64,000 nt of DNA from an uncultured Mediterraneibacter sp. (GTDB lineage Bacteria > Bacillota > Clostridia > Lachnospirales > Lachnospiraceae), in contig NZ_CALWFZ010000008.1 in NCBI RefSeq assembly GCF_944377805.1, forward strand, positions 28,183-92,182, given 5' to 3'. The translations under genes were made by a program, and so were the position numbers. The notes beneath the pieces were generated by a model. That model saw nothing but the letters and a program-made list of their open reading frames with translations, was not told the origin of the DNA and did not search any database. This document shows positions 1-64,000 of the stretch, in pieces. How positions within the stretch are numbered: position 1 is the stretch's first letter; every line of letters begins with the position of its first letter.

Positions 1-1494
1 CTCATGCACCAGGTTGACATAATATTCCCATGCATTGCGCTCGCCTTCATTCTCCACGCCGCTGACGACAATCTCCGGATTCTCCAGTACTTTTTCTGTC
101 GGGTACTCTCCGTGCCCTTCCACACTGACCGTAAATACAAAATCCTGTCCTTCCGTCGTATCCATAGATTCCATGATGTTCGGAACCAGGATGTCGTCTG
201 TCGCCCATCCCTTCGGAGTCGTCTGAAGGATATTCATAAATTCCTTGCTTGTATAGTGGTCAAATCCCATGTTGTTAAATACCTGGGCGCGGCTGTAGAA
301 ATTACCGCCGTTGTTGTGGAGCGCCTCCGCGCCATACCCCAGTGTCTTGAGAGCAGAAGCCGCGCTCTCAAGGGGATTGAATTTCGCGTAGGTTTTGTAC
401 GGATACTCACCGGGCCCAAAGAAACGCATGCTCATGCCGGTCAGCACCTCGAACTCTGTGTTGGCCGTTCCGGCTCCCACAGACGGAACTTTGAAGTATC
501 CAGTGGAGTACTCGTTGAACAGTTTCCTCAGATTCGGAATCGGGTCTTCCGAGAAACGCAGCCATTCTACTTCTGTGGGATCAAAAAACGATTCCAGCTG
601 TACGAATATGATATTGGGAAGTTCCTCCTCCGAGCGCCCGGTCTCACTTTTCGTCAGTTCGCCGTTATTGCCGATGACATTCATCGTCTCTTCGCTGTAG
701 CCCGCGGGTTCATTGATCCCGGTATTAAAGAGGCTTGCGGAGAAACAGTAGGGGAAACCATAATCTTCATACGCAAACGCAATATTCCCGAAATAATTCG
801 AGATCACGCGCTTGTCGATGGCTTCATCCGTCAGCCACAGGCATGCGCCGAAGGAGACGGCTACTCCGCCCAGAGCGATGATCCTGTGCATCTTACCTGT
901 GAACTGCCCGCCACGTCTCCACATGGAGACGATCCAGAACACAACGGCCACTACCCCGATAATGATCATGATCAGCTCAAACGTGTTGAAGTAATTACCC
1001 GTAAGTTCCAGTGCGTCCGACAGTACTTTCAGATCCTGGGCATTAAACGGCGTCACACGCTTTGTCAGCAGGTAGCCGTTACAGATTCCCAGAAACAGCC
1101 AGAATACACTGAGCAGAATCCTTGCGAATACTCTTCTGCGCACCAGATACACAATAGTAAAGGTGGCAAATATCATAAATGCGTTATACAGGAATACCAG
1201 AGGTGTTCCCGTAAGATAATCCCATGCCTCGAAAAATGACAGTCGGGAGACCACTTCGATCAGGAAGTTAATCACACAGGCAAGAAGGAACTGCAGCGGA
1301 AGAGAAAATCGGTTCATCCACTTATATATGGGCTGCATTCTGCGCGCAAATTTGCTGTTGCGACGCTCTTCAAGTATTCTTCGGCGCCGTTCCTTCCTCT
1401 CCTTATGGTGTCTTTTAATATCTTCTAATTTCAGATTTCTGACTTTTGTAAAAAATCCTTTTATATCAGGCTTCCTGATACGAATCTGTCTCAT
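1..1494 (-). CDS. LTA synthase family protein (sulfatase fold), 3' end cut by window edge
   Basis: The 498 codons present encode a basic cytoplasmic N-terminus (about 55 residues rich in K/R), several hydrophobic segments over residues 60-190, and then an extracellular sulfatase-like domain. The domain begins with [12 protein letters not shown] (metal-binding Glu) and contains [16 protein letters not shown], where the Thr of AGTANTE is the expected nucleophile, and later [11 protein letters not shown]. This is the plan of LtaS-type enzymes, which transfer glycerol-phosphate from phosphatidylglycerol to build lipoteichoic acid or related polymers outside the membrane. The start ATG (1492-1494) overlaps the valS stop as ATGA, so translation is probably coupled to valS. 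The C-terminus is outside the window. Which polymer it makes cannot be told from sequence. Confidence 0.88.
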
Positions 1495-4133
1495 AGCGCT
1501 GCCATTCTCTCCTTTACCTGCGCAAGCATCCGGGTATATTTCTCTAATTTGTCGCGCTCTTCCTGCACTTTTGCCTCCGGAGCCTTGCTGACAAATTTCT
1601 CATTGGCAAGCATCCCCTGTGCTCTTTTAATCTCCTTGTTCAGCCTTGCCTCTTCCCTTGCAAGTCTCTCCCTCTCCTGCTCAAGATCAACCAGATCTTC
1701 CAGCGGCAGATAGACTACCGCGTCCGGCACAACAACAGAGACCGCACTGTCATCTGCATCCTGCTTTGTCTTGCGAATAATGATCTCGCTTGCCATCATA
1801 AGAGGCATGACCGATTCTTTCAGCAGTTCTGCGCCGGTACAGATTTCATCATCCTCACTGACAATATATACTTTTGTCTTTCTGCTGTTAGGCACATCCA
1901 TCTCTGATCGGATGTTACGGATTCCCTTTGTCATCGCTTTTACGCGGTCCATCGTCTTCTCATCCGCGGGGAATACCCAGTCCTCTCTGTATGTCGGCCA
2001 CTCAGACATCATAAGCGACTTCTCCTCCGGTACGAGGGCGCCGTAAATCTCCTCTGTGATAAACGGCATAAAGGGATGAAGGAGCTTGAGCGCCTGGGCC
2101 AGCACAGTCTTCAAGGTCCAGAGCACACAGTTCGCTGACTCCGGATCTTCTTCTGCGTGGTAGATCCGGTATTTTGCCAGTTCCACATACCAGTCACAGA
2201 ACTCATCCCAGATGAAGTCATAGACTTTCTGAACCGCGATGCCCAGCTCATATTTATCCATATTCTCTGTCACATCTTTGGCCAGAGTATTCACCTTCGA
2301 CAAGATCCAGCGGTCCGCCGGCTTAAACAGGCTTTCCTCCGGCTTTTCCACTGTATCGTCCTTCATGTTCATCATAATAAAGCGGGATGCGTTCCACACT
2401 TTATTGGCAAAGTTCCTGCTTGCCTCCACTCTCTCGTTGTAGAAACGCATATCATTGCCGGGAGCATTTCCTGTCACCAGAGTAAGCCTGAGAGCGTCAG
2501 CGCCGTACTTGTCGATAATTTCAAGAGGATCAATGCCGTTTCCGAGTGACTTACTCATCTTACGTCCCTGGGAATCTCTTACGAGTCCGTGAATAAGCAC
2601 TGTGTGGAACGGGGATTTTCCAGTATGCGCATATCCTGAAAATACCATGCGGATTACCCAGAAAAAGATGATGTCATATCCCGTTACAAGCACGTCCGTC
2701 GGATAGAAATAATCCAGATCCTCAGTCTTCTCAGGCCAGCCAAGTGTAGAGAATGGCCAGAGCGCGGAGGAAAACCATGTGTCCAGTGTGTCTTCATCCT
2801 GGGTAAAGTGCGTACCGCCGCATTTCGGGCATTTCTCCGGTGCGTGACGGTCAACAACCAGCTCGCCGCATTCGTCACAGTAATAAGCTGGAATCCTGTG
2901 CCCCCACCATATCTGACGGGAGATGCACCAGTCTTTAATATTCTCCAGCCAGTGGAGGTAGATTTTGTCAAAGCGGTCCGGCACAAATTTTAATTCACCG
3001 GTTTTCAGCGCATTGATGGCCGGTTTGGCCAGTTCTTCCATCTTTACGAACCACTGCTGTTTGATCAACGGCTCCACTGTCGTTCCGCAGCGGTCGTGCG
3101 TACCTACCGCGTGTGTGTGGGGAGCGACTTTCACGAGATAGCCCTGTTCCTCCAGCTCTGCCACAATAGCCTTTCTCGCCTCATAGCGTTCCATGCCTGC
3201 GTATTTTCCGCCATTTTCATTTATGGTGGCGTCGTCGTTCATGATATTAATCTCTTCCAGACTATGGCGCTTTCCTACCTCAAAGTCGTTTGGGTCATGG
3301 GCCGGGGTAATCTTCACGGCTCCTGTACCAAACTCCTTATCTACATAATAATCCGCTACAACCGGAATTTCCCGCCCCACCAGCGGCAGGATCACGTTTT
3401 TCCCTACAATATCTTTATAGCGTTCATCATCCGGATGTACGGCGATCGCCGTATCTCCCAGCATCGTCTCCGGACGCGTCGTTGCGATTTCAAGGAAACG
3501 GTCCGTTCCGGCGATCGGATATTTGATATGCCAGAAATGACCTTCCTGTTCCTCATGCTCCACCTCTGCGTCAGACAGGGAAGTCTTACACTTCGGACAC
3601 CAGTTGATGATCCTTGAGCCTTTATAGATATATCCTTTCTCATAAAGGCTGATAAAAACTTCCTCAACCGCCCTGGAGCATCCCTCGTCCATCGTAAAAC
3701 GTTCTCTGTCCCAGTCACAGGATACGCCCAGCTTCTTCAACTGTGCCTCGATCGTGCCGGCATACTCTTCTTTCCACTGCCAGGTTCTCTCCAGGAACCC
3801 TTCACGGCCCAGCTCCTTTTTGTCAATGCCTTCCTCCTTAAGCTGGTTGGTTACCTTTACCTCTGTGGAGATCGCCGCGTGGTCCGTTCCCGGAATCCAG
3901 AGTGCATTATACCCTTCCATTCTCTTATAGCGGATAAGGATGTCCTGAAGCGTATTATCAAGGGCGTGCCCCATATGGAGCTTTCCTGTGATGTTCGGAG
4001 GAGGCATCACCGTTGTGAACGGCTTTCTGCTCCGGTCAACTTCCGCATGGAAATATTTGTTCTCGCACCATTTTTCATACAGTTTTTCTTCGATCGCTTT
4101 CGGATCATAAGTCTTTGCTAATTCTTTACTCAT
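1491..4133 (-). CDS. valS: valyl-tRNA synthetase
   Basis: An 880-residue class I aminoacyl-tRNA synthetase that charges tRNA-Val in the cytoplasm. The HIGH-type motif appears as [15 protein letters not shown] near residue 45, and the KMSKS loop as [14 protein letters not shown] near residue 525. Between them is the editing (CP1) domain with [17 protein letters not shown]. The C-terminus ([19 protein letters not shown] onward) is the ValS coiled-coil arm. The start at 4133 is chosen because AAGGAG lies just upstream; the open frame extends 22 codons further but without a ribosome binding site. A T-box leader precedes the gene. The stop overlaps the ATG of the LTA-synthase-like gene by ATGA. 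Confidence 0.97.
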
Positions 4134-4215
4134 TTTTTTCTCCTTGCGTCCCCTCGGGTAAACTCTTACGCCTGATGTCCGGCGCCCGCCGGTGTTCACG
4201 GATTTTTCACAAACA

Positions 4216-4537
4216 AAAAAGTAACGCCCTTTACATAATGTAAAGGGCGAAGATTCCGCGGTACCACCTTATTTCATATATGCTTCGGTCTGGGCATATA
4301 TCTCTTAAGTCCTGTAACGTGGACTACTCCGGGACAGCCTATCTGCGACCTCATCCGCGCCTTTCAGCCATCCGGTTCAAAAGCTACCTTCCATTATCCT
4401 GTTCCAAGACCGCCTTTCAGCCGGACGTTTTGCTGTTCTCTCTTCGCGCGCCGTCCGGGCGATCCTCTCTGATAGAAGTAATAATGTACTCCTCTTTCTC
4501 TGCACCTTTTACGAATTTGTTAACTAAAAATTAACTA
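4216..4537 (-). promoter_or_regulatory. T-box riboswitch leader of valS (specifier GTA, valine)
   Basis: Reading the minus strand, the canonical T-box AAGGTGGTACCGCGG is at 4270-4256, directly followed by an intrinsic terminator with a perfect 11-bp stem (4249-4225) and a T-rich tail. Upstream sequence has the Stem I layout, including a GTA triplet at 4387-4385 followed by GCTTTTGAACC. That resembles the context of other T-box specifiers (for example the TAC of B. subtilis tyrS followed by ACTCATGAACC). GTA is a valine codon, matching the downstream gene. Uncharged tRNA-Val should bind the specifier and the T-box and allow read-through into valS and the coupled LTA-synthase-like gene. Confidence 0.95.
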
Positions 4538-4543
4538 TCAAAT

Positions 4544-4572
4544 ACTATAGTAGTAAGCGCGCGATTTGTCAA
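4544..4572 (-). promoter_or_regulatory. sigma-A-type promoter of the valS T-box leader
   Basis: On the minus strand TTGACA (4572-4567) and TATAGT (4549-4544) are separated by exactly 17 bp. They lie just upstream of the T-box Stem I region, giving a start of transcription near 4537. Confidence 0.8.
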
Positions 4573-4616
4573 GCGGTTTAGAAAATCTTAAGATGTCAGC
4601 CGCACAGGCTGCCCCG

Positions 4617-5348
4617 TCACATCATATCCGCGATCATTTCCACAATATCATACCCGTAATTGTCTCCGGTCGCCCATCCGAGTCCCTCCGGGTTCTCCTG
4701 CTGCCCTAACCACTGTACATAGGGCGCCGATCCTTTCTTCACATACTCATAACGTTCGTCCACGCACTCTCCGTTTAGAGGGTCTGCTGTTGCGTAAGCC
4801 TTCAGATGCTGAATCTGGGCCCGTATCCCGGTCTGTACATCCGGGTATGAATTTCCCGGCACACCGTTTCCTGTAGTTCCCAGTCCGGCAAAGTTAAACT
4901 GCTCAATGGACGCGTCTCCTCCATACTGGAGAAATCCCGTTTCTTTCATCGTCTGAGCAAAGGCCACTTCCGGCCGGACTCCTTCTGCCGTCGCTTCATC
5001 ATAGTACATCTGGCAAAATGTCTCGATAGAATCGGCGCCGCCCGCGGCAAGTTCATCGGAAGGATATTCTTTTCCTGAAGATTGGAAATAATCTATCATC
5101 TGCTGAACTGTCACACTGCTGTTTCCCATGATCGGGTACTGCCCGTCCGCCACAGCTTCCTGAATGTCATCATCAGAAGCGTCTGAGACATCAGATGAAA
5201 CTGAGCTGGCAGACACATTCTCCTGCCCGGCCTTTTCCCCGCGGGGCGAGAGCACGCCTGTCATCCCTGCCAGCCCCAGAGTGAGGACAAGGAGGACGGC
5301 CAGACCTGCTTCCATATATCGCTTAAAGGTGTTGTCATTCCACTTCAT
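4617..5348 (-). CDS. membrane-anchored or secreted glucosaminidase (endo-beta-N-acetylglucosaminidase family)
   Basis: A 243-residue protein with one N-terminal hydrophobic segment (residues 16-35), a Ser/Asp-rich linker, and a C-terminal glucosaminidase-type domain. The domain has FAQTMKETGFLQYGG with the likely catalytic Glu, then FNFAGLG and a C-terminal region with GWATGDNYGYDI. Such enzymes cleave the glycan strands of peptidoglycan. Start chosen at 5348 because AGGAG (5362-5358) lies 9 nt upstream; the frame continues upstream to a TTG with a weaker site. It is co-oriented with potABCD but separated by about 120 bp. No other cell-wall-binding domain is visible. Confidence 0.85.
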   Translation of the reverse strand: MKWNDNTFKRYMEAGLAVLLVLTLGLAGMTGVLSPRGEKAGQENVSASSVSSDVSDASDDDIQEAVADGQYPIMGNSSVTVQQMIDYFQSSGKEYPSDELAAGGADSIETFCQMYYDEATAEGVRPEVAFAQTMKETGFLQYGGDASIEQFNFAGLGTTGNGVPGNSYPDVQTGIRAQIQHLKAYATADPLNGECVDERYEYVKKGSAPYVQWLGQQENPEGLGWATGDNYGYDIVEMIADMM

Positions 5349-5469
5349 CCGTATATACTCCTGCATCCTTTTATACCATGTCCGGGAGAAGCTGTCCAAT
5401 ATCAAAACCGCGCTGCTCCCGGCTCTTTCTATAAAATGTATATTACAGATGCACGTTCTGATATGACTG

Positions 5470-7053
5470 TCATTCCGGCTGATTGCGACGGAACACTCTG
5501 AACGGGTTTCTCAAAGTATCCCGCTTTACAAACACTGCGGCGGCCACGGCAGCTGCCAGAATGACTCCGCCGATCTTCGCCCAGTCCGCCCACGTCAGTT
5601 CCGTCAGGTCAAAGCAGCGGACATTGACCCACATCCGGTTGATCCGCTCATTGTTCTCCTGGTCAAAATACTGCATGACCACCGCCCGCTCCAGCACATC
5701 CTGCGGAGGATACTGGGCGAAAAGCTGTCTGTCCGCCTGATCAGATTCCGCCGTGATTACATAGTCCGGGTCCTCATTGTCTCCGCTGAAGAAAAATCCC
5801 ACCGGATACTCCATCGTGTCTTCCGCGTCTTCCTCCGCGCCGTAGCACCAGTCAGCGTAAGCGTAGATGATGTCGCTCTCCCCTCCCGCTATAACCGATG
5901 TGTAGCCGATATAGTACATATTGCGAACTACGTTGTCAGGTCTGGACATGAAGTTCATAAACGCCTCCGCAGCCTGCTGTTTCGCCGCATCGCCGTCAAT
6001 TCCGTCTTTTAACATGACCCAACCGTCAAACCACACATTCGTGCATTCTTCAGGTACAGCATATGCGAGATAGTAGTCGTCGATCTCCGCCTGATCCAGC
6101 GTATAGACAGCATCCCCCGACCACTGATAGTTCGCCAGGACTTTCCCTGTCACCATATCCGCCTTCCCGCTGTCCGACTCAAATGAGTAGGCGTTGTCCT
6201 TCATCTCTTTTAAAATATCTTCGGCCTTTTCTACCGTCTCCTCGTCCGTACGGTTCATCCAGTCTGCGATCTGCTCCAGACGGTTCGGAGATTGCAGAAT
6301 CCCGGGACTTAAAAGTTCCTCTTCATTTAGAATTCCAAGCGCCGCAAAATAGCTGTCGCGCACGTTATCTTTGATCGTAACCTGTCCTCTGTACTTCGGA
6401 TCCGCAAGGATTGCCCAGTGGGAGGCATCTTCCCTGGAGACCTCATCCGGGTTATAGACGATCCCTGTCGTTCCCCACATATATCCCGCCGCATACTTGC
6501 TCCAGGGTTCTCCGTTTATTGTATTTGTATCAAATATATTCCTGATGTAATCCGATACGCCCCGGCTGTAATAGTTCTCCTCCACGGCAGTGTCAAAAAA
6601 CGCTTCCGACAGCGGCTGGAGCCTCTCCTCCGCGATCAGTTTCATAAACATGTACTCCGACGGGCAGACCAGATCAAATTCATTACCAAGCGTCATCTGG
6701 TTATAGAGATCCTCATTGCTTCCGAACGTGGAATACTCTACCTCCACTTCCACGCCGTAAGTTTCCAGATACCATGCTTCAAAATCATCCACCATAGAAT
6801 TCTCTCCCAGAATGGACGTATTCTCACGGTCTTCCAGTTCAATAATCTCTTCTTCATCCCAGTCGCCCTCGTCGATGTATTCTTCCCAGTTGGCGATACG
6901 GAGTGTTACTTTTTCCCCTCTGTCTGTTGTTCCGCCGGAAGATGCGGAGGCATTTAAGGGGATATTCAATATCATTGTCCCCGACATTATCAATGCGGCA
7001 GCCGTCACAGACGCTCTTCTGCCCAGAAGTCTAAATCTCTTCCCTGCCGTCAT
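5470..7053 (-). CDS. potD: spermidine/putrescine ABC transporter substrate-binding protein
   Basis: A 527-residue extracellular solute-binding protein of the PotD family, last gene of potABCD. After a Sec-type signal (residues 10-38) it begins the mature fold with LRIANWEEYID and contains the two-lobed binding domain with WSGDAVYTLDQ and WFDGWVMLKDG. The C-terminus carries a hydrophobic stretch (WAKIGGVILAAAVAAAVFV) followed by positive residues, so it looks membrane-anchored at the C-terminus rather than by a lipobox Cys, which I do not see. It is longer than the usual 350-360 residues because of inserts and this tail. The start has AGGAGG 8 nt upstream and lies 23 bp inside the end of potC. 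Confidence 0.9.
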   Translation of the reverse strand: MTAGKRFRLLGRRASVTAAALIMSGTMILNIPLNASASSGGTTDRGEKVTLRIANWEEYIDEGDWDEEEIIELEDRENTSILGENSMVDDFEAWYLETYGVEVEVEYSTFGSNEDLYNQMTLGNEFDLVCPSEYMFMKLIAEERLQPLSEAFFDTAVEENYYSRGVSDYIRNIFDTNTINGEPWSKYAAGYMWGTTGIVYNPDEVSREDASHWAILADPKYRGQVTIKDNVRDSYFAALGILNEEELLSPGILQSPNRLEQIADWMNRTDEETVEKAEDILKEMKDNAYSFESDSGKADMVTGKVLANYQWSGDAVYTLDQAEIDDYYLAYAVPEECTNVWFDGWVMLKDGIDGDAAKQQAAEAFMNFMSRPDNVVRNMYYIGYTSVIAGGESDIIYAYADWCYGAEEDAEDTMEYPVGFFFSGDNEDPDYVITAESDQADRQLFAQYPPQDVLERAVVMQYFDQENNERINRMWVNVRCFDLTELTWADWAKIGGVILAAAVAAAVFVKRDTLRNPFRVFRRNQPE

Positions 7054-7858
7054 GCGCGCTCACCTCCTGTTTTTTCGTCGGCCCGGCAGACGCCAGGTTC
7101 ATAATCACCACCGCCAGAATCACTACGAGAAAGATCACTGTAGACAATGCCCACAGCGCGGTTTTAATCTCGGTCTGCGCGCCCCTGGTGGCATTGACCA
7201 CATAAGTACTGATCGTGTCAAATGTTGCCGGCTTTGTGTAGGTCGAGACAAAATAATCGTCCAGTGACAGGGTAATTGACAGCATAAACCCTGAAACGAT
7301 TCCAGGTACAATCTGCGGGATAACTACTTTACGGAGCGCCTGGAACGGAGTCGCTCCCAGATCCAGCGCCGCTTCATAAAGCCCGTTGTCCATCTGCTTT
7401 AACCTGGGTATTACCGCCAGATATACAAACGGGGTACACAGCACGACATGTCCGATCACAAGCGGAAGAAATGTATCCTTCTCAATGCCGAATACGATAA
7501 TCAGCATAATGCAGATCGAAAACGCTGTCACAACATCCGCGTTGACGACCGGAATGCGATTCGCCGTCTCAACCGCCGTCCTTGTAAACGGTCTCGAATA
7601 GAAGGCTCCGATGGCCCCTATCGTTCCCAGAACCGAGGCGATCACCGCGGCTCCCACAGCCAGAAGTAGCGTACCTGCGATCATCTCTCTTAGTTCTTCC
7701 AAAGTAAAGAGAGTGACATAATTCTGAAGGGAAAATCCCCGCACAGCACCGATTGTTGTCGAATCAGTAAAACTGTAAAAAGCCAGAATAAGAACCGGTA
7801 TATACATAAAAAGTGCTACAAGGACAAGCCATGAATACGAAATCACTTTTTTCATCAT
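7031..7858 (-). CDS. potC: spermidine/putrescine ABC transporter permease
   Basis: A 275-residue inner-membrane permease of the PotC type with about six hydrophobic segments. The EAA loop that contacts the ATPase is AALDLGATPFQALRKVVIPQI. It forms the channel together with PotB. The ATG overlaps the potB stop as ATGA (7858-7855), with GGGGG seven bases upstream, so the two permeases are probably translated together. Its last codons overlap the start of potD. Confidence 0.93.
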   Translation of the reverse strand: MMKKVISYSWLVLVALFMYIPVLILAFYSFTDSTTIGAVRGFSLQNYVTLFTLEELREMIAGTLLLAVGAAVIASVLGTIGAIGAFYSRPFTRTAVETANRIPVVNADVVTAFSICIMLIIVFGIEKDTFLPLVIGHVVLCTPFVYLAVIPRLKQMDNGLYEAALDLGATPFQALRKVVIPQIVPGIVSGFMLSITLSLDDYFVSTYTKPATFDTISTYVVNATRGAQTEIKTALWALSTVIFLVVILAVVIMNLASAGPTKKQEVSAHDGREEI

Positions 7859-8652
7859 AATACTGCCCCCCTGTTCTGAGCGTCATTATTCTCTCCCCGT
7901 CCGGTGATCAGATACACAATGCAGATCACTCCAAACAGAATCAGGGAAATCATGGAGCCGTTGTTCCAGTCGTAGATATTAAAGTAGCTTCCGATCAGAG
8001 AGCCCATAATGTATGTGCTGTTATAAATCATATCCAGAATGACATAGTTTGTCATGGCAGGAAGGAACGTCATTGTAATTCCGCTTACGATTCCGGGCAT
8101 GGACAGAGGAAGCGTCACTTTCAGAAACACTTCCACCGGCCCCGCACCCAGATCCTCCGCTGCTTCCAGAAGGCTCTTGTCAAGTTGGAGCAGCGTTGTA
8201 TAGAGCGGCAGGATCATAAACGGGAGAAAGTCGTAAGTCATGGCAATCACCGTATTCAGAAAAGGATGAAGGGACAGATTTCCCTCAATCACGGTGAGGA
8301 TCTCTTTAAGCGCCGTGATCCTCAGCGTAAAGTTGATCCACATGGGCAGGATAAACAGCATCAGAAGCACAGGTCCTCTCTTCATACCGCTCCTGGCAAG
8401 CACATAAGCCGCAGGGTAGGCAAGCAGAAGACAGACAGCGGTTACCGCCACAGCAATCACTATGCTGTAGCAAAGTGTGCCGATGGTATTTCCGTTTGTA
8501 AAAAAGCTGAGCAGGTTTGCCAGCGTAAATCTCCCGCTCCCGTCAGTAAACGCATAATAGACGATCACCGCGAGAGGAAGGACTACAAAACACGCCAGAA
8601 ACAGCGCGTACGGTATACAGAGCTGTTTCCGGCTGAACCGAAAATTTTTCAT
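7855..8652 (-). CDS. potB: spermidine/putrescine ABC transporter permease
   Basis: A 265-residue permease of the PotB type, six predicted membrane spans, with the EAA loop AAEDLGAGPVEVFLKVTLPLS. It pairs with PotC. I chose ATG 8652, which has AGGTG six bases upstream; a GTG three codons earlier directly abuts the potA stop and could be used instead. The downstream gene potC overlaps by 4 bp. Confidence 0.92.
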   Translation of the reverse strand: MKNFRFSRKQLCIPYALFLACFVVLPLAVIVYYAFTDGSGRFTLANLLSFFTNGNTIGTLCYSIVIAVAVTAVCLLLAYPAAYVLARSGMKRGPVLLMLFILPMWINFTLRITALKEILTVIEGNLSLHPFLNTVIAMTYDFLPFMILPLYTTLLQLDKSLLEAAEDLGAGPVEVFLKVTLPLSMPGIVSGITMTFLPAMTNYVILDMIYNSTYIMGSLIGSYFNIYDWNNGSMISLILFGVICIVYLITGRGENNDAQNRGAVL

Positions 8653-8661
8653 AATCCACAC

Positions 8662-10092
8662 CTACTTTCTTTTCAATATAATCTGATCTCTCGGGATCAT
8701 CAGGCTGACATAATCGCCCTCGTTCCACAGATCATCTTCATCTAATACGAAATCCTCTTCCGCGGCTGTACGGACTGTATAGTTATAATGGTTTCCCTTA
8801 TAGATAAACGAGATAATATTTCCCGTGGCTCTGTACTCTCTTTCCTCGTCGCTCATAGAGACTGCTTTCACGGGAATCTCCACCGTAACGGGAATTCCCG
8901 CCAGGCTGATCTCCTCTCCGTCGGCCGTCACAACACAAGCCGCTTCTCCGGGCCCGGATCCCTCACAGAGCTGGGTAAGGTCGCACTCGTATTCGCCTCC
9001 GGCAAACGCCACGCGTCCCTCTTTCGTAATGGTTCCGTCAAAGACATTTACCAGCACGCCGGCAGGCATCACATGAATGCCGTCCGGCTCGATATACATA
9101 CCGATCCTTTCCCCTTCTTTCGCGCTTCTTGTGCTCTGGATCACCACCTCGTTGTCGTCAGGGAGAAGTGCTGTGATCTCATAGTACATTCCTTTGAATA
9201 TAGAAGAATCCACTACTCCTGTAATCTGTCCTTTATCCGGTTCTGTAATCAGAACGTCCTCGGGCCTTACCACGACGTCCACTCTTGTATCTTTCGGCAC
9301 ATTATCCACACAGGGGAACTTCGCACCGCAGAATTCCACAGTCATGGAAGCAGCCATCCTTCCCTCGAAGATATTGCTCTCCCCGATAAAGTCCGCCACA
9401 AACGCATTTCCGGGCTCATTGTACACTTCCTCAGGCGTGCCGACCTGCTGAATCATGCCGTCGGACATAACAACAACTTTGTCCGACATGGTAAGCGCTT
9501 CTTCCTGATCGTGGGTTACATAGATAAAGGTAATCCCAAGCCTCTCATGCATGGATTTAAGTTCTAACTGCATCTCTTTTCTCATCTTTAAGTCCAGAGC
9601 TCCCAGAGGCTCGTCAAGGAGCAGAATATCCGGTTCATTTACAATCGCCCTCGCTATGGCGATTCTCTGCTGCTGTCCGCCTGAAAGCGTGGAAATTTCC
9701 CTCTTCTCAAACCCTTCAAGATCCACCACTTCCAGAACATTTCTGACTTTCTCATTAATCACCGATTTAGGCAGTTTTTTGAGATTCAGGCCGAACGCCA
9801 CGTTGTCGTAGACATTCAGATGAGGAAACAGCGCATATCGCTGAAAGACCGTATTGATCGGCCTTAAGTTGGGCGGAAGGTGACTGATATCCTCTCCGTT
9901 GAGCAGAATCTCTCCTTCCGTCGGGAACTCGAACCCGGCGATCATACGGAGCGTCGTTGTCTTCCCACACCCGGAAGGACCTAAAAATGTCACAAATTCT
10001 CCCTTCTTTACCGTCAGATTAAAGTCCTCCACCACAACAGTATCGTCAAATACTTTTTTAATATTTTTTAATTCGATAATATTATTGCTCAT
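8662..10092 (-). CDS. potA: spermidine/putrescine ABC transporter ATP-binding protein, with extended C-terminus
   Basis: A 476-residue ATPase that powers polyamine uptake. The nucleotide-binding domain has Walker A GPSGCGKTT (near residue 40), Q-loop VFQRYALFP, signature LSGGQQQR, Walker B DILLLDEPLGALD and switch His in THDQEEA. The C-terminal TOBE-type regulatory region is about 110 residues longer than in typical PotA proteins (about 360), with a second acidic block near the end. The start at 10092 has AAGGAG seven bases upstream. The longer C-terminus could be a duplicated TOBE-like unit; I cannot confirm this by eye. Confidence 0.94.
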   Translation of the reverse strand: MSNNIIELKNIKKVFDDTVVVEDFNLTVKKGEFVTFLGPSGCGKTTTLRMIAGFEFPTEGEILLNGEDISHLPPNLRPINTVFQRYALFPHLNVYDNVAFGLNLKKLPKSVINEKVRNVLEVVDLEGFEKREISTLSGGQQQRIAIARAIVNEPDILLLDEPLGALDLKMRKEMQLELKSMHERLGITFIYVTHDQEEALTMSDKVVVMSDGMIQQVGTPEEVYNEPGNAFVADFIGESNIFEGRMAASMTVEFCGAKFPCVDNVPKDTRVDVVVRPEDVLITEPDKGQITGVVDSSIFKGMYYEITALLPDDNEVVIQSTRSAKEGERIGMYIEPDGIHVMPAGVLVNVFDGTITKEGRVAFAGGEYECDLTQLCEGSGPGEAACVVTADGEEISLAGIPVTVEIPVKAVSMSDEEREYRATGNIISFIYKGNHYNYTVRTAAEEDFVLDEDDLWNEGDYVSLMIPRDQIILKRK

Positions 10093-10136
10093 GGCTTCTC
10101 TCCTTACCATGTGTATTTCGGCTTATAACCGTAATA

Positions 10137-10166
10137 AGTTTAGTGGAAAGAGAGAGGATTTGTCAA
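10137..10166 (-). promoter_or_regulatory. promoter of the potABCD operon
   Basis: Minus-strand TTGACA (10166-10161) and TAAACT (10142-10137) with an 18-bp spacer, about 45 bp upstream of the potA start. Confidence 0.7.
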
Positions 10167-10270
10167 TATTTTTTATGCGTTGTGGTTCCCGTATCTTTCA
10201 TTTGGATGTATAATGTCCTGGAGACCGGAATTTTATCCTCAGAACCAGGAGGAAAGAATGGAGTTATACA

Positions 10271-10861
10271 ATGAAATACAAGAATATTGTTTTTGATTTT
10301 GGAAATGTGATCGGAAGATTCGACGGCCGCTATATGATGGAGCAGTTCTGTGATACAGAGGATGACTGCGACCTGCTCTGTTCCGTCATCTATGAGAAAT
10401 GGGCCGAGCTGGATAAGGGAACGATAGGCTATGATGAATACCGTGAGGAGCGTATCCTGCGCCTGCCCCCTCATCTGCGCGGGGCGGCCCGGGCTTTCTT
10501 TTCAGGCTGGCCGGAATATATTACGCCATATCAGGACACTCTTTTGTTCATAGATGAACTGATAAAGAGGAATGTTCCGGTGTATCTGCTGTCAAACGCC
10601 CCGACTTATTTTGCCGGTTGGGCCGCCGGCTGTGAAGTGCTTAAAAAGTTCAGCGGAGTTGTATTCTCCGCCCCTCTTAAAACTGCCAAACCTGATCCGG
10701 CGATCTATCAGTATCTTTTTGATGCTTTTTCCCTCGTGCCCCGGGAGTGCTTTTTTATCGATGATCTGGAAGAAAACATAAAGGCCGGGCAGTCTCTTGG
10801 CATGGATGGCATCGTCTTCACCGGTGATATTGACAAAGTAAAAGCTGCCATCGGATTTTAA
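10271..10861 (+). CDS. HAD-superfamily phosphatase (YihX-like)
   Basis: A 196-residue haloacid-dehalogenase-type hydrolase. Motif I is FDFGNVIG (nucleophile Asp, with the GNV form seen in the YihX subgroup), motif II YLLSNA, motif III Lys in KTAKPDPAIY, and motif IV FFIDDLEEN. The alpha-helical cap lies between motif I and II. The subgroup dephosphorylates small sugar phosphates, but the substrate here is not evident. It stands alone on the plus strand, and its TAA overlaps the convergent stop of the LspA-like gene by two bases. Confidence 0.88.
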   Translation: MKYKNIVFDFGNVIGRFDGRYMMEQFCDTEDDCDLLCSVIYEKWAELDKGTIGYDEYREERILRLPPHLRGAARAFFSGWPEYITPYQDTLLFIDELIKRNVPVYLLSNAPTYFAGWAAGCEVLKKFSGVVFSAPLKTAKPDPAIYQYLFDAFSLVPRECFFIDDLEENIKAGQSLGMDGIVFTGDIDKVKAAIGF

Positions 10862-11376
10862 GGCAGCTTTCCTTTTTCCGGGTCTCCGTCTTCAGAGACC
10901 CTCTTTTTTTCGCGGGACGAAGAGAATATGGACTGAACAGACAAAACCAGCGCTCCTGCTGCCAGAAAAATATCTCCCAGGTTAAAGGTCAGTTTCGCAA
11001 GCTTTGAATCTTTCAGAGAGAGTCCGATATAATCCACCACATACCCTCTGGCAAACCTGTCAAACGTGTTGCTCCACGCTCCCGCTGACAGGAGGCAGAG
11101 TCCTTTTCTCTTCCAGAACCCTTTCCTGCGCATCAGCGCCGCCCCCTGAAACAGTGTTACCGCCCCCGCGGCCGACAGCGCTAAAATCCGCACAATTTCC
11201 GGCTTTTCGGAGAGCAGGCCCAGGCACATTCCTTCATTGCCGATTCTCCTTAGAACAAACGGCCCTGCAATCTTCCTCTCTTCTTTTTTATCCAGATTCT
11301 GCTCCACATAAGTTTTCAGAAGCTGATCTGCTGTAAACAGACCGGCCGTTCCAAATATAAACCAGCGTCTTTTCAC
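10858..11376 (-). CDS. lspA: signal peptidase II family protein (LspA-like)
   Basis: A 172-residue membrane protein with four hydrophobic segments. Both aspartate motifs of the lipoprotein signal peptidase are present: NTFDRFARGYVVDYI and FNLGDIFLAAG. LspA removes signal peptides of prolipoproteins at the lipobox, and several lipoproteins are encoded in this window. The protein is diverged around the first conserved block, and the start codon is GTG, with AGGTGG upstream. It may be a second LspA next to a canonical copy elsewhere. Confidence 0.75.
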   Translation of the reverse strand: MKRRWFIFGTAGLFTADQLLKTYVEQNLDKKEERKIAGPFVLRRIGNEGMCLGLLSEKPEIVRILALSAAGAVTLFQGAALMRRKGFWKRKGLCLLSAGAWSNTFDRFARGYVVDYIGLSLKDSKLAKLTFNLGDIFLAAGALVLSVQSIFSSSREKKRVSEDGDPEKGKLP

Positions 11377-11403
11377 CGGGCATCACCACCTGACTGTCTC
11401 ATC

Positions 11404-11871
11404 TCACTGATCATCCGTCGTCTCATCTGCCGACTCTTTTGACTCTTCCTCTGCGGCAGTCTCCTCAGCCCTCTCAGTTTCATCACTCACTTCCGTTTCC
11501 TCCCGGACCGCTTCTATTTTCTCGCCGCAGTACGGACAGAACGCCATATCTTTCGCCACCATTTTCCCACAGTTGGAGCACTCGGAAGCGCCTTTAATCC
11601 TGGCGATCTTCTTCTCGTACTCTTCGATCGAGACCTCCCTGTTTTTGATAGCGTCGCAGAGTCCTTTTGTATTCTCCTCCACTTCTTCCCCCGCTTTATA
11701 GCGGTCGTAGATCGTGCGGCCCAATTCCATCAAATCCGCCGCGTTGCCTCTGGCAAGGCCGCGTATCTGGCTTTTGAGTCTCTGAATCTCGATCGCGTCC
11801 CCTGCTTTATTTGTCATAGTTTCTGCTGTCTCACCAATGCGCTTTCCCAAATCTTCAAAAAAATCTTTCAT
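11404..11871 (-). CDS. zinc-ribbon protein with charged tail, function unknown
   Basis: A 155-residue soluble protein. The first 90 residues are helical and charged. They are followed by a CxxC-x11-CxxC zinc ribbon (CSNCGKMVAKDMAFCPYCG) and an acidic, disordered-looking C-terminus of about 40 residues dominated by E, T and S. GGGAG lies 8 nt upstream of the ATG. The architecture is common in clostridia, but no function is established that I recognise. It is separated by 27 bp from the LspA-like gene and may share its transcript. Confidence 0.7.
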   Translation of the reverse strand: MKDFFEDLGKRIGETAETMTNKAGDAIEIQRLKSQIRGLARGNAADLMELGRTIYDRYKAGEEVEENTKGLCDAIKNREVSIEEYEKKIARIKGASECSNCGKMVAKDMAFCPYCGEKIEAVREETEVSDETERAEETAAEEESKESADETTDDQ

Positions 11872-12078
11872 CTTAAATTCTCCCTTCTTCTTTTGTCCAG
11901 AGTGGGCATTTAATCTATATTCATTATAACCGATTATCGGACAACTTCAATAAATTCAGGGGGAGTTTATACTTTTTTAACCACTCTGATTCAGGACATA
12001 CTCAAAAATACTCCCGCATATGATGATTCAGATACAGATATATATTTATCGCTTATCATCAGCAGGAGGTGTCGGCTT

Positions 12079-13788
12079 ATGCCACTGAATATCGAGACAT
12101 GTCGGGAACATATTCTCTCAGAGGACTACCGGGATTTTATCGGCAATCATGTGCGTACTTCCTTTTTAGACAGCATCACGCAGGAAGAACACTGTGAACA
12201 GGACGCCGGCTTCGGTTATCAATGCCTCTATCTGCCCGCCGCCGTGGCAGATCCTATCACACTCCCGCGATATTCTTACAATTCCATTCCAAAATGTTAT
12301 GCCCCGGTCAGCATGGCGACTCTGAATCAGACCGGAATCCTACCGGTACAGAACTATCCTACTCTTCAGCTTAAGGGGAACGGAATCATGCTCGGATTTC
12401 TGGACAGCGGAATCGATTATCAGAGTGATCTTTTCCGCAATCTGGACGGAACAACACGAATCGTCTCAATCTGGGATCAGACCGTCCAGAGCGGAACCCC
12501 TCCCGAAGGATTTGCCTACGGCAGCGAGTTCACCCGGGAGGAGATCGATATTGCTCTTCAGTCTGAAGAACCACTCGCCGTTGTTCCTGTCGTCGATGAG
12601 ACCGGCCACGGCACATATGCCGCCAGTCTTGCCGCAGGGGGCGCCGACGCGGCAGAACAGTTCCTTGGAGCCGCACCGGAGTCATCCATTGCTGTCGTCA
12701 AACTGAAACAGGCGAAGAAATATCTCCGGGACTATTATTTCATTCCGGAGGATTCAGTGTGTTACCAGGAGACCGATCTCATGCTCGGTCTAAAATATCT
12801 AAATGATCTTGCCGACTCGATGGGACTGCCTCTTGTCGTATGCATCACATGCGGCTCCAGCATGGGAGGACATATCGGCACACTGCCCCTTCCCTTTCTG
12901 ATCGACGGCTACAGCACCCGTGCCAGCCATATCACAGTAGTGGGCACAGGGAATGAAGCAGATAAAAGGCACCACTATTTTAATACGATTGAAGATGACA
13001 GAGATACGAAAACCGTGGAAATCCGGGTAGGGGAAAATGTTCCCGGTTTCTCAATGGAACTGTGGACGGAAGTGCCCAATATTCTCTCCATCTCCATCGT
13101 CTCACCCTCGGGAGAGAATACTTCCCGCATCCCGTTTCGTGTCGGGGCCAGCGCCGAGATCGACTTTCTGTTTGAGCGTACAAAAGTGTCGGTCGACTAC
13201 CGCCTCCTTGTGGAAAAGAGCAATTCCGAACTGATATTCTTCCGGTTTGACGCACCTGCTCCCGGCATCTGGAAGATTGTCGTGGAACCTCTCTTCATAG
13301 CAGACGGACGTTTCCACATGTGGCTGCCTCTGACCGATTTTTTAAACGGCGAAGTGTTCTTCCTGGAGTCTGATCCCTACTATACGCTGACCAATCCCGC
13401 CAATGCTGACAGTCCTGTAGTAGTGTCTTATTACGACGGAAATACCGGAGCCCTCTCCCAGACGTCCGGCAGAGGATACACCCGCACCGGCCGCCTCAAA
13501 CCCGACATCACTGCGCCGGGCGTCAATGTCACCGGAGCGCTCCCGGGCGGAAGGTTTTCCTCCCGCACCGGTTCCTGCATCTCGGCAGCCATCACCGCGG
13601 GAGCCGTGGCTCTGATGCTGGAATGGCTTCTGTATATCCGGGAAGTTCCTGGCATTGATTCCTTCCAGGTCAAGAGCCTTCTTGTCCTTGGAGCCGTGCG
13701 GCCGGACACAATGGAATATCCCAACCGGGAATGGGGTTACGGACAACTGAACCTCTATAATACCTTTGAGACGATGCGCCAACTGTAA
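12079..13788 (+). CDS. Csp-like S8 (subtilisin) family protein with catalytic Ser replaced by Cys
   Basis: A 569-residue subtilase of the clostridial CspB/CspC type: a short N-terminal prodomain-like segment (about 90 residues), the protease domain, and a jelly-roll-like insertion (about residues 310-440) before the last catalytic block. Asp109 is in GFLDSGIDY and His177 in DETGHGTYAASLA. The usual GTS nucleophile block reads G498-S-C-I-S-A-A-I-T-A-G508, so Cys500 sits where Ser is expected. In spore formers the family cleaves pro-SleC during germination, and some members are inactive pseudoproteases. AGGAGGTG precedes the ATG. No signal peptide is visible. Whether this one is active is open. 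Confidence 0.85.
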   Translation: MPLNIETCREHILSEDYRDFIGNHVRTSFLDSITQEEHCEQDAGFGYQCLYLPAAVADPITLPRYSYNSIPKCYAPVSMATLNQTGILPVQNYPTLQLKGNGIMLGFLDSGIDYQSDLFRNLDGTTRIVSIWDQTVQSGTPPEGFAYGSEFTREEIDIALQSEEPLAVVPVVDETGHGTYAASLAAGGADAAEQFLGAAPESSIAVVKLKQAKKYLRDYYFIPEDSVCYQETDLMLGLKYLNDLADSMGLPLVVCITCGSSMGGHIGTLPLPFLIDGYSTRASHITVVGTGNEADKRHHYFNTIEDDRDTKTVEIRVGENVPGFSMELWTEVPNILSISIVSPSGENTSRIPFRVGASAEIDFLFERTKVSVDYRLLVEKSNSELIFFRFDAPAPGIWKIVVEPLFIADGRFHMWLPLTDFLNGEVFFLESDPYYTLTNPANADSPVVVSYYDGNTGALSQTSGRGYTRTGRLKPDITAPGVNVTGALPGGRFSSRTGSCISAAITAGAVALMLEWLLYIREVPGIDSFQVKSLLVLGAVRPDTMEYPNREWGYGQLNLYNTFETMRQL

Positions 13789-13792
13789 TCGC

Positions 13793-13880
13793 CGGAAGTG
13801 CCAAAAGGCACATTCCGGGATTGTAAGCGGGCTCCAAAGTCCCGGGCACTTCCGGCTTTGGCTCGTCGCCGTCGCAAAAA
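13793..13880 (+). repeat. dispersed 88-bp repeat, copy A
   Basis: The element begins CGGAAGTGCC and ends GTCGCAAAAA. It is colinear without gaps with copy B (54519-54606) and copy C (52114-52027, minus). The first 25 bases can fold as GGAAGTGCC / GGCACATTCC, and the consensus second half as GCCARAGTC / GACTTTGGC. It lies in the 3' UTR of the Csp-like gene, and its A-tract runs into the terminator at 13876-13918. Confidence 0.85.
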
Positions 13881-13918
13881 TTCCCCGGCCGCCGTTTTCG
13901 GCTGCCGGGGAATTTTTA
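13876..13918. terminator. bidirectional intrinsic terminator between the Csp-like gene and the clpX paralogue
   Basis: A strong GC-rich hairpin with arms AAAATTCCCCGGC and GCCGGGGAATTTTT. It has A-tract and T-tract on the two sides, so it can stop both convergent genes. Confidence 0.85.
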
Positions 13919-13952
13919 TCCGTGTCATATAGATTCCGCGCGTTATTTCTGT

Positions 13953-15431
13953 CTATCCGAGTCTTGGCACGTCCTGGCCTCTCAGGTGAATAACAGGCCC
14001 TCCTGTGCCTTCTATATACTCTCTTGTGATGACCACTTCTCCGATACTGTCATCTTTTGGAATCTCATACATAATGTCAAGCATGAATTCCTCGATAATC
14101 GCCCTCAGAGCACGCGCTCCGGTATCCTTTTTCAAAGCCTTCTCCGCAATCGCCTCAAGAGCTCCGTCGTCAAACTCAAGTTTCACTTCGTCTAATGCGA
14201 GCAGCTTCTGATACTGCTTTAATATGGCGTTTCTCGGCTCTTTTAATATCTTGACCATCATATCTTTGTCCAGAGGCTTCAGACTGAAGATTACTGGAAG
14301 GCGGCCCAGAAACTCGGGGATCATGCCGAACTTTCTCAGATCCTCCACCGTTACTCTCGAAAGGAGGTCTCTGTCTTTGTCAAATTTGTCTTTCAGTTCG
14401 GAATTAAATCCCATAGAAGTCTTTTTCTGTAGTCTTTCTTTGATAATCTCTTCCAGATCCGGAAAAGCGCCTCCGCAGATAAAAAGGATATTCTTTGTAT
14501 TTACCGTAGTCAGAGGAACCATCGCATTCTTGCTGTTGGCGCCCACCGGCACCTCCACCTCGCTGCCCTCCAGGAGTTTGAGCATTCCCTGCTGTACGGA
14601 CTCTCCGCTGACGTCTCTCTGACTAGAATTATGCTTCTTGGCGATCTTGTCGATCTCATCGATAAAAATAATGCCCTGCTCTGCTTTATCCACGTCATTG
14701 TCTGCCGCGGCCAGAAGCTTTGATACCACGCTCTCAATATCGTCGCCTATGTATCCCGCCTCCGTAAGCGATGTGGCATCTGTAATCGCAAGCGGCACGT
14801 CAAGAAGCCTTGCCAGTGTCTTGACAAGATAAGTCTTTCCGCTTCCCGTAGGGCCGATCATCAGCATGTTGGATTTCTCGATCTCGATGTCGTCCATTGT
14901 ATCTGTTGCCACGCGCTTATAGTGGTTATACACTGCCACTGACATAGCTTTTTTTGCGTATTCCTGACCAACCACATATTCGTCCAGCCTTGCTTTTATC
15001 TTATGAGGCGCGGGAATATCCTTTATATTGAGCTGGCGGAATTCCCTGGGTTTTTCCTTCTTTTTCTTAATCTTCCGGGGCTGGGGCTGCATATTCTCCA
15101 GATCCGACATATTAAGAAACTGAACCCCCGGCATGTTCATAAGACGGTTCAGATCCACAGAGCCGTTTGTCATCGCGTCAAAACTTCTCTGCATACAGTC
15201 CTGGCACACAGTAATGTTGTTGGGAAGATCGATCATCTTACCTGTTACGCTCTCAGGGCGGTGACAGATAAAGCAGATCTTCTCATAGCTGCTGTCATCC
15301 TCGTCGTCTTTCGTCTTTTCTTCTGTCGAGACGACTTCCTGCCTTTTTTCCTTCTCCGGATTTTCATTCTGCCCGCCGTTACTTTTTTCTTTATCGTCCT
15401 CATCCACTAAGATGAAATCCTGGTCTGACAT
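13953..15431 (-). CDS. clpX: ClpX-type AAA+ unfoldase, long paralogue
   Basis: A 492-residue ClpX family ATPase. An acidic N-terminal extension of about 50 residues precedes a zinc-binding domain with Cys53, Cys56, Cys76 and Cys79. Walker A GPTGSGKT is at 193-200, pore loop AGYIGDD at 225-231 (GYVG in usual ClpX), Walker B IIFIDEID at 254-261, and the ClpP-contact loop region carries MGF instead of IGF. It is 60-70 residues longer than standard ClpX and is not beside clpP. It is therefore probably a second ClpX with its own substrates, still likely able to dock ClpP. AAGGGG precedes the ATG. Confidence 0.85.
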   Translation of the reverse strand: MSDQDFILVDEDDKEKSNGGQNENPEKEKRQEVVSTEEKTKDDEDDSSYEKICFICHRPESVTGKMIDLPNNITVCQDCMQRSFDAMTNGSVDLNRLMNMPGVQFLNMSDLENMQPQPRKIKKKKEKPREFRQLNIKDIPAPHKIKARLDEYVVGQEYAKKAMSVAVYNHYKRVATDTMDDIEIEKSNMLMIGPTGSGKTYLVKTLARLLDVPLAITDATSLTEAGYIGDDIESVVSKLLAAADNDVDKAEQGIIFIDEIDKIAKKHNSSQRDVSGESVQQGMLKLLEGSEVEVPVGANSKNAMVPLTTVNTKNILFICGGAFPDLEEIIKERLQKKTSMGFNSELKDKFDKDRDLLSRVTVEDLRKFGMIPEFLGRLPVIFSLKPLDKDMMVKILKEPRNAILKQYQKLLALDEVKLEFDDGALEAIAEKALKKDTGARALRAIIEEFMLDIMYEIPKDDSIGEVVITREYIEGTGGPVIHLRGQDVPRLG

Positions 15432-15484
15432 AAGTAATCCCCTTCTAAAACAGTTAAATTTGCCGGGATGTATCCGGCATTTTC

Positions 15485-15513
15485 ATTATAGTACACTTAG
15501 CGTCCGTGTACAA
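15485..15513 (-). promoter_or_regulatory. promoter of the clpX paralogue
   Basis: Minus-strand TTGTAC (15513-15508) and TATAAT (15490-15485) with a 17-bp spacer, about 55 bp upstream of the ATG. It is well separated from the PII-like gene, which ends at 15574. Confidence 0.7.
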
Positions 15514-15573
15514 ATGAACTTTTTCTAAATACCGGATACTTTCTCTCCTGGAATCCACTGTGCCGCTTCATCT

Positions 15574-16254
15574 CTACTGTACTTCCTGAAGCCTGAGTCC
15601 TGCAGTGTCTGTAACAGGAAGGGAGAAAACAACCGAACGCGCCCTGCTGTTTAAGCCGGCGTGATCCATAATGGATTTCATGATCGCGTTTTTCATCTCC
15701 GACTTCGTGACGATCATGATAAGCTCTTTCTCATCTGCAATAGAAACGCCTAAGAACTTCTCGGCTCTTTCAAGCCCTGTTCCTTTCGCGTGGATTACCG
15801 TTCCGCCGCCTGCTCCCTCTGCTCTGGCAGCATCCATCACTTCCTCGCTGTAACCGTGGTTTGCGACTACAATGATCAGTTCATAATTCGTATTCTTCAT
15901 GACACTCTCCTCTATCTTTTCGATCTTCTGTCCGGCGGTTAAAAATTCCAGTACCTTCTTGCCTCCCACACTGGAGAGCGGTATCAGAAACGCGATTCCC
16001 GTACCGGGAACGTCGATCTGCAACCTGTCTTCAAGTTCCCGTTTCACCTGTTCCCATGTCTCTTCTGACACAACGGTCAGCGTTACCATCTTCTCCGTCA
16101 CCTCAAGTCCGAAGTAGTCCAGCGTCTCGCTGGAGGCAGTTCCCTGCGCCAGCGTACACAGCGTGGAAGAAAGCCCGATTTCCTCATAACATGCCAGAAG
16201 TTTTTTTCCTACGGATCTCTTCGTGACAGTCATCAGCATATATATTTCACTCAT
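15574..16254 (-). CDS. tandem PII-like signalling protein
   Basis: A 226-residue soluble protein made of two PII-like (ferredoxin-fold) halves. The first (residues 1-95) starts MSEIYMLMTVTKRSVGKKLL. The second (about 120-215) starts TNYELIIVVANHGYSEEV and holds the glycine-rich GAGGGTVIHAKGTG loop that resembles the nucleotide-binding region of PII proteins. PII proteins sense ATP/ADP and metabolites and bind transporters. The gene follows the DUF1538 gene by 17 bp, with GGGAGG overlapping that gene's end, so the pair is surely co-expressed. The obvious hypothesis is that it gates the DUF1538 protein. Confidence 0.8.
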   Translation of the reverse strand: MSEIYMLMTVTKRSVGKKLLACYEEIGLSSTLCTLAQGTASSETLDYFGLEVTEKMVTLTVVSEETWEQVKRELEDRLQIDVPGTGIAFLIPLSSVGGKKVLEFLTAGQKIEKIEESVMKNTNYELIIVVANHGYSEEVMDAARAEGAGGGTVIHAKGTGLERAEKFLGVSIADEKELIMIVTKSEMKNAIMKSIMDHAGLNSRARSVVFSLPVTDTAGLRLQEVQ

Positions 16255-16271
16255 AATGTTATTCCTCCCGC

Positions 16272-17819
16272 TTAAAGTTCTATGATCTCATCGTCCGGAA
16301 GCTGGGCAAATACCGCTGCTGCTTTTTTCGCTTCCATCTTCTCGAGATGTCTGGAGTTGAGCTCGAACACGAGCCCGAGTATCTGTATCGTAATAAGAGG
16401 GGTCATGGCGACCATAGCCACTACTCCGAACGCGTCTGTAACAATGTTTCCTCCTACACTGGTGCATGCGCCGATAGCGAAAGGCAGAAGGAATGTCGCA
16501 GTCATCGGCCCCGATGCCACGCCGCCCGAGTCAAAGGCAATAGCGGTAAATATCTTCGGCACGAAGAACGACAGCGCGAGGGCGATGGCATATCCCGGTA
16601 TCACAAACCAGAAGATCGAGATGCCTGTGAGCACACGCACCATCGCAAGGCCGAGAGATGCCGCCACTCCGATGGAGAGACTTAAACTCATGGCTCCGGC
16701 GCTTATTGTTCCCGATGTAATATCTTCTACCTGTCGTGTCAGGACGAACACTGCGGGTTCGGCGCGCACGATAAAATATCCGATGATCATTCCGATAGGG
16801 ATAATGACCCATCTATATGGGTTATCGGCAAGCACCTGTCCGAGATAATTTCCCGCCGGCATGAATCCCACATTGACTCCCGTGAGAAAAAGGAAGAGCC
16901 CCGCGTAAGTATAGACCATACCGACTGCGATTCTGATAAGCATTCTCCGCTGCACCCGTCTGAATACGATCTGGAAAATAATAAAGAATACAATAATCGG
17001 AAGAAGAGATACTGCCATCTCTTTCATATATTCGGGCAGTTCCCCGGCAAACAGGTGCCATAGTTCCACCGAATCATTTATATCAGGAATGCTCTCCGGC
17101 ACATATTCAGCGCTTTCCGGGCGATAGATCAGGCTCAGCACGAGCACGGAGAGGATCGGCCCCACAGACGAGAGCGCCACAAGTCCGAAACTGTCATCCT
17201 CTGCCCGTTCGTCGCTTCGGATGGCAGAGATACCGATACCAAACGCCATGATAAAAGGCACTGTCATAGGTCCTGTTGTCACACCGCCCGAATCAAAAGC
17301 CACCGCGACAAAGTCATCCGGCGCCAGAAAGGCCAGACCGAATACGATGATGTAGAGCACGATCAGCATATGTGCCAGCGAAATGTTATACAGCATACGG
17401 AGCAGAGATGTTACAAGAAAGATCCCAACACCGAACGCCACGGACAGCACGAGCACTATATTGGGCACAGCAGGCACCTGTTCTGCCAGCACCTGTAAAT
17501 CCGGCTCCGATATAGTCACAATAAATCCGAGGATAAATGTCAGAAATACCATCAGCCACAGTTTCTTTGTCTGCGTCATGGAAGTTCCCACATTCTCTCC
17601 TATGGGCGTCATCGCCATCTCAGCTCCCAGCGTAAAGAACATCATTCCGGCAATCAGAAGCACTGCCCCGAGAAGGAATGCCAGAAGGATTCCCGGCTCT
17701 ACCGGAGCGATTGTAAAGCACAAAATAAGGACAATCGCGAGAATCGGAAGCACTGCCTTTAAAGTTTCATATAGTTTTTCCAGTAATTTTTCTTTTAATT
17801 TTGTCGTTCTTAAATTCAC
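16272..17819 (-). CDS. DUF1538 membrane protein, two-repeat transporter-like
   Basis: A 515-residue integral membrane protein with about 12-14 hydrophobic segments arranged as two homologous halves. AFDSGGVTTGPMT (174-186) recurs as AFDSGGVASGPMT (428-440), and SEPDLQVLAEQV (104-115) recurs as AEPAVFVLTRQV (353-364). DUF1538 proteins are transporter-like; from memory, one two-gene DUF1538 pair was reported to exchange cations for protons, which I cannot verify here. In this genome the two halves are fused and paired with a PII-like protein. The GTG start has AGGCAGG upstream. ligA ends 23 bp upstream. Confidence 0.85.
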   Translation of the reverse strand: MNLRTTKLKEKLLEKLYETLKAVLPILAIVLILCFTIAPVEPGILLAFLLGAVLLIAGMMFFTLGAEMAMTPIGENVGTSMTQTKKLWLMVFLTFILGFIVTISEPDLQVLAEQVPAVPNIVLVLSVAFGVGIFLVTSLLRMLYNISLAHMLIVLYIIVFGLAFLAPDDFVAVAFDSGGVTTGPMTVPFIMAFGIGISAIRSDERAEDDSFGLVALSSVGPILSVLVLSLIYRPESAEYVPESIPDINDSVELWHLFAGELPEYMKEMAVSLLPIIVFFIIFQIVFRRVQRRMLIRIAVGMVYTYAGLFLFLTGVNVGFMPAGNYLGQVLADNPYRWVIIPIGMIIGYFIVRAEPAVFVLTRQVEDITSGTISAGAMSLSLSIGVAASLGLAMVRVLTGISIFWFVIPGYAIALALSFFVPKIFTAIAFDSGGVASGPMTATFLLPFAIGACTSVGGNIVTDAFGVVAMVAMTPLITIQILGLVFELNSRHLEKMEAKKAAAVFAQLPDDEIIEL

Positions 17820-17842
17820 ACATTACCTGCCTTTCTTTTCTA

Positions 17843-19801
17843 TTATCTGTTCAACATATTTAAAAACTCTTCTTCCGAGATAATAGGAATCCCCAGTTCT
17901 CTCGCTTTTCTGTTTTTAGAAGAAGTGGAATCTATGTCATTGTTGATAAGATAACTTGTCTTCGATGTTACGCTTCCTGTCACTTTCCCTCCTCTCTTCT
18001 CAATCTCTTCTTTGATTTCTGCCCGGTTTGCAAAATGATGCATGCTGCCGGTAATCACAAAATTCACTCCTTCAAACTTTCTGGCATCTTCCGACTCTTT
18101 CTCCCGGGGAATCTCTACCTCCTTAAGCAGTCTCTTAAACAGATCTCTGTGTTCCTCCTCCGCAAAATACGAGGCAAATGTTCCGGCAATCACACCTCCC
18201 ACTCCGGAGATCTCACTTAGTTCCTCCTCATCTGCCTTCAATATACGCTCCGGATCATTCTCCAGAGCCCGGCAGATCACTTTTGCGTTGGCAATCCCGA
18301 TATTCGGTATGCCAAGGCTGTATACCAGCCGCGGCAGCGTCGTGACTCTTGCGCTCTCAATGCTTTTCTGGAGATTGTCATAGGACTTCTCTCCGAATCC
18401 CTCCATATTCCTGATCTCGTCCGCATAACGGTCAAGGTGAAAGAGATCCGTAAAGTCTCTGACATATCCGTTGGCAATGAACTTCTCCAGCGTCGCCTCG
18501 GAAAGTCCTTCAATATTCATGGCGTCCCGGCTTACGAAAAGCGTAAACGACTTCACATGCCTGGCCTGACATCCAGGGTTGGTGCAATAGAGAGTTTTGG
18601 TCTCATTCTCCATCGAGATCTTCGTCGGACCGCCGCACACCGGACATTCCTTCGGGATGTCCCTTACCCCGCTTCTTGTCAGGTTCTCAGCGATCTGGGG
18701 AATGATCATATTTGCCTTGTATACGGTAATCGTATCTCCCACGCCCAGTTCCAGTTCCTCCATAATGCTGATATTGTGGACACTGGCTCTGCTCACTGTT
18801 GTCCCCTCAAGGTCCACCGGATCGAAGATGGCCACCGGGTTGATCAGACCGGTTCTGGACGGACTCCACTCGATCTTTCGCAGAGTGGTCTCCCGGATCT
18901 CGTCCGCCCACTTAAAAGCAAATGAATCACGGGGAAATTTCGCTGTTGCTCCAAGAGAATGTCCATATTCGATGTCGTCGTAGACAAGCACCAGACCGTC
19001 TGAGGGCACCTCGTTGTCTTTAATATGCCGCGCGAACCATGCTACTTCCTCATCGACCGTATCCGCTGTGACCGGATGATTCTCCACTACGTCAAATCCC
19101 TGACCGGAGAGCCACTGCATCTGGTACAACCGGGAGTTTTTAAAGTCCACGCCATCGGCACGAACAAGGGTGAACGCATAGAATCTCACATTTCTTTTCG
19201 CCGTGATCTCATTGTTGAGCTGCCGCACCGAACCGCTGCACAGATTTCTCGGATTTTTATATTTTGCGTCCGCATCCCCGATCTCCTCGTTGATGTTCTC
19301 AAAGTCTTTATAGGAGATCACCGCCTCACCGCGCAGTACCAGTTCCCCTTGATAGGGAATCGACAGGGGAATATTTGTAAACACCCTGGCATTATTCGTT
19401 ACCACCTCGCCGACCTCGCCGTTTCCCCGGGTCACCGCTTTTTCAAGTGTGCCGCCCCGGTAGGTGAGGACAATCGTAAGTCCGTCCAGCTTCCATGAGA
19501 TCATGGCTTTCTGATCTCCCAGAAATTCTTTCAGGCGCTCTGTATCCTTCGTCTTATCGAGCGAGAGCATCGGACTTTCGTGCCGTTCTTTGGGCAGTTC
19601 GCTCAGAACTTCGTATCCTACATTGACAGTAGGGCTTGAGGCCAGCGTTGTATTAAGCTCACGCTCCAGCTCCTGAAGTTCATCGTAGAGACGATCATAT
19701 TCATAATTGCTCATGATCTCGGTATCTTCCTGCTCATAGGCACGTCTTGCCCGGTTCAGAAGTTCCACCAGATCACGCATCCGTTTCATCTTATCTTCCA
19801 T
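17843..19801 (-). CDS. ligA: NAD-dependent DNA ligase, divergent in the nucleotidyltransferase motifs
   Basis: A 652-residue LigA with the standard order: Ia domain, adenylation domain, OB fold, zinc finger (CPVCGG...LYCTNPGCQA), helix-hairpin-helix repeats, and BRCT domain (KFEGVNFVITGSM to the end). The adenylated Lys is K104 in SWKLDG. Two positions differ from the usual consensus: the Glu two residues before the Lys is Ser102, and the RGDG..GEDVT block reads RGNGEVGEVVT (125-135). It joins nicked DNA using NAD. The divergence suggests a paralogous or specialised ligase, though the gene is intact. Confidence 0.9.
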   Translation of the reverse strand: MEDKMKRMRDLVELLNRARRAYEQEDTEIMSNYEYDRLYDELQELERELNTTLASSPTVNVGYEVLSELPKERHESPMLSLDKTKDTERLKEFLGDQKAMISWKLDGLTIVLTYRGGTLEKAVTRGNGEVGEVVTNNARVFTNIPLSIPYQGELVLRGEAVISYKDFENINEEIGDADAKYKNPRNLCSGSVRQLNNEITAKRNVRFYAFTLVRADGVDFKNSRLYQMQWLSGQGFDVVENHPVTADTVDEEVAWFARHIKDNEVPSDGLVLVYDDIEYGHSLGATAKFPRDSFAFKWADEIRETTLRKIEWSPSRTGLINPVAIFDPVDLEGTTVSRASVHNISIMEELELGVGDTITVYKANMIIPQIAENLTRSGVRDIPKECPVCGGPTKISMENETKTLYCTNPGCQARHVKSFTLFVSRDAMNIEGLSEATLEKFIANGYVRDFTDLFHLDRYADEIRNMEGFGEKSYDNLQKSIESARVTTLPRLVYSLGIPNIGIANAKVICRALENDPERILKADEEELSEISGVGGVIAGTFASYFAEEEHRDLFKRLLKEVEIPREKESEDARKFEGVNFVITGSMHHFANRAEIKEEIEKRGGKVTGSVTSKTSYLINNDIDSTSSKNRKARELGIPIISEEEFLNMLNR

Positions 19802-19848
19802 ATTTTGTCATTCTCCCTGTTCTGTGTCATTTCGGCCTGTCAGAAGAT

Positions 19849-20598
19849 TCAGTTCCTCGGCGTATCCTGAAGAAGGACAGACAGCTCCTCCAGTTCCCGA
19901 TCTGTCAGTTCTCTGTATTCTCCCTCCGGAAGGCTGCCCAGACGTATATTCATAACGCGCACACGGAGCAGGTCTCTCACCTCATATCCGAACGCCTCGC
20001 ACATTCTGCGTATCTGGCGATTCAGCCCCTGAGTCAGAATGATAGAAAATGTGTACTTCCCGATTCTGCTGACCCGGCACGGCCTTGTCACAGTGTCCAG
20101 AATGGGTACTCCCTCTGCCATATGCTTCAGGAACTCATCAGTGACCTCTCTGTCAACAGTCACCTTATACTCTTTTTCGTGGCAGTTGGAAGCACGCATC
20201 ATCTGATTGATAATATCACCGTTGTTCGTCATCAGCAGAAGGCCCCGGGAGTCCTTGTCCAGTCTCCCCGCATATGTGACGCGGATCGGATAGTTGAGAA
20301 AACGGATAATGTTGTTCTTCTCCCTCCGCTCCTCAGTGCACACAATCCCCCGGGGTTTATTCACCGCCAGCACAACCATCTCATCCTGTCTGGAAACGAC
20401 TTTTCGTCCCACGCGCACTACCTGCCCCGGAATAACACGCATTCCCATAAGAGCTGTTTCTCCGTCCACAGTTACCTTCCCGCTCTCAATGAGGCGGTCC
20501 GCCTCCCGCCTGGAGCAGACGCCCGCCTCACTCAGATACTTATTCAGCCTTACCGGTTCCTTCTTCTGTATAAATTCTTCCCTGATCCGATTACTCAC
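19849..20598 (-). CDS. rRNA pseudouridine synthase, RsuA/RluF type
   Basis: A 249-residue enzyme with an N-terminal S4 RNA-binding domain (RLNKYLSEAGVCSRREADRL) and the pseudouridine synthase domain with the catalytic Asp in AGRLDKDSRGLLLMTN. The downstream QGLNRQIRRMCEAFGYEV block is the characteristic second motif. It most resembles RluF, which modifies 23S rRNA, but RsuA and RluB/E share these motifs. The GTG start lies inside the end of the DHHW gene (8-bp overlap) with GGAG nine bases upstream, so it is co-translated with an unrelated envelope gene. Confidence 0.88.
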   Translation of the reverse strand: MSNRIREEFIQKKEPVRLNKYLSEAGVCSRREADRLIESGKVTVDGETALMGMRVIPGQVVRVGRKVVSRQDEMVVLAVNKPRGIVCTEERREKNNIIRFLNYPIRVTYAGRLDKDSRGLLLMTNNGDIINQMMRASNCHEKEYKVTVDREVTDEFLKHMAEGVPILDTVTRPCRVSRIGKYTFSIILTQGLNRQIRRMCEAFGYEVRDLLRVRVMNIRLGSLPEGEYRELTDRELEELSVLLQDTPRN

Positions 20599-21742
20599 CT
20601 GTAAACACTCCGCTTATACTGTTATCTGTAAAAAATGTATTTCCGCTGTACAAAAACAGCGTATCTGTGATCCGGTATGTATCCATTATATCCCCGATCG
20701 TCCCGCTGTAATATCTTGGGTCAACTACGACGATCTCCCTGTAATACGGGGCCAGGAACGGGATAAAGCAGTCGGCAAAAGAATCCTTGACAACGAGCAG
20801 TCTCTTTTCGGAAGCCGACACTGTTCTGATGTCCAGAAGAGAGGTATTTCCTCCCAGAAATACACCGTACTTATCCCGCGTCTCCAGCTTTGACGAGTCA
20901 TAAAGGGAGGTCGTCTTCCTGCCCTCATCCACATAGTTTACAACTACATCGTCATCCCCGGTCACAGGCACATAAATATCGATCTGCTCCTTCTCCGAGA
21001 GTCCTGCGCCGCTTTTGGATGCAAGCACTCCGTTAAAGCTGTCTGTAATCGTGTAAGATACAAAGTTATCGCCTGCGCTCCCCTCGATGCCAAGTGTCAG
21101 AGCAGCATCACGAAATACATAGTACGCGCCCTGACTCGTCCAGTGATGGTCTGTTTTATAGTATAGCTTATCCGAGGTATGGTTATTCAGAATGGATACC
21201 GTGTCCACCCAGTTTACAGAATCTCCCAGTCTGCGCTCCACCATCCCGAAAAGCTGTCTCTGGTCCTCCACAGTGGCAAAAGCGGGAAGGCTGTCACTTA
21301 AGATACATGCCGCGTCCGGCACAAGCATCATGGTTGTCCTTACATCCGGATATGTCTGCGTAAATGTTTCGATAGCCGACAGATTCGCGGATAACTGCTC
21401 ATTATCCGGTACTTCGATCTCCTCAAGAAGCTGTCCGTCCCGTCCGATATAGACGCCGTTTTCCAGCCGGCTGCCCCCGAGACGATCGAGAGACACTTTA
21501 ATATTCCTCCACAGATTGCGCCCCACAAACTGGTCGCTCATATAGTTTTCCCACTGTTCTGTAAAATCCCCGGTCACAATCGTATTCATGCTCAGCTCCG
21601 GCCTCGTTTCCAGCATACGGTTTTCCTCCTCGGACTGTTCTCGGTCTGGAACAGCCAGATTCACGATCATGAGCAGGAATAACAGCAATATAAAAATTTT
21701 TCCGACCAGATTCTCGATCTGTCCTCTTCTTTTTCTGTTCAT
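20591..21742 (-). CDS. DHHW family protein (AlgJ/AlgX-like, envelope O-acylation partner)
   Basis: A 383-residue protein with one N-terminal membrane anchor (residues 15-30) and an extracellular domain. The diagnostic DHHW sequence is in YYKTDHHWTSQGAYYVF, and a later VVKDSFADCFIPFL block fits an SGNH/AlgJ-type fold. Proteins of this kind work with MBOAT acyltransferases to move acetyl groups to extracellular polymers. It follows the MBOAT gene by 14 bp. Its 3' end overlaps the pseudouridine synthase start. Confidence 0.85.
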   Translation of the reverse strand: MNRKRRGQIENLVGKIFILLLFLLMIVNLAVPDREQSEEENRMLETRPELSMNTIVTGDFTEQWENYMSDQFVGRNLWRNIKVSLDRLGGSRLENGVYIGRDGQLLEEIEVPDNEQLSANLSAIETFTQTYPDVRTTMMLVPDAACILSDSLPAFATVEDQRQLFGMVERRLGDSVNWVDTVSILNNHTSDKLYYKTDHHWTSQGAYYVFRDAALTLGIEGSAGDNFVSYTITDSFNGVLASKSGAGLSEKEQIDIYVPVTGDDDVVVNYVDEGRKTTSLYDSSKLETRDKYGVFLGGNTSLLDIRTVSASEKRLLVVKDSFADCFIPFLAPYYREIVVVDPRYYSGTIGDIMDTYRITDTLFLYSGNTFFTDNSISGVFTGE

Positions 21743-21756
21743 TATCCGATCCCCGC

Positions 21757-23166
21757 CTAAAATCTGAAATATAAAAACGGATTGAAAGTATCTGTCACAA
21801 GAAATGCCACCGAGATCAGAAACATCCCGATGTAAATCACCGAAGCCACTGTCATCTGCGCCGCCGTATTGCGAAAGGCTTTCACAGCGCCTTTTATGAT
21901 TCTAAGCCCGAGCGCGGAGGATCCGATGATCGCGAGTACATATAATAGCCAGTGGCCCGTCAGGAGGAATATACCCGAGGAATCCACGATACCTGCGCCT
22001 CCCCCGATCATAGCAAGCAGATACCTGAGCGCGTATCCCAGGCTCGGACTGAAGAAAAATACCCAGCCGACAAGAACGATAATCCCTGTATATATGTGCT
22101 GGACGACTCCGGGCAGACTCTCCAGCGAGACTCCCCACACATACTTTTCCATTACAAGAATCACACCATAGTAAACGCCCCAGGCAATAAAATTCCACGC
22201 CGCGCCATGCCACATGCCGGTCAGCGTCCATACTGCCATCAGGTTGAAAATGTTTCTCGCCACAGAACAGCGGTTGCCTCCCAGAGGAATATAGACATAT
22301 TCCCGAAACCAGGTACTCAGGGAGATATGCCATCTCCGCCAGAATTCTGTTACGCTCTTTGAAATATACGGATAATCAAAATTCTTCCGGAAGTCAAACC
22401 CGAACATCTTCCCCAGTCCCACTGCCATGTCCGAATAACCGCTAAAGTCAAAATAGATCTGAAACGCATAAGAAAAAACTCCGATCCAGGCCGTCAGCAC
22501 GGACAGGCTGCCGGCCGGCATCTCCGATATTCCCTCGAACACAGCCCCGGCCGAGTTGGCGATTACTGCTTTTTTGGCAAGTCCCACGACAAAATACATG
22601 ACCCCCAGACCGATCTTCGCGGCGCTTATGCGTCTTTTAACCAGCTGCTCTTCTATATCCGCATAGCGTACGATGGGCCCTGCGATCAGCTGAGGAAACA
22701 TACTGATATACAGCGCAAAGTACAGAATATTTTTCTGGGGTTCTGCCTTTTTCCGGTAAATATCCAGGATGTAGGACATTGCCTGGAATGTATAGAAAGA
22801 AATTCCAATCGGCAGAGGGAGTTCCCGGTATGGGATGTCAACCGGAAGCACCGCATTTAAAGTATCCAGGAGAAATCCGTAATATTTGAAAAATCCCAGA
22901 ATCAGAAGATTGACCACAACAGCAAAGATCACGGCCAGACGTGCCCTGCGCGGATCGTCTTCACAAAACTTAATGTCTCTGCCGCAGAAGTAATTAAACA
23001 GGATAGAGAGAATCATAAGGATCACATAGATTGGTTCTCCCCATGCATAGAAGAAAAGACTTGCGATCAAAAGCACAATATTCTTCGCTTTATACGGAAC
23101 GATGTAGTAGACTGCCAGTACAACCGGCAGAAATAAAAATAAAAACGTAATGCTGCTAAATAACAT
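21757..23166 (-). CDS. MBOAT family membrane-bound O-acyltransferase (AlgI/PatA-like)
   Basis: A 469-residue multi-pass membrane protein, about 11 spans. It begins MLFSSITFLFLFLPVVLAVYY and carries the family block WRRWHISLSTWFREYVYIPLGG and the catalytic His in TGMWHGAAWNFIAWG. MBOAT proteins of this class pass acyl groups from cytoplasmic donors across the membrane. AAGGAG precedes the ATG by five bases. Flanked by a DUF4358 lipoprotein-like protein upstream and a DHHW protein downstream, it is the centre of a candidate cell-surface O-acylation module. Confidence 0.92.
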   Translation of the reverse strand: MLFSSITFLFLFLPVVLAVYYIVPYKAKNIVLLIASLFFYAWGEPIYVILMILSILFNYFCGRDIKFCEDDPRRARLAVIFAVVVNLLILGFFKYYGFLLDTLNAVLPVDIPYRELPLPIGISFYTFQAMSYILDIYRKKAEPQKNILYFALYISMFPQLIAGPIVRYADIEEQLVKRRISAAKIGLGVMYFVVGLAKKAVIANSAGAVFEGISEMPAGSLSVLTAWIGVFSYAFQIYFDFSGYSDMAVGLGKMFGFDFRKNFDYPYISKSVTEFWRRWHISLSTWFREYVYIPLGGNRCSVARNIFNLMAVWTLTGMWHGAAWNFIAWGVYYGVILVMEKYVWGVSLESLPGVVQHIYTGIIVLVGWVFFFSPSLGYALRYLLAMIGGGAGIVDSSGIFLLTGHWLLYVLAIIGSSALGLRIIKGAVKAFRNTAAQMTVASVIYIGMFLISVAFLVTDTFNPFLYFRF

Positions 23167-23185
23167 TCTCTCTCCTTCACTCCGG

Positions 23186-23671
23186 CTACAGGCTGCCGCT
23201 GAATGTGTCTAAGTAGGTGTCTGCTTTCGGCGATGATGCATAAAAGATATAAGTTCCCCTCACGCTCTGTCTTGCGTCATCAAGAAGCTGTACTTCCTCC
23301 GGCAGATACCCATCAAAGTCATTCTTTCGCGATTCGATCCGCTCTCCGATCGCATCAGTTACCCGCTGTACCTGTTCCTCACTCTTTACTTTGATTAGCA
23401 GCACTTCCTCCGCAGATATATTGGAGTCGGAGGCATAATACATCACCCCCGCATAGTCCGCCGCATTCAGTCCGAAATTGCGTTTCAGCCTTGATGTGTC
23501 CTGTTCCGACAGATTCGTCGTATCAAGTGAACTGCCTACTGCCTGTGACACTTCTTCAAAAGGCTTATTGCTGCCGCTTGCAAACAGCATGAGAAATACT
23601 ATAAAAGCCACGACTATCAGAAGCACAACATATTTCATAATGCGCGCGGCGCTGATCTTTCCCTGTTTCAT
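23186..23671 (-). CDS. DUF4358 family protein, membrane-anchored
   Basis: A 161-residue protein with a single N-terminal membrane segment (residues 13-31) and an extracytoplasmic domain of about 125 residues that matches my recollection of DUF4358 (AADYAGVMYYASDSNISAEEVLLIKV...). Its function is unknown; it is often seen with MBOAT genes in clostridia. Its ATG overlaps the SGNH hydrolase stop as ATGA. Its position between an SGNH hydrolase and an MBOAT suggests an accessory part in the O-acylation machinery. Confidence 0.75.
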   Translation of the reverse strand: MKQGKISAARIMKYVVLLIVVAFIVFLMLFASGSNKPFEEVSQAVGSSLDTTNLSEQDTSRLKRNFGLNAADYAGVMYYASDSNISAEEVLLIKVKSEEQVQRVTDAIGERIESRKNDFDGYLPEEVQLLDDARQSVRGTYIFYASSPKADTYLDTFSGSL

Positions 23672-24426
23672 AAAGCTGCCACCTCCGCCATATGTTCTGC
23701 CCAGATCGGATAAAACTCAGCTTTAAAGTGCTGTCCGTCCTGTTCATAATACTCTTCCCGGACCAGTTCGGTGTTGTCAATAAAACCGATATTCATGCTG
23801 TCGCACAGTTCTTTGAGCGCCGCATTATATTCCGGTATTTTTTCCAGGAGAGGTTCTTTATCAATCGCCTTTTGCCGGGCTGGAAATATAGAATTTACGA
23901 AAACATTCGCCTCCGGCATCTCCCTGCGGATCTCTTCAAGCACTTCTGTATACTGATCTGTAAACAGACCGGCATCGCCATTTGTAGATGTCACATCATT
24001 TGCGCCTATCGACAGAAAGACAACCGTAGGGCTGATCTGTTTCGCGCTCTCGATCTGATCGTCCAGCTGGGTTAAGTGCGCCCCAATCTGAGCTGTCACA
24101 TTGGAGGAATTGAGCACATTAAACTCTGCAAATCCCTGAGCAACCGAATCGCCGATCACCGCCGCTCCGGCAAATCGCTCCTTCAGGCTGCGCGAGACCT
24201 CTTCTCCGCCCTCGCTCTGCGCGTCAAGACGGCTGATCTTAGCCTCAATCTCCGCCACATTGCCCTCCTCTTCCTGCCTGATATAATCAAGGCCCGCCGA
24301 AGTGTCGGCAGAGCTGTTCATCAACCCTCTTATTCCCTGTACGATCAGTATGATCAGAATCATAATCACTACTGCTGATGCACAGAGCAGAATATTGCGT
24401 TTTGTCTTCCGTGTCATTCGATTCAT
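23668..24426 (-). CDS. SGNH/GDSL hydrolase, membrane-anchored
   Basis: A 252-residue protein with an N-terminal anchor (residues 10-30), a coiled-coil-like linker (about 35-70), and an extracellular SGNH domain: block I VIGDSVAQGF, block III SIGANDV, and block V DGQHF with the catalytic Asp/His. Such enzymes transfer or remove acetyl esters. The start ATG at 24426 is a choice; a TTG eight codons earlier is also possible, and the ribosome binding site is weak. First gene of the O-acylation cluster, with its own promoter. Confidence 0.85.
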   Translation of the reverse strand: MNRMTRKTKRNILLCASAVVIMILIILIVQGIRGLMNSSADTSAGLDYIRQEEEGNVAEIEAKISRLDAQSEGGEEVSRSLKERFAGAAVIGDSVAQGFAEFNVLNSSNVTAQIGAHLTQLDDQIESAKQISPTVVFLSIGANDVTSTNGDAGLFTDQYTEVLEEIRREMPEANVFVNSIFPARQKAIDKEPLLEKIPEYNAALKELCDSMNIGFIDNTELVREEYYEQDGQHFKAEFYPIWAEHMAEVAAL

Positions 24427-24479
24427 ATATAGTATCAATCCTGTAATCAACTGTTTAAAAATGCCTGCAATACCCTTTC

Positions 24480-24508
24480 ATAATACTTTTTTTATCATCA
24501 AAAGTCAA
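24480..24508 (-). promoter_or_regulatory. promoter of the SGNH-DUF4358-MBOAT-DHHW series
   Basis: Minus-strand TTGACT (24508-24503) and TATTAT (24485-24480) with a 17-bp spacer, about 50 bp ahead of the SGNH start. No clear terminator or promoter is seen between this point and the PII-like gene at 15574, so eight genes may share a transcript. Confidence 0.7.
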
Positions 24509-24609
24509 TGACGCAGGCGTTTTGCCGCTGTCTTCGAGTCTTTTACACAAAGGCAGGATGTTTTGTGCTATAATGAGATCATACCTGACTAATGGAGGAT
24601 AAATGCTAT

Positions 24610-25095
24610 ATGACAGCCCTTGATCTGCCGGACATCAAACACGTTACATCCCAATTATTTCTGAAGGATACATTTGACCGCTTCTGTTTCATCGAAGGCG
24701 AGATTGTGACATTCAATACCTTCCGGATCGACGGTTATGTCCAGAAAGATTTTTTTGATACGGATACGGAACTTCCTGAGTATTCTTATTGGAAAAATGT
24801 GCGGGAATACTGCCTTATGTTAATCAAAGGAAAGCGGACTCCTCTGAGTTTCCGCCTTGTCCTTAGTTTATCTCCGAAAAACATTCAGAATCTGGTGGAA
24901 CAGAACAGCCCGTCATTTAAGACAGGAGACATACAGGGGCTTTATCTGAATATAACTTTCGACGGTTCTCATCTTTCCTGTGTTACCGGAACGTCTTTTA
25001 AGACATTTACTCTGGATAAGTCTCTGGAGCATATGTGGGACGAAATGGTACAGACTTTTCTCAAAAAGCAGAATATTGTGTTTGAACAGAAATAG
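24610..25095 (+). CDS. DUF5721 family protein
   Basis: A 161-residue soluble protein starting MTALDLPDIKHVTSQLFLKD, with TFDRFCFIEGEIVTFNTFRIDG in the first third. This matches the small conserved Lachnospiraceae family DUF5721, whose function is unknown. The start at 24610 is preferred because GGAGG lies 11 nt upstream; an in-frame ATG at 24592 overlaps that site. The gene is monocistronic, ending in a terminator shared with htpG. Confidence 0.7.
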   Translation: MTALDLPDIKHVTSQLFLKDTFDRFCFIEGEIVTFNTFRIDGYVQKDFFDTDTELPEYSYWKNVREYCLMLIKGKRTPLSFRLVLSLSPKNIQNLVEQNSPSFKTGDIQGLYLNITFDGSHLSCVTGTSFKTFTLDKSLEHMWDEMVQTFLKKQNIVFEQK

Positions 25096-25118
25096 CGGGA
25101 ACATATCCCGCTATTTCT
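25089..25118. terminator. bidirectional terminator between the DUF5721 gene and htpG
   Basis: A hairpin with arms AATAGCGGGA and TCCCGCTATT and flanking A and T residues. The DUF5721 stop codon lies in the left arm. Confidence 0.75.
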
Positions 25119-25134
25119 TCGATATACATCTTAT

Positions 25135-27165
25135 TTATTTGGTCAGCAGCATCATAATCTCATTGCTTCTCTGAACAAATTCCGTCATTTCCTCAGGACT
25201 GAGCGGCTTGTGAGCCAGCATCGCCAGGTCATAGAGCTGTTTGCAGATAATCGGCACATTCTTGCTTCTCTTATGCGCTGTTAAGAATTGTACAAGAGGA
25301 TGATTTGCATTGAGTACAAGTGTCGCCTGGCTTCCGAACATAGACGGATCCATACCGCCCATACCGTACATCTTCATCATCTCCGCCATACGCCTGTCCT
25401 GTTCAGACAGGACTGCCATAGACGCTACCTTATCGTCCTTCAGCTTCTCTACTTTTACTTCCAGTTTGTCATTATTTAATTCCTTGCGGAAGATTTCCAC
25501 CAGACTTTCCGACATCTTCTGGAAATCCTCCTTTTCGTCTTCTGCCACTTCGTCTTTTAACGAATCATGAACATCCGCATCAATACGAAGGAATTCAAGC
25601 TCCTGATGCTTCTGCTCTAAATAAGTAACAAACGTGGAGTCAATATTGTGAGTCAGGATAATCGCGTCCTGTCCCTGAGCCTTGAACATGTTGATATACT
25701 GGCTCTGCTGCACCTCGTCTGTCACATAGTAGATGCGTTTCTTCTCTTCCTTTTTGTCATCTCCGGCACCCTTATCCGCGGCAGCGGCGTCTGCAGCATC
25801 CGCCTCAGCCGGCTCGTCTCCGCTCTCCTTAACAATATCATCCAGCGTCAGATATTTGTGATCCAGATTCTTGTAGATCATGGAATCTTTCATCTTTTCG
25901 CCGAACTTCTCATCCTTGAGGCATCCGAATTTGATAAACGGACTAATATCATCCCAGTATTTTTCATAATTCTCACGGTCTGTCTTGAACATGCCTGTCA
26001 GCTTATCCGCTACCTTTTTCGAGATATAGTCCGCCACCTTGTTGACAAATCCGTCGTTCTGAAGCGCGCTTCTCGATACGTTCAGCGGCAGGTCCGGACA
26101 GTCGATAACGCCCTTTAATACCATCAGAAATTCCGGAATTACTTCTTTGATATTGTCCGCGATAAACACCTGGTTATTATACAGCTTGATCGTCCCCTCT
26201 ACGGACTCATACTCCATGTTGATCTTCGGGAAGTAGAGGATTCCCTTTAAGTTAAACGGATAATCCATGTTCAGATGAATCCAGAACAGAGGCTCCTTGT
26301 AGTCCATAAACACCTTGCGGTAGAACTCGATGTACTCTTCTTTCGTACATTCGCTCGGATTCTTTCCCCAAAGCGGATGGATGTCGCTTATAGATACCGG
26401 ACGTTTTACAATCTTAACCTTTTTCTTTGGCTCGCCCTCTTCGCCCTCTTTCTTCTCTTCCTCGATATGCTCGACAACTTCGTCCGTATCGAGCAGTTCC
26501 TCTTCATCGATCGTCTCATACTCAGGCTCTGCGTTGGCCTTTGAAAGGAAGATCTCTACCGGCATGAAAGAACAGTACTTCTCCAGCACCTCTCTTGCCC
26601 GGTACTCGTTAGCAAATTCCAGACTGTCTTCATTCAGAAACAGAGTGATCTCTGTACCGACCGTCGTCTTACTTCCATCCTGCATCTCGTACTCTGTGCC
26701 GCCCTGGCTCGCCCAGTGTACCGGCGCCGCTCCTTCTTTATAAGAAAGCGTATCGATCTGTACCTCATCCGCCACCATGAACGCAGAGTAGAATCCCAGA
26801 CCGAAATGTCCGATCATGTCATCCTCCGTCGTCTTGTCCTCATACTTCTCCAGGAACTGAGTCGCGCCGGAGAATGCGATCTGGGTAATATATTCCTCCA
26901 CTTCGTCCGCAGTCATGCCAAGTCCGTTATCGATAAACTTCATCGTCTTCTCTTCCGGATTGACAATCACCTCGATCTTCGGAGTATAGCCTTCCGGGAG
27001 TTCATACTCTCCCATCATGTCCAGTTTTTTCAGCTTTGTGATCGCGTCACAGCCATTGGACACCATCTCTCTCATAAAAATATCGTGATCTGAATACACC
27101 CATTTCTTAATAATCGGGAATATATTTTCGCTGTCAATTGATAAGTTGCCTTTCTTAATTTCCAT
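25135..27165 (-). CDS. htpG: chaperone HtpG (Hsp90 family)
   Basis: A 676-residue Hsp90. The N-terminal GHKL ATPase domain has the adenine-binding motifs EMVSNGCDAITKL, DNGLGM and GHFGLGFYSAFMVAD. An acidic charged linker follows near residue 225 (EEEKKEGEEGEPKKK), with a second acidic/alanine-rich insert near 460, then the middle and dimerisation domains. It helps proteins fold under stress. The ATG at 27165 has AGAGG eight bases upstream. Upstream are a consensus promoter and a perfect CIRCE operator, so it is expected to be repressed by HrcA. Confidence 0.96.
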   Translation of the reverse strand: MEIKKGNLSIDSENIFPIIKKWVYSDHDIFMREMVSNGCDAITKLKKLDMMGEYELPEGYTPKIEVIVNPEEKTMKFIDNGLGMTADEVEEYITQIAFSGATQFLEKYEDKTTEDDMIGHFGLGFYSAFMVADEVQIDTLSYKEGAAPVHWASQGGTEYEMQDGSKTTVGTEITLFLNEDSLEFANEYRAREVLEKYCSFMPVEIFLSKANAEPEYETIDEEELLDTDEVVEHIEEEKKEGEEGEPKKKVKIVKRPVSISDIHPLWGKNPSECTKEEYIEFYRKVFMDYKEPLFWIHLNMDYPFNLKGILYFPKINMEYESVEGTIKLYNNQVFIADNIKEVIPEFLMVLKGVIDCPDLPLNVSRSALQNDGFVNKVADYISKKVADKLTGMFKTDRENYEKYWDDISPFIKFGCLKDEKFGEKMKDSMIYKNLDHKYLTLDDIVKESGDEPAEADAADAAAADKGAGDDKKEEKKRIYYVTDEVQQSQYINMFKAQGQDAIILTHNIDSTFVTYLEQKHQELEFLRIDADVHDSLKDEVAEDEKEDFQKMSESLVEIFRKELNNDKLEVKVEKLKDDKVASMAVLSEQDRRMAEMMKMYGMGGMDPSMFGSQATLVLNANHPLVQFLTAHKRSKNVPIICKQLYDLAMLAHKPLSPEEMTEFVQRSNEIMMLLTK

Positions 27166-27224
27166 CTCTAACACCTCTTTGAATATCAGCCTTTCCTGTC
27201 GGCCGTGCTTTATGCCTACAAGAC

Positions 27225-27253
27225 ATTCTAGTACAGGAAATTTTAAAAGTCAA
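27225..27253 (-). promoter_or_regulatory. promoter of htpG
   Basis: Minus-strand TTGACT (27253-27248) and TAGAAT (27230-27225) separated by 17 bp. The CIRCE element begins 8 bp upstream of the -35 box. Confidence 0.8.
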
Positions 27254-27260
27254 TAGAAAA

Positions 27261-27287
27261 TTAGCACTCTTTTAAATCGAGTGCTAA
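27261..27287. promoter_or_regulatory. CIRCE element (HrcA operator) upstream of htpG
   Basis: Perfect inverted repeat TTAGCACTC - 9 bp - GAGTGCTAA, the exact CIRCE consensus bound by the heat-shock repressor HrcA. It sits just upstream of the htpG promoter. Its distal arm includes the stop codon of the upstream EamA gene, which ends at 27284. Confidence 0.95.
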
Positions 27288-28201
27288 CAATCTTGTTCCG
27301 GTCTGTTCACAATAATGCTCCCCGCGCACACAAGCGCCAGCGCCGCCAGATTTTTCCATTCCAGCACGGCCTCTCCGAGGATAATACCGGAGAGAGCTGT
27401 TCCAAATATAGGAATCGTAAATGTATACACAGCCACCTTTCCCACAGGATTATACTTCATCAGGACGGTCCATACACTGAACGCAACCGTGGAAAGCAGC
27501 GCCATATAAATAAGCAAGAGTATACTCTTTCCCGTAAATCCGGCAACCTGTCCGTCCATGAGCAGTCCGGTCACAATAAGAAGCGCGCCGCCCATCAATG
27601 TCTGGTACGCCGTGATCGTCATGGGGCTCTCCTGATCAGCTATAAGCTTGAGAAAAACCATACTGACCGCATACACGATGGTACAGATCAGTACCATCCC
27701 TTCCCCTCTCATCGAAAAGCCGCTGCCCCATGCGCCCGGGGCCAGATTCACCACGACGACGCCAAAAAGACCAAGTATACACCCCGCCGTCTTTTTCAGC
27801 GTCATCTTTTCATTTTTCAGCATGACATGAGCTGCAATCAGCGCGAAAAACCCCTGTGAGGCGTTGATGATCGAACCTTTCGTACCTGTCGTATAAGCAA
27901 GTCCGATATAAAAGCAGACATACTGAATCGTCGTCTGTAAGAGCCCCTGGCGAAAAACCGGCCAGATCGAGGAGCGCTTCATTGTCAGAACCTTCCGCTC
28001 GAGAACGCATCCGATCAGGAAGGTAAACACTCCCGAAAGGAAAAAACGGTATCCGGCAAAGAGGATCTGGCTTCCCGCTCCGTTAATATTCAGCCACTCA
28101 TACCCCAGTTTAATGCAGGGAAAAGCGCTTCCCCAAAGCGCGCAGCACAAAAGGGAAAGCGCAGTTACTGCTGCCGGCCTGTTATACAGTTTCGGGCGCA
28201 T
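27284..28201 (-). CDS. EamA/DMT-family membrane transporter
   Basis: A 305-residue protein with about ten membrane spans in two EamA repeats, beginning with CCALWGSAFPCIKLG and with TGTKGSIINASQGFFALIAAHV in the first half. The drug/metabolite transporter superfamily exports amino acids, sugars or metabolites; the substrate is not predictable. The ATG is 20 bp inside the end of the cyclophilin gene, with GGAG nine bases upstream, so the two are co-translated. Its stop codon is within the CIRCE operator of htpG. Confidence 0.9.
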   Translation of the reverse strand: MRPKLYNRPAAVTALSLLCCALWGSAFPCIKLGYEWLNINGAGSQILFAGYRFFLSGVFTFLIGCVLERKVLTMKRSSIWPVFRQGLLQTTIQYVCFYIGLAYTTGTKGSIINASQGFFALIAAHVMLKNEKMTLKKTAGCILGLFGVVVVNLAPGAWGSGFSMRGEGMVLICTIVYAVSMVFLKLIADQESPMTITAYQTLMGGALLIVTGLLMDGQVAGFTGKSILLLIYMALLSTVAFSVWTVLMKYNPVGKVAVYTFTIPIFGTALSGIILGEAVLEWKNLAALALVCAGSIIVNRPEQDC

Positions 28202-28700
28202 CGTATGCTTCTCCGAAAAGTTCCACCGTCACCTTTTTTATTCTCTGATCCTCCAGTGGACGGTCACTGTAGTCTGTCTCTGTTTCTGCGATTCTGTTCA
28301 CTGTGTCCATTCCTTCCGTGATCTTTCCGAACGCCGCATAAGCACCGTCAAGATGCGGAGATTTCTCATGCATAATAAAGAACTGGCTGCCCGCTGAGTC
28401 AGGGTGCATCGCACGGGCCATAGACAGTACGCCCGGATCATGCGCCAGGTCATTTTGAAAACCGTTCTGAGCAAACTCTCCTCTGATCGTGTATCCCGGG
28501 CCGCCCATACCTGTTCCGTCCGGGCATCCTCCCTGGATCATAAAGCCTCGGATTACTCTGTGGAAGATCAGTCCGTCATAAAATCCCTTATTCACTAAGG
28601 ATATAAAATTCTTCACCGTATTCGGTGCAATTTCCGGATACAGTTCCGCTTTCATAATGTCGCCGTTTTCCATCTCGAATGTTACAACTGGATTTGCCAT
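28182..28700 (-). CDS. cyclophilin-type peptidyl-prolyl isomerase
   Basis: A 172-residue single-domain cyclophilin with the active-site motifs FHRVIRGFMIQGG (catalytic Arg), GSQFFIMHE and LDGAYAAFGKITEGMD. It catalyses cis-trans isomerisation of prolyl bonds. No signal peptide, so it is cytoplasmic. The start MANPVV is chosen because AGAGG lies nine bases upstream; an earlier in-frame ATG overlaps that site. It overlaps the EamA transporter gene by 20 bp. Confidence 0.95.
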   Translation of the reverse strand: MANPVVTFEMENGDIMKAELYPEIAPNTVKNFISLVNKGFYDGLIFHRVIRGFMIQGGCPDGTGMGGPGYTIRGEFAQNGFQNDLAHDPGVLSMARAMHPDSAGSQFFIMHEKSPHLDGAYAAFGKITEGMDTVNRIAETETDYSDRPLEDQRIKKVTVELFGEAYDAPETV

Positions 28701-28787
28701 AATACCATACCTCTCCTTCATCTAAACTGCTTATTCTTCTAAAGCGCCCGCAACACTTTGACAGACACGCCCTTTATTCTATCCGAT

Positions 28788-29402
28788 TTACACCGCCCCG
28801 TCAATCAGCCTTAGTCCGATCAGACCTCCTTTTTCCTCATAACCGGTATCCCACAGATCTTTAAGCGAAAAGGTATAAGAGCTGCCATAGGTTGCCACGG
28901 TGATCCACATCCCGTCCGGCCGCTCCTCATATCCGTAACAGAGGAACCAGTGCCATACAAAATCTTTATAATACGCCTTCCTGTGACGCAGCATCAGATA
29001 GGGAACAGGAGTGCCGCCGTCAATATGGGAGCGGACAAAGTCCGCCGCCCTCTCGCACGGCTCCTCTCCGGGCAGTTCTTCCAGACGGATGTCTTTCTCC
29101 CCCGAGTCTCTCAGGTAAGCGCCAAACCCGTCTGTAAACAGATACAGCTTATTTATTCCGTTGATTCGGGGTTTCAGATAGGGCTTCATCTTCATCGAGA
29201 AATCCACATAGTCCTTCCGGCACAGCGCATGAAGATCATGGGGGTAGAGATGTTCCCGTCCTTTTTCAAGCGCCAGACAGATGCAGCAGTCGCATGCCGT
29301 GGCAGCGGCGCATCCGCCGATGTACATGACGACATTTCTGAACCACTCCTGGTTGCCTCCGACAGCTCCGTCTATTGTAAAATACTCAAGAATCTTTTTC
29401 AT
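28788..29402 (-). CDS. hypothetical protein, possible C39-like (papain-fold) cysteine protein
   Basis: I do not recognise a named family. The 204-residue product has an N-terminal block GGNQEWFRNVVMYIGGCAAA with a Gln and a Cys spaced as in papain-like C39 peptidases. A later block, WHWFLCYGYEE, offers the His, and VATYGSSYTFSLKDLW resembles the segment that ends such domains. Five Cys lie within residues 32-42 and nearby. No signal peptide or membrane segment is clear. The ATG at 29402 is the likely start, with GGAGG about 13 nt upstream. It is monocistronic. Peptidase-like fold is an inference, activity unknown. Confidence 0.55.
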   Translation of the reverse strand: MKKILEYFTIDGAVGGNQEWFRNVVMYIGGCAAATACDCCICLALEKGREHLYPHDLHALCRKDYVDFSMKMKPYLKPRINGINKLYLFTDGFGAYLRDSGEKDIRLEELPGEEPCERAADFVRSHIDGGTPVPYLMLRHRKAYYKDFVWHWFLCYGYEERPDGMWITVATYGSSYTFSLKDLWDTGYEEKGGLIGLRLIDGAV

Positions 29403-29510
29403 TACAAGCACACACCCTCCTGCTGTTTCTATTCGTACAGACACTATTATAGCATACGGTCTATGGTTGAAATGTACACTTTTTAATATTTTTTTTGGTC
29501 ACTCGTTACA

Positions 29511-29539
29511 TTGTCCGTTTTCCCCGTCTGGATTATACT
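29511..29539 (+). promoter_or_regulatory. promoter of ugpC/msmK
   Basis: TTGTCC (29511-29516) and TATACT (29534-29539) with a 17-bp spacer, 48 bp upstream of the ATG. Confidence 0.7.
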
Positions 29540-29586
29540 GATTTCAGATTCAACGAAACCAGTTATTTTTAAGGAGGCTACATAAA

Positions 29587-30699
29587 ATGGCAAGTTTATC
29601 ACTGGAAGGCATCCAGAAAATTTATCCGAACGGATTTCATGCAGTTAAAGATTTCAACCTCGACATTGAGGATAAAGAGTTCATCATCTTCGTAGGACCG
29701 TCCGGCTGTGGTAAGTCCACTACACTTCGTATGATCGCCGGTCTGGAAGACATCTCCGGCGGTACTCTCAAAATCGACGGAAAAGTAATGAACGACGTAG
29801 AGCCGAAGGACCGTGACATTGCAATGGTTTTCCAGAACTACGCCCTGTATCCGCACATGACTGTATATGATAATATGGCATTCGGTCTGAAACTCCGCAA
29901 GGTTCCGAAAGCCGAGATCGACAAGAAAGTCCGTGAAGCGGCAAGAATCCTTGATCTTGAAAAACTTCTTGACCGTAAGCCGAAGGCTCTCTCCGGTGGA
30001 CAAAGACAGCGTGTCGCTATGGGACGTGCGATCGTCCGTAACCCGAAGGTATTCCTTATGGACGAGCCTCTCTCCAACCTGGACGCAAAACTGAGAGTCC
30101 AGATGCGTATTGAGATTTCCAAGCTTCATGAGAATCTGGGCGCTACAATCATCTATGTAACGCACGATCAGACAGAGGCTATGACACTTGGTACAAGAAT
30201 TGTTGTTATGAAAGACGGAGTTGTTCAGCAGGTGGATACACCTCAGAATCTCTACAATACACCTTGCAATCTTTTTGTTGCGGGATTCATCGGATCTCCG
30301 CAGATGAACTTCATGGACGCCCTGTGTACAGTCAAAGGCGACGACGTTACACTTACTGTCGGCAAACATGTGCTGAAAGTTCCGGCTTCCAAGAAAAAAG
30401 CGCTCATCGACGGAGGATATGACGGAAAGACAGTTGTACTCGGAATCCGCCCTGAGGATGTGCATGATTCAGAGGCGTTTATCAGCAACTCACCGGACAG
30501 TATCATCGAGTCCACGATCAAAGTTTACGAGCTGCTTGGAGCCGAAGTGTTCCTGTACTTTGACGTAGAGGGCACTCAGATGACAGCACGGGTAAATCCG
30601 CGTACAACACTGAGAACAGGTGACAAAGCTGTATTCGCGCTCGACATGGAAAAGATCCACGTATTCGACAAAGAGACGGAGTTGACGATTACAAACTAA
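29587..30699 (+). CDS. ugpC: sugar ABC transporter ATP-binding protein, shared ATPase type
   Basis: A 370-residue ATPase of the UgpC/MsmK/MalK group. Walker A is GPSGCGKSTT near residue 38, Q-loop MVFQNYALYPHM, signature LSGGQRQRVAMGRAI, Walker B KVFLMDEPLSNLDAKLR and switch THDQTEAM. The C-terminal TOBE/OB regulatory domain begins near 240. No permease or binding protein genes are next to it, which fits a general ATPase serving several carbohydrate importers, as MsmK does in streptococci. AAGGAGG precedes the ATG, and a strong terminator follows. Confidence 0.93.
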   Translation: MASLSLEGIQKIYPNGFHAVKDFNLDIEDKEFIIFVGPSGCGKSTTLRMIAGLEDISGGTLKIDGKVMNDVEPKDRDIAMVFQNYALYPHMTVYDNMAFGLKLRKVPKAEIDKKVREAARILDLEKLLDRKPKALSGGQRQRVAMGRAIVRNPKVFLMDEPLSNLDAKLRVQMRIEISKLHENLGATIIYVTHDQTEAMTLGTRIVVMKDGVVQQVDTPQNLYNTPCNLFVAGFIGSPQMNFMDALCTVKGDDVTLTVGKHVLKVPASKKKALIDGGYDGKTVVLGIRPEDVHDSEAFISNSPDSIIESTIKVYELLGAEVFLYFDVEGTQMTARVNPRTTLRTGDKAVFALDMEKIHVFDKETELTITN

Positions 30700-30797
30700 T
30701 GCTTTAAAATTGGGATAGCAGCTGAGCGGCAGCAAAGATGCTATTCAACGCTGGTCACCTGACCGGCAGGCTTACCGCTTATCTATCATAATATGAG

Positions 30798-30832
30798 GGG
30801 CTGCACTTTCTGAATAAGTGCAGCCCTTTTAT
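30798..30832 (+). terminator. intrinsic terminator downstream of ugpC
   Basis: A perfect 11-bp stem GGGCTGCACTT / AAGTGCAGCCC followed by TTTTATT, about 100 bp after the ugpC stop. The roughly 100 bases between stop and hairpin hold no gene I can support. Confidence 0.9.
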
Positions 30833-30840
30833 TCGAGATA

Positions 30841-30918
30841 GCGCCAAGCCAAAATCCGGGCTTGCCCGAGACCTTTGCGGCCGCTTACAACCCCGGAATA
30901 TTCCTTCTGGAACTTCCG
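30841..30918 (-). repeat. dispersed 88-bp repeat, copy D (degenerate, shortened)
   Basis: On the minus strand the copy starts CGGAAGTTCC and keeps the TTCCGGGGTTGTAAGCGG core and the TTTTGGCTTG end. It lacks the last 10 bases and has a one-base shift. It lies between the ugpC terminator and the PucR-like gene, opposite in orientation to both. Its distal end abuts the ugpC terminator. Confidence 0.7.
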
Positions 30919-30945
30919 AAGAAAGCTCTAACGACGGAGAAAAAA

Positions 30946-31851
30946 ATGGATCAGAGACAAGAACTGGAAAAAGCGCTGTGTGAGCTCAAACGGATTACAG
31001 GCATTGCCCTTGAAATCCCCGACGACACAGAAGAAGATATGGGACATGCCCTTTCTCAGATACGCTGTCTGTGTACGGCATATAAAGAAAAATATAACAA
31101 GACAGATTTTCTGAACGGGCTTATGACAGGCGGAATCCCCTCCTATGATATACAGGAACGCGCCTCCCGCCTTCATATCAATCCGGAAGAAGAACGGGTT
31201 CTGTTTCTTCTGGAGTCAAAAGACCTGGATGAAACAGTAAATGAAATACTGAAAAATCTGTTTCCCTCCCGGACAAAGACTTATCTCGTCCCGGTGACAG
31301 AACATACCCTCGCCGTTCTCCGCCCTGTCCGCGCGTCTGAGACGCCCGATGACGTCCGGCGCACCGCTCAGACAATGGTTGACACGCTGAACACAGAAGC
31401 TCTGATGAGAGTCCATCTCTCCTACAGCTGTGTCATAAACAGTCTCTCAGATCTCCAGGAGGCTTTTCGTGAGACGAGTCTGGCTCTGAAAGTCGGAAAG
31501 CTTTTCTATTCTGAACAGACCGTGTTTCCGTACAACGAACTGGGAATCGGACGCCTGATCTACCAGCTTCCGGCTTCCCTGTGCGAGAATTTTCTAAAGG
31601 AGATCTTCGGAGCTGATATTCCGAATTCATTTGACGAGGAACTTCTTGGAACAATCAACCGGTTCTTTCAGAATAACCTTAATATAGCCGAGACTTCCCG
31701 GCAACTCCATATGCACCGGAATACACTGATCTACCGCCTGGATCAGATCCAGAAAAAGACCGGTTTGGACGTCCGCCTCTTTGAAGATGCCATGACGTTC
31801 AAGATCGCCACTATGGTACTAAACTATTTACAAGCAGAAAGGAAACATTAG
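30946..31851 (+). CDS. PucR/CdaR-type helix-turn-helix regulator
   Basis: A 301-residue protein whose C-terminus is the PucR-type HTH: FFQNNLNIAETSRQLHMHRN followed by TLIYRLDQIQKKTGLDVR. The central region (about 80-230) resembles the GGDEF-like CdaR domain found before such HTHs. These proteins are transcription activators for sugar-diacid, purine or proline use; the ligand here is unknown. ATG 30946 has GGAG six bases upstream. The frame runs 28 codons further upstream, but those codons lie in repeat copy D and have no ribosome binding site. Confidence 0.85.
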   Translation: MDQRQELEKALCELKRITGIALEIPDDTEEDMGHALSQIRCLCTAYKEKYNKTDFLNGLMTGGIPSYDIQERASRLHINPEEERVLFLLESKDLDETVNEILKNLFPSRTKTYLVPVTEHTLAVLRPVRASETPDDVRRTAQTMVDTLNTEALMRVHLSYSCVINSLSDLQEAFRETSLALKVGKLFYSEQTVFPYNELGIGRLIYQLPASLCENFLKEIFGADIPNSFDEELLGTINRFFQNNLNIAETSRQLHMHRNTLIYRLDQIQKKTGLDVRLFEDAMTFKIATMVLNYLQAERKH

Positions 31852-31854
31852 ACT

Positions 31855-32355
31855 ATGAACGACGCATTATATGAACAGCTTGTTCCATGCAGGCCAAAAG
31901 CTTATGATCTTCCGGTCAGAATCCTCGTGATCGTTCTGATCGTTGCGGTTGCCCTGCTCGGAATGCCCCTTATCGGTTTCCTGTCATTTATGATCGCAGT
32001 CATACTGGCAGTTATCGCATACTATTTTGTATTCCCGAAACTTAATGTAGAATACGAATATATCATCCTGAACCATGATCTCCAGATCGACGCGATCTAC
32101 AACAAGGCGAAACGCAAGCGCATGCAGAGTTTTGATATACAGGCCGCTGAGATTATTGCCCCAAAGGGATCTCCACGGCTGAACTCTTTCCGCCCGGATA
32201 AAATATTCGACTATACATCCGGCAACCCGTCCGCAAAAGCATACGCTGTCATGCTTCCGATAGATCAGAAGAATGTGTGCGTCTTTATCGAACCGGATGA
32301 AAAAATGGTAGACCATATGAAACAGTGGATGGGGATGAAAATGTACCAGGATTAA
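31855..32355 (+). CDS. DUF6106-like membrane protein
   Basis: A 166-residue protein with two adjacent membrane segments (residues 21-40 and 42-58), then a basic soluble domain of about 100 residues (KAKRKRMQSFDIQAAEIIAP...). It resembles a small Lachnospiraceae family I recall as DUF6106; the function is unknown. It starts 3 bp after the PucR-type regulator stop, so it is in the same operon. A terminator follows. Confidence 0.6.
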   Translation: MNDALYEQLVPCRPKAYDLPVRILVIVLIVAVALLGMPLIGFLSFMIAVILAVIAYYFVFPKLNVEYEYIILNHDLQIDAIYNKAKRKRMQSFDIQAAEIIAPKGSPRLNSFRPDKIFDYTSGNPSAKAYAVMLPIDQKNVCVFIEPDEKMVDHMKQWMGMKMYQD

Positions 32356-32369
32356 TTTCGGAAACTGAG

Positions 32370-32418
32370 AAATAACAAGAGCTTGAGATACAACATATCC
32401 CAAGCTCTTATTGTTATA
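32370..32418. terminator. bidirectional terminator before trxB
   Basis: A long hairpin with arms AATAACAAGAGCTTG and CAAGCTCTTATTGTTAT between the convergent DUF6106-like gene and trxB. Confidence 0.8.
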
Positions 32419-32442
32419 ATTTCACCTGTATGAAAATCCGAT

Positions 32443-33348
32443 TTAATCCACAACAAATTTGCACGCCGCCAATGCTGCCACAGCTCCGTCCGCCGCTGCG
32501 GTTGTCAGCTGCCTTACTTCTTTTGTCCGGCAGTCGCCCGCCGCGAAAATCCCCGGATGAGACGTAACACAGTCCTCCGCAGCCAGTATAAATCCGTTCT
32601 CATCCAGCTTTACGGCGTCGGCAAATATTTCATTTCTCGGAATCTGACCCACTGCGATAAACACGCCGGACACTTCAAGTTTATATTCCTTTCCTGTCTT
32701 TTTATTGTTCACAATGATACGCTCTACCGAACTGTCTCCGATAATCTCCCTGACCGTACAGTTCAGCACAAACTCAACATTCTCCTTTTCCTCCAGGCGC
32801 TTTACGATCCGATTCTCCCCACGGAATTCATCTCTTCTGTGAATCAGATAGACCTTGCGGCAGTAGTTTGAGAGAAATTCCGCATCCTGAAGAGCTGTGC
32901 TTCCGCCGCCCACAACGGCCACATCACGCCCGCGGAAAAACGCTCCGTCACAGGTTGCACAGTAAGAAACGCCGGATCCTGTGAGCCGCTCTTCATTTGG
33001 CACTCCCAGATGCCGGTGAGTTACCCCGGTTGCCAGGATAATGCTCCTGCACGGATATTCTTTTCCCGTGGTCTCTATTACTTTGACTCCTCCCTCATCC
33101 CTGATTCCCGTCACCTGCTCCGTCACGGTCTCAGCTCCCAGCTTCATCGCCTGATCCAGGAGATTCATGGAGAATTCACTGCCGCTTACGCTGGCAATGC
33201 CGGGATAGTTCTCTACATTCGGGGAAGATGTGATCTGACCGCCAAATGTGCTCCCTTCGATAATAATTGTCCGTTTCCCGGCGCGCTGTCCATAGATAGC
33301 CGCTGTCATACCTGCGGTACCTCCGCCGATAATCCCTATATCATACAT
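32443..33348 (-). CDS. trxB: thioredoxin-disulfide reductase family protein
   Basis: A 301-residue flavoprotein. The FAD-binding motif IIGGGTAGMTAAIY is at the N-terminus, the redox-active CATC is in GVSYCATCDGAFF near residue 130, the NADPH motif is VVGGGSTALQDAEFL, and the C-terminal FAD motif is GIFAAGDCRTKEVRQLTTAAADG. It reduces thioredoxin using NADPH. ATG 33348 is chosen, with AGGAA close upstream. No thioredoxin gene is adjacent. The 177 bp between trxB and proC hold no gene I can support. Confidence 0.93.
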   Translation of the reverse strand: MYDIGIIGGGTAGMTAAIYGQRAGKRTIIIEGSTFGGQITSSPNVENYPGIASVSGSEFSMNLLDQAMKLGAETVTEQVTGIRDEGGVKVIETTGKEYPCRSIILATGVTHRHLGVPNEERLTGSGVSYCATCDGAFFRGRDVAVVGGGSTALQDAEFLSNYCRKVYLIHRRDEFRGENRIVKRLEEKENVEFVLNCTVREIIGDSSVERIIVNNKKTGKEYKLEVSGVFIAVGQIPRNEIFADAVKLDENGFILAAEDCVTSHPGIFAAGDCRTKEVRQLTTAAADGAVAALAACKFVVD

Positions 33349-33525
33349 ATTCCTGTCTTCCTTTCTACAAATAATATTATTCCCCAATGTCCCGCTTTTC
33401 TGCGGGTATCTGGCTACATTCTATCACTTCATAGAAATATATGTCAATAGACAGACTCAACATCTAGCCCATCCCGGAAATCCACGCACTAGATATTGAT
33501 ACTTCATCTTGTATCCAACGCAGTT

Positions 33526-34335
33526 CTACAGCTTCCTTGAGACATCGGCACATGCTTTCATCGCCTCAAACACCGCGCTGCGGAATCCCTTTTCTTCCAG
33601 AACGCGAACCGCCTCTATCGTCGTCCCTCCGGGCGAGCAGACCATATCTTTTAGTTCTCCCGGATGCCTGCCCGTCTCCAAAACCATTTTGGCGCTGCCG
33701 AGTACCGCCTGGGCTGCAAAGCCGTACGCCTGCTGCCGGGGCATCCCTTCTGCCACGGCAGCATCCGCCATCGCCTCGATGAACAGAAATACATATGCCG
33801 GAGAACTTCCGCTCACTGCTACAACCGCATCGATAAGATGTTCCGGTACCAGTTCAACTTTCCCGAAAGCTCCCAGTATCTTAAGCGCATACTCCTTTTC
33901 TTCCTCTGTCACATATTCATTCGCGCATGCCGCAGTCATCCCCTCTCCCACAAGCGCCGGCGTATTCGGCATTGTACGCACGATCTTCACTTTCTTTTGA
34001 AACTGCTCCTCAAGCCAGGAAAGCGTCTTGCCGGGCGCGATTGTGATAATAAGCTGATCCTCTCTGATGCAGTCTCTTATCTCTTCGACCGCCGCCGCAT
34101 AATACTGGGGTTTCACGGAAAGAACGAGTACTTCCGCCCTGCGGGCAGCCTCAAGGTTATCCTCTGTCATTTCGATGCCGTATGCCTCTTCCGCCTTTTT
34201 TCGTCCTGCCGCAGATATGTCCGATCCAATAATCTGATCCGGCGAAAAGATCTTTCTTTTTATAATTCCGCCAATAATAGCTCCCGCCATATTCCCTGTG
34301 CCGATAAAGCCCAACTTCATTCTGTCCTGTGCCAT
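33526..34335 (-). CDS. proC: pyrroline-5-carboxylate reductase
   Basis: A 269-residue enzyme for the last step of proline synthesis. The dinucleotide-binding motif LGFIGTGNMAGAIIGG is at the N-terminus. VRTMPNTPALVGEGMT and the C-terminal signature block SPGGTTIEAVRVLEEKGFRSAV are typical of ProC. ATG 34335 has GAGGAG nine bases upstream. It is 72 bp downstream of the acylphosphatase gene on the same strand and may be co-transcribed with it. Confidence 0.96.
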   Translation of the reverse strand: MAQDRMKLGFIGTGNMAGAIIGGIIKRKIFSPDQIIGSDISAAGRKKAEEAYGIEMTEDNLEAARRAEVLVLSVKPQYYAAAVEEIRDCIREDQLIITIAPGKTLSWLEEQFQKKVKIVRTMPNTPALVGEGMTAACANEYVTEEEKEYALKILGAFGKVELVPEHLIDAVVAVSGSSPAYVFLFIEAMADAAVAEGMPRQQAYGFAAQAVLGSAKMVLETGRHPGELKDMVCSPGGTTIEAVRVLEEKGFRSAVFEAMKACADVSRKL

Positions 34336-34407
34336 CTTCTTCAACTCCTCTTCTATATCTTCCTATTATTTTTGTTTTTAATATGTCTCTGATCCCGGCC
34401 CTTCGGG

Positions 34408-34680
34408 CTACCTTACCGAAAAATTCTTCTCGCCATCCACAAGCGGAATCTCTTTTGCATCCATCCACTCTATCGTGATGAATCTGTCATGATTCAGTCC
34501 GACCAGAAGCTTATTGATTCGCGCCTCACGTCCCTGGACCTCAAGGGTCACTGTACCGTTACACTCATTTCGCACCCATCCGGTAAGATCCAGTGACTGG
34601 GCAAGGTATTTCGCTGTGTACCGGAAACCGACGCCCTGAACTCTTCCGTGAAACACAATATGTTTTCTTATATCTGACAT
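34408..34680 (-). CDS. acylphosphatase
   Basis: A 90-residue acylphosphatase with both catalytic residues: Arg in GRVQGVGFRYTA and Asn in GWVRNECNGTV. It hydrolyses acyl phosphates such as acetyl phosphate or 1,3-bisphosphoglycerate. The length is standard. Confidence 0.95.
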   Translation of the reverse strand: MSDIRKHIVFHGRVQGVGFRYTAKYLAQSLDLTGWVRNECNGTVTLEVQGREARINKLLVGLNHDRFITIEWMDAKEIPLVDGEKNFSVR

Positions 34681-34739
34681 TTTCTTTTCCTCCTTTTCCT
34701 ATTTTATCCCGTGAACAGGAGAAAATCAATCCGTCATTC

Positions 34740-34768
34740 TTGTATCTTCGCCCTCTTCATGTTATACT
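34740..34768 (+). promoter_or_regulatory. promoter of the TM1266-hydE-hydG operon
   Basis: TTGTAT (34740-34745) and TATACT (34763-34768) with a 17-bp spacer. It is 225 bp upstream of the first start codon, leaving a long leader. Confidence 0.7.
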
Positions 34769-34774
34769 GGTCAG

Positions 34775-34955
34775 GACAGACGTTCTGACTGTAAAGGGTA
34801 TCTGCGGGAGCAGTATTCCTGAGCAAAAAGGCGCCATAACGGATCATTCACTATATCGGAAATGTCATTGGCCGCGGAGACTGTATAGGTTTCCCTCTTT
34901 GCCGCCTTATTATTTCCGGAGAGTATCCATGCGCCATTACGGCGCTTTTTTTGTT
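34775..34955 (+). promoter_or_regulatory. structured leader with intrinsic terminator upstream of the hydrogenase-maturation operon (candidate riboswitch/attenuator)
   Basis: No gene fits 34681-34992. The leader contains nested stems: CGGAAAT (34857-34863) with ATTTCCG (34912-34918), and inside it GGAGAC (34876-34881) with GTTTCC (34889-34894). A terminator follows: GCGCC (34931-34935), GGCGC (34941-34945), then seven T. The terminator's left-arm region GCGCCATTACGG (34931-34942) is nearly duplicated 100 nt upstream as GCGCCATAACGG (34831-34842), so the upstream copy can compete for the right arm. I do not recognise it as a known riboswitch class. Confidence 0.6.
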
Positions 34956-34992
34956 TTCATATCTGTGCACAACATGTTAAAAGGAGGCTGAA

Positions 34993-35241
34993 ATGGAAAA
35001 TAGAATCGCGCTCATCGGCATTATTCTGGAATCAAGAGAATCTGTCGATGAACTGAATCATCTTCTGAGCCGATACGGCGAATATGTAATCGGCAGAATG
35101 GGAATTCCTTATCGGGAAAAAGGCATCCATGTCATCAGCGTGGCAATGGATGCGCCAAATAACGTCATCAGCGCTCTCTCCGGCAAACTGGGGATGCTGC
35201 CGGGAGTCAGCACAAAGACGATCTACGGGAAAAACATATGA
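34993..35241 (+). CDS. TM1266-family putative regulator of the iron-only hydrogenase system
   Basis: An 82-residue ACT-like small protein (MENRIALIGIILESRESVDELN...VISVAMDAPNNVISALSGKLG) of the family found beside [FeFe]-hydrogenase maturation genes. Its role is thought to be regulatory but is not established. AAAGGAGG lies five bases before the ATG. Its stop overlaps the hydE start as ATGA. Confidence 0.88.
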   Translation: MENRIALIGIILESRESVDELNHLLSRYGEYVIGRMGIPYREKGIHVISVAMDAPNNVISALSGKLGMLPGVSTKTIYGKNI

Positions 35242-36296
35242 TGGATATAAAACACATAACAGATCTGATCGATAAACTGGAGCAGACACACGCTCTCACC
35301 CGGGATGAGTGGATTGCCCTTATACAGGAGCGCACTCCCGACGCCGCAGAATACTTGTTTGAGCGGGCAAGGGAAGTCCGTATCCGGCATTACGGACATG
35401 ACATCTACATCCGCGGATTGATCGAATTCACCAACTACTGCCGGAACGACTGTTACTATTGTGGAATACGAAAAAGTAATAAGAATGCCCTGCGCTACCG
35501 CCTCTCGGAAGAAGATATTCTCTCCTGCTGCGAAGCCGGATATCGGCTCGGCTTCCGCACCTTCGTACTGCAGGGAGGAGAGGACGGATACTTCACAGAC
35601 GAACGGCTCGCTCATGTCGTCTCCAAAATTCGTACACGCTGGCCGGACTGCGCCATCACCCTGTCAGTCGGCGAACGCTCTTATGAGGGATACCAGATGC
35701 TGTTTGACGCTGGAGCCAACCGCTATCTGCTCCGCCACGAGACATACGACTCTGACCACTATGCCCGACTCCATCCGCCGGCACTCAGCGCAGACCATCG
35801 TCAGAAATGCCTTTGGAATTTAAAGAAAATCGGGTATCAGGTCGGAACCGGATTTATGGTCGGCTCTCCCGGTCAGACTTGCGAAAATCTGGCCGACGAC
35901 ATGCTTTTTCTCACAGAGCTCAATCCCCAGATGGTCGGGATCGGCCCCTTTGTTCCCCACCACGATACGCCTTTTGGGAAGTACGCTTCAGGAACTGTTG
36001 AACTTACAACCTATATGCTCGGGCTTATACGCCTTCTGATTCCAAAAGCGCTTCTGCCGTCCACCACGGCGCTTGGAACGATTGCGCCGGACGGCAGGGA
36101 AAGAGGGATCCTGGCCGGAGCAAATGTGGTAATGCCCAATCTCTCCCCCGCCCGAGTCCGGAAAAAGTATCTTTTGTATGATAACAAGATCTGTACCGGA
36201 GACGAGGCTGCCGAGAGTGTGAGAAACCTGACGCAGAAAATGGAGGCCATCGGATACCATATCACCGCTGCCAGAGGAGATTCGCTGAATATGTAA
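35238..36296 (+). CDS. hydE: [FeFe]-hydrogenase H-cluster radical SAM maturase HydE
   Basis: A 352-residue radical SAM enzyme that helps build the dithiomethylamine-bridged diiron subcluster. The 4Fe-4S motif CX3CX2C is in NYCRNDCYYCGI, followed by the glycine-rich LQGGEDGYF block. The TIM barrel and conserved GFMVGSPGQT follow. It is translationally coupled to the TM1266 gene. HydF and the hydrogenase itself are not in the window. Confidence 0.95.
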   Translation: MMDIKHITDLIDKLEQTHALTRDEWIALIQERTPDAAEYLFERAREVRIRHYGHDIYIRGLIEFTNYCRNDCYYCGIRKSNKNALRYRLSEEDILSCCEAGYRLGFRTFVLQGGEDGYFTDERLAHVVSKIRTRWPDCAITLSVGERSYEGYQMLFDAGANRYLLRHETYDSDHYARLHPPALSADHRQKCLWNLKKIGYQVGTGFMVGSPGQTCENLADDMLFLTELNPQMVGIGPFVPHHDTPFGKYASGTVELTTYMLGLIRLLIPKALLPSTTALGTIAPDGRERGILAGANVVMPNLSPARVRKKYLLYDNKICTGDEAAESVRNLTQKMEAIGYHITAARGDSLNM

Positions 36297-36332
36297 TTGA
36301 TATTATAAAAACATTAAGAGGAGGAAATATAT

Positions 36333-37754
36333 ATGTACGATGTAAATTCAAAACATGCCGATGATTTCATTAATCACGGGGAAATTCTGGAAACACTCGC
36401 CTATGCGGACGAGAACAAAGAAAATGTCGAATTGATCGATTCTATTATCGAAAAGGCCAAAAAAAGGAAAGGACTCTCCCATCGGGAGGCATCCGTTCTG
36501 CTTGCCTGTCCCATTGAGGAAAAGAACGAGGAGATCTACAGGCTGGCCGAGCAGATCAAGAAAGATTTCTACGGCAACCGCATCGTCATGTTCGCGCCGC
36601 TCTATCTGTCCAATTACTGTGTCAACGGCTGTACTTACTGTCCGTATCACGCGAAGAATAAACACATCCCGAGGAAGCAGCTCTCCCAGGAGGATATAAG
36701 AAGAGAAGTTATTGCGCTTCAGGATATGGGGCACAAGCGCCTGGCTCTGGAAGCAGGGGAGGACCCGGTGCGAAACACGATGGAATATTATCTGAAATCC
36801 ATCGAAACGATCTACAGTATCAAACACAAAAACGGCGCTATACGCCGCGTAAATATCAATATTGCCGCGACAACGGCGGACAATTACCGGCTCCTGAAAG
36901 AAGCTGGAATCGGCACATATATTCTCTTCCAGGAGACTTATCACAAGGAGAGCTACCTGGAACTTCATCCGACCGGCCCAAAACACGACTACAACTATCA
37001 CACAGAAGCAATGGACCGCGCTATGGAGGGCGGCATTGACGACGTAGGCCTGGGCGTCCTCTTTGGACTGGACAAATACCGCTATGAATTCGCCGGGCTT
37101 CTGATGCATGCGGAACACTTAGAGGCAGCCTTCGGAGTCGGTCCCCACACCATCAGCGTACCAAGGCTCAAACACGCCGATGACATCAACCCGGACGACT
37201 TTGACAACGGCATTGACGACGATACATTTGCCAAGATCGTCGCCTGCATCCGTATTGCGGTGCCATACACCGGAATGATTATCTCTACCCGGGAAAACCA
37301 AAAGACGAGAGAGCGCGTACTCCACCTTGGCGTGTCTCAGATCAGTGGAGGCTCCAGAACAAGCGTGGGCGGATACTGCGAACCCGAACCTGAGGACGCA
37401 AAATCCGAACAGTTCGACGTAAGCGACAACCGCACTCTGGACGAAGTCGTACGCTGGCTCATGGAGATGGATTATATTCCCAGTTTCTGTACCGCATGTT
37501 ACCGCGAAGGCCGAACCGGAGACCGGTTCATGTCGCTGTGTAAGAGCGGACAGATTCAGAACTGCTGCCATCCCAACGCGCTGATGACACTCAAAGAATA
37601 TCTGATGGACTATGCGTCCCCTGAGACAAAGGCTATTGGAGACAGACTCATCGACCGTGAAGTGCTCAACGTTCCAAACGAAAAAGCACGGGCGGTCGTA
37701 ACGGAAAATCTCCGTCTGATCGCGCAGGATAATCGACGAGATTTCCGGTTCTGA
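36333..37754 (+). CDS. hydG: [FeFe]-hydrogenase H-cluster radical SAM maturase HydG
   Basis: A 473-residue tyrosine lyase that makes the CO and CN ligands of the H-cluster. The radical SAM CX3CX2C motif is in SNYCVNGCTYCPYH. A second cluster-binding set is near the C-terminus (FCTACYREGRTGDRF ... LCKSGQIQNC). The length matches the family. It lies 36 bp after hydE with AGGAGG before its ATG. It ends one base before the convergent fruR stop. Confidence 0.97.
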   Translation: MYDVNSKHADDFINHGEILETLAYADENKENVELIDSIIEKAKKRKGLSHREASVLLACPIEEKNEEIYRLAEQIKKDFYGNRIVMFAPLYLSNYCVNGCTYCPYHAKNKHIPRKQLSQEDIRREVIALQDMGHKRLALEAGEDPVRNTMEYYLKSIETIYSIKHKNGAIRRVNINIAATTADNYRLLKEAGIGTYILFQETYHKESYLELHPTGPKHDYNYHTEAMDRAMEGGIDDVGLGVLFGLDKYRYEFAGLLMHAEHLEAAFGVGPHTISVPRLKHADDINPDDFDNGIDDDTFAKIVACIRIAVPYTGMIISTRENQKTRERVLHLGVSQISGGSRTSVGGYCEPEPEDAKSEQFDVSDNRTLDEVVRWLMEMDYIPSFCTACYREGRTGDRFMSLCKSGQIQNCCHPNALMTLKEYLMDYASPETKAIGDRLIDREVLNVPNEKARAVVTENLRLIAQDNRRDFRF

Positions 37755-37755
37755 A

Positions 37756-38499
37756 TCACTCGCAGAGAATAATTCTCTCTCCGGCCTGATAGCCTTCTAC
37801 AGCCTTTTCCGTCACAATCGTTCCCGCTTCAAGCGGGGCGAATGTGACGGCGCTGATGTTGCCGAATTTGCTGCTGTCAGCAAGCACATAGCACTTCCGG
37901 CACTGGCGCATGGCTGTCCGTTTAACCTGCGCCTCTCCGGCGTCGGGAGTCGTGAATCCCTCCCTTTTACTGATGCCGTTAGTGCCAAAGAATCCTTTCG
38001 TGAAATGATATCTCTCCAACGTCTCCATCGCCTGGGCTCCTATAACCGCCTCTGTTGAACTTTTGAGTTCTCCGCCTATGAGAAACACGCGGTTCCCCCG
38101 GGCCGCCAGCTTCTGCGCATGTGCCACGGCATTTGTGACAAAGGTGGCCTGGACGTGCGGAAGAAAATCGAGCATATACCATGTGGTTGTTCCGGCGTCC
38201 AGATAGACAAAATCCGAATCCTCTATAAGTTCCGCCGCAAATCGGGCGATGCACATTTTCTCTGCCTTCTGAACCTCCACTTTCTGAGCGACGGTAGGTT
38301 CATGTGTAACGAGGGAGCCATCGCTTGTCACGGCTCCCCCGAATACTTTAGTCAGTCTTCCGGCCCTGTCAAGAGCCGTAATATCCCGGCGCGCAGTCGA
38401 TTCGGAAATCCCGAGAAGTTCTGTGACTTCCGCCACAGTGATGCTCTTCTTCTCTTCCAGAAGAGCAAGGATCTTTTCATATCTTTGTTCTGATAACAT
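37756..38499 (-). CDS. DeoR/GlpR-family repressor of the fructose operon (FruR-like)
   Basis: A 247-residue regulator. The N-terminal DeoR HTH is in ITVAEVTELLGISESTARRD. The C-terminal sugar-phosphate-sensing domain has DAGTTTWYMLDFL, FLIGGELKSSTEAVIG and KCYVLADSSKFG. Family members next to fruKA repress them and respond to fructose 1-phosphate. It is the last gene of fruK-fruA-fruR, 51 bp after fruA, rather than first as in many Firmicutes. The ATG at 38499 has GAGG upstream. Confidence 0.9.
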   Translation of the reverse strand: MLSEQRYEKILALLEEKKSITVAEVTELLGISESTARRDITALDRAGRLTKVFGGAVTSDGSLVTHEPTVAQKVEVQKAEKMCIARFAAELIEDSDFVYLDAGTTTWYMLDFLPHVQATFVTNAVAHAQKLAARGNRVFLIGGELKSSTEAVIGAQAMETLERYHFTKGFFGTNGISKREGFTTPDAGEAQVKRTAMRQCRKCYVLADSSKFGNISAVTFAPLEAGTIVTEKAVEGYQAGERIILCE

Positions 38500-38550
38500 G
38501 ACAACCTCTTCCCTGTTAGTATTTCCTCTATTGTACGCCATTTTTTATGA

Positions 38551-40464
38551 TTAATCCACCTTCTTCTTCAACAGACCGAGCAGAAGCGCTGAGATTAGCG
38601 TACCGGCTATCAGCGCCACTAGATACAGAAGCGCGTTTCCCACAACGGGGAATACAAAGATTCCGCCGTGAGGCGCCATAAGCGTACAGTTAAACGCCAT
38701 TGACAATGCGCCGGCCACTGCCGAACCCGCGATACATGCCGGAAGCACATGAAGGGGATCCGAAGCCGCGAATGGAATGGCTCCCTCAGTAATAAACGCA
38801 AGCCCCATGATAAAGTTGGTCGGCCCGGTCTCTCTTTGTTCTTTAGTAAATTTATTCTTGAAGAGCAGTGTCGCGAGCGCAATCGCGCAGGGCGGGGTCA
38901 TGCCTCCGATCATAACTGCCGCCATAATATCATAGTTTCCCGCCGCAATCGATGCTGTACCGAACACATAAGCAGCTTTATTAAACGGGCCTCCCATATC
39001 AATAGCCATCATACCTCCGAGAATCAGACCTACAAGCACTTTGCTCGTCTCTCCCATTCCGGAAAGTCCTGAATTCAGCGCTGTGTTGATTCCTCCCATG
39101 ATCGGCTCAACAACAAAGTTCATCAAAAGCCCCATGATCAGAATGCCGAATACGGGATAGAGCAAAACAGGCGCGATCTTCTCAATTGCCTGAGGCAGTT
39201 TCTCACATATTTTCCTCAGAAGTAAGATAATGTATCCTGCCGCGAATCCTGCCACAAGCGCTCCCAAAAAGCCTGATTTTCCACCGGATGCTATCATACC
39301 GCCTACAAATCCCACCGCCAGGGCCGGCCGGTCTCCGATGGCCATAGCGATAAACCCGGCTAATACCGGAAGCATAAATCCAAAAGCAGTGTCTCCGATG
39401 CCCTTAAAGAGCGCTGCCATAGGGGTAATCGTACCAAACAGGGACCGCTCATCAGCCGGAAGAGAATTCAGATCTACGCTCAAACCGTCGATCAGAAACG
39501 CAATGGCAATCAGAATACCGCCGCCGACAACAAATGGAAGCATATGCGATACACCGTTCATAAGCTGAGTATAGATCTTATGTCCCGCGCCTCCTGATTT
39601 TGTGCTGCCCGCAGAAGAGTCTGCCCTTTCTCCTGTGCCGTGGTAGACAGGAACATTCCCTGACATGGCCTGTTCCACCAGCTTATCCGCCTTGCTGATG
39701 CCGTCGGATACCTGGCACTCAATCACTTTCTTGCCGTCAAATCTCTCCATCGGAACCTGAGCGTCCGCCGCGATGATAATGCAGTCTGCCTCACGGATCT
39801 CTTCGTCTGTCAGCACATTTTTCGCGCCGCCCGAGCCGCGGGTCTCTACCTTGATAAAACAGTCCTTTGCCCTGGCTGCTTTCTCAATCCCCTCCGCAGC
39901 CATGTATGTGTGGGCAATACCTGTCGGGCATGATGTAACCGCAAGTATCTTAAATCCGCCCGATGCGGCCTCGTTTGTGTCCGCCAGCCTCTCGTCGATA
40001 CCGCTCTGTTCCTCATCAGCTTTATCTATAATGGCCAGGAATTCTTCTGCGCTTCCGGCGTTTCTGAGACTGTTCGCAAACTCCTCATCCATCATGAGGA
40101 CGGACAGTTTACTCAGCACATCCAGATGCACATTATCCTCTGTATTCGGCGCGGCGATCAGAAACATGAGCGTTATCGGCTGCCCATCCAGCGCGTCGAA
40201 CTCCACGCCGTCCTTTATAACCATAGCCGCAAGGCCGGGCTTTGTCACCGCGTCACATTTCCCGTGGGGGATCGCGATTCCCTCTCCGATTCCCGTGGTG
40301 CTCTCTTCCTCTCGCGCGTATACCTGCGCCCGATACGCCTCCCTGTCATTGATCTTTCCGCTTTTTACCATCAGTTCAATGATCTCGTCGAGCGCTTCGC
40401 TCTTTGTCTTAGGAGCTCCGGTAAGAGAAATACTCCTTTTATCCAGCAAGTCTGTTATCCTCAT
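38551..40464 (-). CDS. fruA: fructose-specific PTS enzyme IIABC
   Basis: A 637-residue fused PTS transporter. The IIA domain (1-145) has its phospho-His in IAIPHGKC. The IIB domain (about 170-265) has its Cys in VTSCPTGIAHTYMAAE. The IIC membrane domain (about 290-637) has the GEP-like region LMAPHGGIFVFP. It imports fructose and phosphorylates it to fructose 1-phosphate, the substrate of FruK encoded 23 bp upstream. Confidence 0.95.
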   Translation of the reverse strand: MRITDLLDKRSISLTGAPKTKSEALDEIIELMVKSGKINDREAYRAQVYAREEESTTGIGEGIAIPHGKCDAVTKPGLAAMVIKDGVEFDALDGQPITLMFLIAAPNTEDNVHLDVLSKLSVLMMDEEFANSLRNAGSAEEFLAIIDKADEEQSGIDERLADTNEAASGGFKILAVTSCPTGIAHTYMAAEGIEKAARAKDCFIKVETRGSGGAKNVLTDEEIREADCIIIAADAQVPMERFDGKKVIECQVSDGISKADKLVEQAMSGNVPVYHGTGERADSSAGSTKSGGAGHKIYTQLMNGVSHMLPFVVGGGILIAIAFLIDGLSVDLNSLPADERSLFGTITPMAALFKGIGDTAFGFMLPVLAGFIAMAIGDRPALAVGFVGGMIASGGKSGFLGALVAGFAAGYIILLLRKICEKLPQAIEKIAPVLLYPVFGILIMGLLMNFVVEPIMGGINTALNSGLSGMGETSKVLVGLILGGMMAIDMGGPFNKAAYVFGTASIAAGNYDIMAAVMIGGMTPPCAIALATLLFKNKFTKEQRETGPTNFIMGLAFITEGAIPFAASDPLHVLPACIAGSAVAGALSMAFNCTLMAPHGGIFVFPVVGNALLYLVALIAGTLISALLLGLLKKKVD

Positions 40465-40487
40465 TTTTCAAACCTCTCTTTCTCTTT

Positions 40488-41405
40488 TTACTGTTCTTTC
40501 ACGGCAATCCGCCCATACAGATCCATGATTTCGTCTTTTGTCGCAAGATACTCTGAAAAAGCGCTGGCACTTCCCGCGGAGACGCCCATATAAAAGGCGT
40601 GTCTGTAATCACGCTTCTCTATCCAGCCGGCTGTAAAACCCGCTACCATAGAATCTCCGGCACCCACGGCATTTACAAGAGTACCCTTTGGCGCGGGAGC
40701 GTCATATACGCTGCCGTCTTCCGCCACGAGAACCGCGCCTTCACCCGCCATAGAAATCAGGACATTTCTCGCGCCCATCTCCTGGAGCTTTCTGCCATAG
40801 GGAACAACTTCTTTTCTTGTCTTAAGGCTGACATTAAAAATTCCCCCCAGTTCATGGTTGTTCGGCTTTATGAGAAATGGACGGTACCGAAGCACATTCA
40901 GAAGCAGATCCCCCGTAGCATCTACCACAAATGTAACTTCCTTTTCGGCAAGTTGTTCCAGAATACGGCTGTAGATGTCATCGGGCATGGAAGCAGGAAT
41001 GCTTCCCGCCAGAACAAGAACATCTCCCCTGCCAAGAACGCTCAGTTTCTCCATCAGTTCCATGACTTTCTCTTTACTGATCTCCGGCCCCATCCCATTG
41101 ATCTCGGTTCCGTCAATGTTTTTGAGTTTGACGTTGATGCGGGAGATTCCCTCCTCAATTCGGATAAAGTCAGAATGAATCCCGGTTTCTCCGGCTCTGC
41201 GCGCAATCTCCTCCCCGGTAAATCCGGCGATAAATCCAAGAGCAGTGCTCTCAATGCCAAGATTGGTTAGAATTGTTGATACGTTAATCCCTTTTCCTCC
41301 CGGCAGAAGCAGCTCTGAACTGGTCCGGTTCGTAAGACCCAGTTCAAAGTCATCAACAGAAACGATGTAATCCAGAGACGGGTTGAAAGTAACAGTGTAG
41401 ATCAT
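40488..41405 (-). CDS. fruK: 1-phosphofructokinase
   Basis: A 305-residue PfkB-family kinase that converts fructose 1-phosphate to fructose 1,6-bisphosphate. It has the substrate region TFNPSLDYIV, LLPGGKGINVSTIL, and the PfkB signature VNAVGAGDSMVAGFTAGW with the catalytic Asp. First gene of the fructose operon, behind an operator-like inverted pair of sites. Confidence 0.95.
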   Translation of the reverse strand: MIYTVTFNPSLDYIVSVDDFELGLTNRTSSELLLPGGKGINVSTILTNLGIESTALGFIAGFTGEEIARRAGETGIHSDFIRIEEGISRINVKLKNIDGTEINGMGPEISKEKVMELMEKLSVLGRGDVLVLAGSIPASMPDDIYSRILEQLAEKEVTFVVDATGDLLLNVLRYRPFLIKPNNHELGGIFNVSLKTRKEVVPYGRKLQEMGARNVLISMAGEGAVLVAEDGSVYDAPAPKGTLVNAVGAGDSMVAGFTAGWIEKRDYRHAFYMGVSAGSASAFSEYLATKDEIMDLYGRIAVKEQ

Positions 41406-41435
41406 TTCTTCTTCTCCTTTTTACTTTGTGATTTT

Positions 41436-41499
41436 ATTATACATTCATATTCGGTCAAAAACAATCAAAATAATTCACATATTTTTTGATCGTTTTTGG
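41436..41499 (-). promoter_or_regulatory. fruK promoter with candidate FruR operator
   Basis: The minus strand has TATAAT (41441-41436), and TTGTTT (41464-41459) 17 bp upstream. Two copies of the 15-mer CAAAAACRATCAAAA face each other: one on the plus strand (41456-41470) and one on the minus strand (41498-41484). The first overlaps the -35 box. A related sequence, GATCAAAAATG, lies further upstream. The arrangement suits a DeoR-type repressor; FruR binding is inferred. Confidence 0.6.
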
Positions 41500-41578
41500 T
41501 TGATATTGCACAAATTTGATTTTTTCATTTTTGATCATATATATTCTCTGCTCAAACCAATATATTTAAACAAAAAGA

Positions 41579-41622
41579 GACAAAAAAGGAGCCTATTTGC
41601 ATAAAATAGCCTCCTTTTTTGT
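41579..41622 (-). terminator. terminator of the DUF1266 lipoprotein operon
   Basis: Minus-strand hairpin GGAGGCTATTT / AAATAGGCTCC (one mismatch) flanked by AAAAAA and TTTTTT, 2 bp after the stop codon. Confidence 0.85.
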
Positions 41623-41623
41623 C

Positions 41624-43003
41624 TTATCTTGCTGACTTGATATCGGCGAATGCCGTATCGAGAATCGCACCGTCTCCTGTATCCTGAAGTTCTCCGCCAG
41701 ATACGCTTTCCTTGACTTCGCAGACAACCAGATTTGTATTATCGAGTTCTGCCCATGCGTCATAGTATCTTATTGTAATCGTGTCAAAACTGTACGAGTA
41801 TGTATAATAGTGCACCGTAAGATCTCCAACCTGACGTTCATTGGGCCCGCTGCTCTCCACATTCTCATTCTCCGGGTTATCCTCTCTTACCTGGATGGCG
41901 CGCTTGGCATTCTCCTCCTCCAACTCTATGCTGTCAGACGTATTGTCTCTGAGATGATACAGGAAGGTCGTCTCTCCATACAGATCATCCTGTCTTTCTT
42001 TTCTATAGGATCTTGAGTCGGCATCCGAGTAAGTGGACGCCTCAAATCCCTCAGGTATCTTTATCTTAACTCTTGCCAGTTCACCGTTCTGTAAGATTTC
42101 ATACCCTTCCTCTTCGGCGCCTGCCTTCTTTTCATCTGCATTCTCCCATGTATTTTCAAGCTCTGTATCATAAGGAACACTGTAAGGTCCATTCTCCATA
42201 TCCTTAAGTTCTTCATACACATTCCATCTGGCCTCTATCTCGTATTCGTCATAACTCTCCTGGCCGCTCTGCCAGAACTGGTACCCGTAGAGATAACTCA
42301 TCGCTGCTTCATCCCAGTTGTCATAGGCCGCCTGATATTCCCGGGCAACAGGCAGCGAAAGATCCAGGCATTCTTCCAGACTGATGTATCCGCACTGATA
42401 ACAATCTCCCAGAACCTGGAGAGCCCGGGAGTAATCCCAGCCGTCGATCGCCTTTTCCCCGAGTTTCTGGTAAGCGGTATATGCCGCCTCATACCGTTCC
42501 CTCTCCTCTTGGGGAAACTGTACCTTTGCCTCGTTCTCCGACAGGTCCATTAATCCGTCTTCTTTCATCTGCTCTACCAGTTCTCTGTATGACTTACGGT
42601 GTCCTCCTTCGGCGAGCAGGAAATTAAGCGTACTCTCCACATCCTCCCGACCTGTAATTCCCCATCCGTCTGACAGAGCTTCCTGGACTGCAGAGGCGTA
42701 ATATCTGCGATCCGCCTGTGTAATACCGCCTACATATCGATGCTCCTTGCCATTATATTCGGTATAGATCGCATATGCGCTGCACATCCACCAAATAGTA
42801 TCGCTGTCCACATCTCCCTGGGTGAAATCAGATTCCTTATATCCTCTCTCAAGCCGTACGGAATCGAAACTGCTTTCCACATGCTCCTCCGCCGTTGGGG
42901 CAAATTCATAATATACGATTGCCGCGCATCCGTTTAACATTGATAAGCTGAGCGCTGATACAAGCCCGAGAGCCGCACAGCGCTTTAAATACTTTTTCAG
43001 CAT
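41624..43003 (-). CDS. DUF1266 lipoprotein
   Basis: A 459-residue lipoprotein: signal with lipobox-like LSMLNGCAA, then a DUF1266-type domain (SDGWGITGREDVESTLNFLL ... WDYSRALQVLGDCYQCGYIS ... WDEAAMSYLYGYQFW), and a C-terminal domain of about 170 residues rich in E, D and Y. The function of DUF1266 is unknown. AGGAGAGAGGAA precedes the ATG at 43003. It follows the ParA gene by 60 bp and ends at a terminator, so it is the last gene of an operon with an HD hydrolase and a ParA ATPase. Confidence 0.7.
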   Translation of the reverse strand: MLKKYLKRCAALGLVSALSLSMLNGCAAIVYYEFAPTAEEHVESSFDSVRLERGYKESDFTQGDVDSDTIWWMCSAYAIYTEYNGKEHRYVGGITQADRRYYASAVQEALSDGWGITGREDVESTLNFLLAEGGHRKSYRELVEQMKEDGLMDLSENEAKVQFPQEERERYEAAYTAYQKLGEKAIDGWDYSRALQVLGDCYQCGYISLEECLDLSLPVAREYQAAYDNWDEAAMSYLYGYQFWQSGQESYDEYEIEARWNVYEELKDMENGPYSVPYDTELENTWENADEKKAGAEEEGYEILQNGELARVKIKIPEGFEASTYSDADSRSYRKERQDDLYGETTFLYHLRDNTSDSIELEEENAKRAIQVREDNPENENVESSGPNERQVGDLTVHYYTYSYSFDTITIRYYDAWAELDNTNLVVCEVKESVSGGELQDTGDGAILDTAFADIKSAR

Positions 43004-43063
43004 TTCCTCTCTCCTTTGTGTATTTTTGTAGATTATATAACAAATCAGCGTTTCCGCCAAATC

Positions 43064-43852
43064 TTACTTTGCCGCGTCTATCTCTTTCGTCAGTTCCATA
43101 TATTCTTTCGCACTTCTGCTGCTCTTTCTGTAAGCCATAACCGGCGCGTTATTGTCCTGCGACCATTCAATTCCGCTGTCCACACGAATGTAAGTATCAA
43201 ACACTTTCACATCGTCAAGTTCTCTCAGAGTTTCCAGCGTCTGTCGGAAGTAATTTTTCCTTGTATCGACTTTTGTAATCACAATGCCTCCAAGTCTGAG
43301 TTCCGGAGTCACCTGTCTGACTTCATCAAGAAATTCAAACATATTTCCCAGTCCGAACAGCCCCCACGGAGACGCTTCCACCGGTATAATGATCTCGTCT
43401 GACGCGCAGAGAATGTTCATCACCCAGCCGCCCAGCGTCGGCGGTGCGTCAATCAGGATATAGTCATACTCCCCAGATTCAATGATCCCCGCTATCCCTT
43501 TTTTCAGAATATATTCTCTCTGCCATTTCGTAAACAGCTCATATTCTATAGAACTCATTAGAGTGGAGGACGGGATCAGATCCAGTCCTTCATAGGAGGT
43601 ATGTACGATATAATCTTTCAGATCGTCCTGTCTGCGAATCCCCTCATAGAGGTTTCGGCTCCCCTGGGCGAATTCCAGCACGGTATCTTCGTCAAAAAGA
43701 GAGAGCGAAAGATTCAGCTGCATATCCCCGTCAATAAGTAGTACCCTGCGCCCAAGCTGCGTCAGGCCATACCCCACATTGGAACATGTAGTGGATTTTC
43801 CGCTCCCGCCTTTGTTGTTTGCAAAACAGATTATCCTCGTCTTCCCCGTCAT
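43064..43852 (-). CDS. orphan ParA/Soj-family ATPase
   Basis: A 262-residue P-loop ATPase with the deviant Walker A KGGSGKSTTCSNVG, switch I region LLIDGDMQLNLSLSL, Walker B YDYILIDAPPTLGGW and an SPWGLFGLGNM block. Such ATPases position DNA or protein cargo. No ParB or origin-like sequence is adjacent, so it is not an obvious chromosome-partitioning gene. It overlaps the HD hydrolase gene by 4 bp (ATGA), with AAGGAG 10 nt before the ATG. Confidence 0.88.
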   Translation of the reverse strand: MTGKTRIICFANNKGGSGKSTTCSNVGYGLTQLGRRVLLIDGDMQLNLSLSLFDEDTVLEFAQGSRNLYEGIRRQDDLKDYIVHTSYEGLDLIPSSTLMSSIEYELFTKWQREYILKKGIAGIIESGEYDYILIDAPPTLGGWVMNILCASDEIIIPVEASPWGLFGLGNMFEFLDEVRQVTPELRLGGIVITKVDTRKNYFRQTLETLRELDDVKVFDTYIRVDSGIEWSQDNNAPVMAYRKSSRSAKEYMELTKEIDAAK

Positions 43853-44430
43853 TGCTGTCTGTCTCCTTTCCTCCATTCGGTATGCGCCGGTTCCGGTCCG
43901 AAGTTTTTCTCAACCAGCCGGCAATATTCCTCGTACGCCTCTATCCCGGAGAAATTCTCTCTCAAAGCGTCCCTGACCCCCTTATAATACCACGCAAGCG
44001 CCGACTTGCTCTGCATACGAAACCTTTTCCAGAGCGCGTCTCCTGCCGTCGGATAATCCCGGTCGATATCGCGCATATTGGACAGCTTATCTGCCAGGCC
44101 GATCATCTGTACTTCAAGGGGCGCCTGTCTTAGTCGTCGGATCGTCGCTCCTTTGCGCTCCTCCCAGCTTAGGGACTTGTCCTCGCTCTCCTGAGACACC
44201 ATCCGGGCCACCCTGGAGCCAAATCTGAGCTTTAATATATCAAAGGTGATTCCCCGGCAGTCCTCGATTGTATCGTGAAGTACCGCCGCACAGATCACCT
44301 CCTCGTCGCCCGTCATCGTGGACACAATATCCGCCACCTCGATCGGGTGAACAATATATGGCCGTCTCGTTCCTTTCCGGAACTGTCCCTCGTGCGCTTT
44401 CGTCGCAAACTCTATCGCGTCATCTATCAT
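43849..44430 (-). CDS. HD-domain hydrolase, SpoT/Mesh1-like (candidate small alarmone hydrolase)
   Basis: A 193-residue protein that is almost only an HD domain: GTRRPYIVHPIEVADIV, CAAVLHDTIEDC and GLADKLSNMRDI. These supply the metal-binding His/His-Asp/Asp set of (p)ppGpp hydrolases. There is no synthetase, TGS or ACT domain, so it fits the stand-alone small alarmone hydrolase class. First gene of an operon with ParA and a DUF1266 lipoprotein. Substrate not proven; other nucleotide hydrolases share the fold. Confidence 0.82.
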   Translation of the reverse strand: MIDDAIEFATKAHEGQFRKGTRRPYIVHPIEVADIVSTMTGDEEVICAAVLHDTIEDCRGITFDILKLRFGSRVARMVSQESEDKSLSWEERKGATIRRLRQAPLEVQMIGLADKLSNMRDIDRDYPTAGDALWKRFRMQSKSALAWYYKGVRDALRENFSGIEAYEEYCRLVEKNFGPEPAHTEWRKGDRQQ

Positions 44431-44639
44431 GTCATATCCTCCGCAAAGCCCCTGTCATTCCCCGGATTACAGTATCCGCAGAATGAGCCTGCCCGTATAC
44501 CGATTGTCAAATAAATTTTAACACAGCCCGGAAGCAAGTACAACGAAAAGTCAACATTTTCATATTCCCACTCTCTTCCGGCTGTGTTATACTCTAAGTT
44601 ATACAAAAAAACGGGCAACCACTACGGAGAATTGTAAAA

Positions 44640-45371
44640 ATGAAAGAAAAATATGTTCTGGTGACCGGCTCCTCCAGAGGGATCGGGCGCGCCTGCGCCC
44701 TTGCTTTTACCAAAAGCGGTTACCATGTATTTATCAACTGTAAATCTTCTCTTGACGAGCTGAGGTCAACCGAAGCGGAAATCCTCTCTGCGGGCGGGAA
44801 TTGTACTCTGCTTCCCGGCGATGTATCAGATCCCGGAGCCGTCCGCTCGATGTTCCGTCAGATCGCGTCATACTGCGGCGGGCTTGACGTCCTTGTCAAT
44901 AATGCGGGATGCGCGTGGTTCGGACTGCTGAGTGATATGACGGACGAAGAGTGGAGGCATATAATAGACACTGATCTTTCTTCCGTGTTCTACTGCTGCC
45001 GGGCGGCAATCCCCCATATGGTGTCGCGCAAGTCCGGCAGAATCATTAATATTTCATCAATGTGGGGAACCGCAGGTGCCTCGTGCGAAGCGGCATATTC
45101 TGCCGCCAAAGCAGGGATACACGGGCTGACGAAAGCGCTGGCAAAAGAACTGGCGCCGAGCAATATTCAGGTAAACGCTCTGGCATGCGGGGCAATCGAC
45201 ACTCAGATGAACGCCCGGCTGGACGCCCGGGAGCGCGCCTCACTCGAGGAGGCGATTCCCGCCGGAAGATACGGCACTCCCCGGGAAGCCGCCGAGGCGG
45301 TCCTTCAGCTCGCCGAAAGCCCTTCCTATCTGACCGGACAGATCATCGGTCTTGACGGCGGTATGATTTAG
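44640..45371 (+). CDS. short-chain dehydrogenase/reductase, FabG-like
   Basis: A 243-residue classical SDR: cofactor motif TGSSRGIGRACA near residue 9, NNAG, the catalytic Ser in NISSMWG and YSAAK with the catalytic Tyr and Lys, and C-terminal LTGQIIGLDGGM. It resembles 3-oxoacyl-ACP reductase but is not in a fatty-acid operon, so the substrate is uncertain. It ends 3 bp before the convergent hflX stop. Confidence 0.9.
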   Translation: MKEKYVLVTGSSRGIGRACALAFTKSGYHVFINCKSSLDELRSTEAEILSAGGNCTLLPGDVSDPGAVRSMFRQIASYCGGLDVLVNNAGCAWFGLLSDMTDEEWRHIIDTDLSSVFYCCRAAIPHMVSRKSGRIINISSMWGTAGASCEAAYSAAKAGIHGLTKALAKELAPSNIQVNALACGAIDTQMNARLDARERASLEEAIPAGRYGTPREAAEAVLQLAESPSYLTGQIIGLDGGMI

Positions 45372-45374
45372 CAT

Positions 45375-46610
45375 TCAGAGCTTCCCATATATTTCCCTGG
45401 GCACATACGCTTTCACTGCAATTCCTTCCGGAACATACTCCTCCGACAGAAGCTGACCCCGGCTGCGGATCAGCTGAATCTTTCCCGCTTCTGAAAAATC
45501 GTACAGACGCTCGATATAAATCTGATCCCTCCTGATAATCTCCAGGAGGGATTTTTTCAATTCCTCCAACCCCTGTCCGGTCTTTGCCGACACCGGAATG
45601 GAGTAATCCGCCTGAAAATCTCGCTGCCTTACCTCCTTCTCCAGCAGATCCTGTTTATTAAAAAGAGTGATCACAGGACGGTTCTCCACCCCGAGCTGGC
45701 GGAGCGTCTCGTACACCACATGCATCTGCTCATCTCTCTGGGGATTCGACGCATCTACTACATGGATGATAATATCAGCATACTTCGCCTCCTCCAGCGT
45801 ACTCTTAAACGCCTCCACCAGATGGTGAGGCAGTTTCCGTATAAAGCCAACCGTATCTGTAAGAAGGATCTCCTGGGTATTGTCCAGCATAAGAGAACGC
45901 GTCGTTGTATCCAGAGTGGAAAAGAGCATGGCATCCGCCAGGATACCTGCACCTGTCAGCGCATTCTCAATACTGCTCTTTCCGGCCGAAGTATAGCCCA
46001 CCAGAGCGGCTACTTTCAGCCCCGACTGTCTCCGCTGGGATCGAACCAGTTCGCGGTGCTTTTCCACCTCTCTTAAGTCTCGCTTCAGACGACTGATTCG
46101 CTCGCGGATCAGCCGTCGGTCCATCTCCAGTTTCTTCTCTCCCGGACCTCTCGTTCCGATCCCGCCGCCCAGTCGGGAAAGAGAACGTCCCAGCCCCGTA
46201 AGCCTGGAGGCCCGGTATTTCAACTGGGCCAGTTCCACCTGTATCTTTCCCTCGCCGCTCATTGCGCGGGCCGCAAAGATGTCCAAAATAAGCAGCGTAC
46301 GGTCAATGATCTTTACAGAGAGCTCTGCCTCCAGATTTCCAAGCTGCGCACTGGTGAGTTCATCATCGCAGATAACTCCGTCCGCCTCAGTCTCCCACAG
46401 AAGGTCTTTTAACTCCTCCAGTTTTCCTCTGCCGATATAAGTGGCCGGATGGGGCGTCTCTCTAGACTGAAGCAGGCGGCCGGCAACCTGGGCTCCCGCT
46501 GTTTTTGCAAGTTCCGAAAGTTCGTCCAGGGACCGCTCTGGCAGCTCCTGGCTGCCTGTATCTACTCCCACAAGAATTACCCGTTCCTGTATGCGCTCTG
46601 TTTCAAACAT
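45375..46610 (-). CDS. hflX: GTPase HflX
   Basis: A 411-residue ribosome-associated GTPase. The N-terminal HflX domain contains GRGKLEEL and the glycine-rich LGGGIGTRGPGEKKLEMDRR. G1 reads GYTSAGKSSIENAL where most HflX have GYTNAGKSTLFN; G3 is DTVGFI and G4 NKQD. It rescues or splits ribosomes under stress. The changed P-loop residues (Asn to Ser, Thr to Ser) are conservative for nucleotide binding. Confidence 0.94.
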   Translation of the reverse strand: MFETERIQERVILVGVDTGSQELPERSLDELSELAKTAGAQVAGRLLQSRETPHPATYIGRGKLEELKDLLWETEADGVICDDELTSAQLGNLEAELSVKIIDRTLLILDIFAARAMSGEGKIQVELAQLKYRASRLTGLGRSLSRLGGGIGTRGPGEKKLEMDRRLIRERISRLKRDLREVEKHRELVRSQRRQSGLKVAALVGYTSAGKSSIENALTGAGILADAMLFSTLDTTTRSLMLDNTQEILLTDTVGFIRKLPHHLVEAFKSTLEEAKYADIIIHVVDASNPQRDEQMHVVYETLRQLGVENRPVITLFNKQDLLEKEVRQRDFQADYSIPVSAKTGQGLEELKKSLLEIIRRDQIYIERLYDFSEAGKIQLIRSRGQLLSEEYVPEGIAVKAYVPREIYGKL

Positions 46611-46691
46611 GTCTCTTCTCCTGTCAATTGCCTTAATACTTTTCTGATCATAAATGAAATCATCTGACAGAAAACCGGCAGTACTTACGCA

Positions 46692-47255
46692 CTACCGGGT
46701 CTCTAAAAACTCTGCCTCTCTTTGTACCGCTTCATCGTCCGGGTATTCATCAAGGTACTCGTCCGCTTTTTGTTTTGCGCTCTCCCAGTCGGCCTGCCGC
46801 TCATAACAGATAATCTCATTATATTTCATCTCTCTGAGCAGATCTTCTGATGGCTGATCTTTCTCATCTGAAGAAGTATCCGCAAGCGCCAGACCTGACT
46901 GAATATACTCAAGAGCAGCTTCATAATTCTCTGTCTGCATCGCACAGACTCCCATCAGATTATACAACTGGGTACTCTGCCGCGCTCCATTTTCAAGAGC
47001 CTGCTCAAACGCCTCCAGCGCCCCGGCATAGTCTTCCATCTCATAATAAGTCATGCCAAGCCCCCGGTACCCTTCTGCCGACTCTTCACGGTCACTGCTC
47101 CGAGCCATCTCCTGAAACTGTGTTTCTGCCTCCTGATATTCTCCATCCTCCAGAGCCTTAACTCCCTCCTTTTGAGGGTTTCCGCACCCGCAGGCCAGTC
47201 CAGCCGCAGCCACGGCTGTTATGATAATTGTCGTCCACTTTTTTTTCATCTTCAT
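46692..47255 (-). CDS. TPR-repeat lipoprotein
   Basis: A 187-residue protein with an N-terminal lipoprotein-like signal ending LACGCGN and about four tetratricopeptide repeats (for example AEGYRGLGMTYYEMEDYAGALEAF). TPRs mediate protein contacts. It starts 3 bp after the P-type ATPase stop, with GGAG inside that gene's end, so it is translated with the ATPase. Its role is unknown. Confidence 0.75.
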   Translation of the reverse strand: MKMKKKWTTIIITAVAAAGLACGCGNPQKEGVKALEDGEYQEAETQFQEMARSSDREESAEGYRGLGMTYYEMEDYAGALEAFEQALENGARQSTQLYNLMGVCAMQTENYEAALEYIQSGLALADTSSDEKDQPSEDLLREMKYNEIICYERQADWESAKQKADEYLDEYPDDEAVQREAEFLETR

Positions 47256-47258
47256 CTC

Positions 47259-49124
47259 TCATACTCCATTCACCGGATACTGCAGCATCCAGAACGAATT
47301 CAATATATTAATCAACATTACTACCATATCGGCGATAATCGCGTTCTGCATTGTCACAAAACCGAAAAATGCCATAATGATCAGCAGCACTTTCATCCCG
47401 ATCGCAAATATCATGTTTTGTCTGACCGAGCGAAGCGTTGCTCTGGCGATTCGCATTGCGCTTATGATCCTGGACGGCTCATCTTCCATCAGAATAATAT
47501 CTGCCGCTTCAAGAGCCGCATCCGCCCCCAGACCTCCCATAGCTATTCCAATATCTGCCCGGGACAGCACCGGAGCGTCGTTGATTCCGTCTCCGACGAA
47601 GGCAAGCTTCTCCCCTTCAAACTGGTTCTCCCGGAACTCCTGCAAAAGAGCCACTTTATTCTCAGGCATCAGCTCCGCGTATACGCTCTCGATATGTAAA
47701 CGGTGCGCCACTTCTTCCGCCGCCTGCTCATTATCGCCGGTGAACATCACAGTTCCCATATTCTTTCTGTGCATCCATCGAAACAGCTTATATGCGTCTT
47801 CCCTTATAACATCAGAGATCAGTATATATCCCGCATACGCTCCATCCACAGCTATATAGACAGCGGTTCCCGCATCGGTAACCGGCTCGTAAAAAATCCC
47901 CTGCCGGTTCATCATCCGCGTATTGCCGACATACACTTCTTTTCCGTCTATTCTGGCACGCACGCCATATCCCGGTTGTTCCTCTATATCTTCCACACGG
48001 GATCGGTCCGGTTTCTTTCCGTATTCCTTCTCCAGCGATATCGCGATCGGATGGTTCGAGTAGGATTCAGCCAGCGCCGCAATCTCCAGCAATTCATCTC
48101 TGTCCATATTGTGGGGCACGATTTCGCGCACATGAAACACACCCTCTGTCAATGTCCCGGTCTTGTCAAAAACAAATGTATCCACTTCCGTCAGTTCTTC
48201 AAGAAACGCGCTTCCCTTAATCAAAACCCCCTGTTTGGACGCGGCGCCGATACCTCCCAGAAAAGCCATAGGAATCGATACCATAAGCCCGCATGGGCAC
48301 GCCGCCACAAGGATAATCAGTCCGCGGTAGATCCACTCCGACCTTGCTTCTATGAAGATCATCGGCGGCAGGAGCACTGTCAGCAGGGCAATAAGAATTA
48401 CCAGCGGAGTATAGTATTTCGTAAATTTGTCTGCAAAATGCACGCTGTCCGACTTTTTCTCGTTGGCGCTTTCTACCAGCCGCATGATTTTCGCCGCCGT
48501 CGAATCATTATACAGCTTTACGACTTTCGCTTCCAGCACACTGTTTAAATTAATGCTTCCACTGTACAGGCGGTCTCCAATCTTTACAGATCTTGGTTCC
48601 GACTCTCCGGTCAGCGCTTTCATATCAACCGTGCCGTTCCCAAGCGTCACAACACAGTCCACAGGTATCTTTTCCCCGGGGCGCAGCACGATCACCTGAT
48701 TTTTTTCCAGTTTCTGAGGAGGAACGATCTTCTCGGTATTTCCGACTTTCAGATTTGCGTATTCCGGACGAATATCAATAAATTTGGAGATCGACTTCTT
48801 CGTTCTGCCAAGAGACAGGTCTTCTACAAATTTACCGATCTGATAGAACAGCATTGCTGCTACCGCTTCTTTGTGCCGTCCGACAAAAAAAGCCCCCAAA
48901 GTAGCGATGATCATCAGTAAGTCCTCATCTATGAACTGGCGCTTTAGAACTTTTTTCATCTGTTCCCAGTATACGGACGCAGCCAGCGCAGCATAGGCTG
49001 TCAGAAATAATATCGTTTCAGCGTATTCCTGGACAGGCCAGTTATAAGTTATCCCCCATGCAATAATATAGAGCAGCGCCCCTGCTCCGATCTCAATACC
49101 TCTTTTTTTCGCTTCCCCAGTCAT
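47259..49124 (-). CDS. P1B-type heavy-metal-translocating ATPase (CadA/ZntA-like)
   Basis: A 621-residue metal pump: about eight membrane segments, the metal-site motif ACPCGLMVSIP in the sixth, TGES actuator motif, phosphorylation site DKTGTLT, SNHPIA in the nucleotide-binding domain, and GDGINDAPVL. CPC with this context suggests Zn/Cd/Pb-type (P1B-2) or Co-type export. There is no N-terminal HMA metal-binding domain. The residue after CPC is Gly rather than the usual Ala, so specificity is uncertain. A TPR lipoprotein follows. Confidence 0.92.
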   Translation of the reverse strand: MTGEAKKRGIEIGAGALLYIIAWGITYNWPVQEYAETILFLTAYAALAASVYWEQMKKVLKRQFIDEDLLMIIATLGAFFVGRHKEAVAAMLFYQIGKFVEDLSLGRTKKSISKFIDIRPEYANLKVGNTEKIVPPQKLEKNQVIVLRPGEKIPVDCVVTLGNGTVDMKALTGESEPRSVKIGDRLYSGSINLNSVLEAKVVKLYNDSTAAKIMRLVESANEKKSDSVHFADKFTKYYTPLVILIALLTVLLPPMIFIEARSEWIYRGLIILVAACPCGLMVSIPMAFLGGIGAASKQGVLIKGSAFLEELTEVDTFVFDKTGTLTEGVFHVREIVPHNMDRDELLEIAALAESYSNHPIAISLEKEYGKKPDRSRVEDIEEQPGYGVRARIDGKEVYVGNTRMMNRQGIFYEPVTDAGTAVYIAVDGAYAGYILISDVIREDAYKLFRWMHRKNMGTVMFTGDNEQAAEEVAHRLHIESVYAELMPENKVALLQEFRENQFEGEKLAFVGDGINDAPVLSRADIGIAMGGLGADAALEAADIILMEDEPSRIISAMRIARATLRSVRQNMIFAIGMKVLLIIMAFFGFVTMQNAIIADMVVMLINILNSFWMLQYPVNGV

Positions 49125-49332
49125 ATTTTCTTTCCTTGACTTTCATAAACTTTTTTCCTTATACAGTATAGCGAAAATACAGGAAAGCATCAATAACTTT
49201 TATTCTTCATACTGTAATATTAAGGAAATTTTACAAATATTTATGTGATAGTAGTTCCAAATGTGGAGGCAGATGTGGTACAATAAGACGTAATTTGTCA
49301 AAAACTATAATAATTTGAACAGGGGGTGGATT

Positions 49333-50496
49333 ATGGTAAAAATGAAATGCAGTCTGTGTGGAGGCAAGCTGAACAACAATCGATGTACATTCTGCGGGCT
49401 GGACAACTCAATCTACGACCGTGATCATTCTTACCGCAGCGCTTTTGCGCAGCAAAGGCGACTGGAGAAGAGAGCCGAGCGCACTCATATGAAACCGGCA
49501 TCTCACGCCGGTTCGTACGCTCAGCCTCAACAGCTTCGATCTCCCGCTCCAAAACCGGTTCAGGCAGAGCCGCTGTCAGCGGGTACACATGCCGCAAATT
49601 ACAACACAGTATCTCAAAGATCCAGAAAGCGTACGACACCGCCGCCTGCCTCTTCCGGCTCGAAGAAATTCGGATGCGCGGTATGGATCGTCCTGATGAT
49701 TATCATACTGTTCACATTTGTACCGGCACTTGGCCGCATCGGCTCATCAGTCATCAGTCAGATAAAATCCTCCATATCAGATATGGGATCAGATGTCGGG
49801 ATTTCTTCTGACGATACTTCAGCTGATTTTGACTATGACCCATATGCTTTCGTAAACAGAGAGATTCCCGGGAGCGGAGAGACATATGATACCGTTCTTG
49901 GCAGCGGAGTATACAAAGTCGGCGTACATATTCCGGAGGGGGTTTATTCTCTAAAGCTTGTCGAGGGGTCGGGCAGCGTCGAATTTGAAGAAGAAGAAAA
50001 CAGCATCTATGACTATGCTTATCTCGGAACGGAAGAAGAGTATGATCAGGTTGTGGAGCGAAGCGATTTCCGGCTCTACAATGGCGGAGAACTGACCATA
50101 GGCAGCGGAGTGCTTGTAAATCTCAGCACTTCAAACGCGCAGCCTCTCACTCAGGAACCTTCCGCAAATCCGTTAACCGAGTCGATATCGCTTCCGGTTG
50201 GCAGCTATACTTCCGGGACAACTATTCCGGAAGGCATCTATGACATCTCTGTTGAGGAAGAGACAGATGACGCTTACGGCTACGCAAGCATCGCAATGAA
50301 ATATCCGAACGGGAATTCACATTATCTCTGGGCTGACGGTCTTCAATACGCTGTGTCATCCGGCGGAATTACAACTGCCGGAGTGAAAAATGTGCTCATT
50401 CCGTCCGGTACGCAGATCGAAGTTGAGTACGGAAATATCGTTCTGACTCCGAGCGAGGAATATTATGAGGCTGACTATTCAGATTATTATCAATAG
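49333..50496 (+). CDS. zinc-ribbon, single-span membrane protein with duplicated beta-rich extracellular domain
   Basis: A 387-residue protein not assigned to a named family by me. The N-terminus has a CxxC-x8-CxxC ribbon (CSLCGGKLNNNRCTFCG), then a basic disordered stretch, one membrane span (about 112-135), an acidic linker, and two similar extracellular units. The first has SGVYKVGVHIPEGVYSL and the second VGSYTSGTTIPEGIYDIS. ATG 49333 follows AGGGGGTGG. It lies 24 bp upstream of the nfeD-SPFH pair and may be in the same operon. The 208 bp upstream hold no gene I can support. Confidence 0.65.
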   Translation: MVKMKCSLCGGKLNNNRCTFCGLDNSIYDRDHSYRSAFAQQRRLEKRAERTHMKPASHAGSYAQPQQLRSPAPKPVQAEPLSAGTHAANYNTVSQRSRKRTTPPPASSGSKKFGCAVWIVLMIIILFTFVPALGRIGSSVISQIKSSISDMGSDVGISSDDTSADFDYDPYAFVNREIPGSGETYDTVLGSGVYKVGVHIPEGVYSLKLVEGSGSVEFEEEENSIYDYAYLGTEEEYDQVVERSDFRLYNGGELTIGSGVLVNLSTSNAQPLTQEPSANPLTESISLPVGSYTSGTTIPEGIYDISVEEETDDAYGYASIAMKYPNGNSHYLWADGLQYAVSSGGITTAGVKNVLIPSGTQIEVEYGNIVLTPSEEYYEADYSDYYQ

Positions 50497-50520
50497 CGCC
50501 GGAAAGAAAGGAGAGATTGC

Positions 50521-50997
50521 ATGACGGCAGATATACTGACACTTTCCCCTGAACTCATGAATCTGATCTGGCTTGGGATTTTTATTGTGCTGATTATTAT
50601 TGAGCTGTTTACCGTCGGGCTTACCACAATCTGGTTTGCGTTGGGCTCACTTGCGGCTCTGCTTGTCAACGTCCTTGGCGGCGGCCTTGCCTTACAGATT
50701 ATTGTTTTTCTGATCGTGTCCATTGTCCTGCTGGTTATTACCCGCCCGTGGGCACTGAAATATGTAAACAAAAAACGGATACGGACAAATTATGAGAGCG
50801 AACTGGGAAAGATCATCCTGATCACCGAGAGAGTCGACAACATGAAACAGACAGGAAAAAGCATTGTCAACGGCCAGGAATGGACCGTCCGTTCCAAAGA
50901 CGACAGGGATATACTGGAAACAGGAGACAAAGCGAAAGTTGTTGATGTTTCAGGGGTAAAACTAATCGTAGAAAAGTATAAGGAGGACTCCGTATGA
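50521..50997 (+). CDS. NfeD family membrane protein
   Basis: A 158-residue protein with two to three membrane segments (residues 15-75) and a C-terminal OB-fold domain (KIILITERVDNMKQTGKSIV...WTVRSKDD). NfeD proteins are partners of SPFH/stomatin proteins in membrane microdomains. GAAAGGAG precedes the ATG. Its end overlaps the SPFH gene start by ATGA. Confidence 0.92.
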   Translation: MTADILTLSPELMNLIWLGIFIVLIIIELFTVGLTTIWFALGSLAALLVNVLGGGLALQIIVFLIVSIVLLVITRPWALKYVNKKRIRTNYESELGKIILITERVDNMKQTGKSIVNGQEWTVRSKDDRDILETGDKAKVVDVSGVKLIVEKYKEDSV

Positions 50998-51956
50998 ATT
51001 CAATTATCGGACTTGGAGGCATTTTCATTTTCATCATTTTGATTATCGCTGTACTTATTTTGATCTCATGTGTAAAGATCGTACATCAGGCTCAGGCAGT
51101 CGTTATCGAGCGTCTGGGCGCTTACCTGACAACCTGGCACACCGGACTGCACTTCAAGCTGCCGATTATCGATCGTGTAGCGCGCCGGATCGACTTAAAA
51201 GAGCAGGTAGTGGACTTCCCGCCTCAGCCGGTGATCACCGAGGATAACGTTACAATGCAGATCGATACCGTCATCTTCTACCAGATCACAGATCCGAAGC
51301 TGTTCTGCTACGGTGTGGCAAGCCCGATCATCGCGATCGAAAACCTGACTGCCACCACTCTGAGAAATATTATCGGTGATCTGGAACTTGACCAGACTCT
51401 GACATCGCGAGAGACAATCAACACGAAGATGCGCGCTGAGCTGGACCAGGCTACAGATCCCTGGGGAATCAAGGTAAACCGTGTAGAACTTAAGAATATC
51501 ATACCGCCGACAGCCATCCGGGATGCGATGGAGAAACAGATGAAAGCAGAGCGTGAAAGACGTGAAGCCATCCTCCGCGCGGAAGGTGAGAAGAAATCCA
51601 CCGTCCTCGTAGCAGAAGGCCAGAAAGAATCTGTAATTCTGGAAGCAGAGGCGGCAAAGCAGGCAGCTATCTTACGAGCAGAAGCTGAAAAAGAGAAAAT
51701 GATCCGGGAGGCGGAAGGTGAAGCGGAAGCCATTATGAAGGTTCAGCAGGCAACTGCCGATGGTCTCAGATTCCTGAAAGAAGCAGGCGCTGATGAGTCC
51801 GTTCTCACTTTGAGAAGCCTTGAGGCGTTTGAAAAAGCGGCGGATGGCAAAGCTACCAAGATCATTATCCCTTCGGAGATCCAGGGAATAGCAGGTCTCG
51901 TCAAATCCATCACCGAAGTGGCGGCGGACGGAGATGACAAATCAGCCGCACAATAG
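50994..51956 (+). CDS. SPFH/stomatin-family protein (slipin, QmcA-like)
   Basis: A 320-residue protein with an N-terminal membrane segment (5-27), an SPFH domain (VVIERLGAYLTTWHTGLHFKLPIID...), a long Ala/Glu-rich coiled coil (about 185-255: EAILRAEGEKKS, EAEAAKQAAIL) and a C-terminal IIIPSEI block. It forms ring-like membrane scaffolds and is translationally coupled to nfeD. Confidence 0.94.
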   Translation: MNSIIGLGGIFIFIILIIAVLILISCVKIVHQAQAVVIERLGAYLTTWHTGLHFKLPIIDRVARRIDLKEQVVDFPPQPVITEDNVTMQIDTVIFYQITDPKLFCYGVASPIIAIENLTATTLRNIIGDLELDQTLTSRETINTKMRAELDQATDPWGIKVNRVELKNIIPPTAIRDAMEKQMKAERERREAILRAEGEKKSTVLVAEGQKESVILEAEAAKQAAILRAEAEKEKMIREAEGEAEAIMKVQQATADGLRFLKEAGADESVLTLRSLEAFEKAADGKATKIIIPSEIQGIAGLVKSITEVAADGDDKSAAQ

Positions 51957-51988
51957 ACAGACGCAGTCTTCTCAGACATATAAAAATA

Positions 51989-52025
51989 ACCGGAACGGGA
52001 GTTTTTCTCCTGTTCCGGTATTTTT
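51989..52025. terminator. bidirectional terminator after the SPFH gene
   Basis: Hairpin ACCGGAACGGGAG / CTCCTGTTCCGGT with flanking A and T tracts. Repeat copy C abuts it from the right. Confidence 0.88.
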
Positions 52026-52026
52026 C

Positions 52027-52114
52027 TTTTTGCGACGGCTATGAGCCAAAGTCCGGCCCTGACAAGCCCCTGGCGACCGTTTGCAATCCCGGAATATGTC
52101 TTTTGGCACTTCCT
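52027..52114 (-). repeat. dispersed 88-bp repeat, copy C
   Basis: On the minus strand the copy reads from AGGAAGTGCC (52114) to CGTCGCAAAAA (52027), colinear with copies A and B without gaps. It lies directly downstream of the relQ-type gene stop (52132) in the same orientation, and its A-tract leads into the terminator at 52025-51989. Confidence 0.85.
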
Positions 52115-52131
52115 GCGATTCATAGGCACTT

Positions 52132-52878
52132 TTAACCGTTTGTTCCGTCAGCCTGAAGTTTTGACTGTTCTTTTCGTGTTCCTATCACATGCTCCAGCAC
52201 TTCGTTCATATTATCCTGATTCTCCTGGTGAAGAATACATTCCTGTATCGCTTCATTCAGCGAAAGCATCTTGTCATCCAGTTCCGAGACCATCTTCGCG
52301 CACTCTCTTAAGTCACGGCTGATATAGTCCGGAGCATTCCCCTCAAATTTATAATAGATCTTATGCTCCAGACTCGCCCAGAAATCCATCGCGATCGTAC
52401 GAATCTGGATCTCGACTTTTGTATCCACCACGCTGTCGGAGAGAAAGATCGGAACTGACACAAGCATATGATAGCTCTTATAACCGCTCTCTTTTGGATT
52501 CTTTATGTAATCTTTGATTGAGAGCACTTTAAGATCGCTCTGATTCCCTATCATCTCTGCCAGTCGGTAAATATCTGATGTAAAAGAACAGATCAGACGC
52601 ACACCCGCAATGTCATTGATGTATCTGACCATATTCTCAATCGAAGTCTCATATCCGTAGCGCTTTAGCTTCTTGACAATACTTTCCGGCGTCTTAATCC
52701 TTGTCTTGATATGCTCGATCGGATTATACTGGTGAACATGCTGAAACTCATCGTTTAAAATCTCCAGCTTTGTGCCTACCTCTTTCAATGCCGCATTATA
52801 GAGAAATATAACTGTCTTCCAACTGTCGACATCCTCGTAGCTCCTCAGCGCAGCTTCAACCTGTTGTTTGCCTTTCAT
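52132..52878 (-). CDS. GTP pyrophosphokinase family protein (RelQ-type small alarmone synthetase)
   Basis: A 248-residue stand-alone (p)ppGpp synthetase: RIKTPESIVKKL, INDIAGVRLICSF, SGYKSYHMLVSVP and EIQIRTIAMDFWASLEHKIYYK are the synthetase motifs, with no HD, TGS or ACT domain. It makes ppGpp/pppGpp from ATP and GDP/GTP in stress. ATG 52878 has GGGGG nine bases upstream. A candidate alarmone hydrolase is encoded 8 kb away at 43849. Confidence 0.92.
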   Translation of the reverse strand: MKGKQQVEAALRSYEDVDSWKTVIFLYNAALKEVGTKLEILNDEFQHVHQYNPIEHIKTRIKTPESIVKKLKRYGYETSIENMVRYINDIAGVRLICSFTSDIYRLAEMIGNQSDLKVLSIKDYIKNPKESGYKSYHMLVSVPIFLSDSVVDTKVEIQIRTIAMDFWASLEHKIYYKFEGNAPDYISRDLRECAKMVSELDDKMLSLNEAIQECILHQENQDNMNEVLEHVIGTRKEQSKLQADGTNG

Positions 52879-52979
52879 CGCGGACATCCCCCATTGGTTA
52901 TTTTTCTATCAATTCAGTATACCATAGTTTGTGTTTTATGTTAACCGAGTTCGCTCTTTTTTTATTATCTTTTTATAGG

Positions 52980-54032
52980 TTATTCCAGTTTCATGTCTCC
53001 AAAACGAATCCATTTCTTCCTGCGCATAAACTCAGATACTCCAAGCGTCAGAGCTGCTGGCAGCACAAACTGTATCAGCAGAATCTTCACAAATACAATC
53101 ATCTGGGATTCTGTCTGCGTCATCACCTGCCATGTCATCAGAGGACCTACAAGGCCGGCCGTACCCATGCCGGATCCCGTGGCATTGTTCGTCATGTGGA
53201 ATACCATTGTTCCGACGGGGCCCAGTACCGCGCTGGAAATAATGGCGGGAATCCATATCTGCGGGTGCCGTACGATATTGGGCATCTGAAGCATGGATGT
53301 GCCGATTCCCTGAGACAACAGACCGCCGATTTTATTCTCCCGAAAACTGGCCACCGCAAATCCAATCATATTACAACAGCATCCTACCGTGGCCGCGCCT
53401 GCCGCCAGCCCTGACAGGTTGAGGATTACCCCGAGCGCCGCGGAACTGATCGGAAGGGTCAGTATCATCCCCATAAGGACGGAAACAACAATCCCCATGA
53501 TCAGAGGCTGCTGCTCGGTTCCCCAATTGATCAGAGATCCCAGCCAGGACATAAATCCGGAGATCGGAGGCCCTGTCAGAAGACCGGCCGCCGAACCAAG
53601 GCCGATACTGACAAAGGGCGTCAGAATAATATCCAGTTTCGTCCTGCCCGATACAAGCATCCCGATCTCAGCAGCTATATATGCAGCGATAAAGGCACCC
53701 AGAGGCTCGCCCGGTCCGGACAGGACAAGACTTCCGTCCACAAGGAGAGCTCCCGAACTAAAATCTCCCGCAAACGCCCCGACGATTCCCGATACTGCCG
53801 CGGATACCACCACAAGATGCCCCGCCTCCAGTTTTCTGGCGACTCCGGCTCCAATCCCGGCTCCGGTTAGTCCTGCCGCTACTTTTCCCAGCGTATAGAT
53901 CATATCTCCCATACCGCCGCCTAAATATATCCCGATCTGTTGTATGATCGTGCCGATGATCAGAGTGGCAAAAAGCCCCTGCGCCATTCCGGTCAGTCCG
54001 TCTATAAATATTCTGTCAAGAAATTTCTTCAT
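52980..54032 (-). CDS. PTS IIC-like membrane protein (PTS_EIIC_2 type)
   Basis: A 350-residue membrane protein, glycine-rich, about nine to ten spans, with LDIILTPFVSIGLGSAAGLLTGPPISGFM, QQPLIMGIVVSVLMGMILTLPIS and HMTNNATGSGMGTAGLVGP. This matches a stand-alone IIC-like family without IIA or IIB domains. Substrate and PTS dependence are unknown; no IIA/IIB gene is near. Confidence 0.82.
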   Translation of the reverse strand: MKKFLDRIFIDGLTGMAQGLFATLIIGTIIQQIGIYLGGGMGDMIYTLGKVAAGLTGAGIGAGVARKLEAGHLVVVSAAVSGIVGAFAGDFSSGALLVDGSLVLSGPGEPLGAFIAAYIAAEIGMLVSGRTKLDIILTPFVSIGLGSAAGLLTGPPISGFMSWLGSLINWGTEQQPLIMGIVVSVLMGMILTLPISSAALGVILNLSGLAAGAATVGCCCNMIGFAVASFRENKIGGLLSQGIGTSMLQMPNIVRHPQIWIPAIISSAVLGPVGTMVFHMTNNATGSGMGTAGLVGPLMTWQVMTQTESQMIVFVKILLIQFVLPAALTLGVSEFMRRKKWIRFGDMKLE

Positions 54033-54236
54033 ACATATCTCCCTTTTCGTCTGCCGGCTTCTCTGCCCCGCTTCGTTTCATTCTTTTTCTAATATACCAA
54101 AAAGCCACGGCCCGCACAACATTGAAAGCCTGATTTTATCAATGACTTTTTCTGCGGACTGTGCTAAAATAGCACCTGTGATACCATTATACGGCATATA
54201 CGGTTATCACCGCGGCCGAAGAAAGGAGCCTTTATT

Positions 54237-54500
54237 ATGTTCCGTTTATGGGGAAAAGAATTCAAGGATAACAGAATGCTGCGAGACACCGTCGTCTGCG
54301 ATGAGACGGATGACACACGCACACATAAAATATTTAACGCCTTAGATCAGATCTGTTATGAGTTTGATCTGAGCAAGCCGATCTGGCTCGATGTTACAAT
54401 CAACGAATTCAAGCGTCACGCAAAAACCCGGTTTTACCAGGACAGCTTCGTTGATTCCATCGATTTTGATTATCTGGAAATCCAGGTAATCGAAGAGTAA
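54237..54500 (+). CDS. small conserved hypothetical protein
   Basis: An 87-residue soluble acidic protein (MFRLWGKEFKDNRMLRDTVVCD...WLDVTINEFKRHAKTRF). I do not recognise a characterised family. AAAGGAG precedes the ATG by eight bases, which supports a real gene. Its 3' UTR contains repeat copy B and a terminator. Confidence 0.65.
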   Translation: MFRLWGKEFKDNRMLRDTVVCDETDDTRTHKIFNALDQICYEFDLSKPIWLDVTINEFKRHAKTRFYQDSFVDSIDFDYLEIQVIEE

Positions 54501-54518
54501 CATATTTCATCAAAGCAT

Positions 54519-54606
54519 CGGAAGTGCCAAAGGGCACGTTTCAGGATTGTAAACGGTCGCCAGAATCTCGGCAAACCCGGACTTTGGCTCGTCGTCGTCA
54601 CAAAAA
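54519..54606 (+). repeat. dispersed 88-bp repeat, copy B
   Basis: Starts CGGAAGTGCC and ends CGTCACAAAAA, gap-free over 88 bases against copies A and C. It lies 19 bp after the stop of the small hypothetical gene, in the same orientation, and its A-tract starts the next terminator hairpin. Confidence 0.85.
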
Positions 54607-54642
54607 GCCGGAAGCGCTTATCCTTAAGCGTTTCCGGCTTAC
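54604..54642. terminator. bidirectional terminator between repeat copy B and tRNA-Gly
   Basis: Hairpin AGCCGGAAGCGCTT / AAGCGTTTCCGGCT with a short loop. It serves the hypothetical gene on the plus strand and the tRNA on the minus strand. Confidence 0.85.
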
Positions 54643-54648
54643 CTTATA

Positions 54649-54719
54649 AGCAGATGACGGGAATCGAACCCGCCTCCCCAGCTTGGGAAGCTGGTATTCT
54701 ACCGATGAACTACATCTGC
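54649..54719 (-). tRNA. tRNA-Gly (anticodon CCC)
   Basis: The minus strand folds as a cloverleaf: acceptor GCAGATG / CATCTGC, anticodon arm CCAGC-TTCCCAA-GCTGG giving anticodon CCC, and T arm GCGGGTTCGATTCCCGT. 71 nt, CCA not encoded. Confidence 0.95.
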
Positions 54720-54823
54720 GTTTTGCACGTTAAAAATTATAACGCGGTTTCAGAAAAATTGCAAGACTTTTATCACCTGCCGTATTTCCCCGCGCATTTT
54801 GCTAAAACAGCAGCGTTTCTCTC

Positions 54824-55492
54824 CTAATCGATCTGCCAGTCTACAGGCTCGATCCCGTGGCTTTCCAGAAACTCATTGGTCTGGCTAAAAGGCCTGCTTC
54901 CAAAAAATCCCCGGTAGGCCGAGAGCGGACTTGGATGAGGCGCTGTGAGAATCAGATGATTCGGATTGCTGAGCATAGTTCTCTTCCTCTGGGCCGGACT
55001 TCCCCACAGGATAAATACGATCGGACGATCCTGACTGTTCAGCGCCATGATCGCCGCGTCAGTAAACTCCTCCCATCCGATTCCCCGATGGGAGTTGGCC
55101 TGATGGGCGCGTACCGTCAGCACGGTGTTCAGAAGAAGCACCCCCTGCTGAGCCCATTTTGTCAGACACCCGTGATTTGGAATCTCGCATCCGAGATCAT
55201 CATGGAGTTCCTGATAAATATTCACAAGAGAGGGCGGAATCTCCACTCCTTTTTTTACTGAAAAGCACAGACCATGAGCCTGGCCGTTATTATGATAGGG
55301 ATCCTGGCCCAGTATCACTACTTTTACATCTTTTAAGGGCGTCAGATGGAACGCGTTAAAAATATCATCCGCCGGCGGAAAAACCAGCCTTGTCCTGTAT
55401 TCCTGAGTCACAGTCTCAAAAAGTTTTCTGTAATAAGGTTTGGAAAATTCTCCCTTTAACGCTTCATACCAGTCGCCATTTAATCCGGCCAT
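54824..55492 (-). CDS. ung: uracil-DNA glycosylase
   Basis: A 222-residue family 1 UDG that removes uracil from DNA. The catalytic water-activating motif is GQDPYHNNGQAHGL and the leucine/His loop HPSPLSAYRGFFG. Length is typical. It is 37 bp after hisF and may be the last gene of a series with the AGCS symporter, hisH and hisF. Confidence 0.97.
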   Translation of the reverse strand: MAGLNGDWYEALKGEFSKPYYRKLFETVTQEYRTRLVFPPADDIFNAFHLTPLKDVKVVILGQDPYHNNGQAHGLCFSVKKGVEIPPSLVNIYQELHDDLGCEIPNHGCLTKWAQQGVLLLNTVLTVRAHQANSHRGIGWEEFTDAAIMALNSQDRPIVFILWGSPAQRKRTMLSNPNHLILTAPHPSPLSAYRGFFGSRPFSQTNEFLESHGIEPVDWQID

Positions 55493-55529
55493 CTTCTCTC
55501 TCCTCTTCTGTGAATATTTTCAAATGGTT

Positions 55530-56291
55530 CTATAACCTTACCGGCACATTCTCTTTCTTAAGATATTCTTTCACCTGCCGTATCTCAAGTTCTTTATAGT
55601 GAAACAGGGATGCCGCAAGCGCCGCGTCTGCCTTTCCTTCCGTCAAAGCCTCTTTAAAGTGTTCTAAAGTTCCGGCTCCTCCTGAGGCGATAACCGGAAT
55701 TGATACCCTCTCCGCGATTGTCCTTGTCAGCTCCAGATCATAGCCGGCCTTAGTTCCGTCACAGTCCATGCTCGTAAGCAGTATCTCGCCGGCGCCCAGC
55801 TTTTCCACTTTTTCCGCCCACTCTGCGGCATCGATGCCCACATCAATGCGGCCGCCGTTTTTATAAATGTTCCATCCGCTTCCGTCCTGCCTCCGCTTGG
55901 CGTCGATGGCCACGACCACGCACTGGCTTCCGAACTTGTCCGCCGCGTCACTGATCAGTTCCGGAGTATTGATGGCGGAAGAGTTGATTGATATTTTGTC
56001 CGCGCCTTCCCGGAGAAGCGCCCTGAAATCTTCTACTGTGCGGATGCCTCCGCCTACCGTAAAGGGAATGAACACGCACTCAGCCACTCTTCGCACCATA
56101 TCCACCACAGTGCCTCGGGCATCTGAAGATGCTGTAATGTCGAGAAAAACGAGCTCGTCGGCTCCTGCTTTATCGTAGGCTTTCGCGATCTCCACCGGGT
56201 CGCCGGCATCTTTAAGATCTACAAAATTGACGCCTTTTACCACCCGTCCTTCGTTTACATCCAGGCAGGGGATGATTCTCTTTGTAAACAT
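55530..56291 (-). CDS. hisF: imidazole glycerol phosphate synthase subunit HisF
   Basis: A 253-residue TIM barrel cyclase. The catalytic Asp residues are in [15 protein letters not shown] and [15 protein letters not shown], with phosphate-binding GGIRTVEDF and [10 protein letters not shown]. With HisH it makes imidazole glycerol phosphate and AICAR. The hisH gene is 17 bp upstream. Other his genes are not in the window. Confidence 0.97.
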
Positions 56292-56308
56292 ATCGTTCTC
56301 CTTTTACA

Positions 56309-56914
56309 CTATAATTCCACAAAATTCTTCAGGATGCGAAGTCCCACATCACCGCTTTTCTCCGGATGAAACTGGCAGGCAAACACATTGTCTTTTTCCA
56401 CAGATGCATGAATATGAGTACAGTATTCCGTTGACGCCTTCACGATCTTCTCATCTGCCGCTTTCAGATAATAGGAGTGGACAAAATACACATAGGAACT
56501 CTCCGGTATCCCTCGAAACAGGCGTCCGTCATTCTGCAGATGAAGGGAATTCCAGCCCATATGAGGAATCTTCATTCCCTCTTTTGGCGGAATTCTCAGA
56601 ACATCCCCCTCCAGGATGCCAAGTCCTTTCACTCCCGGAGCTTCATCGCTGTGCTCAAACAAAAGCTGAAGTCCCAGACAGATGCCGAGAAACGGAGTTC
56701 CCCTCTCTGTCGTCTGACGGATCACTGTCTCCAGACCTCTTTTCCGTATCGCTGACATGGCGTCTCCAAAAGCGCCCACTCCCGGCAGGATGACTTTGTC
56801 CGCCGACAGAATCATCTCTTTATCGCCTGTCACTGCTACTTCTTCTCCCAACTGCTGAAGGGCCTTTTCCACACTTTTTATATTGCCCGCGTCATAGTCA
56901 ATAACCGCTATCAT
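56309..56914 (-). CDS. hisH: imidazole glycerol phosphate synthase glutaminase subunit HisH
   Basis: A 201-residue class I glutamine amidotransferase: nucleophile Cys in FLGICLGLQLLFE and His/Glu in CQFHPEKSGDVG. It supplies ammonia to HisF. It starts 18 bp after the stop of the AGCS symporter gene on the same strand. Confidence 0.96.
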   Translation of the reverse strand: MIAVIDYDAGNIKSVEKALQQLGEEVAVTGDKEMILSADKVILPGVGAFGDAMSAIRKRGLETVIRQTTERGTPFLGICLGLQLLFEHSDEAPGVKGLGILEGDVLRIPPKEGMKIPHMGWNSLHLQNDGRLFRGIPESSYVYFVHSYYLKAADEKIVKASTEYCTHIHASVEKDNVFACQFHPEKSGDVGLRILKNFVEL

Positions 56915-56932
56915 ACTGTCTTGCTCCTCTGA

Positions 56933-58339
56933 TTATTTTCTTCCGCCAGCACCTGTTTTCACTACAGGTACCGGAGTATTGTCTTCCGTGTCCAGATTGC
57001 GAATATATTTTTTCGTTTCTCTCGCAATAACCGGCGACAGCAGAAGTACGGCTACCAGGTTCGGAATCGCCATCAGGGCATTCAGAATGTCCGCAATCAG
57101 CCATACCAGGTCAAGAGAAAGCACCGGCGCAATCAGAGCAATCGCCACATAAAGAACCCGGTAAGGAATCAGGCCTGTCTTTCCCGCGAAATATTCTACG
57201 CAGCGCTCTCCGTAATATGCCCATCCCAGAGTCGTTGAATATGCAAATGTAATAATGCCGACAACCAGAATAAAAGGTCCTAACACAGGAATCTGCGCGA
57301 ACGCCAGAGTCGTAAGTTTCTCTCCATCCGCAATAGTCCCTGAACCCAGTTCAGGATTTTTCATCATTGTAGATACAAGTACAAGTCCTGTCATCAGACA
57401 TACTACCACCGTATCCCAGAACGTTCCCGTAGAAGAAACCAGCGCCTGGCGCACTGGATTTTTCGTTCTTGCGGCAGCTGCTGCAATCGGCGCAGAACCC
57501 ATACCTGATTCATTGGAGAACAGGCCTCTTGCGACTCCGTACTGGATCGCATAGCGCAGTCCGCCTCCGACAAGTCCTCCGACAACAGCTCCCTCTTCCG
57601 CGAAAGCAAGCTGGCAGATCGTCTGGATTGTCGGGAGAAGAAACTCGCGGTTAATCACAAGAATGATAAGACATCCCAGCACATAGAACGCGGCCATAAA
57701 CGGAACAAGCTTCTCGCATACACTTGCAATGGACTTGATTCCCCCGAAAATAACAAAAGCAGTCAGAACTGCGCACACCACGCCGATGACCCACGGTTCG
57801 ATTCCCAGATTGGACTGGCAGATCTCCGCAATCGCGTTGACCTGAGTCGAGCATCCGATACCAAAAGAAGCAAACCCGGCAAATACAGCAAACAGCATGC
57901 CAAGCCACTTCATGTTAAGCCCACGCTCCAGAGCATACATAGCTCCGCCCTGCATACGTCCATCCTCCGTCTTAACGCGGTATTTAACCGCGATCAGAGA
58001 TTCGGCGTACTTTGTAGCAATACCAAACACACCGGTAAGCCAGCACCAGAGAACAGCTCCCGGGCCGCCGAGGGCAATGGCTGTTCCCACACCAATGATA
58101 TTTCCTGTACCAATCGTAGATGCAAGCGCTGTCGCAAGCGCCCCGAACTGGCTGACCTCGCCGTCTGCCCCCTCCTCTTTGGAAACAGAAAGGGGGATCC
58201 CCTTTGTGATCGTCTTCCTTTGAATCAGTCCTGTTCTCAACGTCAGAAAAATATGCGTTCCGAGCAGGAGCGCAATCATTCCCCATCCCCACACAAAGTT
58301 GTCTACCGACTGCACAGCGTCGTAGATCCTCTCATACAT
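56933..58339 (-). CDS. AGCS family sodium:alanine symporter
   Basis: A 468-residue transporter with about 11 spans. Signature regions include SQFGALATALASTIGTGNIIGVGTAI and LVGGGLRYAIQYGVARGLFSNESGMGSAPIAAA. It imports alanine or glycine with Na+. The start M (58339) is chosen because GGGAGG lies at good spacing; an ATG two codons earlier is too close to the site. Being 18 bp upstream of hisH suggests co-transcription, unusual for this pair. Confidence 0.92.
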   Translation of the reverse strand: MYERIYDAVQSVDNFVWGWGMIALLLGTHIFLTLRTGLIQRKTITKGIPLSVSKEEGADGEVSQFGALATALASTIGTGNIIGVGTAIALGGPGAVLWCWLTGVFGIATKYAESLIAVKYRVKTEDGRMQGGAMYALERGLNMKWLGMLFAVFAGFASFGIGCSTQVNAIAEICQSNLGIEPWVIGVVCAVLTAFVIFGGIKSIASVCEKLVPFMAAFYVLGCLIILVINREFLLPTIQTICQLAFAEEGAVVGGLVGGGLRYAIQYGVARGLFSNESGMGSAPIAAAAARTKNPVRQALVSSTGTFWDTVVVCLMTGLVLVSTMMKNPELGSGTIADGEKLTTLAFAQIPVLGPFILVVGIITFAYSTTLGWAYYGERCVEYFAGKTGLIPYRVLYVAIALIAPVLSLDLVWLIADILNALMAIPNLVAVLLLSPVIARETKKYIRNLDTEDNTPVPVVKTGAGGRK

Positions 58340-58420
58340 TCTCATTTCCTCCCTGTTCTCATTTTCACTTTCTTTATAGATACGCCGATATGTCCATGAA
58401 AATTCGGGCATAACAGATAT

Positions 58421-58466
58421 AAGGCATACTTATGCCGCTGCTGACAGTCGGCATGCCGTATGCCTT
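58421..58466 (-). terminator. probable terminator after the two-component system
   Basis: A long hairpin with outer arms AAGGCATAC / GTATGCCTT and inner arms ATGCCG / CGGCAT, 43 bp past the histidine kinase stop and ahead of the AGCS gene. The T-tract is weak. Confidence 0.55.
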
Positions 58467-58508
58467 AACACTTTTCTATAACATATTGAATTTTAACGCA
58501 TTTTCGCT

Positions 58509-60005
58509 TTAATGTAAAGAAGTATTTTCCGTTTTGGCGTCAAGATCAAACCAGAATTCTACGCCATTATCAAAGTTATGCACGCCGTACTTCTGCCGGA
58601 ATGACTCCATGATCGCCTTGACAATGGACAGCCCTATGCCGTTTCCTCCATATTCACGGGTATGCGCTTTATCTACTTTGTAGAACTTATCCCACAGCTT
58701 CGGCAGATCCTCCTCCGGAATCGGTTTTCCACTGTTAAATACTGTAATATGCGCGATGTCTCCCTCGCGCCGTATCCGTATCTCGATACGCTTCTCATTT
58801 TCCACATGGTGAATTGCGTTTGTCAGATAGTTGCGCACGACCTGTTCTGTCTTGAATTCATCTGCCCAGACGTACACCTTCTCGTCAGCGATAAAATCGA
58901 CAGACGCGCCGGCCTGCTGTATGAGTATCTCACAACTTGCAATTACCCCCCTGACAAGAGCTACAATATCAAACCGCTCAAACTGCACCTCCTCAGATCC
59001 GAACTCCAGCTGATTGAGCGTAAGCAGGTTCTTCACCATCTGATTCATCTTATCCGCTTCATCCATGATCACATCACAGTAGAATTCCCTGCTCTCCGGA
59101 TCATCGTTGACTCCCTCTTTCAGCCCTTCCGCATAGCCCTGGATCAGCGCAATCGGCGTCTTAAGTTCATGAGAGACGTTTCCCAGGAACTCATTTCGCA
59201 TATCCTCAAGTTTCTCTTTCTGTTCAATATCTTTCTGTAGCTGGTTGTTCGCGCCTTTAAGTTCGGAAATAGTCTTCTCCAGCTGTTCTGACATCCGGTT
59301 GAAGTTGCTTCCAAGCACCCCGATCTCATCCGGTCCGCCCCGGGTGTATTTTGCGTCGAAGTTCAGATTTGCCATCTCCTGTGACAGTCGTGCCAGTTCC
59401 ATAAGCGGCTGGGTGATCCGTCTGGACAAAAACCAGACAAGCCCCGCGCCTATAACCAGTCCGACCATACCCAGATATATGAGAAACCTGTTTGCAAGAG
59501 ACGCACTCTCCCGGATGCTGGCAAGAGGGCTCTGCATTACAAACCATGAGCCGTCCGAAAAGTTCCCCCACATCTTCAGGTATTCTACATTGCCGCCTCC
59601 TGCTCCCTGAATAGAAGCTCTGTACACCGTAAAGCTGTCATTTTGCTCCAGTATGTCATTCGCATTAATATCCTGCCCAAAGGGCTCGCTCAGCATCTGC
59701 ACAAAGCGGGGATCGTCCTGGCTCAGAGTCGTAAGCTGCGCGTTTCCGCCGCTGTCCACGACAACCAGATCGATATTCGCCCGCTCAGTCCGTATCAGTA
59801 TTCCTTTCATCACAGAAATATCTGTCAGATTCCCTTCCTGTAATGTCTCGTCAATCTCGTCATAAGTACGAATCAGATCCTGCGTCTTATGGGAGAGATA
59901 ATAAGTGCCGAGAAACCCGTTATTGATGACAAGCACCGCTCCGAGCACAAAGACAAACAGGGCTATAAAAATCGCTGTGATCTGTCTTCTGATCGAATAT
60001 TTCAT
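58509..60005 (-). CDS. sensor histidine kinase
   Basis: A 498-residue membrane sensor kinase: first span at residues 10-28, an extracytoplasmic sensor region (about 30-165), second span (about 168-190), HAMP domain (RRITQPLMELARLSQEMAN), coiled coil, phospho-acceptor His in GNVSHELKTPIALIQGYAEGL, N box YLTNAIHHVEN and G boxes including GGNGIGLSIVKAI. It should phosphorylate the response regulator encoded just upstream. The ATG at 60005 is 1 nt after that gene's stop, using AGGTGG within its last codons. Confidence 0.93.
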   Translation of the reverse strand: MKYSIRRQITAIFIALFVFVLGAVLVINNGFLGTYYLSHKTQDLIRTYDEIDETLQEGNLTDISVMKGILIRTERANIDLVVVDSGGNAQLTTLSQDDPRFVQMLSEPFGQDINANDILEQNDSFTVYRASIQGAGGGNVEYLKMWGNFSDGSWFVMQSPLASIRESASLANRFLIYLGMVGLVIGAGLVWFLSRRITQPLMELARLSQEMANLNFDAKYTRGGPDEIGVLGSNFNRMSEQLEKTISELKGANNQLQKDIEQKEKLEDMRNEFLGNVSHELKTPIALIQGYAEGLKEGVNDDPESREFYCDVIMDEADKMNQMVKNLLTLNQLEFGSEEVQFERFDIVALVRGVIASCEILIQQAGASVDFIADEKVYVWADEFKTEQVVRNYLTNAIHHVENEKRIEIRIRREGDIAHITVFNSGKPIPEEDLPKLWDKFYKVDKAHTREYGGNGIGLSIVKAIMESFRQKYGVHNFDNGVEFWFDLDAKTENTSLH

Positions 60006-60006
60006 C

Positions 60007-60690
60007 TTAGCCCACCTCGAATTTATATCCCATTCCCCAGATCGTACGGATGTACTCACCTTTATCCCCCAGTTTGCTCCTGAGTTTCTTCACATGGGTA
60101 TCGATCGTACGCGCATCTCCGAAGTAGTCGTAATTCCACACATTGTTCAATATCTTTTCCCTGGAAAGGGCGATTCCTTCATTTTCCATAAAGTAAGCAA
60201 GCAGTTCAAACTCTTTGTAACTGAGTTCCACCGGCTGTCCGTCTATCTTGACGAGATGCGCCGCCTTATCCATCACAATTCCTCCGGCTTCCATCAAATC
60301 TCCGCCGGCACTGCCGAGAGTTCTTCGCAGGATCGCATTGACTCTCGCCACAAGAATCTTCGGGCTGAACGGCTTTGATATATACTCGTCCACCCCGAGA
60401 TCAAACCCCTGAAGTTCATCCCGTTCTTCGGAGCGGGCAGTCAGCATGATGATCGGCACTTTCGATGACTCCCGAATCTCCCGGCACACCTGCCATCCAT
60501 CCATCTTCGGCATCATCACATCCAGTATGACAAGGGCGATGTCTTTATCTTCGTAAAAGACATCCATCGCCTCCATCCCGTCTCCGGCTTCCAGTACTAT
60601 ATAGCCTTCTCTTGTGAGGAAATCTCTCACCAGCTTTCTCATCCTGCTCTCATCGTCCACTACAAGAATTTTTATATTCATATTATCCAT
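60007..60690 (-). CDS. OmpR/PhoB-family response regulator
   Basis: A 227-residue regulator with a receiver domain (ILVVDDESRMRKL; phospho-acceptor Asp in LVILDVMMPKMDGW; Lys in YISKPFSP) and a C-terminal winged-helix DNA-binding domain (LSREKILNNVWNYDYFGDARTIDTHVKKLR). ATG 60690 has AGGAG seven bases upstream; the open frame extends further but without support. It forms a two-component system with the downstream kinase. The target is unknown. Confidence 0.94.
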   Translation of the reverse strand: MDNMNIKILVVDDESRMRKLVRDFLTREGYIVLEAGDGMEAMDVFYEDKDIALVILDVMMPKMDGWQVCREIRESSKVPIIMLTARSEERDELQGFDLGVDEYISKPFSPKILVARVNAILRRTLGSAGGDLMEAGGIVMDKAAHLVKIDGQPVELSYKEFELLAYFMENEGIALSREKILNNVWNYDYFGDARTIDTHVKKLRSKLGDKGEYIRTIWGMGYKFEVG

Positions 60691-60791
60691 TGGTTCTCTC
60701 CTGTTCATCCTGCTCATGTCCATTTTTACTAATGTAAGTCTACCAGAGAAATATGTCAATCCTGTGAACATCCGTTTTACAAAAATTTGTC

Positions 60792-60820
60792 TTGCAAACG
60801 ACTTCTTCCGGTGATAATAT
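60792..60820 (+). promoter_or_regulatory. promoter of mntP
   Basis: TTGCAA (60792-60797) and TAATAT (60815-60820), 17-bp spacer, about 90 bp upstream of the ATG. I see no yybP-ykoY-type manganese riboswitch in the leader. Confidence 0.65.
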
Positions 60821-60907
60821 ATTATATCGCCGCGCCTGTGTACGGAATCTGTATTATCCTGCCTGCGCACCGGCGACGCGTATATGTACATAAGGAGAAG
60901 AGAGAAT

Positions 60908-61468
60908 ATGGGATTATTAGAACTGTTTATATTGGCCGTGGGGCTGTCTATGGACGCTTTCGCAGTCTCAGTCTGTAAGGGACTTGCCATGCCGAAGATC
61001 TCTGTCAGAAAAGCCGCTGTCGTAGGCGTATGGTTTGGCGGATTCCAGGCATTGATGCCGGCTCTCGGCTATGTGCTGGGCTATCAGTTCCGGGAAAGGA
61101 TCACCGCCGTTGACCACTGGATCGCCTTTGTCCTGCTGTGTATCATCGGCGCAAACATGATTAAAGAGGCCTGTTCAAAGGACGAGGAGAATGAGGATGA
61201 CTGCCTCGATGTCAGAACGATGTTCCTTCTGGCAGTAGCGACCAGCATCGACGCACTGGCGGTCGGTATTACCTTCGCTTTTCTCGATGTTCATATTATC
61301 GCAGCCGTCTCGTTTATCGGAGTTACTACATTTATAATCTCGGCAGCCGGCGTAAAGATCGGCAATGTATTCGGAACAAGATACAAGGCCAAAGCGGAAT
61401 TCGCCGGAGGCGCAATCCTTATCATCCTCGGTTTTAAAATACTTCTGGAGCATCTGGGGATATTATAA
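60908..61468 (+). CDS. mntP: manganese efflux pump MntP
   Basis: A 186-residue membrane protein with six spans in two similar halves: [17 protein letters not shown] in the first and [19 protein letters not shown] in the second, each with the conserved Asp used for Mn2+ transport. AGGAG lies 10 nt before the ATG at 60908. Confidence 0.94.
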
Positions 61469-61481
61469 CGTCAGATCAGCA

Positions 61482-61510
61482 TTGACTCTGACGCCCTGGT
61501 GTGCTATTAT
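61482..61510 (+). promoter_or_regulatory. promoter of the MATE leader transcript
   Basis: TTGACT (61482-61487) and TATTAT (61505-61510) with a 17-bp spacer, directly after the mntP stop and upstream of the hairpin at 61582. Confidence 0.7.
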
Positions 61511-61521
61511 TGTCTCTGCGC

Positions 61522-61581
61522 ATGGGAGTTATGACGTCAAATTTCCATGACGTAACACAATTGAACATATTATTATTTTAA
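61522..61581 (+). CDS. 19-codon upstream ORF in the MATE leader (candidate leader peptide)
   Basis: ATG 61522 opens a frame encoding MGVMTSNFHDVTQLNILLF, with TAA at 61579-61581. The ATG is only about five bases from the predicted transcript start, so it would be nearly leaderless; there is no Shine-Dalgarno sequence. The stop codon abuts the terminator hairpin. The same span contains GTTA-CGTCA / TGACG-TAAC arms that can form an upstream hairpin. Translation is unproven. Confidence 0.35.
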   Translation: MGVMTSNFHDVTQLNILLF

Positions 61582-61632
61582 GTCATATGGTTTTCCTGTT
61601 TCAGCATTCAAACAGGCATATGGCTTTTTTAT
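61582..61632 (+). terminator. intrinsic terminator between mntP and the MATE gene (possible attenuator)
   Basis: A hairpin with arms GTCATATG / CATATGGC and CCTGTTT / AAACAGG, followed by TTTTTT. It ends 50 bases before the MATE start, inside the transcript expected from the promoter at 61482. Confidence 0.8.
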
Positions 61633-61681
61633 TGCTTACTGGCTGCTGCCTTACAGATCTACAAAGGAGGTATTCTTAATT

Positions 61682-63031
61682 ATGGAAAAAGAAAATTCAT
61701 TCATGAAGACACGGCCCGTCTTTTCACTGCTGCTTTCTATGTCCGTGCCCATGATGCTTTCTATGCTGATACAGTCTCTTTACAACATTGTAGACAGTAT
61801 CTATGTATCAAGACTTGGAACAGACGCACTGACGGCAGTTTCTCTCGCATACCCGCTTCAGAACGCCATTGTGTCCATCGCGGTAGGCGTGGGAGTAGGA
61901 ATAAGCTCTGCCATCTCCATCCACCTGGGCGCCGGAAATCAGGAGAAAGCGGACCGGGCCGCGACACTGGGAATCGCCCTCACTGTGTTCCACTGCGTTT
62001 TGTTCATCATTGCCGGTATTTTCATCACCCGTCCGTTTCTCTCAATGTTTACGGATAATCCCGCTGTCCTTGAAGACGCCTGCGATTATACCTATATCGT
62101 ACTCTGCCTGTCCTTTGGCTCGCTCCTTCAGATCGCATTCGAGAAAATCTTCCAGGCCATAGGTCAGATGAAAATTACCATGTACCTGCTCATTGTCGGA
62201 TGTGTCATCAATATCATTCTGGACCCGATTCTTATATTCGGCCTCCTTGGATTCCCCGCCCTCGGGGTAGCCGGAGCCGCCATCGCTACTGTAATCGGGC
62301 AGATCAGCGCTTTTCTGCTGTATATTGTTGTGTATGCGCGAAAAACTTACGCAGTCCATATCCGTATGCGCTACCTGACCTTTGATAAGCATCTCATCGC
62401 TCAGATATACAGCGTGGGCATACCTTCAAGTATCATGATGCTGCTCCCCTCGGTTCTGATCAGTATTCTGAACCGGATTCTCGCGTCATTCTCCGAAGTG
62501 TACGTCGCTGTGCTCGGAGTGTATTTCAAACTGCAGACTTTTATCTATATGCCCGCCAACGGCCTCGTTCAGGGCATGAGGCCAATCATCGGCTACAATT
62601 ACGGAGCCGGCGAGAACAAAAGAGTCTGCAATACGATCCGCTACAGCCTTGTGTGCGCGGCAATTATCATGCTTCTTGGAACTGTCCTGTCTCTCGTCAT
62701 TCCGGAACAGATCTTCGCCCTGTTCGACGCAGACAGCGAACTAATGACAGCAGGCGTCACCGCTCTGCGCATCATCTGCCTGGGCTTTCTTGTTTCCTCT
62801 GTAGGCGTGATCTACTCCGGCACCTTCGAAGCGCTCGGCAATGGACGGAATTCACTGATAATCTCTTTACTCCGTCAATTTATAATTACGATTCCATTAA
62901 GTTTTGTCCTGTCACATTTTCTTGGGGCTATCGGTGTGTGGATCGCGTTTCCGGCAGGAGAGTTCTGCGCCTCCATCGTAGCTTTCTTTCTTCTGAAAAC
63001 ATACAAAAAAGGAACCTTCTCACCGGTCTGA
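61682..63031 (+). CDS. MATE family efflux transporter
   Basis: A 449-residue exporter with 12 spans in two halves. It starts with PVFSLLLSMSVPMMLSMLIQSLYNIVDSIYVSRLG, typical of MATE proteins, and includes GVAGAAIATVIGQ. It uses Na+ or H+ gradients to expel cationic drugs or metabolites. AAAGGAGG is 11 nt before the ATG. A leader with a uORF and terminator precedes it. Confidence 0.93.
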   Translation: MEKENSFMKTRPVFSLLLSMSVPMMLSMLIQSLYNIVDSIYVSRLGTDALTAVSLAYPLQNAIVSIAVGVGVGISSAISIHLGAGNQEKADRAATLGIALTVFHCVLFIIAGIFITRPFLSMFTDNPAVLEDACDYTYIVLCLSFGSLLQIAFEKIFQAIGQMKITMYLLIVGCVINIILDPILIFGLLGFPALGVAGAAIATVIGQISAFLLYIVVYARKTYAVHIRMRYLTFDKHLIAQIYSVGIPSSIMMLLPSVLISILNRILASFSEVYVAVLGVYFKLQTFIYMPANGLVQGMRPIIGYNYGAGENKRVCNTIRYSLVCAAIIMLLGTVLSLVIPEQIFALFDADSELMTAGVTALRIICLGFLVSSVGVIYSGTFEALGNGRNSLIISLLRQFIITIPLSFVLSHFLGAIGVWIAFPAGEFCASIVAFFLLKTYKKGTFSPV

Positions 63032-63051
63032 CCGGGAGAAGGTTCCTTTTT
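63005..63051. terminator. bidirectional terminator between the MATE gene and the HPr-like gene
   Basis: A hairpin with arms AAAAAGGAACCTTCTC and GAGAAGGTTCCTTTTT. The left arm is within the last codons of the MATE gene. Confidence 0.88.
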
Positions 63052-63084
63052 ACTGCTGCCCATCCGCACAGCGCATATAGCAGA

Positions 63085-63324
63085 TCAATCAAACTCATAT
63101 TTCGTAAAATACTCGTGGGCCAGCTCCTCATCCTCGCCGTCCACAACAAGTCTCATCGGCAATCCCAGCTTAATAGACATAAGACCGAGAATCGACTTTC
63201 CGTCAATGCGAAAATTTCGGTTAGACATATCCGTCACATCAATATCCGATTTCATCTTCTGGCATATATCGCAAAAACTCATCAACTGCCCCGATGTAAT
63301 GAATTTGATCTTCTTCTCAACCAT
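63085..63324 (-). CDS. HPr-family protein lacking the phospho-histidine
   Basis: A 79-residue protein with the HPr fold pattern and the regulatory Ser region KSILGLMSI (Ser46 site in HPr). The usual GLHARPA active-site segment is replaced by ITSGQLMSF, with no His, so it cannot accept phosphate from enzyme I in the normal way. It could act like Crh, a regulatory HPr homologue without the active His that works through Ser46 phosphorylation in Bacillus. No PTS gene is adjacent. Confidence 0.8.
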   Translation of the reverse strand: MVEKKIKFITSGQLMSFCDICQKMKSDIDVTDMSNRNFRIDGKSILGLMSIKLGLPMRLVVDGEDEELAHEYFTKYEFD

Positions 63325-63523
63325 TTTTCTGACCTCCTGTTAAGCACTTCTGGTAGTATATACTAAAAGTCCCTTTTCAGCAAGCGAAAAATGAAATCTT
63401 AGCACTTTTTGAAGTGGTTGATTAACGGTTTTGCAAATAATATTCATTCAATATCTCTGCTAAGGCTTTTGGATTCCCCTCATTCTATCACTGAAATCTA
63501 AGTTCTTCATAGTGTTTCCTAGA

Positions 63524-63562
63524 GCAAAAGCAGCGGTATCATTCACGATACCGCTGCCTTTG
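63524..63562 (-). terminator. terminator of the tRNA-Leu/Lys/Gln group
   Basis: A perfect 11-bp stem GCAGCGGTATC / GATACCGCTGC, with TTTTGC on the minus-strand side, 75 bp past the tRNA-Leu 3' end. The rest of 63325-63636 holds nothing I can name. Confidence 0.7.
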
Positions 63563-63636
63563 CTTTAGCACTCAAGATATACTAAAAATCCGAAGCCGCC
63601 CCCGATTGGGACCGGATTCAAATTATCATTATCTAG

Positions 63637-63717
63637 TGCGGATAACAGGACTTGAACCTGCACGTCGTAGACACCAGATCCTAAATCTGGCGCGTCTGCC
63701 AATTCCGCCATATCCGC
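63637..63717 (-). tRNA. tRNA-Leu (anticodon TAG)
   Basis: 81-nt class II tRNA: acceptor GCGGATA / TATCCGC, anticodon arm CCAGA-TTTAGGA-TCTGG (anticodon TAG), variable arm, and T arm CAGGTTCAAGTCCTG. CCA not encoded. Confidence 0.95.
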
Positions 63718-63812
63718 GCAAATATAAAATTACCGCCACGCCGCTTAAAACAGATAGCCCGGCCGCAGATAAAAAAGAGGAACCCAAATTCCGGTTCCCT
63801 CCATTTCATCAA

Positions 63813-63885
63813 TGAGCGTGCGGGGATTCGAACCCCGGACAACTTGATTAAAAGTCAAGTGCTCTACCACCTGAGCTACACGCCC
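63813..63885 (-). tRNA. tRNA-Lys (anticodon TTT)
   Basis: 73 nt: acceptor GGGCGTG / CACGCTC with one G-T pair, anticodon arm CTTGA-CTTTTAA-TCAAG (anticodon TTT), and T arm CGGGGTTCGAATCCCCG. Confidence 0.95.
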
Positions 63886-63925
63886 TTATTTTCTTTTTCA
63901 GCTTTCCCCTTTAGATAAAAGCTAA

Positions 63926-63997
63926 CTGGGCTAGCTGGATTCGAACCAGCGAATGCAGGAGTCAAAGTCCTGTGCCTTACCGCTTGGCGATAGCCCA
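63926..63997 (-). tRNA. tRNA-Gln (anticodon TTG)
   Basis: 72 nt: acceptor TGGGCTA / TAGCCCA, anticodon arm CAGGA-CTTTGAC-TCCTG (anticodon TTG), and T arm GCTGGTTCGAATCCAGC. First of the three co-oriented tRNAs at the window end. Confidence 0.95.
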
Positions 63998-64000
63998 TTA

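Follow-up and report, generated by a model that had tools for sequence, protein, structure and literature searches.

REP elements with RAYT transposases and the ends of IS200/IS605 elements carry hairpins beside the cleavage site, rely on pairing of a foot tetranucleotide and leave no target duplication. Guide and cleavage tetranucleotides in such systems are expected to covary. Eukaryotic SINEs are short structured non-coding units with a conserved 3' part, a variable 5' part and an A-rich 3' junction. Short gene-less structured interspersed repeats have also been described in Streptococcus pneumoniae, namely SPRITE, BOX and RUP (PMC3049150, excerpts). According to the same excerpts SPRITE occurs preferentially near the 3' ends of genes and itself resembles a terminator, with a single long stem, a T-rich tract and AAAA/TTTT ends; because empty sites were lacking, target duplication could not be determined for it. 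BOX and RUP show both inverted repeats and duplications (PMC3049150). Group IIC introns, which are ribozymes carrying a reverse transcriptase, insert after a terminator or other stem-loop (PMC7923331, excerpts). The repeat analysed here was not described among the matches listed from the open-licence PMC literature (titles and abstract starts).

The window (the whole stretch of DNA analysed, 64,000 nt) holds four related copies of this repeat. All four had been reported in an earlier note, and they are part of a genome-wide family with 55 covariance-model matches and 40 BLAST matches in the 2.28-Mb source genome (G000). The family exceeds chance by far; the right-end 27-mer, for example, matched three times in the window against 0.00 expected. 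The element is about 95 nt long (about 63 nt with an internal deletion, 144 nt in a three-hairpin form), contains no gene and consists of two adjacent hairpins whose feet are the element boundaries. The copies as first delimited are real, but the left boundary has to be shifted by about 6 nt further out, to an AAT(C) at which the foot is able to pair with GATT. Copies and adjoining terminators were placed as follows.

13787..13875, + strand: copy A (hairpin 1 + hairpin 2), covariance-model match G000:C8:41969-42067
13876..13917, no strand given: A5 tract and bidirectional terminator beside copy A
30793..30833, + strand: terminator serving the ABC-transporter gene 29587-30699 (+); its T-rich end abuts copy B
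~30834..30924, - strand: copy B, ends degenerate, covariance-model match G000:C8:59007-59106
51981..52031, + strand: terminator serving the SPFH/Band 7 gene 50994-51956 (+); its T-tract (52027-52031) abuts copy C
52032..52120, - strand: copy C, covariance-model match, empty orthologous site in G023 (L208)
54513..54601, + strand: copy D, covariance-model match, empty orthologous site in G002 (L210)
54602..54640, - strand: terminator following the tRNA gene 54649-54719 (-); its T-tract, which reads A5 on the + strand (54602-54606), abuts copy D

An A-tract directly follows the element end in each of the four copies. The earlier note had this end abutting an intrinsic terminator, and a hairpin is indeed present there in 4/4 copies, but this terminator points into the element, and the A-tract is its T-tract. 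The terminator is owned by the far-side gene, which is transcribed towards the element. At copy A, whose leading AA is shared with the TAA stop of a subtilase gene, the terminator faces the ClpX-like gene 13953-15431 (-), transcribed towards the copy. Copies A, C and D directly follow the stop codons of same-strand genes (for a subtilase, a RelA/SpoT-domain protein and an 87-aa ORF, respectively) because they are placed between convergent genes, the facing gene of copy D being the tRNA. A position after a same-orientation stop, claimed earlier for copies A, B and C, therefore applies to A, C and D but not to B, which on the + strand lies between the ABC-transporter gene terminator and the start of a PucR-type regulator gene (30946-31851, +), 21 nt upstream of the latter.

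The same arrangement was found beyond the window. Transcription of the right-hand gene is directed at the element in 47/55 copies of the source genome and in 185/219 copies of a wider set, for which the binomial was computed. Right flanks folded at -9 kcal/mol or below in 82% of subfamily I (n=188) and 80% of subfamily II (n=45), compared with 17% and 20% for left flanks and 28% and 16% for shuffled right flanks; about one fifth of copies had no strong right-flank hairpin. The terminator stem begins a median of 4 or 3 nt from the element end in the two subfamilies. The excess next to terminators that the earlier note had proposed as a test is therefore present. Orientation to genes is also non-random, but in the sense opposite to the one claimed.

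Structural covariation, another of the proposed tests, was found across species, where 17/28 base pairs had changed on both sides versus 6.0 in shuffles (0/500 shuffles reached this value), in an alignment that was fitted to the tested structure and so favours it. Within the source genome alone it was weak (7 pairs, 85/500 shuffles). At the hairpin feet the tetranucleotides covary, AATC going with GATT and AACT with AGTT. One apical pair in 82 named copies was G-C in 40, T-A in 33, A-T in 4, T-G in 1 and unpaired in 4, and is C-G in G072. Hairpin 2 keeps a conserved core and hairpin 1 is free in sequence; it varies between subfamilies yet still folds at the left end in 10/11 representatives, with a weaker foot in the third-type copy. 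Hairpin 2 may be the part recognised by a protein and hairpin 1 a structural cap. The terminal inverted repeats of a MITE are absent: the ends AATCACCGG and GTCACAAAAA are not inverted copies of each other, and each is the foot of its own hairpin. Within-copy decay at G-C pairs, tried as a strand call, gave 60 G-U and 60 A-C changes and hence no strand preference. G.U pairs are fixed on the element strand, so that this strand folds better than the T-tract strand; these pairs alone favour the element strand, which is probably the working one.

The family was present in 20/397 sampled genomes, scattered through Lachnospiraceae, and 8/24 same-genus genomes, some of them incomplete, had none. In M. 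glycyrrhizinilyticus 40 matches were 97-100% identical to the query (40 scored out of 63 candidates), and near-identical copies also occur in C. catus, which shows recent spread in both. C. catus split matches inspected for an autonomous long version were a third hairpin or fragments, with no gene. Several orthologous sites in relatives are empty, and comparison of loci with and without the element, as the earlier note had recommended, gave six readable filled/empty sites. The A/T tract was kept within one base at all six with no target duplication of the MITE kind, a duplication of one A within A-tracts being indistinguishable. Insertion thus takes place at or near the outer end of a pre-existing A/T tract, without target duplication. 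Two insertions lie inside S22M; pair 2, whose left flank matches over only 31 nt, entered an A4 tract at which no terminator hairpin is evident.

Compared with what the excerpts report for S. pneumoniae, the element is likewise short, gene-less, structured and interspersed. It differs from SPRITE, as described there, in that its two hairpins lie next to a host terminator, one orientation is preferred and empty sites can be read, and from BOX and RUP in lacking inverted repeats and duplications.

The near-identical copies, the empty sites and the link between element end and T-tract support the second suggestion of the earlier note, that of a non-autonomous element inserting beside terminators, and we consider a terminator-targeting mobile element very probable. 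The fuller description that we favour, and hold to be probably correct, is a gene-less Lachnospiraceae mobile element that acts as a folded single strand and inserts at terminator T-tracts without duplication, with RNA copying weakly preferred. The A-side end as a rule lies against the T-tract, the terminator strand then reading stem-TTTTT-reverse complement of the element, and insertion presumably begins at the T-tract. An element RNA could be copied by a reverse transcriptase from a 3' end located at that tract, a step to which we are weakly committed and which stands about even with a DNA route. Taken by itself, mobility through RNA is a tentative proposal.

Mobility through DNA alone is somewhat doubtful. 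A HUH/Y1-type or rolling-circle transposase would move one hairpin-recognised strand into the T-rich target on the terminator strand, as in IS200/IS605, REP/RAYT or IS91-Helitron elements. Such a route would agree with the lack of target duplication and terminal inverted repeats, the hairpins at both ends and the T-rich insertion point, and the feet covary as guide and cleavage tetranucleotides would; foot pairing, terminal hairpins and absence of duplication are shared with REP/RAYT and IS200/IS605. However, Y1_Tnp, the one family searched among HUH nucleases, had no match in the element-rich genomes G000, G047 and G054. Thirty Y1/RAYT loci were searched and a single one contains a copy, which lies about 200 nt from an apparently independent IS200-like gene; no element was found beside the RAYT-like genes tested. 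These searches did not support RAYT/IS200 as the mobiliser. The fixed G.U pairs, which make the element strand rather than the T-tract strand the better folder, also argue against this route.

Against the preferred element with RNA copying, no mobilising enzyme was found, and Y1 transposase and reverse transcriptase are each missing from some element-rich genomes. PF00078 reverse transcriptase was absent from the element-carrying genomes G012 (41 copies), G022 (17) and G002 (10) and matched in 10/10 genomes of another set searched. Reverse transcriptase types differ in recently active genomes (retron-like in G047, only a fragment in G048), and no shared type was seen among them. A group II reverse transcriptase about 500 nt from a divergent third-type copy in the source genome (L331) was taken as chance. 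Truncation was considered as a sign of reverse transcription. BLAST ranges gave 24 left-lost versus 10 right-lost fragments (p=0.024); in several of these left-lost hits hairpin 1 was different, shortened or unclear, or there was an internal deletion. Inspection of sequences from five genomes left 17 versus 8 (p=0.108), and 7 of these 17 left-lost fragments are the left-hand partner in a tandem pair. C. catus has 2 left-lost and 3 right-lost fragments. One-end loss thus does not clearly favour an RNA route, whose odds were lowered because of the inspected counts. A bacterial SINE is an unlikely version of it. Here a two- or three-hairpin RNA would have its A-sided 3' end reverse transcribed at the T-tract end, with termination choosing the site, and the priming 3' end would be provided either by the coding strand, nicked while exposed, or by the terminated transcript with its U-tract. 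The element resembles SINEs in being short, structured and non-coding, with a conserved 3' part, a variable 5' part and an A-rich 3' junction. It differs in showing no target duplication, no clear 5' truncation bias and no partner reverse transcriptase in the searches made.

A selected cis element, supplying a promoter or leader between terminator and next gene or insulating transcription, is improbable. The reverse strand of the element carries TTGCCC-N18-TACAAT with a well-kept -10-like TACAAT, 35/56 copies in the source genome have a terminator side on one flank and the beginning of the next gene on the other (both genes on the other strand), often 20-70 nt upstream of that gene, and matching sites are occupied in two species in 15 pairs. 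Against this, the -10/-35-like letters are kept about equally, as judged by eye, in copies between convergent genes, for which any promoter would read antisense, and are not visibly better kept upstream of genes, so that the promoter/leader was rejected; copies decay, and both the same-genus genomes with none and the empty orthologous sites are contrary to it.

The earlier note also suggested that the repeat belongs to the 3' UTR of the same-strand gene before it, or is a small RNA processed from it, with a local terminator at its end; this is very improbable. The geometry is true for copies A, C and D and for the 16/56 copies of the source genome with a same-strand left gene. However, the terminator mostly serves the opposite-strand neighbour, 40/56 copies have no same-strand upstream gene, the upstream-of-gene copies noted above do not fit, and only 13/143 (subfamily I) and 12/46 (subfamily II) hairpins have a T-run after them on the element strand, in the window clearly those of A and C only.

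A shortened group IIC intron is scarcely credible: the element meets a T-rich site after a stem-loop, the target class given in the excerpts (PMC7923331), but is only about 95 nt long and gene-less, has no recognised ribozyme core of the kind described there, and found no intron in Rfam 15 at gathering scores in the window. Over the element itself the window gave no Rfam match of any kind at these scores. At relaxed scores, eight element loci gave no intron match over the element; all matches in these loci were below the curated score except a tRNA, and among them was one chance-level plastid-intron match. A weak match to Gut-1 RNA in a Fusicatenibacter locus lies elsewhere than the element and was set aside.

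Intrinsic terminators mark the natural seams where one bacterial gene gives way to the next. By landing at transcript ends, oriented and scarless, an element could reach dozens of copies while seldom breaking genes, and so reshape intergenic space. For this one, filled sites and their empty counterparts exist in nature, and M. glycyrrhizinilyticus, as a recently active host, is a place to look for the enzyme. It also becomes possible to test for short RNA-borne parasites in bacteria that would be comparable to SINEs. Viral contigs gave 0 matches to one exact element pattern and plasmids 0 to the subfamily II query. In a phage collection ten records matched, all unannotated and from gut.

All four copies of the two-hairpin repeat that the earlier note had claimed for the window were confirmed as real. 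The element is about 95 nt long; its strand is the one that reads from hairpin 1 to hairpin 2, and its right end is the A-side.

13787-13875, + strand: copy A, between convergent genes
about 30834-30924, - strand: copy B, between an ABC-transporter terminator and a PucR-type regulator
52032-52120, - strand: copy C, between convergent genes
54513-54601, + strand: copy D, between convergent genes

In the whole genome of the same organism (G000), 40 matches were found by BLAST and 55 at E<=0.001 with R1, a covariance model derived from 30 copies. The element was present in 17 of 41 genomes (G000 and 40 relatives), every one in the same genus; within the genus it was carried by 17 of 25 genomes (G000 included, 1 to 55 copies each) and lacking in 8, and none of the 16 other-family genomes among the 41 gave a match. 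The hairpin 2 core pattern (<=2 mismatches) was found in 20 of 397 genomes sampled across Lachnospiraceae, with up to 54 matches per genome; its reversed control gave zero in the same 397. Named carriers among the matches listed (80 of 95 stretches) include Mediterraneibacter glycyrrhizinilyticus, [Ruminococcus] torques, [Ruminococcus] faecis, Candidatus Mediterraneibacter pullistercoris and colneyensis, Mordavella massiliensis, Blautia glucerasea, Coprococcus catus, Oliverpabstia intestinalis and Fusicatenibacter saccharivorans. The element is therefore a Lachnospiraceae family of patchy distribution.

The predicted fold of the element strand is two hairpins side by side. In subfamily I hairpin 1 starts from the first bases of the element and reads AATC(A)CCGGAAGTGCC-AAAA-GGCAC(A)TTCCGG-GATT. 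The 3' limit of hairpin 2 is the right boundary of the element, and its conserved core, GCCAAGGTC / GACTTTGGC, includes a single fixed G.U; the internal loop is TC/TCG and the apex CAAG. This core is retained in subfamily II (Blautia, C. catus, Oliverpabstia, faecis and others), where hairpin 1 is another sequence, AACTATGAGAAAC..GTTTCTCAAGTT, and with further hairpin 1 variants in Fusicatenibacter, Oliverpabstia and G000 (a third type, locus L331). The 3-6 bases directly before the A-tract vary between species and are largely constant inside several of them; in some folds they lie in an internal loop of the hairpin 2 foot. A third hairpin is set into the internal loop in 10 of 11 C. catus copies examined (total length 144 nt in nine of these, 140 nt in the other), and shortened forms have a deletion between short direct repeats with both ends retained. 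In L432 (G054:C105:21487) the 3' arm of hairpin 2 is now the complement of the 5' arm, as though the latter had been its template. Hairpin 1 also occurs alone as a near-perfect palindrome (L112, G000:C24:959-1013; L107, C25:12501; L108, C16:39690; L376). The solo copy in C25 may act as a terminator, because it directly follows a stop codon and is followed by TTTTCTT. In Oliverpabstia (genome G052) an element subfamily is embedded in a longer repeated unit, with flanks common to the four copies examined (L425-L428); 23 matches were of this type (query 10-95). Ten gut 'Bacteriophage sp.' records that lack annotation, MT835472.1 and MT835784.1 among them, contain subfamily II-like copies covering 46-100% of the element.

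Relatives supplied 90 distinct copies, and when these were aligned, 17 of the 28 pairs were changed on both sides (mean in shuffles 6.0, 0/500); the alignment, being fitted to the structure, is biased toward covariation. Slid controls gave 6-15 pairs, and 10-22 cells versus 37. One apical pair was G-C in 40 of 82 named copies, T-A in 33, A-T in 4, T-G in 1 and unpaired in 4, and was C-G in genome G072. Within G000 alone covariation was weak (7 pairs, 85/500 shuffles); the copies there are decaying.

In most copies the right end adjoins an A-tract directly followed by a stem; on the opposite strand this is stem-TTTTT, a terminator pointing into the element. The right-hand gene was directed toward the element in 47 of 55 copies in G000, and in 150/176 (I) and 35/43 (II) from all sources, a partly orthologous and hence not fully independent set of 233 unique copies with intact right ends (219 with that gene called). 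The left-hand gene in G000 was directed away in 40/56 and toward the element in 16/56. A fold of <=-9 kcal/mol was present in the 45 nt past the A-tract in 82% (I) and 80% (II) of copies, falling to 28% and 16% after single-base shuffling; on the left it was present in 17% and 20%. Stem distance was analysed for copies whose end could be anchored by script (155 I, 49 II): the right flank folded at <=-8 kcal/mol in 143/155 and 46/49, with the first paired base a median of 4 (I) or 3 (II) nt from the element. A T-run followed the stem on the element strand in only 13/143 and 12/46, and an A-run of >=3 was absent at the anchored end in 11/155 and 17/49.

Duplicated regions of Lachnospiraceae S22M_St_6 supplied empty and filled versions of two sites: A7 became A2-element-A5, and A4 became A2-element-A3, the latter with a shared left flank of only 31 nt and no evident terminator hairpin. 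Between species, copy C is CTATG-element-AAAAAGAAAAATACCGG and its empty site in G023 is CTCAG-AAAACAAAAATACCGG; copy D/G002, L010/G020 and L063/G045 were alike. In these four comparisons the A-tract was already present in the empty site, with a length within one base of the filled site, and no target duplication was seen. Filled and empty sites together place the insertion point at the outer end of the T-tract or close to it, which is presumably where transcription of the facing gene terminates. In 15 site pairs two species both carried a copy at the matching site, each copy with its own variant letters; either the same terminators have been used more than once or copies have exchanged sequence. 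The pre-A-tract letters were species-typical even at matching sites (G000:C24:1171-1270 and L150, G000:C22:1581-1680 and L172, other pairs).

In M. glycyrrhizinilyticus at least 40 matches were 97-100% identical to the query (40 of 63 candidates scored), and such near-identical copies show recent movement. By an RNA route, element RNA would be copied by target-primed reverse transcription starting at the T-tract, and loss on the left side would therefore be predicted. Each fragment sequence was read: left-lost fragments numbered 5, 3, 4, 3 and 2 in G000, G048, G054, G052 and C. catus (total 17) and right-lost fragments 3, 1, 0, 1 and 3 (total 8; p=0.108). Left out of both counts were G048 1-50 and G054 1-79 matches, with right ends intact; left out of left-lost were five matches in which hairpin 1 was changed, short or unclear (two from G052, two from G048, one from G054), a G052 match whose hairpin 1 was complete but different, and a G000 match with an internal deletion. 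Seven of the 17 left-lost fragments were left members of tandem pairs. In seven tandem pairs from G054 and G052 (L445, L446, L447, L429, L430, L434 and L444) the incomplete member is the left one and abuts the next copy directly or nearly. This recount reduced the odds of the RNA route. The fixed G.U lies on the element strand and favours it over the opposite strand; within-copy decay was strand-neutral (60 and 60). No reverse transcriptase type was common to the carrier genomes checked, and a Y1 transposase, which a DNA-only route could use, was missing in several of them. An excess of left loss is not established. The terminator-targeting mobile element is therefore the firm reading, and the RNA route a weak one. 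The element did not pass defining tests for MITEs, for REP/RAYT elements or for introns.

None of the sequences scanned gave an Rfam match over the element at a family's curated score, and no description of it was found in the open-licence literature searched. Among known kinds it is closest to the short interspersed repeats SPRITE, BOX and RUP (PMC3049150), and in its choice of target to group IIC introns (PMC7923331).

Two reverse transcriptases were also noted. L357:1333-2529 (M. glycyrrhizinilyticus, G047) is retron Ec107-like (PADLOC), and its C-terminal part is presumably ferredoxin-like, with a CxxCxxCxxxCP-type motif. L331:1021-3033 (G000, contig C42) is of group II intron type and shares its reading frame with a permease-like stretch upstream; about 500 nt away, around L331:418-512, is a divergent element copy of the third type.
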